32,254 nt of DNA from Oscillospiraceae bacterium (GTDB taxonomy: Bacteria > Bacillota > Clostridia > Oscillospirales > Oscillospiraceae). Positions 1 to 32,254 of the stretch are shown piece after piece. The notes below the pieces were generated by a model, which was given only the letters and a program-made list of their open reading frames with translations, made no database searches and was not told the origin of the DNA. Location of the stretch: the NCBI GenBank assembly GCA_022797115.1, contig JAAWKB010000017.1, positions 1 to 32,254 of the forward strand, in the 5' to 3' direction. Position 1 is the first letter of the stretch, and each line of letters begins with the position of its first letter. The translations under genes and the position numbers were made by a program.

Positions 1-47
1 AGCCGTTCGGTGGCGGCTTCCATTTGCTCGACAGTGATCAGTTTCAT
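1..47 (-). CDS. 5' end of an unidentified leftward gene (partial)
   Basis: Reading leftward from an ATG at 47, the frame stays open to the window edge and encodes MKLITVEQMEAATERL. Sixteen residues are too few to identify the product. The pattern resembles the first helix of PLP-dependent threonine ammonia-lyase-like enzymes, but that is a guess. An AAAGGAG lies at 86-92, about 40 bases upstream of the ATG, with a 6-bp hairpin (63-78) between them, so the start is not firmly supported. A promoter and a palindromic operator candidate lie upstream (123-168). Confidence 0.35.
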   Translation of the reverse strand, partial: MKLITVEQMEAATER

Positions 48-122
48 AGTCGGAATGTGGAAAGCACGGTGACGTGCTCTCGTTTCTCCTTTCTCTCCAG
101 ATGTTATCAGGTCATGCTCTTC

Positions 123-146
123 GTATTGTCACATTTTTCACAATAC
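123..146. promoter_or_regulatory. palindromic operator, possibly Rex-like
   Basis: GTATTGT (123-129) and ACAATAC (140-146) are perfect 7-base inverted arms. The inner 18 bases on the minus strand read TTGTGAAAAATGTGACAA. One half is a perfect TTGTGAA half-site of the NADH-sensing repressor Rex; the other half departs from consensus at about two positions. The site overlaps the -10 of the candidate promoter. A CRP/FNR-like or other dimeric regulator is an alternative. Confidence 0.4.
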
Positions 147-168
147 TACATCGTTGCTATCTTAACAA
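140..168 (-). promoter_or_regulatory. candidate promoter of the leftward partial gene
   Basis: On the minus strand, TTGTTA (complement of 163-168) and TATTGT (complement of 140-145) are separated by exactly 17 bases. Each hexamer matches the sigma-A consensus at four of six positions. The -10 lies inside the palindrome at 123-146, which would suit repressor control. Confidence 0.45.
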
Positions 169-361
169 AATGCCGCGGAAAAAGCAAGTGTAAAATCCCC
201 CCATGGGGGTCATTTTGGGCGTTTTTCCAGGCTGGCCTGAAAATTCAGCGGAATGCCCAAAGAAACCCGGGGCCGCGCCGGTATCCCAGGCACAAAATGC
301 CGGTTTGGGGAAAAAAGCGGGAAAACCGGCGCTTCTGCGCACTATTTTGCATAAAATACCA
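169..361. other. intergenic stretch with one GC palindrome
   Basis: No convincing gene is seen here. A perfect 12-base palindrome CCCCCATGGGGG sits at 198-209, followed in the leftward direction by ATTTT. It could be a second, weak terminator behind the csoR-like gene. The rest shows no clear signal. Confidence 0.3.
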
Positions 362-389
362 CCCCTCCGGCGGCACACCGCCGGAGGGG
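362..389 (-). terminator. terminator hairpin downstream of csoR-like gene
   Basis: CCCCTCCGGCGG (362-373) and CCGCCGGAGGGG (378-389) form a perfect 12-bp stem with a 4-base loop, 29 bases past the stop of the leftward csoR-like gene. The sequence beyond it in that direction is only moderately T-rich (TGGTATTTTATG), so termination may be inefficient. Confidence 0.65.
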
Positions 390-418
390 CGGCCCGGCTG
401 GCCCGCCCGCAGGTGGGG

Positions 419-760
419 TTACTTGACAAATTGCTCAATGGCACGGTTGAGCTCGTCAATGGTGGCGCGGTCGCGGTGCTCCACCGCATCCGTGATGCAG
501 TGCTCCAGATGGTCCTTGAGGATGACCTTGCCCGTGTTGTTGATCGCGCTGCGGACTGCCGCCAGCTGGATGAGGACCTCTGAGCAGTCCCTGCCCTCCT
601 CCACCATGGCCTTCACCCGCTCCAGGTGCCCGATGGCGCGGGCCAGGCGGTTGACCACCGCCCGCGTCTGGGTGTGGCTGTGGGTGTGTCCGTGGCTGTG
701 TTCATGGGGGATGCCGTGCTCATGCATATAGGCATGGCTGTGCTCTTGCTGTTCCGCCAT
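419..760 (-). CDS. csoR: CsoR-family copper-sensing repressor with His-rich tail
   Basis: This 113-residue protein belongs to the all-helical CsoR/RcnR/FrmR (DUF156) family of metal-sensing repressors. Cys59, His84 and Cys88 have the Cys-x24-His-x3-Cys spacing of the Cu(I)-binding triad of Mycobacterium tuberculosis CsoR, so copper is the likeliest signal. Residues 7-29 carry ten histidines in repeats such as HSHGHTHSH, a metal-binding extension not needed for the core fold. The ATG at 760 was chosen because AAGGAGG sits 8 bases upstream; an in-frame GTG three codons earlier overlaps that Shine-Dalgarno site. No copper ATPase or chaperone is nearby, so its target genes are probably elsewhere or upstream of the window. 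A nickel or formaldehyde sensor is less likely given the triad. Confidence 0.85.
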   Translation of the reverse strand: MAEQQEHSHAYMHEHGIPHEHSHGHTHSHTQTRAVVNRLARAIGHLERVKAMVEEGRDCSEVLIQLAAVRSAINNTGKVILKDHLEHCITDAVEHRDRATIDELNRAIEQFVK

Positions 761-785
761 AGCTTGCACCTCCTTCGTTCCGTTG

Positions 786-833
786 CAGCGGCCATGTTTC
801 CTTTTGCAAAAGGGAATGGATCAAAAAGAAAAT
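786..833 (-). repeat. palindromic intergenic repeat, copy A (degenerate)
   Basis: This is the most diverged of seven copies. It has a GGCC-AT left end, a short CCTTTTG/CAAAAGG palindrome (800-813) and then GGATCAAAAAGAAAA. It lies in the leader of the csoR-like gene and forms an inverted pair with copy B. Confidence 0.5.
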
Positions 834-863
834 ATTACACCATATTCTGCGGAGGAATCTCAA
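834..863 (-). promoter_or_regulatory. candidate csoR promoter
   Basis: On the minus strand TTGAGA (complement of 858-863) and TGTAAT (complement of 834-839) each match the sigma-A consensus at five of six positions, with 18 bases between them. The resulting leader would contain the degenerate repeat copy at 786-833. No GC-rich CsoR operator palindrome was recognised. Confidence 0.5.
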
Positions 864-883
864 AATTACACAGGATAGCGTGT

Positions 884-930
884 TTCTTTTGATCCTTTTC
901 TTTGTTCACAAAGAAAAGGATGGCTGCCGC
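884..930 (+). repeat. palindromic intergenic repeat, copy B
   Basis: The order is TCTTTTG, then a 13-bp stem (ATCCTTTTCTTTG at 892-904, CAAAGAAAAGGAT at 909-921) with loop TTCA, then GGCTGCC. It is AT-rich in a GC-rich genome and lies 53 bases past the stop of cysK. Its stem uses the ATCC/GGAT variant, matched on both arms. Confidence 0.8.
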
Positions 931-983
931 TTCTCCGCGTAGTGTACCAGAGTTTGGCGGCGAAGGCAAGCCCCGTGGGGGGA

Positions 984-1916
984 TTACCCCGCGAAGAGCG
1001 GGGTAGACAGGTAGCGGCTGCCGGAGTCCGGCAGGAGGGCTACGATGGTCTTGCCCCGGTTTTCCGGCCGCCTGGCCAGCTCCATGGCGGCCCAGACCGC
1101 CGCGCCGGAGGAAATCCCCACCAGCACGCCCTCGCTGCGGGCCACCTGCCGGACAGCGGCGAAGGCGCCGCCGTCCGGCACAGGGATAATCTCGTCATAG
1201 ACTGCGGTGTCCAGCACGGCGGGGACGAACCCCGCGCCGATGCCCTGGAGCTGGTGGGCCCCGGCCTCCCCCCCGCCCAGCACGGGGGAGGCGGCGGGCT
1301 CCACAGCAACAATCCTGACCGCAGGGTTCCGCCCCTTGAGATACTGGCCCACGCCGGTGATGGTGCCGCCGGTGCCCACACCGGCGACAAAAATGTCCAC
1401 CTTTCCCTCCGTGTCCTCCCAGATCTCCGGTCCGGTGGAGGCCCGGTGGGCGGCGGGGTTGGCGGGGTTGGTAAACTGGCCGGGGATCAAGCTGCCGGGG
1501 ATCTCCCCCGCCAGCTCCTCCGCCTTGGCGATGGCCCCCGCCATGCCCCTGGACCCATCGGTCAGCACCAGCTCCGCGCCGTAGGCCGCCATCAGCTGCC
1601 GCCGCTCCGCACTCATGGTCTCCGGCATGACGATGATGGTCCGGTAGCCCCTGGCGGCGGCCACGGCGGCCAGGCCGATGCCCGTGTTGCCGGAGGTGGG
1701 CTCGATGATGACGGAGCCGGGCTTCAGCAGGCCCCGCCGCTCCGCGTCGTCGATCATCTCCAAGGCGACGCGGTCCTTTACGCTGCCGGCGGGGTTGAAA
1801 TACTCCAGCTTGGCGAGGAGCCGGGCCTCCAGCCCCTCATCCCGCTCTATGCGGGCCAGCTCCAGCAGGGGCGTGCGTCCAATCAGCTGGCTGACGGATG
1901 TGTAAATCATGCTCAT
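984..1916 (-). CDS. cysK: cysteine synthase (O-acetylserine sulfhydrylase)
   Basis: This is a 310-residue fold-type II PLP enzyme that makes cysteine from O-acetylserine and sulfide in the cytoplasm. Lys47 in NPAGSVKDR is the Schiff-base lysine, TSGNTG (74-79) is the substrate-binding loop, and GVGTGGTI is the phosphate-binding glycine loop. Length is typical of CysK. The ATG at 1916 follows AAGGAGG by 8 bases; an upstream in-frame GTG at 1934 overlaps that site and was rejected. It lies 53 bases downstream of purL on the same strand with no clear terminator between, so it may be read from the purine operon. CysM cannot be excluded from sequence alone. Confidence 0.9.
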
Positions 1917-1969
1917 GACGGGTTCCTCCTTCACAGGATGATGGGATCATGACAGTATAGGACAGAGGA

Positions 1970-4900
1970 TCAGCGGAAATACCGGGCTGCGCTGGTAAAG
2001 AGGCCCAGGTCATACCTTCCGGGCACATTCCGGTAGAGGGCGGGGCCGATGCGCTCGCTGTGGCCCATCTTGCCCAGCACCCGGCCGTCGGGGGAGGTGA
2101 TGCCCTCAACCGCCCAGGCTGAGCCGTTGGGATTGTAGGCGGCGTCCATGGAGGGGGCGCCGCTGGGGTCCACATACTGGGTAGCGATCTGCCCTGCCTC
2201 CGCCAGCTGGCGCAGCAGCGCCTCGGCGGCCACGAAGCGGCCCTCACCATGGGAGATGGGCACGCTGTACACCTCCCCGGGCGCGGCCTCCAGCAGCCAG
2301 GGGGACAGGTTGGAGCAGACGCGGGTGCGGACAATGGAGGACTGGTGCCGCCCGATGGCGTTGTAGGTCAGGGTGGGGCAGCTTGCGTCCGTGTCCCGGA
2401 TATCGCCGAAGGGGAGCAGGCCCAGCTTGACGAGGGCCTGGAAACCGTTGCAGATGCCCAGCATCAGGCCGTCCCGGTTTTGCAGCAGGTCACGGATGGC
2501 GTCGGTGAGCTGGGGGCTGCGCAGGAAGGAGACAATAAATTTCGCGGACCCGTCTGGCTCGTCGCCGCCGGAGAAGCCGCCGGGCAGGAACACGACCTGG
2601 GCGCGCCGGATGGCCTGCTCCAGCGCCTGGGCGGACTGGGCCAGGGCGTCGGGTGTCAGATTGCGGATCACCACGGCCTCCGCCTCCAGCCCCGCGCGCA
2701 GGCAGGCCCGGGCGGAGTCGTACTCACAGTTGGTGCCGGGGAAGACGGGGATAACCACCCGGGGCTTGGCGATGCCGCGCCCCAGGACGGCGGCGCAGCC
2801 CTTGTCCCAGGTGATGGGCGCAGCTGTGCCGGCCTCGCCGGTGCGGGTGGGGTAGACCTCCTCCAGGACGGCCTCGTTCAGCGACAACAAATCGTCGATG
2901 GACGCAGAATCATTACAAATCGTAATCACCAGTTCGGCTACAGTGACGCCGATGCGCTTGGCGCAGGGCACTTCCTCCGCCAGCTCCGCCACAATCACAG
3001 CGGAGCCGGGCGCGTACCAGTTGACGGTATCATCCTCCGTTTGGAAGCCGATGCGGTTGCCAAAGGACATCTTCATGACCGCGTCGGCCAGGCCGTCCTC
3101 CGCCACCCAGGCGGCCTTGACCTTCCCCTCCTGGGCCAGCGTGTGGAACGCCTCCCAGGCGGCCTTTTGGCCCTGGGCCGTGCCATCCCCGGCAAACGTG
3201 TACACCGGATGCCCGGCCTCCTTAAACTCGGGGGTCAAGACCTCCCCGGCCCGGATGGGGGCGATGGCGAAGGAGATGACGGTGGGGGGCACGTCCAGCT
3301 CCAGGAAGGAGCCGGACATGGAGTCCTTGCCGCCGATGGCGGCGCAGCCGTAGTCCAGCTGGGCGGACAGGGCCCCCAGCAGGGCTGCGAAGGGCTTGCC
3401 CCAGCGCATGGGCTCATCCCGCAGCTTCTCAAAATACTCCTGCAAGGTCAGGTAAGCTCTCTGGTAGTCCGCGCCGGCGGCCACCAGCTTGGCAATGGAG
3501 ATGGTGACTGCGTCATAGGCCCCCCAGTAGGGCGTTTTGGACGAATAGTCCGGGTCGCAGCCGTAGGCCATGACGCTCCCTTGCTCCGTCTCCTGCCCCG
3601 GCAGGACCGGCAGCAGCGCCGCCATGGCCTGGGCCGGGGTGCGCTGGGTTTTGCCGCCGAAGGGCATGGTCACGCTGCCCGCGCCGATGGTGCTGTCAAA
3701 CCGCTCCACCAGCCCCCTGCGGGAGGCGCACCGCAGGCTGGCGGCGGTCTCCCGCAGGGAGGTGGGCCGCTCCACAGCGCCGCCCGCATAGGGGGGCACG
3801 GAGACGGCGGCGTGCTTGATGGCGCCGTTGGTGTCGAGAAACGCCCGGCTTAAATCCGCGATGGCCTGCCCCCGCCACTTCATCACCATGCGGGGGGACT
3901 CTGTGACCACGGCCACCTGATAGGCCTCCAAGTTCTCCGCCTGGGCGGCGGCGATGAGCGCAGCCGCGTCCCCGGGGGCCACCACCACCGCCATGCGCTC
4001 CTGGCTCTCGGAGATGGCCAGCTCGGTGCCGTCCAGGCCGTCGTACTTCTTGCGCACCGCGTCCAGGTCGATCTCCAGGCCGCCGGCCAGCTCGCCGATG
4101 GCGACGGATACGCCGCCCGCGCCGAAGTCGTTGCAGCGTTTGATCATGCCCGTGACGCGGGAATCCCGGAACAGACGCTGCAGCTTGCGCTCCTCGGGGG
4201 CGTTGCCCTTCTGCACCTCGCTGGCCATGGTGGTAAGGGAGGTGAGGTTGTGGCTTTTGGAGGAGCCGGTGGCTCCGCCGATGCCGTCCCGGCCGGTGCG
4301 GCCACCCAGCAGGATCACCACATCCCCGGGGGCGGGCCGCTCCCGGCGCACGTTCGAGGCTGGGGCTGCGCCCACCACCGCGCCGCACTCCAGGTGCTTG
4401 GCGATGTAGCCGGGGTGGTAGAGCTCGGCCACATGGCCGGTGGCCAGCCCGATCTGGTTGCCGTAGGAGCTGTACCCCGCTGCCGCCGTCACCGCCAGTT
4501 TCCGCTGGGGCAGCTTGCCGGGCAGGGTGTCGGAGAAGCTGGCGCGGGGGTCGCCGCAGCCGGTGACACGCATGGCCTGGTGGACATAGGCCCGGCCGGA
4601 AAGGGGGTCGCGGATGCACCCGCCGATGCAGGTGGCCGCGCCGCCGAAGGGCTCAATTTCCGTGGGATGGTTGTGGGTTTCATTTTTGAACAGGAGCAAC
4701 CAGTCCTGCTGCTCGCCGTCCACCTGGGCGGGGACATGGATGGAGCAGGCGTTGATTTCCTCGCTCTCGTCCAGCTCCGGGAGCAGGCCCCGCTTTTTCA
4801 GGGCCTTCGTACCGATGGTGGCAATGTCCATCAGGGTCTGGGGCCGCGCCGCCGCCTTCTCGGGGCCGTAGACCTCCTCGCGGGCGGCGAGATAGCGTCC

Positions 4901-5647
4901 GTAGGCCGCCTCCACGGCGGCGTCCCCGATGTCCACCTTGTCCAGATGGGTGGAGAAGGTGGTGTGGCGGCAGTGGTCGGACCAGTAGGTGTCCACCACC
5001 CGCACCTCCGTAATGGTGGGGTCCCGGTGCTCCGTATCCCGGAAGTAGGCCTGCAAAAACGCCAGATCATCCAGATCCATGGCGAGGCCCAGCTTCTCCA
5101 GCAGGGCGGCCAGCCCCGCCTGGTCCAGGCCGGTGAAGCCGCTGAGGGTCTCCACCATGGGCGGCGCATCGTGGGAGCGGGCCAGGGTCTCCGGCTTCTC
5201 CAGGGACGCCTCCCGGCTCTCCACGGGGTTGATGAGGTAGTGTTTGATCTTCTCCAGGCCGCCGCCGTCCAGTTTTCCCTCCAGCAGGTAGACCTTGGCG
5301 TGGGCCACCAAAGGCCGCTCCACGCCGGCCATCAGCTGGATGCACTGGGCACAGGAGTCGGCGCGCTGGTCGAACTGGCCCGGCAGGGCCTCCACCGCCA
5401 GCAGGCAGTGGAGGGAGCGGGGCTCAGGGAAGGTTTCGTCCCAGATCTCGTCCACCTGGGGTTCGGAAAAGACGATATGCTTGGCCTTTTCGTAGACGGC
5501 AGGGCTGATGCCCTCCACATCGTAGCGGTTCAAAATACGCACGCCCTCCAGCCCTGCAATGCCCAGGAACCCCCGCAGGTCGCCCAGCAGGTTCCCGGCC
5601 TCCGGGGACAGGCCGGGGCGTTTTTCTACAAAAATGCGGTAAACCAT
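1970..5647 (-). CDS. purL: phosphoribosylformylglycinamidine synthase, single-chain
   Basis: This 1225-residue enzyme converts FGAR, glutamine and ATP to FGAM, step four of purine synthesis. Synthetase and glutaminase are fused in one chain, unlike the split PurS/Q/L of Bacillus, and the arrangement fits the clostridial clade II form. The synthetase half carries NETHNHPTEIEPFGG and several glycine-rich ATP-binding stretches. A class I glutamine amidotransferase domain starts near residue 965 (VVIPVFPGTNCE). Its nucleophile is Cys1066 in LGICNGFQ and the catalytic pair is His1133 and Glu1135 in SHGEGRF. The ATG directly abuts the purD stop codon, so the two are translationally coupled. All key residues are intact. 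Confidence 0.97.
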   Translation of the reverse strand: MVYRIFVEKRPGLSPEAGNLLGDLRGFLGIAGLEGVRILNRYDVEGISPAVYEKAKHIVFSEPQVDEIWDETFPEPRSLHCLLAVEALPGQFDQRADSCAQCIQLMAGVERPLVAHAKVYLLEGKLDGGGLEKIKHYLINPVESREASLEKPETLARSHDAPPMVETLSGFTGLDQAGLAALLEKLGLAMDLDDLAFLQAYFRDTEHRDPTITEVRVVDTYWSDHCRHTTFSTHLDKVDIGDAAVEAAYGRYLAAREEVYGPEKAAARPQTLMDIATIGTKALKKRGLLPELDESEEINACSIHVPAQVDGEQQDWLLLFKNETHNHPTEIEPFGGAATCIGGCIRDPLSGRAYVHQAMRVTGCGDPRASFSDTLPGKLPQRKLAVTAAAGYSSYGNQIGLATGHVAELYHPGYIAKHLECGAVVGAAPASNVRRERPAPGDVVILLGGRTGRDGIGGATGSSKSHNLTSLTTMASEVQKGNAPEERKLQRLFRDSRVTGMIKRCNDFGAGGVSVAIGELAGGLEIDLDAVRKKYDGLDGTELAISESQERMAVVVAPGDAAALIAAAQAENLEAYQVAVVTESPRMVMKWRGQAIADLSRAFLDTNGAIKHAAVSVPPYAGGAVERPTSLRETAASLRCASRRGLVERFDSTIGAGSVTMPFGGKTQRTPAQAMAALLPVLPGQETEQGSVMAYGCDPDYSSKTPYWGAYDAVTISIAKLVAAGADYQRAYLTLQEYFEKLRDEPMRWGKPFAALLGALSAQLDYGCAAIGGKDSMSGSFLELDVPPTVISFAIAPIRAGEVLTPEFKEAGHPVYTFAGDGTAQGQKAAWEAFHTLAQEGKVKAAWVAEDGLADAVMKMSFGNRIGFQTEDDTVNWYAPGSAVIVAELAEEVPCAKRIGVTVAELVITICNDSASIDDLLSLNEAVLEEVYPTRTGEAGTAAPITWDKGCAAVLGRGIAKPRVVIPVFPGTNCEYDSARACLRAGLEAEAVVIRNLTPDALAQSAQALEQAIRRAQVVFLPGGFSGGDEPDGSAKFIVSFLRSPQLTDAIRDLLQNRDGLMLGICNGFQALVKLGLLPFGDIRDTDASCPTLTYNAIGRHQSSIVRTRVCSNLSPWLLEAAPGEVYSVPISHGEGRFVAAEALLRQLAEAGQIATQYVDPSGAPSMDAAYNPNGSAWAVEGITSPDGRVLGKMGHSERIGPALYRNVPGRYDLGLFTSAARYFR

Positions 5648-6925
5648 TTACGCTCCCTCCTTCATCGCCTGCAAAGCCCGCTGCCCGATGTCCCGGCGGC
5701 AGTAGGCGTTGTCGAAGTGGATGCGGCCGGCCAGGGCGTAGGCCCTCTCAATCGCGGCAGGCAGGGTGTCCGCCACCGCTGTCGCGCCCAGCACACGCCC
5801 GCCGCTGGTGACAAGCCGGCCGTCCTTCTCCGCCGCCCCGGCGATGTAGATATGCTCATCTGCCCCGGTCTCCGGCAGGGAGATGGGGAAGCCCTTCTCA
5901 TACGTCTGGGGGTAGCCCTGGGAGGCCAGGATGACGCAGCAGGCGGATTTCCCGCTGAAGCGCACAGCTGTGTCCGCCAGCCTGCCCTCGCTCACCGCCA
6001 GCATGATCTCCAGCAGGCTCCCCTCCAGCAGGGGCAGCACCACCTGTGTCTCTGGGTCGCCAAACCGGCAGTTGTACTCAATGACCTTGGGCCCGTCCGC
6101 TGTCAGCATCAGGCCGAAGTAGAGGCAGCCCTGGAAGGGCCGGCCCTCGGCCCGCATAGCCTGGATGGTGGGCAGGAAAATGGCCTCCATGCACGCCGCC
6201 GCGATCTCCGGGGTGTAGTAGGGGTTGGGGGCCACGGTGCCCATGCCGCCGGTATTGAGCCCCTGGTCCCCGTCCAAGGCCCGCTTGTGGTCCATGGAGG
6301 ACACCATGGGCACGACCGTCTCCCCGTCGGTGAAGGAGAGCACGGAGACCTCCGGCCCGGTGAGGAATTCCTCAATAACCACCCGCGCCCCGCTCTCACC
6401 GAAGATGCGGCCCTCCATCATGGAGCGGACCGCCTCCCGGGCGGCCTCCCGGGTCTCACAGATCAGCACGCCCTTGCCCAGGGCGAGGCCGTCGGCCTTG
6501 ACCACAGTGGGCAGCGGGCAGTGCTCCACATAGTCCAGCGCCGCCGCCAGGTCGGAGAAAACCTCGTAGGCGGCGGTGGGGATGTGGTATTTCTTCATCA
6601 GCTCCTTGGCGAACACCTTGCTGCCCTCGATGGCGGCGGCGTCCTTCCGGGGCCCGAAGCAGGGGAAGCCGGCGGCGGTAAAGGCGTCCACCGCCCCCAG
6701 CACCAGGGGGTCGTCAGGCGCGACCACCACGAAGTCCACGGCGTGGGCCTTTGCGAAGTCCACCATGCCGGGGATGTCGCAGGCGCCCACGCCGCCGCAC
6801 ACGGCGCCGGCGGCAATGCCGCCGTTGCCCGGCAGGGCGTAGATGGTTTCCGCCCTGGGGTCCTCCTTCAGCTTGCGGATGATGGCGTGTTCACGGCCGC
6901 CGCCGCCGATAACCAGAATATTCAT
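5648..6925 (-). CDS. purD: phosphoribosylamine-glycine ligase
   Basis: This 425-residue ATP-grasp enzyme joins glycine to phosphoribosylamine to give GAR, step two of the pathway. The N-terminus MNILVIGGGGREHAI is diagnostic. It is followed by the ATP-grasp body (KADGLALGKGV near 140), and the metal/ATP-binding YNCRFGDPETQ lies near residue 285. The ATG at 6925 was preferred over an in-frame ATG six codons upstream because GAGAGG precedes it by 8 bases. Its stop codon is immediately followed by the purL start. An 85-base gap with a hairpin (6967-7003) separates it from the upstream transformylase gene. Confidence 0.97.
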   Translation of the reverse strand: MNILVIGGGGREHAIIRKLKEDPRAETIYALPGNGGIAAGAVCGGVGACDIPGMVDFAKAHAVDFVVVAPDDPLVLGAVDAFTAAGFPCFGPRKDAAAIEGSKVFAKELMKKYHIPTAAYEVFSDLAAALDYVEHCPLPTVVKADGLALGKGVLICETREAAREAVRSMMEGRIFGESGARVVIEEFLTGPEVSVLSFTDGETVVPMVSSMDHKRALDGDQGLNTGGMGTVAPNPYYTPEIAAACMEAIFLPTIQAMRAEGRPFQGCLYFGLMLTADGPKVIEYNCRFGDPETQVVLPLLEGSLLEIMLAVSEGRLADTAVRFSGKSACCVILASQGYPQTYEKGFPISLPETGADEHIYIAGAAEKDGRLVTSGGRVLGATAVADTLPAAIERAYALAGRIHFDNAYCRRDIGQRALQAMKEGA

Positions 6926-6966
6926 GGTCCATACCTCTCTCATAAGTGGATGATCGGATAGCAGAA

Positions 6967-7003
6967 GGGACCGCCATCCGGCTGATGCCGGACGGCCGGT
7001 CCC
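6967..7003 (-). other. intercistronic hairpin between AICAR transformylase gene and purD
   Basis: GGGACCG (6967-6973) pairs with CGGTCCC (6997-7003). CATCCGGC (6975-6982) pairs with GCCGGACG (6987-6994) with one wobble. No T-run follows in the leftward direction, so a processing or stability element is more likely than a true terminator. Confidence 0.5.
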
Positions 7004-7010
7004 GGAGTCC

Positions 7011-8195
7011 TTAATGATGGAAGAGCCTTACGCCGGTGAAGGCCATCACCATGTCGTAGTCGTTGCATTTGGCAATGACCAGGTCGTCCCGGATGGAGCC
7101 GCCGGGCTCGGCAATATAGCGCACCCCGCTGCGCCGGGCCCGCTCGATGTTGTCGGCAAAGGGGAAGAACGCGTCGCTGCCCAGGGCCACGCCCTTGCGG
7201 CTGTCCAGCCAGGCCCGGATCTCCTGGGCCGTGAGGGGGGCGGGGCGGCAGGAGAAATACTGCTGCCAGACGCCGTCAGCGCAGACATCCTCCTCGTTGC
7301 CGTTGATATAGCTGTCAATCACATTGTCCCGCTCCGGGCGGCCCAGGGAGGGCAAAAACGGCAGGGAGAGAGCCTTGGGATGCTGGCGCAGGTGCCAGGT
7401 GTCCGCCTTGGTGCCCGCCAGACGGGTGCAGTGGATGCGGCTCTGCTGCCCCGCCCCCACGCCGACGGCCTGGCCGTCCACCGCGTAGCAGACGGAGTTG
7501 GACTGGGTGTATTTAAGGGTGATGAGGGCCACCACCAGATCCCGCTTGGCGCTGTCGGGGAGGTCCCGGTTGGCCGTGACGATGTTCTCCAGCAGCTCCA
7601 GGCCGATCCTGCACTCGTTGCGCCCCTGCTGGAAGGTGACGCCGTAGACGTCCTTGGTCTCCTGGGGGGCGGGGACATAGGCGGGGTCGATCTGGACAAT
7701 GTTGTAATTGCCCTTGCGCTTGGTCTTTAAAATTGCCAGGGCTTCGTCCGTGTAGCCCGGGGCGATGACGCCGTCGGAGACCTCCCGGGCGATGAGCTTG
7801 GCGGTGGTCTCGTCGCACACGTCGCTCAGGGCGGCCCAGTCGCCGAAGGAGCACAGCCGGTCCGTCCCACGGGCCCGGGCGTAGGCGCAGGCCAGGGGGC
7901 TGGCATCCAGCTCCGGCACATCGTCCACAAAGCATGCCTGCTTGAGGGCCTTGCCCAGGGGCAGGCCCACGGCGGCGGAGGTGGGGGAGACGTGCTTGAA
8001 GGAGGTGGCGGCGGGCAGCCCCAGGGCCTCCTTGAGCTCCTTGACCAGCTGCCAGGCGTTGAGCGCGTCTAAAAAGTTGATATAGCCCGGCTTGCCGTTC
8101 AGGACTGTGACCGGCAGGTCGCCCCCGTCCCGCATGAAGATGCGGGCAGGCTTCTGGTTGGGGTTGCAGCCATATTTCAGTTCCAGTTCGTTCAT
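7011..8195 (-). CDS. purH: stand-alone AICAR transformylase (PurH C-terminal domain only)
   Basis: This 394-residue protein performs the formyl transfer from 10-formyl-THF to AICAR, making FAICAR. It corresponds only to the transformylase part of PurH/ATIC; the N-terminal MGS-like IMP cyclohydrolase domain (about 200 residues) is absent. Lys67-His68 in SFKHVSPTSAAVG match the catalytic pair of ATIC. AYARARGTDRLCSFGDW, GAGQQSRIHCTRLAG and the C-terminal SDAFFPFADNIERA...RLFHH are very close to the human ATIC sequence as I recall it. The ATG at 8195 follows AAAGGAG. It is 13 bases downstream of purB, and the missing cyclohydrolase is supplied by the PurO-type gene two positions upstream (9650-10369). 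Confidence 0.93.
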   Translation of the reverse strand: MNELELKYGCNPNQKPARIFMRDGGDLPVTVLNGKPGYINFLDALNAWQLVKELKEALGLPAATSFKHVSPTSAAVGLPLGKALKQACFVDDVPELDASPLACAYARARGTDRLCSFGDWAALSDVCDETTAKLIAREVSDGVIAPGYTDEALAILKTKRKGNYNIVQIDPAYVPAPQETKDVYGVTFQQGRNECRIGLELLENIVTANRDLPDSAKRDLVVALITLKYTQSNSVCYAVDGQAVGVGAGQQSRIHCTRLAGTKADTWHLRQHPKALSLPFLPSLGRPERDNVIDSYINGNEEDVCADGVWQQYFSCRPAPLTAQEIRAWLDSRKGVALGSDAFFPFADNIERARRSGVRYIAEPGGSIRDDLVIAKCNDYDMVMAFTGVRLFHH

Positions 8196-8208
8196 GACGT
8201 TCTCCTTT

Positions 8209-9645
8209 TTACACGTTCAGTTCCGTTTCCATGGCCTCGTCCGGATACCGCGCCAGCATGGGCGCGGCCTCGTTTTCCAGGAATTCCGCCACTTGGCTGG
8301 GGGCGCGGCCCACGTACTTCTCCGGCGCCATCTGGGCGTCGATCTCCTCCCGGGTGAGGGGGAAGAGGGGGTCGGCCTCAATGCGGCTGATGAGGTCGTT
8401 GGCGCCGCCCTCCAACTTCACCTGCCGGGCGGCGGCCTGGGAGTGCTCCCGCAGGGCCTCGTGGAGCTGCTGGCGGTTCCCGCCGCGCTTGACAGCCTCC
8501 ATCATGATATTTTCCGTGGCCATGAAGGGCAGCTTCTCCATCACCCGGCGGCGGACGACCCGCTCGTAGACCACCAGCCCGGCAGTGACATTGATATAGA
8601 TCTCCAGGATGGCGTCCACCGCCAAAAACGCCTCCGCAACGGCGATGCGCTTGTTGGCGCTGTCGTCCAGCGTTCGCTCAAACCACTGGGTGGCGGCGGT
8701 CATGGCGGGGTTGACGGCGTCCTGGATGACGTAGCGGGACAGGGCGCAGATGCGCTCAGAGCGCATGGGGTTGCGCTTGTAGGGCATGGCGGAGGAGCCA
8801 ATCTGGCTCTTCTCAAAGGGTTCCTCCACCTCCTCGAAGGACTGGAGCAGGCGGAGGTCGGTAGCAAACTTGCAGGCGGACTGGGCGATACCGGAGAGCG
8901 CGCCCAGGAAGTAGGCGTCCACCTTGCGGGAGTAGGTCTGGCCGGTGACGGCGGCGCACTTCTCAAAGCCCAGGCCCTCCGCCACCAGGCGCTCCAGCTC
9001 CTTGACCCTGGCCTCGTCCCCCTCGAACAGCTCCAGAAAGCTGGCCTGGGTGCCGGTAGCCCCCTTGGTGCCCCGCAGGCGCAGGGCGGCCAGCTGGAAC
9101 TCCAGGTTCTCCATGTCCATCATCAGCTCGTTCATCCACAGCGTGGCCCGCTTGCCCACGGTCGTCAGCTGGGCGGGCTGGAGGTGGGTGTAAGCCAGGC
9201 ACGGCAGGGCCTTGTATTTCTCCGCAAAGGCCGCGAGGTTGCGCAGCACCTGGGCGCACTTGCGCAGCACCAGCTTCGACGCGTCCCGGAGGATAAGGAT
9301 GTCCGTGTTGTCCCCCACGTAGCAGGAGGTGGCCCCCAGGTGGATGATCCCCTCTGCGTCCGGGCACTGCTGGCCGTAGGCGTAGACGTGGCTCATCACG
9401 TCATGGCGGACCTGCCGCTCCCGGGCCTCGGCCACGTCATAATTGATATCCGACTCGTGGGCCTCCAGCTGGCTGATCTGCTCCTGGGTGATGGGCAGGC
9501 CCAGCTGCCGCTCGGCCTTTGCCAGGGCAATCCACAGCCTGCGCCAGGTGCGGAATTTGTTGTTTTCGGAGAAGAGGTACTGCATCTCCCGGCTGGCATA
9601 GCGGGTGGAGAGGGGGGAGATGTAGCTGTCTCGGTTCTGTCCCAT
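8209..9645 (-). CDS. purB: adenylosuccinate lyase
   Basis: This 478-residue fumarase-superfamily enzyme cleaves SAICAR to AICAR and, in AMP synthesis, adenylosuccinate to AMP. The signature IGSSAMPYKRNPMRSER, with the catalytic serine loop, is intact. IIHLGATSCYVGDNTD and FTH-type YTHLQPAQLTTVGKR are also present. The length and these motifs resemble the metazoan ADSL more than E. coli PurB. The ATG at 9645 lies four bases past the stop of the IMP cyclohydrolase gene and follows GGGAGGGGG. Operon position suits the SAICAR step, and the product AICAR goes to the next gene's enzyme. Confidence 0.96.
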   Translation of the reverse strand: MGQNRDSYISPLSTRYASREMQYLFSENNKFRTWRRLWIALAKAERQLGLPITQEQISQLEAHESDINYDVAEARERQVRHDVMSHVYAYGQQCPDAEGIIHLGATSCYVGDNTDILILRDASKLVLRKCAQVLRNLAAFAEKYKALPCLAYTHLQPAQLTTVGKRATLWMNELMMDMENLEFQLAALRLRGTKGATGTQASFLELFEGDEARVKELERLVAEGLGFEKCAAVTGQTYSRKVDAYFLGALSGIAQSACKFATDLRLLQSFEEVEEPFEKSQIGSSAMPYKRNPMRSERICALSRYVIQDAVNPAMTAATQWFERTLDDSANKRIAVAEAFLAVDAILEIYINVTAGLVVYERVVRRRVMEKLPFMATENIMMEAVKRGGNRQQLHEALREHSQAAARQVKLEGGANDLISRIEADPLFPLTREEIDAQMAPEKYVGRAPSQVAEFLENEAAPMLARYPDEAMETELNV

Positions 9646-9649
9646 ACCG

Positions 9650-10369
9650 TTACGCCCCCTCCCTGCCGTGCTTGTTGCAGATGACGGTGTGGGGCGTCAC
9701 GGTCTCCAGGTCAATGTAGTTGACATAGAGGGAGACCTTGTTGTCCGCATCGAGGCTGTCCCACAGCGCAGCGGACAGCTCCTCCGGGGAGGCGGCCCCG
9801 ATGGACACGGGGATAGGCTCCCCGGCAAAGGAGGGCAGGGGGGCGCCGTCCCCCTGATAGGTGCTGATGAAGTGGCCGGCCCCGGCCTGGGGCGTCTCGT
9901 ACTCGTAGAAGTACCGGCAGCAGCAGGCGGGGTCCCCGTCCAGGCTCTTGAGGATGGAAAAAGCATATTTGCCGTCAGGCAGGACCACGCCGGAGATACG
10001 GGGGGTCCAGTTGGGGCCGTCGGGCTCGAAGGTGCGGCTGTGCAGGCCGTGGCGGTAGCAGTGGCCCGCCTCCATGCCGTCCCGGATGGTGTCGGTGTGG
10101 TCGCCGTTGGTGACAATGGTCACGCCCCTTGGCAGCCGCCGGACGGGGTGGTAGATGATGAGGGAGGGGTCGGTCATTTTGCTCTCGTCAAAGGCCCTGG
10201 TGCGGATGCCGTCCTCTGTGGCCTCAAAGACCCGGTTGCGGCTGTTCTCGCTGCGGCCCATGATAAAATAGGCAATGACGGCGTTCTTCCCGTCGGCGCT
10301 GCGGCCCAGCAGGATGCCCCTGCCGGGGTAGCTGTTGCCCCGCAGCAGGGCGCAGATATCCTGTTTCAT
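9650..10369 (-). CDS. purO: IMP cyclohydrolase, PurO type
   Basis: This 239-residue protein matches the IMP cyclohydrolase family first described as archaeal PurO, which closes FAICAR to IMP. It is unrelated to the MGS-like cyclohydrolase domain of PurH. Recognisable family stretches are NSYPGRGILLGRS near residue 12, then MGRSENSRNRVF, IIYHPVRRL and VTNGDHTDTI. The ATG at 10369 follows AAAGGAG by about 7 bases and overlaps the purN stop as ATGA, so translation is coupled. Next to a transformylase lacking a cyclohydrolase domain, it completes IMP formation. Its assignment rests on recalled family motifs plus this context; catalytic residues were not mapped. Confidence 0.85.
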   Translation of the reverse strand: MKQDICALLRGNSYPGRGILLGRSADGKNAVIAYFIMGRSENSRNRVFEATEDGIRTRAFDESKMTDPSLIIYHPVRRLPRGVTIVTNGDHTDTIRDGMEAGHCYRHGLHSRTFEPDGPNWTPRISGVVLPDGKYAFSILKSLDGDPACCCRYFYEYETPQAGAGHFISTYQGDGAPLPSFAGEPIPVSIGAASPEELSAALWDSLDADNKVSLYVNYIDLETVTPHTVICNKHGREGA

Positions 10370-10971
10370 AGCGTGTTCTCCTTTTCCCGCACAATCTGTG
10401 CCGCCACAAGCTCCGCCGCCTGGGGCAGCAAAATCCACTCGGCCTGCTCCATGACCCGCCGCTGCAGGGCCTCCGGCGTGTCGCCGGGGAGGATGTCCAC
10501 CGCCCGTTGGAGCAGGATTTCCCCGCCGTCAGGCACCTCGTTGACATAGTGGACCGTAGCCCCGGTCACTTTCACGCCGTAGTCCAGGGCGGCCTGGTGG
10601 ACCTTCAGGCCGTAGAACCCCTTCCCGCAGAAGGCGGGGATGAGGGAGGGGTGGATGTTGATGACTGGTTTCCCGAAGCGGCGGATAAAATCCGCCGTGA
10701 GGATGCCCAGGAAGCCCGCCAGCACCGCCATGTCAATCCGGTGCTCCGCCAGGGCCTGCAACACGGTTTCCTCGAAGCCGGGCTCCCGCCTGGGGATGAC
10801 CGCGCAGCCAACCCCCGCGGCCTGGGCCCGGCCGATGGCCCCGATGCCCGGCTTGTCGGCGACCACCAGGGAGATGGCCCCGCTTTGCAGTACGCCGCCC
10901 TGGGCGTCCAGGAGGGCCTGCAAATTTGTGCCGCCGCCGGAGGCCAGCACGGCAATCCGGGCGGTCAGCAT
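10366..10971 (-). CDS. purN: glycinamide ribonucleotide formyltransferase
   Basis: This 201-residue enzyme transfers the formyl group from 10-formyl-THF to GAR, step three. ASGGGTNLQALL at 10-21 is the phosphate-binding start. Asn105 and His107 in INIHPSLIP, with Asp148 in VPDGGEIL, form the catalytic Asn-His-Asp triad. Length is normal. The ATG at 10971 overlaps the end of purM by 7 bases with GAGGAG upstream, and its stop overlaps the next start, a tight purM-purN-purO coupling. Use of 10-formyl-THF here and in the transformylase links the operon to folate status, which the ZTP riboswitch upstream of purE would report. Confidence 0.96.
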   Translation of the reverse strand: MLTARIAVLASGGGTNLQALLDAQGGVLQSGAISLVVADKPGIGAIGRAQAAGVGCAVIPRREPGFEETVLQALAEHRIDMAVLAGFLGILTADFIRRFGKPVINIHPSLIPAFCGKGFYGLKVHQAALDYGVKVTGATVHYVNEVPDGGEILLQRAVDILPGDTPEALQRRVMEQAEWILLPQAAELVAAQIVREKENTL

Positions 10972-12002
10972 AGGACGACCCGCTCCTCGCCGGAGACGAT
11001 TTCACCAATGACCGCTGCGCCCATGCCCTCGCCGTTGAGGGCAGCGGCAGCCTTGTCCGCATCCTCCTTGTCCACGGCCAGGACCATGCCGGTGCCCATG
11101 TTGAAAGTGTTGAACATGTCCCGCTCGGGGATGTCCCCCAGCCGCTGGATCATGCGGAAGATGGGGTCGATCCACAGGGCGGATTTCTCAATCTTTGCCG
11201 TCAGCCCCTGGGGCAGGCAGCGGGGGATGTTCTCGTAGAAGCCGCCGCCGGTGATGTGGCTGATGCCGTGGACCCGGGCGGCGGCAAGGGCGGCCAGCAC
11301 GGGCTTGACATAGATGCGGGTGGGGCGCAGCAGCGCGTCCCCCAGGGAACAGCCCAGCTCATCGCTCCAGGCCCCCAGGTCGGCGTGTTCCACATCCAGC
11401 ACCTTGCGCACCAGGGAGAAGCCGTTGGAGTGCAGGCCGTTGGAGCCCAGGGAGAGGATCACGTCCCCGCAGCGCACCTGGCTGGGGGCGATGGTCTTTG
11501 CCTTGTCCACCACGCCCACGGCGAAGCCCGCCAGGTCGTAGTCCTGGGGGGCCATGAGGCCGGGGTGCTCGGCGGTCTCGCCGCCGATGAGGGCGCAGCC
11601 GGACTGGACGCAGCCCTCCGCCACGCCGGAGACAATGGAGGCCACCTTCTCCGGCTCATTTTTCCCAATGGCGATATAGTCCAGGAAGAACAGGGGCTTG
11701 GCGCCGCAGCAGATGATATCGTTGACGCACATGGCTACGCAGTCGATGCCGATGGTGTCGTGGCGGTCCATCAGCTGGGCGATGCGGATCTTTGTGCCCA
11801 CGCCGTCGGTGCCGGAGACCAGGCAGGGCTGGGCCATGCCGGCAATGTCCAAGGGGAACAGCCCGCCGAAGCCGCCGATGGCCTCCCCCATGCCCGCGGG
11901 CATGGTCCGGGCCACATGCCGCTTCATCAGCTCCACGGCCTTATAGCCGGCGGTGATGTCCACGCCGGCGGCGGCGTAGGAGGCGGAGTAACTCTCGCTC
12001 AT
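10965..12002 (-). CDS. purM: phosphoribosylformylglycinamidine cyclo-ligase (AIR synthase)
   Basis: This 345-residue enzyme closes FGAM to AIR with ATP, step five. SYAAAGVDITAGYKAVELMK is the canonical N-terminus, followed by GGFGGLFPL and VSGTDGVGTKI. C-terminally HITGGGFYENIPR and FNMGTGMVLAV are typical. The ATG at 12002 fits family length; the Shine-Dalgarno is weak (GTGAGA), and in-frame codons further upstream lie inside the repeat copy at 12021-12074. It is separated from purF by 211 bases holding two inverted repeat copies, the only large gap inside the operon, so expression from here on may differ from purE-C-F. Confidence 0.96.
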   Translation of the reverse strand: MSESYSASYAAAGVDITAGYKAVELMKRHVARTMPAGMGEAIGGFGGLFPLDIAGMAQPCLVSGTDGVGTKIRIAQLMDRHDTIGIDCVAMCVNDIICCGAKPLFFLDYIAIGKNEPEKVASIVSGVAEGCVQSGCALIGGETAEHPGLMAPQDYDLAGFAVGVVDKAKTIAPSQVRCGDVILSLGSNGLHSNGFSLVRKVLDVEHADLGAWSDELGCSLGDALLRPTRIYVKPVLAALAAARVHGISHITGGGFYENIPRCLPQGLTAKIEKSALWIDPIFRMIQRLGDIPERDMFNTFNMGTGMVLAVDKEDADKAAAALNGEGMGAAVIGEIVSGEERVVLC

Positions 12003-12020
12003 GGTGGTTCTCACTTTCTC

Positions 12021-12074
12021 GGTAATCATTCTTTTTCTTTGTGGACAAAGAAAAAGAATCAAAAAGAAAAACTT
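12021..12074 (-). repeat. palindromic intergenic repeat, copy C
   Basis: GGTAATC is followed by a 14-bp perfect stem (12028-12041 with 12046-12059, loop TGGA) and then CAAAAAGAAAAACTTTT. It lies just upstream of the purM start and is inverted relative to copy D. The stem is the ATTC/GAAT variant. Confidence 0.85.
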
Positions 12075-12171
12075 TTCTGGCGAAACGCTGTTTCGCCGGG
12101 AGTATCATGATAGAAAAAAGGGGGGACTGCCGCTTAGGATACCTGGAAACAGGCGGAAAACACGGATAAAG

Positions 12172-12213
12172 CTCTTTTTGATTCTTTTTCTCTCGAGAAA
12201 AAGAATGGCCGCC
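12172..12213 (+). repeat. palindromic intergenic repeat, copy D
   Basis: CTCTTTTTG leads into an 11-bp stem (12181-12191 with 12196-12206, loop CTCG), then GGCCGCC. Its right end touches the purF stop codon at 12214. With copy C it brackets about 100 bases of non-coding DNA within the purine operon. Confidence 0.85.
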
Positions 12214-13635
12214 TTATTCTTTCCCGGTCCAGCAGTAGGTGCAGATCTTGTCCCGGTCAATGCCGATGGCCTCCAGCAGCCCGTCCAGGGACTGGTAGCC
12301 CAGGGAGCTGAAGCCCATCCCGTCGCAGATGGTTTTCAGCAGGCACTGCCCCCGCTCCGAGGAGCCGTCCGCGTACTCATCCAGGTGCGCCTGCCCCTCG
12401 TCCCCCTCCAGCTGCTGGATGGTGGAGCGGGTGAGCAGCTCCATGTCGGAGTTGCTGCGGGAGAAGTTCAGGTACTTGCACCCGTACATAATGGGCGGGC
12501 AGGCGGAGCGCATGTGGACCTCCTCCGCGCCGCAGCCGTACAGGAAGTCGATGGTCTCCCGCAGCTGGGTGCCCCGGACGATGGAGTCGTCCACAAACAG
12601 GAGCTTCTTCCCGTCGATCAGCTCCGGGACGGGGATCTGCTTCATCTTTGCCACCTGGCTGCGCACGTCCTGGTTGGAGGGCATGAAGGAGCGGGGCCAG
12701 GTGGGGGTGTACTTCACGAAAGGCCGGGCAAAAAACTTGCCGCTGCGGTTGGCGTAGCCGATGGCGTGGGGCAGGCCGGAGTCCGGCACGCCGGCCACAT
12801 AGTCCACCTTGGGCAGCTTCCCCCGGGCGATCTCGTCCCGGGCCATGATCTCCCCGTTGCGGTAGCGCATCAGCTCCACGTTGACCCCCTCATAGTTGGA
12901 GTTGGGGTAGCCGTAGTAGGTCCACAAAAAGGCGCAGATGCGCATCTTCTCCCCGGCGGGGGTGAGCGTCTCCCAGCCCTCCGCCGTCACGCGCACGATC
13001 TCCCCGGGGCCCAGCTCGTAGGCGTCGGCATATCCCAGCTTGGAGTAGGCGAAGGACTCGAAGGATACGCAGCACCCGTCCTCGCTCTTCCCGATCAGCA
13101 CCGGCAGGCGGCCCAGCCGGTCCCGGGCGGCGATGATGCCGTCAGGCGTCAGGACCAGGATGGTGGCGGAGCCGTCGATCATCTGCTGGGCGTGGCGGAT
13201 GCCCTCATCCAGGCTGCCCTTCTGGTTGATGAGGGCGGCGGTCAGCTCGGTGGAGTTGACCGCGCCGGAGCTCATGGCCATAAACTGGTGCCCCAGGTTG
13301 GAGAAATAGGTCTCCACCAGCTCCTCGGAGTTGTTGATGATCCCCACGGTGGTGATGGCGTACAGCCCCAGGTGGGAGCGCACCAGCAGGGGCTGGGGGT
13401 CGGTGTCGCTGATGCAGCCGATCCCGCTGCGGCCGCGGAACTTGGACAGATCCTTCTCAAACTTGGTGCGGAAGGGGGTGTTCTCAATATTATGGATCTG
13501 CCGCTGGAACCCGTCCTTCTGGTCGTAGACGATCATGCCGCCCCGGCGGGTGCCCAGGTGGGAATGGTAATCCACACCGAAAAAAATGTCAAGGACGCAG
13601 TCGCGCTTGGAAACCGCTCCAAAAAAACCTCCCAA
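12214..13635 (-). CDS. purF: PurF-like amidophosphoribosyltransferase lacking the Cys nucleophile
   Basis: This 473-residue protein occupies the PurF slot, the committed step PRPP to phosphoribosylamine. The phosphoribosyltransferase half looks complete: GVPDSGLPHAIGYA and the PRPP loop LLFVDDSIVRGTQLRET. The N-terminal glutaminase half is divergent. Normal PurF matures to an N-terminal Cys from MCGIVGI or a propeptide form, but this protein begins MGGFFGA, with Gly at the Cys position, and no cysteine lies near the N-terminus. The start is a TTG at 13635, 6 bases after AAGGAG; the upstream purC stop at 13651 leaves no room for a Cys-bearing extension. It may use ammonia, take it from another glutaminase, or work beside a second PurF. 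The PRTase call is firm; glutamine use is doubtful. Confidence 0.88.
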   Translation of the reverse strand: MGGFFGAVSKRDCVLDIFFGVDYHSHLGTRRGGMIVYDQKDGFQRQIHNIENTPFRTKFEKDLSKFRGRSGIGCISDTDPQPLLVRSHLGLYAITTVGIINNSEELVETYFSNLGHQFMAMSSGAVNSTELTAALINQKGSLDEGIRHAQQMIDGSATILVLTPDGIIAARDRLGRLPVLIGKSEDGCCVSFESFAYSKLGYADAYELGPGEIVRVTAEGWETLTPAGEKMRICAFLWTYYGYPNSNYEGVNVELMRYRNGEIMARDEIARGKLPKVDYVAGVPDSGLPHAIGYANRSGKFFARPFVKYTPTWPRSFMPSNQDVRSQVAKMKQIPVPELIDGKKLLFVDDSIVRGTQLRETIDFLYGCGAEEVHMRSACPPIMYGCKYLNFSRSNSDMELLTRSTIQQLEGDEGQAHLDEYADGSSERGQCLLKTICDGMGFSSLGYQSLDGLLEAIGIDRDKICTYCWTGKE

Positions 13636-13650
13636 AATAGACTCCTTCCT

Positions 13651-14361
<711 letters not shown>

Positions 14362-14392
14362 GGTGTATATCCTCCGTAAAAAATTGTGGTGG

Positions 14393-14887
14393 TTATTGGG
14401 CGAACTCCGCCTCTGCCGCCGCGTTGGCGGCCAGGGCCTTCTCCGCCCCGGCGGCGCGGTGGGCCTCCAGCTTCTCCGCCAGGCCCCTGTCCTCCACGGC
14501 CAGGATCTGGACGGCAAGCAGCGCGGCGTTGACGGCCCCGTCAATGGCAACAGTGGCCACCGGGATCCCGGAAGGCATTTGTACCGTAGACAAGAGCGCG
14601 TCAACGCCGTCCAACGCATTGGATTTCAGTGGGATGCCGATGACCGGCAGGGTGGTCTGGGCAGCCAGCGCGCCCGCCAGATGGGCGGCCATGCCCGCGG
14701 CGGCGATGAGCACGCCGAAGCCGTTTTCCCGGGCGTCCCGGGCGAACTGGGCGGTCTGGAGGGGGGTGCGGTGGGCGGAATAGACGTGGACCTCGCAGGG
14801 CACACCGAAGGAGCGGAGGGTATCGGCGGCCTTGCGCGCGACGGGCAGGTCGCTGGCGCTGCCCATGATGACGGCGGCTTTTTTCAT
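14393..14887 (-). CDS. purE: 5-(carboxyamino)imidazole ribonucleotide mutase / AIR carboxylase
   Basis: This 164-residue protein is the first gene of the purine operon and acts on the carboxylation step from AIR to [13 protein letters not shown] near residue 7 and SAHRTP near 42 are class I PurE active-site signatures; [18 protein letters not shown] and [18 protein letters not shown] follow. The ATG at 14887 comes after AAGGAGG by 6 bases. No purK is present in the window. Either PurK is encoded elsewhere or this PurE works directly with CO2 as class II enzymes do, although the sequence looks class I. Expression is probably controlled by the ZTP riboswitch/terminator immediately upstream. Confidence 0.95.
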
Positions 14888-14930
14888 AGGGTTCCTCCTT
14901 TTGCGCAGCTGCATTCCCGTATGCGGCCTG

Positions 14931-14974
14931 AAAAATAAAAAGGGCAGACCCGTCCTCTTGAGGATAGGCTGCCC
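14931..14974 (-). terminator. riboswitch-controlled intrinsic terminator before purE
   Basis: Reading leftward, GGGCAG (complement of 14969-14974) and CTGCCC (complement of 14942-14947) close a hairpin with an inner CCTC/GAGG stem. A T-rich run TTTTATTTTT follows (complement of 14931-14940). The 5' arm reuses the conserved CTGGGCA of the ZTP aptamer. The 3' arm also contains CGGGTCTG, a perfect 8-base complement to CAGACCCG at the 5' edge of the aptamer (15039-15046), a ready antiterminator. Confidence 0.85.
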
Positions 14975-15046
14975 AGACGGCCGGCATACGTCGCCCCGCC
15001 TGCTCCCGCGTGGTGCTCCACAATCCGTCAGTTGCAGCCGGGTCTG
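14971..15046 (-). ncRNA. ZTP riboswitch (pfl motif)
   Basis: The leader of the leftward purine operon contains the hallmark parts of the ZTP (ZMP/AICAR-triphosphate) aptamer in order. First comes GCAACTGACGGA, resembling the CGUGACUGGCGGA core. A GTGG-AGCA-CCAC hairpin is followed by GCGGGAGC, with CTGC/GCAG closing the first helix. The 3' part is GCCGGCCGTCTGGGCA, resembling CCGCCUGGGCA. Known ZTP riboswitches activate purine and one-carbon genes when 10-formyl-THF runs short and AICAR derivatives accumulate. Ligand binding would hold the CTGGGCA segment and block the overlapping terminator. No covariance model was run; recognition is by motif. Confidence 0.82.
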
Positions 15047-15069
15047 TTCCATTTTGAAAATATGTCTCT

Positions 15070-15098
15070 AGGCTACCATTTTCCAGCAGAAAAGGCAA
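15070..15098 (-). promoter_or_regulatory. candidate purine operon promoter
   Basis: On the minus strand TTGCCT (complement of 15093-15098) and TAGCCT (complement of 15070-15075) are 17 bases apart. The -10 is weak but carries an extended TGG in front. It would start transcripts about 20-25 bases before the ZTP aptamer. A different start nearby is possible. Confidence 0.4.
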
Positions 15099-15183
15099 GA
15101 CAACAGAATGTAGAATTCCTGCCTCTTTTTCCCGGTTCCCTCTATGAATCTTCCATAAATCCACAAAACTTTGCCGGTTATCC

Positions 15184-15212
15184 TTGACTTATCCGGCAAA
15201 CTGTGCGATAGT
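15184..15212 (+). promoter_or_regulatory. carAB promoter
   Basis: TTGACT (15184-15189) and GATAGT (15207-15212) have exactly 17 bases between them. The promoter diverges from the purine operon promoter about 85 bases away and gives carA a leader of roughly 245 bases. Confidence 0.6.
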
Positions 15213-15342
15213 TTGTCCAATGGACTGGAATGCGGTCCGGCCAATCAGCTTAAGGAGAGGGGGCGCCGGTTTTGAAAAAGATGGACGGTTTCTATGGCTC
15301 CCCTCTTTCCCCGCAGGGTGGGACGGCCGCGTATTTTGTTTT

Positions 15343-15393
15343 CCCGGCGTCACAGGCAGGGGCTTTTGCCTGTGACGGCCGGGATTTTCTTTT
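15343..15393 (+). terminator. attenuator-like terminator in carA leader
   Basis: CCCGGC-GTCACAGGCA (15343-15358) pairs with TGCCTGTGAC-GCCGGG (15367-15383), a 16-bp stem with one bulged G, followed by ATTTTCTTTT. It lies between the promoter and carA, so it must be overridden for expression. Upstream, CGCCGG (15264-15269) could pair with CCGGCG (15344-15349) as antiterminator, and AGAGGGG (15256-15262) with CCCCTCT (15300-15306) as a competing stem. A clear PyrR-binding loop was not recognised. Confidence 0.75.
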
Positions 15394-15464
15394 ATAACCT
15401 GTTTCGCCTCCCACTGGTGTGTGTGCCGGGGGAGGGGCGGGCTTTTACAGGAAGGAGTGCGCAG
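15394..15464 (+). other. carA leader, distal part with GC hairpin
   Basis: CCTCCC near 15409 can pair with GGGAGG near 15430, followed by GGCGGGCTTTTA and then the carA Shine-Dalgarno GAAGGAG at 15451-15457. This may be a second weak terminator or a structure limiting access to the ribosome site. No gene is seen between 14888 and 15464. Confidence 0.35.
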
Positions 15465-16562
15465 ATGATTAGAAGCTATGACGGTAAAATCGTCCTGGCC
15501 GACGGCAGCGAGTACTATGGCTACCGCTTCGGCGCAAGGGCGGACCGGGTGTGCGAGCTGGTGTTCAATACCTCCATGGTGGGCTACCAGGAGATCGTGT
15601 CCGACCCGTCCTACACCGGGCAGCTGGTGGTGATGACCTACCCCATTATCGGCAACTACGGCATCACGGACGAGGATTTCGAGACAAAGATTCCCACCAT
15701 CGGCGGGCTGGTGGTCCGGGAGTACAACGATATCCCCAGTAATTTCCGCTACACAAAGACCCTCTCCGAGATCCTGGAGGACTACGGCATCCCTGCCATC
15801 GAGGGGGTGGACACCCGCAAGCTCACCCGCTCCATCCGGGATGGGGGCAGCCGCCGCGCCCTGCTCACCGGCGCGGACGTGCCCGCAGCGGAGGCCGTGG
15901 CCCAGCTGGAGTCCGCCGTGCTGCGGCGGGACCAGGTATCCCAGGTCAGCTGCAAGAAACGCTGGTACGCCCGTACCTCCAACCACCGCTGCAACGTGGT
16001 GGCGGTGGACTGCGGCATCAAGCTGAATATCGTCCGCTCCCTGAACGCGCGGGGCTGCAACGTCACCGTGGTGCCCTACGATACCCCGGCCCAGGTGATT
16101 TTGGACATGGAGCCCGACGGGCTCTTCCTCTCCAACGGGCCCGGGGACCCGGAGGACGTGACGCCGGTGATCGAGCTGGTGCGGCAGCTGCGGGGGAAAT
16201 TCCCCATCTTCGGCATCTGCCTGGGCCACCAGATGATCGCCCTGGCCTACGGCGGCAAAACCTACAAGCTGAAGTTCGGCCACCGGGGGGGCAACCATCC
16301 GGTGAAGGACCTGGCCACCGGCAAGCTGGAGATCACCAGCCAGAACCACTCCTACGCCGTGGACGCGGATTCCCTGGCCGGGACGGGGCTGGCTGTGACA
16401 CATGTCAACCTGCTGGATAACACCGTGGAGGGCCTCGCCTGCGAGGCGGACCGGGTCTTCTCCGTCCAGTACCACCCGGAGAGCGCCCCCGGCCCCCAGG
16501 ACAGCGGGTATCTCTTTGACCGGTTTATTGCCATGATGGAGGAGGGCAAGCGCCATGCCTAA
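15465..16562 (+). CDS. carA: carbamoyl-phosphate synthase small subunit (glutaminase)
   Basis: This 365-residue subunit hydrolyses glutamine and channels ammonia to CarB. The N-terminal CarA-specific domain has LADGSEYYGYRFGA and FNTSMVGYQEIVSDPSYTGQ. The class I amidotransferase domain carries Cys252 in GICLGHQ, with His337 and Glu339 in YHPESAPGP; the triad is intact. The ATG at 15465 follows GAAGGAG by 7 bases; an upstream open frame to 15294 covers the leader terminator and is not coding. It overlaps carB by 8 bases. Carbamoyl phosphate serves both pyrimidine and arginine synthesis; no pyr or arg gene is here to say which regulator acts. Confidence 0.97.
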   Translation: MIRSYDGKIVLADGSEYYGYRFGARADRVCELVFNTSMVGYQEIVSDPSYTGQLVVMTYPIIGNYGITDEDFETKIPTIGGLVVREYNDIPSNFRYTKTLSEILEDYGIPAIEGVDTRKLTRSIRDGGSRRALLTGADVPAAEAVAQLESAVLRRDQVSQVSCKKRWYARTSNHRCNVVAVDCGIKLNIVRSLNARGCNVTVVPYDTPAQVILDMEPDGLFLSNGPGDPEDVTPVIELVRQLRGKFPIFGICLGHQMIALAYGGKTYKLKFGHRGGNHPVKDLATGKLEITSQNHSYAVDADSLAGTGLAVTHVNLLDNTVEGLACEADRVFSVQYHPESAPGPQDSGYLFDRFIAMMEEGKRHA

Positions 16563-19500
16563 GCGGACAGATTTAAAGAAGATCCTGGTCATCGGCTCCG
16601 GGCCCATCGTCATCGGCCAGGCCGCCGAGTTCGACTATGCGGGCACCCAGGCGTGCCTGGCCCTGCGGGAGGAGGGCTACGAGGTGATCCTCGCCAACTC
16701 CAACCCCGCCACCATCATGACAGACACCACCATCGCGGACAAGGTGTATATGGAGCCGCTGACGGTGGAGTATCTGGCCAAGATCCTGCGCTTTGAGCGG
16801 CCGGACGCCATCGTCCCCGGCATCGGCGGGCAGACGGGGCTGAATCTCGCCATGGAGCTCCAGCGCCAGGGCATCCTGGACGAGTGCGGCGTGGAGCTGC
16901 TGGGCACCAGCTATGAGAGCATCCGGAAGGCCGAGGACCGGGAGCTGTTTAAGGAGCTGTGCCAGCGCCTGGGGGAGCCGGTGGTGCCCTCCGGGATCAC
17001 CCATACCGCCGACGAGGCCGCCCAGACGGCGGCGGAGATCGGCTACCCGGTCATCCTGCGCCCGGCCTTCACCCTGGGCGGCACCGGCGGCGGCTTCGCC
17101 CAGGACGAGGATGAGCTGCGGCGGATGATGAAAAACGCCCTGGAGCTCTCCCCGGTCCATCAGGTGCTCATTGAGAAGAGCATCAAGGGCTACAAGGAGA
17201 TCGAGTATGAGGTGATGCGCGACGCCAATGACACCGCCATCACCGTCTGCAACATGGAGAACATCGACCCTGTGGGCATCCACACCGGCGACTCCATCGT
17301 GGTGGCCCCCAGCCAGACCCTGACCAACAAGGAGTACCACCTGCTGCGCGACAGCGCCCTGCGGCTCATCCGCGCCCTGGAGATCGAGGGCGGGTGCAAC
17401 GTCCAGTTTGCCCTGGACCCCCAGTCCTTCCAGTACTACGTCATCGAGGTCAACCCCCGGGTCTCCCGTTCCTCCGCCCTGGCCAGCAAGGCCAGCGGCT
17501 ACCCCATCGCCCGGGTGTCCGCCAAGATCTCTGTTGGGATGCGCTTGGAGGAGATCCAGCTGGCCAACACCCCCGCCTGCTTTGAGCCGGCCCTGGACTA
17601 TGTGGTCACGAAAATGCCCCGTTTCCCCTTTGACAAGTTCGGCTCCGCCAGCAATGTGCTCTCCACCCAGATGAAGGCCACCGGCGAGGTCATGGCCGTG
17701 GGCCGCACCCTCCAGGAGAGCATCCTCAAGGCCGTCCGCTCCCTGGAGGCCGGGGTGGGCCATATCTACATGGAGAAGTTCAACGACTACACGGAAAAGG
17801 AGCTGCTGGACTATATCGCCCTGGGCACCGACGACCGCATTTTCGCCATCGCGGAGCTGATGAGCCGGGGCACGGACCTGGGCCAGATCGCCACCGCCAC
17901 CCAGATCGACATGCTGTTCCTGGACAAGATCAGCAACATCGTCCGCTACGAGGAGGAGCTCAAGACCCGGCCCTGGGACCCGGACATGCTGCGCAAGGCC
18001 AAGCGCAAGGGCTTCTCCGACAAGGCCCTGGCCTGGCTGTGGAAGTGCTCGGAGCGGGAGGTGTACGACAAACGCCGGGAGCTGGGCATCTTCCCGGTGT
18101 ACAAGATGATCGACACCTGCGCCAGCGAGTTTGACAGCTATGTGCCCTACTTCTACTCCACCTATGAGGACGAGAACGAGTCCGTTGTCTCCCCCCACAA
18201 GAAGATCATCGTCCTGGGCTCCGGCCCCATCCGCATCGGCCAGGGGGTGGAGTTCGACTACTCCACGGTCCACGCCGTGCAGACCATCAAGCGCAGCGGC
18301 TATGACGCCATCATCATCAACAACAACCCAGAGACTGTCTCCACCGACTACACATGCAGCGACAAGCTCTATTTTGAGCCCCTGACGGTGGAGGACGTGA
18401 TGAACGTCATCGAGCTGGAGAAGCCCGAGGGCGTCATCGCCTCCCTGGGCGGGCAGACAGCCATCAACCTGGCCCAGCCCCTGCGGGACCACGGCGTGAA
18501 GATCATCGGCACGGACTGCGCCGCGATTGAGCGGGCGGAGGACCGGAAGATCTTCGAGCGGGTCCTCCGGGAGCTGGACATCCCCCAGCCCCCGGGGGAG
18601 GCGGTCACCAATCTGGAGGACGGCGTGCGGGCTGCGGCAGAGATCGGCTACCCCGTGCTGGTGCGCCCCAGCTTTGTGCTGGGCGGGCGGGCTATGGAGA
18701 TCGTCTCCGGCGAGGAGATGCTCCGCCGCTACCTCAAAACCGCCGTGGAGGTGGACGTGGAGAAGCCCGTGCTGGTGGACAAGTACATCGTCGGCAAGGA
18801 GGTGGAGGTGGACGCCATCTGCGACGGCACGGACGTCTTCGTCCCCGGCATCATGGAGCTGGTGGAGCGCACCGGCGTCCACTCCGGCGACTCGGTGAGC
18901 GTCTACCCGGCTTTCTCCATCTCCCGGGCGGTGAAGGACACCATCCTGGACTACACCCGCAAGCTGGGCCTGGGCATCGGCATTGTGGGGCTGTACAACA
19001 TCCAGTTCATCGTGGACCGGCAGGAGAAGGTGTATATCATCGAGGTCAATCCCCGTTCCTCCCGGACCGTGCCCTTCCTCTCCAAGGCCACCGGCTGGTC
19101 CCTGGCGGACATCGCCACCAAGGTGATTTTGGGCGAGAGCCTGCGCGCCCAGGGCATCACCGAGCTCTACCCCCCTGAGAAGAAGAGATGGTACTGCAAG
19201 GTGCCCGTGTTCTCCTTCAGCAAGCTCAGCGGGCTGGACGCCTACCTCTCCCCGGAGATGAAGTCCACCGGCGAGGCCATCGGCTATGACGACCAGCTGC
19301 CCTACGCCCTCTACAAGGCCATGGAGGCCGCGGGCATGAATTTACAGGACCATGGCACGGTGCTGCTCTCCGTCTGCCCGGAGGATCTGGAGGAGGCGCT
19401 GCCCCTGGTGCGGCGGTTCTACCGCCTGGGCTTCAATATTGAGGCCACCACCGGCACGGCCCGTTTCCTGAAGGAGCAGGGCATCCGCACCCGGGTGCGG

Positions 19501-19734
19501 CGGGACTACACGGAGGACCCCGCCGATATCACAGAGGCCATGCGCAGCGGCCGGGTGGCCTACCTTGTCAACACCCGGGACCCCAGCTCCGCCGCCCATA
19601 TGAGCGCCGGCCGGGATATGCGCCGCCTGGCCATCGAGAACAACGTCATCACCTTCACCTCCCTGGACACCGTCCAGGCCCTGTTGGATGTGCTGGAGGC
19701 CATCTCCAGCCGCATCTCTACCATCGACGCCTGA
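16555..19734 (+). CDS. carB: carbamoyl-phosphate synthase large subunit
   Basis: This 1059-residue subunit makes carbamoyl phosphate from bicarbonate, two ATP and ammonia from CarA. It is an internal duplication. Both halves begin with a glycine-rich loop (VIGSGPIVIGQAAEFDYAG near 12; VLGSGPIRIGQGVEFDYS near 554) and contain an ATP-grasp site ending in IEVNPR (VIEVNPRVSRSSALASKASG; IIEVNPRSSRTVPFLSKATG). The last roughly 130 residues form the MGS-like allosteric domain, where UMP or ornithine acts in E. coli. Start ATG 16555 overlaps carA and follows GGAGGAGGG. Length is normal and no defect is seen. Confidence 0.98.
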   Translation: MPKRTDLKKILVIGSGPIVIGQAAEFDYAGTQACLALREEGYEVILANSNPATIMTDTTIADKVYMEPLTVEYLAKILRFERPDAIVPGIGGQTGLNLAMELQRQGILDECGVELLGTSYESIRKAEDRELFKELCQRLGEPVVPSGITHTADEAAQTAAEIGYPVILRPAFTLGGTGGGFAQDEDELRRMMKNALELSPVHQVLIEKSIKGYKEIEYEVMRDANDTAITVCNMENIDPVGIHTGDSIVVAPSQTLTNKEYHLLRDSALRLIRALEIEGGCNVQFALDPQSFQYYVIEVNPRVSRSSALASKASGYPIARVSAKISVGMRLEEIQLANTPACFEPALDYVVTKMPRFPFDKFGSASNVLSTQMKATGEVMAVGRTLQESILKAVRSLEAGVGHIYMEKFNDYTEKELLDYIALGTDDRIFAIAELMSRGTDLGQIATATQIDMLFLDKISNIVRYEEELKTRPWDPDMLRKAKRKGFSDKALAWLWKCSEREVYDKRRELGIFPVYKMIDTCASEFDSYVPYFYSTYEDENESVVSPHKKIIVLGSGPIRIGQGVEFDYSTVHAVQTIKRSGYDAIIINNNPETVSTDYTCSDKLYFEPLTVEDVMNVIELEKPEGVIASLGGQTAINLAQPLRDHGVKIIGTDCAAIERAEDRKIFERVLRELDIPQPPGEAVTNLEDGVRAAAEIGYPVLVRPSFVLGGRAMEIVSGEEMLRRYLKTAVEVDVEKPVLVDKYIVGKEVEVDAICDGTDVFVPGIMELVERTGVHSGDSVSVYPAFSISRAVKDTILDYTRKLGLGIGIVGLYNIQFIVDRQEKVYIIEVNPRSSRTVPFLSKATGWSLADIATKVILGESLRAQGITELYPPEKKRWYCKVPVFSFSKLSGLDAYLSPEMKSTGEAIGYDDQLPYALYKAMEAAGMNLQDHGTVLLSVCPEDLEEALPLVRRFYRLGFNIEATTGTARFLKEQGIRTRVRRDYTEDPADITEAMRSGRVAYLVNTRDPSSAAHMSAGRDMRRLAIENNVITFTSLDTVQALLDVLEAISSRISTIDA

Positions 19735-19763
19735 CGGAAGGCCCGGAGGATTCCGCGAAGAAC

Positions 19764-19807
19764 GGACAAAAGTTGCTCGATTTGTCCAAAATCTGAAAAT
19801 TTTTCAG
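19764..19807 (+). terminator. weak possible terminator after carB
   Basis: GGACAAA/TTTGTCC (19764-19770, 19781-19787) and CTGAAAA/TTTTCAG (19793-19807) are two small stems beginning 30 bases after the carB stop. Neither is followed by a good T-run, so termination here is uncertain. Confidence 0.35.
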
Positions 19808-19827
19808 GCAATCTGCTAAATTATTAG

Positions 19828-19856
19828 TTGAAATCCACAGGGAAATACGGTACAAT
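19828..19856 (+). promoter_or_regulatory. promoter of the BMP transporter operon
   Basis: TTGAAA (19828-19833) and TACAAT (19851-19856) are separated by exactly 17 bases, a strong sigma-A promoter. The leader of about 45 bases is too short for a riboswitch. Confidence 0.75.
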
Positions 19857-19909
19857 AGGGACTGTATTAGATAGTGGAAAGGATTGGATCAAAAAAGGAG
19901 GATATGGAT

Positions 19910-21193
19910 ATGAAAAAGAAAGTATTGGCCCTGCTGCTGGTATGCGCCATGGCGCTGGCCCTGGTGGCCTGCGGCGGCAATAACAACACACAGCAGCCGT
20001 CCAACAGCGGCGGCAGCGACGCGCAGCAGCCTGCTGCTGATGGCGGCGGGAACGGCGAAGGCGAGGCGAAGAGCGTGAAGGTGGGCCTCATCTGCATTGG
20101 CGACGAGAATGACCAGGGCTACACCTACAACTTCATCCGCGGCAAGGAGGCCGCCACCGAGGCCCTGGCCGCCAATGGCATCAACGTGGAGTGGGTCGTC
20201 AAATGGAACATCGGGGAGGACTCCGGCTGCGAGGACGCCAACATCGAGCTGGCGGAGGAGGGCTGTGACCTCATCATCAACAACTCCTTCGGCTTCGAGC
20301 CCTTCATGCTGAAGGTGGCCCCCGACTATCCCGAGATTGAGTTCATCGCCTGCACCAACCAGGCGTCCTGGGGCGACGGGCTGGAGAACACCCACAACGC
20401 CTTTGCCAACATCTATGAGGGCCGCTATCTGGCCGGTGTGGTGGCAGGCATGAAGCTCCAGCAGATGATTGATGACGGGGAAATCACCGCAGACCAGGCC
20501 ATCATCGGCTATGTGGGCGCGTTCTCCTTCGCGGAGGTAATCTCCGGCTTCACCGCCTACTACCTGGGCGCGAGAAGCGTGTGCCCCAGCGTGACCATGA
20601 AGGTCCAGTTTGTGGGCTCCTGGTCTGACGCCACCGAGGAGGCCAATGCCGCCTCCGCCCTGGCGGACATGGGCTGCGTGATGATCTCCCAGCATTCCGA
20701 CAACACCACCCCCGCCACCACCGCCCAGAGCAAGGGCGTGTTCCACACCGGCTATAACAACGATATGATTGGCGTGGCCCCCGAAGCGTCCCTCATCGGC
20801 ACCCGCATCGACTGGGCCCCCTATTTCGAGTACGCCATCGGTTCCGTGGCCAACGGCGGGAGCTTTGACCAGGATTGGTGCCATGGCATGGACATGGGCG
20901 CCGTGGTCATGACCCCGCTCAATGAGGACATTGCCGCCCCCGGCACCGCCGAGAAGCTGGCGGAGGTGGAGGACCAGCTCCGCTCCGGCAAGCTGCAGGT
21001 CTTTGACACCAGCACCTTCACCATCGGCGGCGAGGCCCTGTCCAGTGCGTTCGCCCTGGACACGGACGGCGACTTCACCCCCGACTCCGAGGAGGCTGTC
21101 TTTGACGGCGCGTTCCACGAGTCCCACTTCCAGTCCGCCCCCTACTTCGCCCTGCGGATTGATGGGATTGAGTGGATCAACGAGGCATTCTAA
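19910..21193 (+). CDS. BMP-family substrate-binding lipoprotein of an ABC importer
   Basis: This 427-residue protein has a lipoprotein signal peptide (KKKVLALLLVCAMALALVAC) with lipobox Cys21, then a low-complexity Asn/Gln/Ser/Gly linker to about residue 60. The rest matches the basic membrane protein (BMP/PnrA) family: KVGLICIGDENDQGYTYNF, an NNSFGFEPFM segment and IEFIACTNQA. BMP proteins bind purine nucleosides in characterised cases such as PnrA and Bacillus NupN. The ATG at 19910 was chosen because GGAGG is 8 bases upstream; the ATG two codons earlier is only 2 bases from it. A terminator follows, so the binding protein is probably made in excess of the ATPase and permeases downstream. 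The ligand is inferred from family and neighbours. Confidence 0.9.
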   Translation: MKKKVLALLLVCAMALALVACGGNNNTQQPSNSGGSDAQQPAADGGGNGEGEAKSVKVGLICIGDENDQGYTYNFIRGKEAATEALAANGINVEWVVKWNIGEDSGCEDANIELAEEGCDLIINNSFGFEPFMLKVAPDYPEIEFIACTNQASWGDGLENTHNAFANIYEGRYLAGVVAGMKLQQMIDDGEITADQAIIGYVGAFSFAEVISGFTAYYLGARSVCPSVTMKVQFVGSWSDATEEANAASALADMGCVMISQHSDNTTPATTAQSKGVFHTGYNNDMIGVAPEASLIGTRIDWAPYFEYAIGSVANGGSFDQDWCHGMDMGAVVMTPLNEDIAAPGTAEKLAEVEDQLRSGKLQVFDTSTFTIGGEALSSAFALDTDGDFTPDSEEAVFDGAFHESHFQSAPYFALRIDGIEWINEAF

Positions 21194-21204
21194 TCACCCT
21201 GCGC

Positions 21205-21235
21205 AAAAGAGGGCCGTGCGCGCGGCCCTCTTTTT
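21205..21235 (+). terminator. terminator between binding protein and transporter genes
   Basis: GAGGGCCG (21209-21216) and CGGCCCTC (21223-21230) form a perfect 8-bp stem, extended by AAAA/TTTT pairing and followed by TTTTT. Partial readthrough would give the usual excess of binding protein over transporter. Bases 21236-21375 also contain a CCGGGCC/GGCCCGG hairpin (21303-21321). Confidence 0.8.
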
Positions 21236-21375
21236 ATTCAACCTGGACCCCTGGGCCCGCTCATCTTGCCCCGCCAAGAAAAGCGGCAAAGGCACCGTGA
21301 GCCCGGGCCGCGCAGGCCCGGCGGCAACAAACCCCGCCCCGCCCTCCCTGGCGCGGGGCAGAAAGGATGACAGCC

Positions 21376-22911
21376 TTGGAAAAAACTGTTTGTGCCATTG
21401 AATTAAAAGGCATCACCAAGCGTTTCGGGGAGGTTGTGGCCAACGACGGCATCAACCTCCAGCTCCACCGGGGGGAAATCCTCTCCCTGCTGGGGGAGAA
21501 CGGCAGCGGCAAGACGACGCTGATGAACATGCTGGCGGGTATCTACTTCCCCGACGAGGGACAGATCTATGTGGGCGGGAAGCCTGTGTCCATCCGCTCG
21601 CCCAAGGACGCCTACGCCAACGGCATCGGCATGATCCACCAGCACTATAAGCTGGTGGACGTGTTCACTGCCACGGAGAACATCGTCCTGGGCCTGGAGG
21701 AGGGCGGAAAGCTGGACCGGAAGGCGGCCAACGAGAAGGTGCGCGCCATCTGCGAACGCTACGGCTTTGACATCGACCCCGCCCAGAAGATTTACGACAT
21801 GTCCGTCTCCCAGAAGCAGACGGTAGAGATTGTCAAGGTCCTCTATCGGGGGGCGGACATCCTGATCCTGGATGAGCCCACCGCCGTGCTCACCCCCCAG
21901 GAGACCAACAAGCTCTTTGCCGTTCTGCGCAGTATGCGCGCTGACGGCAAGGCCATCGTCATCATCACCCACAAGCTCCATGAGGTGATGGCCCTGTCCG
22001 ACAAGGTGACGGTGCTGCGCAAGGGCAAGTACATCGGCACCGTCGCCACCAGCCAGACCACCCCCCAGGCCCTCACCGACATGATGGTGGGCCGCAGCGT
22101 CACGCTGGATATCGGCCGCCCCCGGTACGGGAACCCCGTCAAGCGCCTGGAGCTGCGGGACGTGACGTGCCACGACGGGGAGGGTGTGAAGCGGCTGGAC
22201 GGCGTGTCCTTCACCGCCATGGGCGGGGAAATCCTGGGCATTGCCGGCATCGCCGGTTCCGGCCAGCGGGAGCTGCTGGAGGCGGTGGCTGGGCTCTACC
22301 CGGTCAGCAGCGGCGAGATCCTCTACTCCCCGGAGGGCCGGGAGCCCTCATCCCTGGTGGGCAAGACCCCCATGCAGATCAAGCGGGCCGGCGTCGCCAT
22401 GGCCTTCGTCCCCGAGGACCGGCTGGGCATGGGCCTGGTGGGCTCCATGGGCATGACCGGCAATATGATGCTCCGCTCCTGGCGGAAGGGGAAGGGCGCC
22501 TTCGTCAACCGCAAGGACCCCAACGAGCTGGCCCTCCAGATCTGGAAGGAGCTGGAGGTGGTCACGCCCAGCACGGAGTTCCCGGTGCGCCGCATGTCCG
22601 GCGGCAACGTGCAGAAGGTGCTGGTAGGCCGTGAGATCGCCAGCGCCCCCTCGGTGCTGATGACGGCCTACGCGGTGCGGGGGCTGGATATCAACACCTC
22701 CTACACCATTTATAACCTGCTCACGGAGCAGAAGATGAAGGGCGTGGCAGTCATCTATGTGGGCGAGGACCTGGACGTGCTGCTGGAGCTGTGCGACCGG
22801 ATTTTGGTCCTGTGCGGCGGCCGCGTCAGCGGCATCGTGGACGCCCGGACCGCCACCAAGGACCAGATTGGGCTGCTGATGACCCGGCTGGGCGGAAAGG
22901 AGGAGGCATAA
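21376..22911 (+). CDS. BMP-type ABC importer ATPase, two nucleotide-binding domains
   Basis: This roughly 511-residue protein energises the importer with two fused ABC domains, like Bacillus NupO and sugar-type RbsA. Domain 1 has Walker A GENGSGKTT and Walker B LILDEPT but a poor signature (MSVSQKQ). Domain 2 has a good signature (RMSGGNVQK) but a degenerate Walker A (GIAGSGQRE, no Lys) and Walker B without the catalytic Glu (LMTAYAVRGLD). Only one composite ATP site should be active, which is common in this family. I prefer the TTG at 21376 because AAAGGATG lies about 6 bases before it; an ATG at 21367 abuts AAAGG with no spacing. The stop is followed directly by the permease ATG. Confidence 0.93.
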   Translation: MEKTVCAIELKGITKRFGEVVANDGINLQLHRGEILSLLGENGSGKTTLMNMLAGIYFPDEGQIYVGGKPVSIRSPKDAYANGIGMIHQHYKLVDVFTATENIVLGLEEGGKLDRKAANEKVRAICERYGFDIDPAQKIYDMSVSQKQTVEIVKVLYRGADILILDEPTAVLTPQETNKLFAVLRSMRADGKAIVIITHKLHEVMALSDKVTVLRKGKYIGTVATSQTTPQALTDMMVGRSVTLDIGRPRYGNPVKRLELRDVTCHDGEGVKRLDGVSFTAMGGEILGIAGIAGSGQRELLEAVAGLYPVSSGEILYSPEGREPSSLVGKTPMQIKRAGVAMAFVPEDRLGMGLVGSMGMTGNMMLRSWRKGKGAFVNRKDPNELALQIWKELEVVTPSTEFPVRRMSGGNVQKVLVGREIASAPSVLMTAYAVRGLDINTSYTIYNLLTEQKMKGVAVIYVGEDLDVLLELCDRILVLCGGRVSGIVDARTATKDQIGLLMTRLGGKEEA

Positions 22912-23997
22912 ATGGAGACGAAGGTTCCCCTGATCCGCCTTGCCAAGCGGGAGGGGATGGAGACCTGGAAGGTCTGGTGCATCCGGGTGGGCTCCATCCT
23001 GCTGGCACTGCTGCTGGGGGCGCTGGTGATGGTCCTGGTGGGGGTGAACCCCATCGGGGCCTACGGCACCATCCTCTCCGGCGCGCTGGGGAAGAAAACC
23101 GCCATCCGGCAGACGGTGAAGATCGCCGTCCCCCTGCTGGGCTGCGCCCTGGCCATCGCGCCCTGCTTTAAGATGCGCTTCTGGAACATCGGCGCGGAGG
23201 GCCAGATCACCGCTGGGGCCATTGCGGCGTCCTACTTCGCCCTGTTCTGGGTGGGGCGGCTGCCGGGGCCGGTGCTGCTGGTGGTGATGGGACTGGCCGG
23301 CGCGGCTGCCGGTGGGCTGTGGGCCCTGATCCCCGCGTTTTTCAAGGCGAAGTGGAATACCAACGAGACCCTCTTCACCCTGATGATGAACTATATCATC
23401 ATCGGCGTGGTCCGCTGGCTCCAGGGCGGGCCCTGGGAGGGCCGTCCCGGCAGCCAGATCATCCCCCAGTTTGACGGGGCCGCCTGCCTGCCCCGGGTGC
23501 TGGGCGTCCACTGCGGGTGGATCATCGTGCTGGTACTGGTGGTATTCATGCACGTTTATATGCGCTACACCAAGCACGGCTATGAGATCGCCGTCATCGG
23601 TGACAGCGTGAACACGGCCCGGTATGCGGGTATGAACGTGGGGCATATTATGATGCGGACCATGTTCCTGTCCGGGGCCATCAGCGGCATTGTGGGATTT
23701 ATCGTGGCCTCCGGGGCCAACAACACCCTCTATGACGGCGTGGCGGGGGGCGTGGGCTTCACGTCCATCACCGTGGCCTGGCTGAGCCAGCTCAACGCCT
23801 TTGCCATGGTGGTAATCTCCATGCTGCTGGCCGTGCTGGAGAAGGGGGCGGAGACGCTGCAAACCCGGCTGGCTGTACCCACCTCCATCTCCGATATCAT
23901 CACCGGCATCCTGCTCTTCTGTATGCTGGGCTGTGAATTTTTCATCAACTACCGGCTGATCCTCCGCAAGGGCGGCCATAAGGAGGTGGCGAAGTAA
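22912..23997 (+). CDS. BMP-type ABC importer permease 1
   Basis: This 361-residue integral membrane protein is of the branched-chain/ribose permease class (BPD_transp_2), corresponding to NupP. It has many hydrophobic segments, starting with IRVGSILLALLLGALVMVLV near residue 23. The family-typical MRFWNIGAEGQITAGA lies near residue 87, and a cytoplasmic coupling region with YEIAVIGDSVNTARYAGM follows. The start codon directly follows the ATPase stop (TAAATG) behind GGAGG. It should form the channel with permease 2. Stop and next start share one base. Confidence 0.93.
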   Translation: METKVPLIRLAKREGMETWKVWCIRVGSILLALLLGALVMVLVGVNPIGAYGTILSGALGKKTAIRQTVKIAVPLLGCALAIAPCFKMRFWNIGAEGQITAGAIAASYFALFWVGRLPGPVLLVVMGLAGAAAGGLWALIPAFFKAKWNTNETLFTLMMNYIIIGVVRWLQGGPWEGRPGSQIIPQFDGAACLPRVLGVHCGWIIVLVLVVFMHVYMRYTKHGYEIAVIGDSVNTARYAGMNVGHIMMRTMFLSGAISGIVGFIVASGANNTLYDGVAGGVGFTSITVAWLSQLNAFAMVVISMLLAVLEKGAETLQTRLAVPTSISDIITGILLFCMLGCEFFINYRLILRKGGHKEVAK

Positions 23998-24986
23998 TGT
24001 CCGGCTTTGTAACCCTGTTGATCGCCCTGGTGGCCGCTGCCATTACCTACGGCACGCCCCTGCTCTTCGGTACACTGGGCGAGGTGCTCACAGAGAAGTC
24101 CGGCAACCTCAACCTGGGCGTGGAGGGCATCATGTTCATGGGCGGGGCCATGGGCCTGGGCGGCGTGTTCTACTATGAGAAGGGCGGCGGGGCCAACGGC
24201 TTTGCCGCAGTGGCCATCGCCATCCTGTGCGCCTTCCTGGCCGGGGCCCTGGCGTCCCTGATCTTCAGCTTTCTGACCACCACCCTCCGGGCCAACCAGA
24301 ATGTCACGGGCCTTGCCCTGTCCATCTTTGGTACCGGTATCGGCCAGTTTATCGGTGAGTACATGCGGGTCAGCGAGGGGGGCTATATCTCCATCAGCAA
24401 CCGGCTGGCGGGCTATTTCCAGAACGCGCCCTTCCCCGCCTTCCTGCAAAAAATCCCCCTGGTGGGGGGCATCCTGTTCGGCAACAGCCTGTTCTTCTAC
24501 CTGGCCGTACTCCTGGCGGTGGCCCTGTTCTGGTATCTGAACAAGACCCGCTCCGGCCTCTATCTGCGGGCCGTGGGCGAGTCCCCGGCCACGGCCGACG
24601 CGGCGGGCATCAATGTCACCCGTTACAAGTATCTGGCTACTGTCATCGGCGGTGGGATCTCCGCCATCGGCGGCATGGTGTACATTATGACCATCGCGGG
24701 CTGTGTCTGGAACCACGAGGGCCTGTCCGGCGAGGGCTGGCTGGCAGTGGCGCTGGTGATCTTCTGTATGTGGCGGCCCCTGTCCGCCATCTGGGGGTCG
24801 GTGCTCTTCGGCGCGCTGATGATCCTGTACCTGCGGCTGGTAATCCCCTTCATCCCCACCCAGCTGTATAAAATCCTGCCCTATGTCGTCACGGTGGTTG
24901 TCCTCATCGTCTCCAGTATGCGCAACAACAAGGAGAAGCAGCCCCCGGCCAGCCTGGGACTGTCCTACTTCCGGGAGGACAGGTAA
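23997..24986 (+). CDS. BMP-type ABC importer permease 2
   Basis: This 329-residue multi-span permease, the NupQ equivalent, has GEVLTEKSGNLNLGVEGIMF near its N-terminus and a coupling region with LRAVGESPATADAAGIN near residue 190. The ATG at 23997 overlaps the previous stop (TAATG). The gene ends inside repeat copy E: the repeat's left end GGTAATC supplies the TAA stop, so the C-terminus may have been set by repeat insertion. The transporter set is then complete: lipoprotein, fused ATPase and two permeases. Confidence 0.93.
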   Translation: MSGFVTLLIALVAAAITYGTPLLFGTLGEVLTEKSGNLNLGVEGIMFMGGAMGLGGVFYYEKGGGANGFAAVAIAILCAFLAGALASLIFSFLTTTLRANQNVTGLALSIFGTGIGQFIGEYMRVSEGGYISISNRLAGYFQNAPFPAFLQKIPLVGGILFGNSLFFYLAVLLAVALFWYLNKTRSGLYLRAVGESPATADAAGINVTRYKYLATVIGGGISAIGGMVYIMTIAGCVWNHEGLSGEGWLAVALVIFCMWRPLSAIWGSVLFGALMILYLRLVIPFIPTQLYKILPYVVTVVVLIVSSMRNNKEKQPPASLGLSYFREDR

Positions 24987-25027
24987 TCATCCTTTTTCTT
25001 GAAAGAAAAAGGATCAAAAAGAACTTT
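24982..25027 (-). repeat. palindromic intergenic repeat, copy E
   Basis: GGTAATC (24982-24988) is followed by a 12-bp palindrome (24989-25000 with 25003-25014) and CAAAAAGAACTTT. The TAA at 24984-24986 is the stop codon of permease 2. The stem is the ATCC/GGAT variant. It faces copy F across the NTF2-like gene. Confidence 0.85.
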
Positions 25028-25050
25028 ATGTGGGAAGAGGGTGTGACACG

Positions 25051-25470
25051 ATGCTTGACCGGGAGGCAGTTGTCCGGCAGTGGTTCCATATGTGGCTCCA
25101 GCAGGAGGATACCGGGATCAGCGGGGTATTCACCGGTGACGCGGTGTATATCGAGAGCTGGGGGCCGGAGTACCACGGTTCCGCCGCAATCCAGCACTGG
25201 TTCGAGGAATGGAACACACGGGGACGGGTCCTGCAATGGGACATCCGGCAATTTTTCCACGCCGGGGATCAGACAGTTGTGGAGTGGTATTTCCGGGATG
25301 CCATGAACGATGGCGCGGCGGAAGCCTTTGACGGCATAAGCCTGATCCAATGGGCGTCAGATGGCCGGATCTGCCGTTTGCAGGAGTTCGGCTGCAATGA
25401 GGACCGGTATGACCCCTATGCCCATGGGGATGCGCCGGTGTTCCGGGCTGAAAAGCCGATGTGGTTCTGA
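25051..25470 (+). CDS. NTF2-like (SnoaL-type) small protein
   Basis: This 139-residue protein resembles the NTF2/SnoaL fold: an N-terminal helix with REAVVRQWFHMW, then GDAVYIESWGPEYHGSAAI, WEEWNTRG-type helix residues, and a strand VVEWYFRDAM. Such proteins are small-molecule isomerases, hydrolases or ligand-binding domains, and no specific activity can be assigned. The ATG at 25051 follows AGAGGG by 9 bases. It is flanked by inverted repeats E and F and is functionally unrelated to the transporter upstream or rpe downstream. It could be cargo of the repeat pair or simply lie between two insertions. Confidence 0.75.
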   Translation: MLDREAVVRQWFHMWLQQEDTGISGVFTGDAVYIESWGPEYHGSAAIQHWFEEWNTRGRVLQWDIRQFFHAGDQTVVEWYFRDAMNDGAAEAFDGISLIQWASDGRICRLQEFGCNEDRYDPYAHGDAPVFRAEKPMWF

Positions 25471-25507
25471 CAGCCTCCCCGCGCAAAACCTCGCTGTGCG
25501 GTTCGGT

Positions 25508-25551
25508 TTTCTTTTGATTCTTTTCTTTTTCAAAAGAAAAGAATGACTGCC
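25508..25551 (+). repeat. palindromic intergenic repeat, copy F
   Basis: TTTCTTTTG leads into a 13-bp palindrome (25517-25529 with 25532-25544) and then GACTGCC. It lies 37 bases after the NTF2-like gene and is inverted relative to copy E. The stem is the ATTC/GAAT variant and has a shortened T-run, shortened equally on both arms. Confidence 0.85.
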
Positions 25552-25570
25552 AAAAAAATAGCCGCTGGCT

Positions 25571-25760
25571 GGAGGCCGTCGGAGCGGGCCCCGACGGCCT
25601 CCTATATGTTATGCGGCGCGCCCCCGGCGCAGGCGGGGACAGGTACGGCGTGGGAAGGGGGTTCGCCCCGCCGGGGACGCCCTTGCCGCGTACGGTATCC
25701 TATGAAGCGGACTGGGCTGTGGTGCTACCCTCTTCTGTGCGGCGCACCCGCCTGTCCGCC
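25571..25760 (+). other. structured GC-rich leader upstream of rpe
   Basis: The gap 25471-25799 has no gene. GGAGGCCGTCGG (25571-25582) and CCGACGGCCTCC (25591-25602) form a perfect 12-bp stem without a T-run. Further on, CAGGCGGG (25630-25637) can pair with CCCGCCTG (25747-25754). That helix encloses an inner arm of GTACG/CGTAC and AAGGG/CCCTT with a GGGG-GTTCG-CCCC tip. It could be a terminator plus a structured leader RNA. No known riboswitch class was recognised. Confidence 0.4.
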
Positions 25761-25799
25761 CGGATTTGGCCCAAACCATTGAAAAAAGGGAGTACGACT

Positions 25800-26444
25800 A
25801 TGTTGAAAATTGCGCCCTCCATCCTTTCCGCTGATTTTGCAAATTTAGAGCGGGAGATCCGCCGGGTTGACACGGCCGACTACCTCCATGTGGATGTGAT
25901 GGACGGCCTGTTTGTGCCCAATATCACCATCGGCATCCCCGTAGTGCAGGCCATCCGCCCTGTCACAGCCCTGCCGCTGGACGTCCACCTGATGATCGAC
26001 CGGCCTGTGCGGTATGTGGAGCAGTTCTGCCGCGCGGGCGCGGACATTGTCACTGTCCATGTGGAGGCCGACAGCGAGGAGAATACGAAAAAGGCCCTCT
26101 CGCTGATCCGGGCCCAGGGCAAGTGCGCAGGTGTGGTACTCAAGCCGGGCACCCCGGCGGAGGCCGCCCTGCCCTTCCTGGAGCTGTGCAGCATGGTGCT
26201 GGTGATGACAGTGGAGCCAGGGTTCGGCGGGCAGGCGTTCATGGAGGACATGATGCCCAAACTGCGCACCCTGCGGGGCTGGATTGACCAGAGGGGCCTG
26301 GACTGTGAGCTGGAGGTGGACGGCGGGATCGGCCCGGACACCTGCAAGACAGCCGCCGCCAACGGGGCCACTGTCCTGGTGGCGGGCAGCGCGGTTTACC
26401 GCGCCCAGGATATCCCGGCGCGCATCCGGGAGCTGAGGGGGTGA
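25800..26444 (+). CDS. rpe: ribulose-phosphate 3-epimerase
   Basis: This 214-residue TIM-barrel enzyme interconverts ribulose 5-phosphate and xylulose 5-phosphate in the pentose phosphate pathway. IAPSILSADFANL at 4-16, HVDVMDGLFVPN near 34, DVHLMI near 65, VEPGFGGQAF near 140 and EVDGGIGPDT near 172 cover the metal-binding His/Asp residues and the phosphate loop. The length matches the family. The ATG at 25800 follows AAAAAAGGGAG. The stop is 4 bases before recR, so the two are co-transcribed. It could indirectly supply ribose phosphate for the PRPP used by the purine operon. Confidence 0.97.
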   Translation: MLKIAPSILSADFANLEREIRRVDTADYLHVDVMDGLFVPNITIGIPVVQAIRPVTALPLDVHLMIDRPVRYVEQFCRAGADIVTVHVEADSEENTKKALSLIRAQGKCAGVVLKPGTPAEAALPFLELCSMVLVMTVEPGFGGQAFMEDMMPKLRTLRGWIDQRGLDCELEVDGGIGPDTCKTAAANGATVLVAGSAVYRAQDIPARIRELRG

Positions 26445-26448
26445 GCCG

Positions 26449-27048
26449 GTGGAGTATTTTCCCGCGCCCCTGGAGAAGCTGGTGGAGCAGTTTGCCAGCC
26501 TCCCGGGCATCGGCGGCAAGTCCGCCCAGCGGCTGGCCTTCCATGTCCTGGGCCTCACTCAGGAGGAGGCCCAGGAGTTTGCCAACGCGATTTTGGATGC
26601 AAAGCGCAATGTAACCTGCTGCCCGGTGTGCCAGAACCTCACCGCCGGCGGCCTGTGCCCCATCTGCGCCTCCCCCAGGCGGGACACAACTACCATCTGT
26701 GTGGTGGCGGACCCCCGGGATGTGGCCGCCATCGAGCGGGCCAGGGAGTACGGCGGACGCTACCACGTCCTCCACGGCGTGATCTCCCCCATGAACCATG
26801 TGGGCCCCGATGACCTGGAGATCAAATCCCTGGTGGAGCGGGTGGCCCAGGGGGATGTGCAGGAGGTCATCATGGCTACGAACCCGGACACGGAGGGGGA
26901 GGCCACGGCTATGTACCTGGCCCGTTTGCTCAAGCCCTTCGGCGTGCGGGTGACTCGCCTGGCCTACGGAATCCCTGTGGGCGGGCACCTGGAGTTTGCC
27001 GACGACGCCACCCTGATGCGGGCCCTGGAGGGCCGCCGGGAGCTGTAA
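26449..27048 (+). CDS. recR: recombination protein RecR
   Basis: This 199-residue protein acts with RecF and RecO to load RecA at gaps. It has an N-terminal helix-hairpin-helix (LPGIGGKSAQRLAFH near 19), a four-Cys zinc finger (CPVC and CPIC, about 57-72) and a Toprim domain (ICVVADPRDVAAIER; ATNPDTEGEATAMYLARLL). The start is a GTG at 26449, four bases after the rpe stop, with GAGGGGGTGA just upstream overlapping the rpe end. All family motifs and the normal length are present. In many Firmicutes recR follows dnaX; here it follows rpe. Confidence 0.97.
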   Translation: MEYFPAPLEKLVEQFASLPGIGGKSAQRLAFHVLGLTQEEAQEFANAILDAKRNVTCCPVCQNLTAGGLCPICASPRRDTTTICVVADPRDVAAIERAREYGGRYHVLHGVISPMNHVGPDDLEIKSLVERVAQGDVQEVIMATNPDTEGEATAMYLARLLKPFGVRVTRLAYGIPVGGHLEFADDATLMRALEGRREL

Positions 27049-27069
27049 TATTCATGCAAGTGCCGGAGC

Positions 27070-27133
27070 CTGTTTGCGAACGGCCAACATGCCCAAACAG
27101 CGGATCATTTCCCGCCGCCCTGCTGTTGGGCAT
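27070..27133 (+). other. hairpin region after recR with two exclusive pairings
   Basis: ATGCCCAAACAGC (27089-27101) pairs with GCTGTTGGGCAT (27122-27133), 12 bp with one bulge. Alternatively CTGTTTG (27070-27076) pairs with CAAACAG (27094-27100). The two are mutually exclusive. There is no T-run, so it is a weak recR terminator at best. Confidence 0.4.
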
Positions 27134-27202
27134 ATCGTCAATTTGAAAGCAGACTCTAATTTTTACGGCAGAGCGGCCGATGAACAGAATAGCGAAGGAA
27201 AG

Positions 27203-27241
27203 GCCTCCCGCTGGGAGGCTCTCAGCAGGTATATCTGCTGA
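27203..27241 (+). other. tandem hairpins upstream of fliB-like gene
   Basis: GCCTCCC/GGGAGGC (27203-27219, 3-base loop) is followed two bases later by TCAGCAG/CTGCTGA (27222-27241, 6-base loop). Both are perfect 7-bp stems. Bases 27049-27412 otherwise hold no gene; repeat copy G occupies 27327-27373. Confidence 0.45.
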
Positions 27242-27326
27242 TATGCCTTGAGCCGGGTTTCCTGCCGCCGCAAGCGGGGCAAACCCTGGCGCATAATTCC
27301 TCCCGGGGTTTCAGCTTGGGGGGTGT

Positions 27327-27373
27327 AAAAGTTCTTTTTGATTCTTTTTCTTGCAAGAAAAAGAATGACTACC
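27327..27373 (+). repeat. palindromic intergenic repeat, copy G
   Basis: AAAAGTTCTTTTTG leads to a perfect 26-base palindrome (27341-27366) with arms ATTCTTTTTCTTG and CAAGAAAAAGAAT, then GACTACC. It lies 39 bases before the fliB-like gene. No inverted partner was found nearby. Confidence 0.85.
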
Positions 27374-27412
27374 AAAGGATCGGATCGTTTTTTGACAGAA
27401 AGGCGGTAGCCC

Positions 27413-28639
27413 ATGGCGGGGAAGACGGTAATCATTGACAAGGATCTGCGGCCCTCCTACTATGACGCATTTCGGTGTCTGGCAGGAGGCTGTATCCATT
27501 CCTGCTGCGAGGGGTGGCACGTTTCCTTCAGTAAGAAGGACTACTTAGCCCTGAAGCGGATGGAGGGGTCAGAGGAACTGAACGGGCGGATGCAGGATGG
27601 CCTGCGCCGTATCCGGAAAGGGGACCTCTCGGAAATGTACTACGGGGAGTTTGCTTTAAAGGATGGCATCTGCCCTCTGCTGCGGGAGGACGGGTTGTGC
27701 CAGCTCCAGATGGAGAAGGGGGAAAAGGCGCTGCCGGATGTGTGCAGGGGGTTCCCCCGCTCGGAAGTGTATATGCCCACAGGGTACTGGGAGCGGGCAT
27801 TGACGCCGGGCTGCGAGGCGGTGCTGGAGCTGCTGTGGGAGCTGCCGGATGGGGTGGATTTCCTCTCCGATCCGCTGCCCAAGGAGAAGTGGCGGCAGTA
27901 TAAGCTCCCCGAGGATGCGCCCCTGCAATTTTTCTATGCGGAGATCCGCTCGGTGTGCATTGATTTCCTCCAGGACCGGCGTTTCCCTCTGCCGGAGCGG
28001 ATTCTGCGCATGGGCATCGCCCTCCAGGAGCTGGCCGGCGGGGAGCAGGATATCCCCGGCTGGTTTGCGCGGCAGGCCGCCCGCTTCGAGGAAGGCGCGG
28101 GGGAGGGCCTGCTGGATGAGGCCAGCCAGGGGCGGACTACGCCGATGTTCCTGTCCAACAACTTCCGTGTGATGTTCGGCCTCCAGAGTATTGACCGGGA
28201 ATTCCCTGCGGTCCGTCAGGATGTGCTCCAGGGCCTTGGCCTGGAGATCAACCAGCAGGATCAGACCGGTAAAATCTCCGTAGAAGCATACTGCGAGGCG
28301 CGGGACCGGTATGAGGCGCAGTTCAAGGACCGGGCGTTTTTCATGGAGAACCTGATGGTCTCCCTGTTCTTCTACATGCATATGCCATCCCTGGCCTCCC
28401 CGGAGGATCTGTGGAAGAGCTATGTCAATTTCTGCAATGTGTATTCCTTCCTCCGCTTCATGGCAGTCATGAGCTGCCGCAAGGGCGCTGCGGGCGATCA
28501 GAAGGAGCTGTTCCGTATGCTGGTACATGCCAGCCGTGCGCTGCTCCACAGCAGTAAGCGGCAGGAGGCCCTACGGGACGATTTCTTCGATAATAACAGC
28601 GCCACGCTGGCGCATATGGCCGTGCTGCTGGGCGGCTGA
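27413..28639 (+). CDS. fliB: FliB-like flagellin lysine-N-methylase family protein
   Basis: This 408-residue protein matches the family named after Salmonella FliB, which methylates flagellin lysines. A cysteine cluster in CLAGGCIHSCCEGW (Cys22, 27, 31, 32) and further cysteines in GICPLL, GLCQLQ and DVCRGFPR recall the YkgJ-type metal or Fe-S cluster module. The C-terminal half is helical and less conserved. Start ATG 27413 is preceded by AAAGGCGG. No flagellin or motility gene is in the window, so flagellin may not be the substrate here; related proteins occur in many Clostridia. The family call is fair, the substrate unknown. Confidence 0.7.
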   Translation: MAGKTVIIDKDLRPSYYDAFRCLAGGCIHSCCEGWHVSFSKKDYLALKRMEGSEELNGRMQDGLRRIRKGDLSEMYYGEFALKDGICPLLREDGLCQLQMEKGEKALPDVCRGFPRSEVYMPTGYWERALTPGCEAVLELLWELPDGVDFLSDPLPKEKWRQYKLPEDAPLQFFYAEIRSVCIDFLQDRRFPLPERILRMGIALQELAGGEQDIPGWFARQAARFEEGAGEGLLDEASQGRTTPMFLSNNFRVMFGLQSIDREFPAVRQDVLQGLGLEINQQDQTGKISVEAYCEARDRYEAQFKDRAFFMENLMVSLFFYMHMPSLASPEDLWKSYVNFCNVYSFLRFMAVMSCRKGAAGDQKELFRMLVHASRALLHSSKRQEALRDDFFDNNSATLAHMAVLLGG

Positions 28640-28694
28640 CGCGCCGCCGGGAAAAGGGCCAAATAAAGCTTTGCGGATAGTGGACGCGCCTGCT

Positions 28695-28760
28695 AAAACA
28701 GGACTAAATCAGAAACACCCCACAGCAAGGGGTGTGCTGGTTTAGTCCTGTTTTCATTTT
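28695..28760. terminator. long bidirectional terminator between convergent genes
   Basis: AAAACAGGACTAAA (28695-28708) pairs perfectly with TTTAGTCCTGTTTT (28741-28754). Inside it ACACCCC (28715-28721) pairs with GGGGTGT (28729-28735). T-runs end both strands. It serves the fliB-like gene (plus) and the acetyltransferase gene (minus). Confidence 0.9.
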
Positions 28761-28804
28761 ATCACTGGCGCTGGCAGCACCTGGAGAGATGCCAGCCGGG
28801 GGTT

Positions 28805-29320
28805 TCAAAGAACATCCAGTCGGAATATGTAATTGGGATAAATAATATCCGTTCCACTTTTGCGAAAGCTGCCCTCCCGCTCCACCCGGAAACCCAGTTT
28901 CTTCGCCAGGGCTACAGAGGCCGCGTTCTCCTGGGCGGCGTCGATTGTAAAGGCGTGCGCGCCCATATGGCGGCCCCAGGCGATCAGTCCCCGGACCATC
29001 TCTGTGCCGTAGCCCTGCCGCCAAAAGCTCTTGTGGATGCAGTACCCCAGATCCCAGCAGTCCCCCTGCTGGGGGACTGCGCTGCATGTGCCGGCAAAGG
29101 CTCCAGTTTCCTGGTGGAAGGCCACAAAGGGATACCAAGAGGGGTCCCGCTCAATCCCCTCGGCAAAATGCAGATACTTCTCCCCGGCTTTCTCCCGGGG
29201 CGGGTCCGAGAGATACTTGTTGATCTCCCCGTCCAGCCAGAAGTCCACGCACAGCCCGCCCCATTCCTCCCGGGTGCTGCGCAGTACCAGACGTTCCGTC
29301 CTGATGTCATCTACCAGCAT
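28805..29320 (-). CDS. GNAT acetyltransferase, RimJ/RimL type
   Basis: This 171-residue protein has the GNAT fold order of ribosomal-protein-type acetyltransferases (Acetyltransf_3): IRTERLVLRST at the N-terminus, a WDLGYCIHKSFWRQGYGTEM acetyl-CoA-binding segment near 90-109 (Q/RxxGxG/A as RQGYGT), and ENAASVALAKKLGFRVEREG near the C-terminus. The substrate is unknown; small molecules, antibiotics or protein N-termini are all possible in this family. The ATG at 29320 follows AAGGAGGG. It lies 15 bases past the DUF4097 gene, so it is probably the third gene of the padR unit. Confidence 0.88.
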   Translation of the reverse strand: MLVDDIRTERLVLRSTREEWGGLCVDFWLDGEINKYLSDPPREKAGEKYLHFAEGIERDPSWYPFVAFHQETGAFAGTCSAVPQQGDCWDLGYCIHKSFWRQGYGTEMVRGLIAWGRHMGAHAFTIDAAQENAASVALAKKLGFRVEREGSFRKSGTDIIYPNYIFRLDVL

Positions 29321-29335
29321 ATGCCATCCCTCCTT

Positions 29336-30676
29336 TTACTGCCGCAGCAGGTAGACATCCCCGCTGGTGGTGGAGATGTCAATCCCGCAGGAGCCGTCGC
29401 CGTAGGTATACACCCCGTCCATGTAGCTGGCAGGGAAAGCGATCTCCCTGATATCACCGGATATGGTGTCGAAGTTCAACTGGAACCCCGGTTCTTCAAA
29501 CAGGGTCAGTGTGACATCTCCGCTCTTGCTCTGCAGGTTGATATCCTCCGCGCTATTGGAGAGCATGAGCAGGAAATTCCCGCTGACACTATTCCCTTCG
29601 ACTGTCTCCATGTAGGAGGTATCCATACAAATATCCCCGGAAATGGTGTTCAGATAGAGATCCTCCGCATTTGCGGCCCCCATGATATTGCCGCTGCTGG
29701 TGGAGAGATCCAGGCTGTCAGTAAACAAATCGTAGAGAGCGATGCCGCCGCTGACGGTGGTGGCCTCAATAGAGCTGGCATATAAGCTCCCCAGTGCGAT
29801 ACTGCCGCTGGAGGTCAGAATCGAGAGGTTATCCATATTGGTATTCTCCACCCGTACGGCAGCGGAGACGGCATTGATCTCGATATCCTCCAGCCAGCCG
29901 CTGGGGACCTTGACTAACAGCCCCGACGCGCCATTGGCCTGGACGGACAGGATATTGCCGTCGATGGTATAGGTCATCTTTCCCTTACCTGTATCAGAGT
30001 ACTCGACCAACTCAAAATCCCCGTTCCAGCCTTGGATGTCTACCGCGCCGGAAATCCAATTGATTTGGAGTCCCTGGACCGCGTCGGCTGGGATATCGTA
30101 GTGCCCCACCATATTCCAGCTGTCAAAGCAGGGCTGTTCACTTAGCGCCTGGTCGATGCCAGCGATCGGGTCCACCCATGCAATGTCCCAATCCTCCGCA
30201 GCAAATGCCCAGTCGTAGCACTCTACAGACTCTATGGCAGTATCCTCTACTACATCTACCATTTTAGCCACTTCGTCATAATAGGTATCGGCTGCGCGCC
30301 CAGCAAATAACCGCTTCACCGCACCTAGTACGCATATTGCGGCCAACGCCCACAACAGGATGCTGGCAATTTTTTGGTTGTTCCGCTTTTTGGGGGGCTG
30401 GTAGCCCTTTGTCCCGCCCCCGCCGGGGAGCTTGGATGCGTCCGGGCAGGCCGGAGGCGTCACGGGAGGCTCGTAGGGCAGACCCTCTTCCTCCAGGATG
30501 CGTCGGGCGATGGTATCAACATCCTCCATCCCAGCCACGGCGTCTTCCTCGGTCATGCCCTCCTCCATGCGGTCCGCCAGCATTTCGGCGTAATAGGTCA
30601 GGTGCTGCTCCGCCTGCTCCTGGGTCAGGCCGCCCAGGCGGCGGTACAGGTCATTGAGAAACTGTACGCGCGTCAT
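29336..30676 (-). CDS. HAAS (DUF1700) - transmembrane - DUF4097 beta-repeat protein
   Basis: This 446-residue protein has three parts. Residues 1-65 form a helical HAAS/DUF1700 domain (MTRVQFLNDLYRRLGGLT...). A Pro/Gly linker leads to one membrane span at about 103-120 (IASILLWALAAICVLGAV). From about 215 to the end there is a DUF4097-type beta-helix with at least eight SG-D/N/S-I/V turns (TSSGSI, TVSGGI, TSSGNI, TISGDI, SVSGNF, SKSGDV, TISGDI, TTSGDV) spaced about 20 residues. HAAS domains are typically encoded next to PadR regulators, as here, and are thought to pass envelope signals to them. The ATG at 30676 follows AAAGGAG by about 10 bases, and the start overlaps the padR end by 26 bases. 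The sensed signal is unknown. Confidence 0.85.
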   Translation of the reverse strand: MTRVQFLNDLYRRLGGLTQEQAEQHLTYYAEMLADRMEEGMTEEDAVAGMEDVDTIARRILEEEGLPYEPPVTPPACPDASKLPGGGGTKGYQPPKKRNNQKIASILLWALAAICVLGAVKRLFAGRAADTYYDEVAKMVDVVEDTAIESVECYDWAFAAEDWDIAWVDPIAGIDQALSEQPCFDSWNMVGHYDIPADAVQGLQINWISGAVDIQGWNGDFELVEYSDTGKGKMTYTIDGNILSVQANGASGLLVKVPSGWLEDIEINAVSAAVRVENTNMDNLSILTSSGSIALGSLYASSIEATTVSGGIALYDLFTDSLDLSTSSGNIMGAANAEDLYLNTISGDICMDTSYMETVEGNSVSGNFLLMLSNSAEDINLQSKSGDVTLTLFEEPGFQLNFDTISGDIREIAFPASYMDGVYTYGDGSCGIDISTTSGDVYLLRQ

Positions 30677-30995
30677 GTTCTGCACACTCCTTTATGAAAT
30701 CATATACCCGCAAAATTTCCGGCCAGCCCTCCAGAAATTGGTCGATCTGGCGCACACCGCCGCTGGTGATACGGTAGAACTTGCGCAGCCGGCCGTTGTG
30801 CTCCACAGCGTAGACTGTCAGGCAGCCACCGGCCTCCAGCCGCCGCAGGATGGGGTACAGCGTGGACTCGGAGATCTCAATGTAGCCGGACAGGTCCTTG
30901 ATGATCTGGTAGCCATAGGAGTCCTCCCGCCGCAGGACCGACAGGACGCAGATATCCAACAAGCCGCGTTTGAGCTGAGGATCAATCACACCCAT
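30651..30995 (-). CDS. PadR-family transcriptional regulator
   Basis: This 114-residue protein is a short winged-helix PadR repressor: QLKRGLLDICVLSVL, DSYGYQIIKDLS, the recognition helix ISESTLYPILRRLEAGG, and the wing RLRKFYRITSGG, ending in a short dimerisation helix. The ATG at 30995 was chosen, though AAAGGGGG is close to it; a GTG two codons downstream (30989) is also possible. It is the first gene of the padR - HAAS/DUF4097 - acetyltransferase unit and probably represses its own promoter through the palindrome at 31016-31031. Confidence 0.92.
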   Translation of the reverse strand: MGVIDPQLKRGLLDICVLSVLRREDSYGYQIIKDLSGYIEISESTLYPILRRLEAGGCLTVYAVEHNGRLRKFYRITSGGVRQIDQFLEGWPEILRVYDFIKECAEHDARTVSQ

Positions 30996-31012
30996 GCCCC
31001 CTTTCACACAAT

Positions 31013-31041
31013 ACTATACAACACATTGTATTTCCTGTCAA
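31013..31041 (-). promoter_or_regulatory. strong padR promoter
   Basis: On the minus strand TTGACA (complement of 31036-31041, perfect) and TATAGT (complement of 31013-31018, five of six) are 17 bases apart. The start would lie about 10-15 bases before padR, giving a very short leader. Confidence 0.85.
31016..31031. promoter_or_regulatory. palindromic operator, probably for PadR
   Basis: ATACAACACATTGTAT has perfect ATACAA/TTGTAT arms around CACA. It covers the spacer and part of the -10 of the padR promoter, where a bound dimer would block RNA polymerase. PadR sites are typically AT-rich dyads of this size. Confidence 0.65.
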
Positions 31042-31432
31042 GAGGTATTTCGTTAAAATCAAATGGACATATCTGATTTGAAAAAACGGCGGTCAGCAGC
31101 TCGGATCGGTTGGAGTCGTTTTTTGCCTGTAACCATTGTGTTCCAAGGACTACAGGCTTTTCTGCCTGAGTGGAAACTTTGATTTTTTAGCGTCCGATGA
31201 GAGGGCTGCTGGTTGCGGAGTGCGATGTAAAAATCGATATCAGTGCCAGTGATAAACTATTAGAAAAGACTGAGGAAGTCTAATGGTATGAAGTCAAGTA
31301 GGTGATGCATAAAAAATCAAGGAAAATGAAGGAAACAGGCTATGTAAGCAGTAAAAAGGCAACACCAACCCAAGCCCTGCCCTCGCAAATTTTTGAAGCA
31401 GGGCTTATATGTCAGAGTGGAGAGCTGTTCGC
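31042..31432. other. AT-richer non-coding region between padR and the transposase
   Basis: No gene is seen. GCCTGTA (31125-31131) pairs with TACAGGC (31151-31157) and is followed by TTTTC. AGACT/AGTCT (near 31268) and TATCA/TGATA (near 31240) form smaller stems. AAGCCCTGC (31372-31380) pairs with GCAGGGCTT (31398-31406), 27 bases past the transposase stop. Base composition is clearly lower in GC than the rest, so part of this is likely the insertion sequence end. Its exact boundary could not be placed. Confidence 0.5.
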
Positions 31433-32254
31433 TCAGCCCTCTGGCGGGATATACAGGCGGTTGTCCATCAGCAGCCGATAGACCAGCCGGACCAGTTTTC
31501 TGGCAGTTAAAGCGAGTGCGCGTTTATGTTGGAACTGGTTGACCTCTTTGAATTTGAGGTCATAGTAGCGCCGAAACTCGGAGTCGCATCTTCTCACGGA
31601 GTTGGCGGCTTCCAGCAGGTAGTAGCGGAGATAGCGGTTGCCAGACTTGATAAGTTTGGAGTGCTGGGCCTCGAAATCGCCGGACTGGTGCTGTGTCCAA
31701 ACCAGGCCGGCGTATTTGGCAACGGATGCCTGAGAGTTAAAGCGGTGGATATCGCCGGTCTCGGCAATGATACCGGCGGAGTAGACCTTGCCAATGCTGG
31801 GAACGGAAGTCAGCGTGTTAGGGATGATCTGGAACTGCTGCTCAATGGCTTTGTCCAATACCTTGATCTGCTTTTCCAGGGCTCGCATGGTTGCAATGGA
31901 AACAGCCATAGCCTGGTTCACAGAGTTGTTTACAGTGACTGGCAAACGATAAGAGTTTTTAGCAGCGGCTTGAATGGCTTTCGCTTTTTCCGCCGGGTCT
32001 GCAAAGCGGCCCCTGCCTGATTCGGCGATGAAATCGGTCAGATGATCCAAATCGATGTAGGCCAGCTCGTCCACTGTTTCAAAGCGTTCCATGAGAGCGA
32101 TAGTGGTGGCGCTGGAGTTGGCGATGTCCTTATCTTGAGCCATACCGGAGCATTTGAGGAACAGGTAATTGGCAAAGTGCTGCTTCTCCCGCATCAGGTT
32201 CTGTACAACGTCAAATCTGGCCCTGGTGAGGGTTTGCAGGGATTTGTAGCGGTA
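31433..32254 (-). CDS. IS110-family transposase, C-terminal part (runs off window)
   Basis: The leftward frame is open from the window edge to a stop at 31433, at least 273 residues. An internal ATG at 32194 is not the start, because upstream codons continue the family sequence (SLQTLTRARFDVVQNLMREK). A Transposase_20 domain holds VPSIGKVYSAGIIAETGDI, RFNSQASVAKYAGL, and SGNRYLRYYLLEAANSVRR. The N-terminal RuvC-like DEDD domain lies mostly or wholly beyond the window. IS110 elements move by a bridge-RNA-guided recombinase with a DEDD site and a C-terminal serine. No frameshift is seen in the visible part. Confidence 0.92.
   Translation of the reverse strand, partial: YRYKSLQTLTRARFDVVQNLMREKQHFANYLFLKCSGMAQDKDIANSSATTIALMERFETVDELAYIDLDHLTDFIAESGRGRFADPAEKAKAIQAAAKNSYRLPVTVNNSVNQAMAVSIATMRALEKQIKVLDKAIEQQFQIIPNTLTSVPSIGKVYSAGIIAETGDIHRFNSQASVAKYAGLVWTQHQSGDFEAQHSKLIKSGNRYLRYYLLEAANSVRRCDSEFRRYYDLKFKEVNQFQHKRALALTARKLVRLVYRLLMDNRLYIPPEG
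31433..32254 (-). mobile_element. IS110-family insertion sequence, partial
   Basis: The transposase gene and the AT-richer flank indicate an IS110-family element entering from the right edge. Only its transposase 3' side is visible; its exact end between 31042 and 31432 could not be fixed, since these elements lack classical terminal inverted repeats. Confidence 0.8.

Follow-up and report, generated by a model that had tools for sequence, protein, structure and literature searches.

An AT-rich repeat family of the Oscillospiraceae with three-strand covariation: candidate triple-helix-forming ends of a miniature mobile element

Short AT-rich repeats lying between the genes of an Oscillospiraceae bacterium form a family in which a flanking pyrimidine tract covaries with both arms of a hairpin. 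Copies lying close together are mostly arranged as inverted pairs of unlike ends, and paired copies are inserted at two gene junctions. We consider it probable, at roughly 60%, that the copies are the ends of a miniature mobile element that folds in its single-stranded form into a Y·R–Y triple helix, a reading drawn from the sequences themselves. Each copy would be one end of a small, non-autonomous element, and the strand reading outward from the element would fold into a hairpin with arms T(m)CT(k) and A(k)GA(m). The upstream tract G-T(k)-C-T(m)-G would occupy the major groove as a Hoogsteen strand running parallel to the purine arm, to make a pyrimidine-motif triple helix that may be capped where the tract's first base pairs with the last base of the loop. 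Two-ended units would usually combine a short-type end (k = 2) with a long-type end (k of 3–6), directed outward and occupying ∼110–360 bp between genes, and the fold would serve as the recognition structure for a putative mobilizing enzyme supplied in trans.

The window, by which we mean the entire stretch of 32 254 nucleotides analyzed, is contig 45 of a 2.27 Mb assembly that is 75% complete. It contains six good copies of the repeat and one decayed copy, at seven places (Table 1). The initial annotation had described seven copies of a single architecture, and this stands for six of the seven, where one strand reads tract, G, hairpin and tail in that order. At 786–834 the hairpin has gone, and the folding is not above that of shuffled sequences. 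As RNA, five of the good copies fold better than their shuffled counterparts (z from −4.8 to −2.3), and that at 12168–12214 is unremarkable (z = −0.63). The six match the covariance model with E < 3e-9, a result that follows by construction as all are among its 49 training copies. In the short-type end at 24981–25027 the repeat tail provides the TAA stop codon of the preceding permease-type gene. No T-run is found 3′ of the hairpin on either strand, so that the elements are not intrinsic terminators, as had been noted originally. The conserved tail GACTGCC, which had been taken as a mark of the family, proves to be a loose G...RCC-type tail of one lineage, and it is not family-defining because the tail differs in other genera.

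Table 1. Positions of repeat elements in the window, and loci of the second family. CM, covariance model; m and k as in the text.
Feature	Position	Strand	Component parts or neighbours	Evidence
Decayed element, left partner of pair 786–929	786..834	−		CM E = 0.022 (outside training set); folding z = −0.23
Long-type end, m = 4, k = 5	879..929	+	third strand 881–890, hairpin 892–921, tail 922–928	CM E = 2.8e-9, training copy
Paired insertion, long end minus and short end plus	12021..12213	.	purF (12214–13635, −) and purM (start 12002, −)	Pfam for both genes; empty sites in sister species
Long-type end, m = 5, k = 5	12020..12072	−	third strand 12061–12071, hairpin 12028–12059, tail 12021–12027	CM E = 1e-9, training copy
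Short-type end, m = 5, k = 2	12168..12214	+	third strand 12172–12179, hairpin 12181–12206; stem CTC/GAG, third strand CTC	CM E = 2.4e-10, training copy
Short-type end, m = 5, k = 2	24981..25027	−	third strand 25016–25023, hairpin 24989–25014	CM E = 1.7e-11, training copy
Long-type end, m = 4, k = 4	25504..25552	+	third strand 25507–25515, hairpin 25517–25544	CM E = 8.6e-10, training copy
Short-type end, single copy, m = 5, k = 2	27328..27374	+	third strand 27332–27339, hairpin 27341–27366	CM E = 3.7e-11, training copy
Second-family loci	L201–L220, L223, L229, L237, L034, L049, L245; e.g. L212 10611

Other features of the window were seen in passing. A ZMP/ZTP riboswitch (RF01750, 60 bits) lies near the purine genes at 14964–15045 on the minus strand. 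By eye, inner hairpins such as GCAAARCGNAGYTTTGC are found a few bases before many long-type ends (e.g. 12079–12098), and a different repeat of ∼180 bp with inverted ends like GGGCNTGTTTGANANATGNCAGAATG occupies 27050–27200; the latter type also occurs upstream of C92:53037, C96:5291 and C70:16385 of G000.

How widespread is the repeat? A strict core pattern has 50 matches in the genome of origin, compared with none for the reversed pattern used as control; chance is therefore excluded. The covariance model, whose training copies all come from this genome, with 150 of 1082 candidates scored, places copies at about 87 distinct positions at least (E up to ∼0.05, one partial). The original proposal of a repeat family is thus borne out genome-wide. 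The strict pattern is present in 22 of 60 genomes, namely the genome of origin and 21 of the 24 other members of its genus, and in none of the 35 from outside the genus. Model matches number 149 in G015, at least 150 in G014 and 86 in G010, a few of these being second readings of one palindrome. With a family-wide draw and stricter filters (E ≤ 1e-4), 9 of 91 genomes match: the genome of origin, a single congener and, among the 89 genomes of other genera, seven, including G076 with 51 copies and G102 with 13. The family is patchy, and extends beyond one genus. Three exact copies are found in two public metagenome-assembled genomes of uncultured Clostridia, and phage records gave no match. The window elements match no Rfam family at E ≤ 1, nor do nine loci at the gathering threshold, and a known RNA family was rejected on this basis. 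Searches of open PMC papers yielded none that describes this AT-rich repeat family.

The CTTTTTG flank recognized in the initial annotation is indeed present, but it is no simple flank, since its length and order track both arms of the stem. It has the character of a third strand, 5′-G T(k) C T(m) G set against a stem of T(m)CT(k)/A(k)GA(m), where k is the number of pairs from the C-G pair to the loop; over the copies k ranges from 1 to 6 and m from 3 to 6. The order of the tract is the mirror image of the 5′ arm, that is, the parallel complement of the 3′ arm. We scanned the fetched DNA for perfect hairpins whose 5′ arm holds a T-run, ignoring the flank; as the pattern and model used in fetching include some of the tract, there is a bias as to whether a tract is present, though not as to its exact length. 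Among 280 hairpin keys, 212 have a T-run of equal length one base from the stem on exactly one side, and none has one on both sides. These 212 elements were picked for a flanking T-run equal to the stem run m, so that the m cells match by construction and k provides the test. Of the 68 keys left out, 46 are single-strand sightings with the tract on the opposite side. Sorting of the other 22 by eye gave one opposite-strand repeat, eight with the tract at two bases, two parsing shifts, one second-family hairpin, seven in which the tract is broken or of another length and three without a tract (L104, L201 and L220). The last two groups, ten hairpins in all found without regard to the flank, speak against a triplex.

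In 202 of the 212 elements the tract has T opposite each A, and C opposite each G, of the 3′ arm. When the terminal purine is included the match is complete in 193, whereas 2000 shuffles confined to m classes never gave more than 147, and excluding the commonest class (m = 5, k = 2) leaves 65 matches in 78, against at most 44; as the copies are related, these shuffle counts are not probabilities. Listed as (m,k), the matches are (4,2) 2/3, (4,3) 5/10, (4,4) 18/20, (4,5) 18/20, (4,6) 3/3, (5,2) 128/134, (5,3) 1/1, (5,4) 1/2, (5,5) 10/11 and (6,2) 7/8, the correspondence being looser at k = 3. The tract is GTTC or ATTC in 134 of 142 elements with k = 2, GTTTTC or ATTTTC in 17 of 20 with k = 4, and GTTTTTTC in 3/3 with k = 6; the one case of k = 1 has GTC (L055). 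Within the commonest class, which holds 134 of the 212, length alone cannot separate a triplex from a direct repeat. Direct copying or slippage as the origin of the tract was rejected because the order is wrong at k ≥ 3.

The tract also follows changes of base. All three stems with CTC/GAG have the tract CTC; against this, CTT stems are accompanied by CTC in 2 of 142 cases and by TCC in three. A C in the purine arm is accompanied by T in the tract in 23 of 26 cases, and a T by G in both cases, L075 and L142, which align to the same junction and are probably one event. T opposite C and G opposite T are the preferred triplets at inversions in pyrimidine-motif triplexes. It counts against a triplex that C+·G-C triplets require protonation. 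The triplex code as a whole (T·A, C·G, G·T and T·C) is complete in 199 of 212 elements, the m cells by construction. A is rare in the tract; a purine-motif triplex on the opposite strand would tolerate it. In two-nucleotide loops the combination of the loop's final base with the tract's initial one is C-G in 174 elements, T-A in 14, T-G in three and C-A in two; a further eight cells contain a loop A or a tract T. This pair presumably resembles the parallel, Levitt-type pair.

The two arms vary in concert as previously described (ATTC/GAAT and ATCC/GGAT), and we find ATAC/GTAT, ATGC/GCAT and CTTC/GAAG in addition; the tract remains TTC whichever base the stem has, in 57/60, 48/51 and 24/27 elements, a constancy that Watson–Crick pairing of the tract could not produce. 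These changes support the earlier suggestion of a maintained folded form, a fold that would however be three-stranded. Stem mismatches are too few to tell whether the tract follows the 5′ or the 3′ arm. Elements from other genera belong mostly to the commonest class, but they include new variants that are again matched. Thus L322 has the tract TTCCTTTT with the stem TTTTCCTT/AAGGAAAA, L298 combines m = 3 with k = 4, and L325 has an A cap with the T-ending loop AT. The lengths, the positions of the C, the inversions and the loop cap change jointly on three strands, and this constitutes natural covariation evidence. Formation of the triple helix in the cell would be in keeping with it.

Neighbouring copies separated by less than 300 bp in the genome of origin, G010 and G015 are arranged minus-then-plus, i.e. 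facing outward, in 44 of 45 cases; one is plus-plus and none plus-minus. The count omits four model rows, three of which are opposite-strand readings of one palindrome, the fourth being a tandem on one strand (G010 C92:3617, its neighbour lying 37 bp away) whose inclusion gives 44/46. The fetched loci contain 43 distinct close pairs, of which 40 face outward as minus-plus, with lengths of 109–358 bp; in 37 of the 40 a short end (k ≤ 2) is combined with a long one (k ≥ 3). Inverted ends therefore surround a short non-coding unit, as in a MITE. The paired unit does not cover all copies. Many are single (258 of 310 blocks, overlapping loci being counted more than once), and may be remnants or variants of the pair. 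Two other arrangements were observed. In L158 of G010 two short-type ends abut in tandem within one insertion, and in G014 (L171–L220) the short-type ends make up the right-hand portion of a conserved ∼110-nt unit (consensus CGTTACCGTGCGG...GCAGCGCTTTGGGAGCGAT, 70 sequences) whose left end is like a degenerate inverted end.

Empty sites in sister species, which the initial annotation had suggested seeking, were seen at two junctions. Among the purF loci listed (18 of 27) 14 have purM next, the phosphoribosyltransferase domain of our purF scoring slightly under the Pfam cut-off. The pair is present between the two genes in the genome of origin, G015 and G010, and absent in 11; ten of these have gaps of ∼3–85 nt, and G018 has a different, GC-rich insert. 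Both ends of the G010 unit are long-type, and the long ends of the genome of origin and G015 differ by a compensatory change from ATTC/GAAT to ATAC/GTAT. The second junction lies downstream of an OmpR-type response regulator (PF00072, PF00486), where 11 of 20 loci share the next gene, a putative sensor kinase by its position. Here the pair is found in the genome of origin and G010, with the two units oppositely oriented, while nine loci have short gaps. Units of the genome of origin and G015 are opposed in orientation at another junction as well (L036 and L119). Filled junctions may reflect loss in the sisters, but the short gaps in most of them favour gain. No target duplication was evident by eye at purF–purM, where the flanks are too diverged. 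For the pair at 786–929 no synteny was found among the loci listed (20 of 30); here and at purF–purM the loci left out were contig-edge fragments, partial matches and paralogues. The gene at 27413–28639, matched in only 7 of 25 genomes, was not used as a junction.

Larger units carrying cargo were rejected, since outward intervals of 300–3000 bp barely exceed inward ones (9 versus 7). No autonomous copy was found, and by eye none of the open reading frames in six longer outward intervals is transposase-like. A SnoaL-like gene (PF12680) is located between the short and long ends at 24981–25552 in the usual outward orientation; in the light of the 9 to 7 ratio this is probably a coincidence and the gene not cargo.

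A second family shares the arrangement, comprising 23 distinct sequences in G014, G015, G003, G011 and the genome of origin. Its hairpins, such as TTACTTTTTGT/ACAAAAAGTAA, are likewise preceded by a T-run, and the bases 5′ of the run can pair with the loop by at least four pairs (G·T allowed) in 21 of 23 sequences, compared with a mean of 12.3 and a maximum of 19 in shuffled sequences. The layout is that expected of an H-type pseudoknot with a triplex. By eye, G014 has nine outward pairs of this family ∼400–830 bp apart, as apparently non-coding units. There is no Rfam match at the gathering threshold in the nine loci scanned. Taking the two families together, we raise more tentatively, at somewhat less than even odds, the idea of a class of mobile elements whose ends would be recognized as single-stranded triple-helix pseudoknots. 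Their triple helix would be kept by three-strand covariation across genera, with an independent second family of the same genus having the same fold and a longer loop-pairing stem.

What else might the repeats be? The best of the other readings, which we still regard as unlikely, is an RNA element of leaders and trailers that acts on the stability of mRNA ends or on ribosome access, with mobility incidental. In many copies (by eye) the tail lies a few bases before Shine–Dalgarno-like sequences or adjoins stop codons, and the pseudoknot layout of the second family would suit an RNA. So too would the ability of pyrimidine-type but not purine-type triplexes to form in RNA, as stated in PMC4666352. 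Stem mismatches on the tract-bearing strand are G·T in 24 cases and A·C in 11 (two-sided 0.04), or 19 and 6 once five elements with mismatches of both kinds are dropped post hoc. The excess lends mild support to a single-stranded state of the tract-bearing sense, whether as RNA or as DNA; in our preferred reading, too, the fold would form in such a single strand and not in duplex DNA. Against an RNA function, G·T is found in single-stranded DNA as well, the element is antisense to the gene at stop codons, and its orientation tracks the intergenic gap and not the direction of the genes (partly by eye).

A still less likely possibility is an ordinary MITE or BIME with palindromic ends read as duplex, the covariation of the tract descending from a few subfamilies and the triple helix being irrelevant. 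Paired inverted ends and insertions are what such an element would give, as are two main end types with one class holding most copies. Yet in nine of ten (m,k) classes the matched elements are the largest group, and in the other, (5,4), they are tied; direct copying would not yield the mirror order; the variants of other genera agree with a triplex; and on this view there is no reason why the loop cap and the inversion code should hold.

The tract and the 5′ arm make a homopyrimidine mirror repeat, from which H-DNA could form in duplex with the palindrome as a separate cruciform. H-DNA does not require the first tract base to covary with the final base of the loop, next to the 3′ arm, and we judge it improbable. 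A Watson–Crick switch, in which the tract pairs antiparallel with the 3′ arm, is very improbable. It is possible for k = 2 with ATTC stems and for k = m, but is complete in just 117 of 212 elements where the triplex code is complete in 199; it does better than the triplex in one, equally in 128 and worse in 83, and the tract is the same with ATAC stems and independent of the basal stem letters. Least probable of all are REP sequences spread by a RAYT (Y1) transposase, in favour of which are the BIME-like short palindromes in intergenic inverted pairs. This lead is not supported: PF01797 occurs in five of the 25 genomes of the genus, but went undetected in three copy-rich ones, G014 and G015 (98 and 91% complete, ∼150 matches each) and the genome of origin (75% complete).

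Bacterial repeats able to form triplexes have long been predicted. The natural covariation seen here opens the cellular relevance of intrastrand triplexes to direct test and ties the fold to DNA mobility. For biophysics, the family also offers a compact collection of naturally occurring triplex variants.

Four classes of intrastrand triplex have been defined, and the GC-rich BoxC/TM-ECO repeat studied, in PMC4666352. That paper reports BoxC/TM-ECO as not found in association with transposons, phages or plasmids; the sections consulted give no evidence from covariation for maintenance of the third strand in cells. The present family resembles PITs, and BoxC/TM-ECO in particular, in being a high-copy intergenic repeat of which one strand supplies both hairpin and third strand, sometimes in inverted pairs. 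Its order of 5′ Hoogsteen, pyrimidine and purine segments is that of class IV, and a Hoogsteen pyrimidine tract, pyrimidine arm and purine arm on one strand with 6–15 triplets are what is found here. BoxC is GC-rich, of the purine motif and proteobacterial (PMC4666352), whereas our family is AT-rich, of the pyrimidine motif and located at insertion ends, and shows three-strand covariation. Membership of BoxC/TM-ECO was rejected given the AT-rich, pyrimidine order against the consensus CCCTCNCCC...GGGNGAGGG...GGGNGAGGG. Like MITEs and BIMEs, these are small inserted units with inverted ends and no coding capacity seen. Unlike them, the ends are usually two and unlike, each with hairpin and third strand, and neither target duplication nor transposase was found for the family. 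In telomerase RNA a 5′ U-rich strand lies in the deep groove of an A-U stem and is capped by loop pairing. The tract in a stem groove and the cap by pairing with the loop are comparable here, the cap being one base pair in the main family and at least four in those 21 of 23 second-family sequences. Unlike riboswitches or telomerase RNA, however, the family is repeated mobile DNA with no Rfam match in the loci scanned. We therefore call the AT-rich family an intrastrand-triplex repeat that also ends a miniature mobile element.
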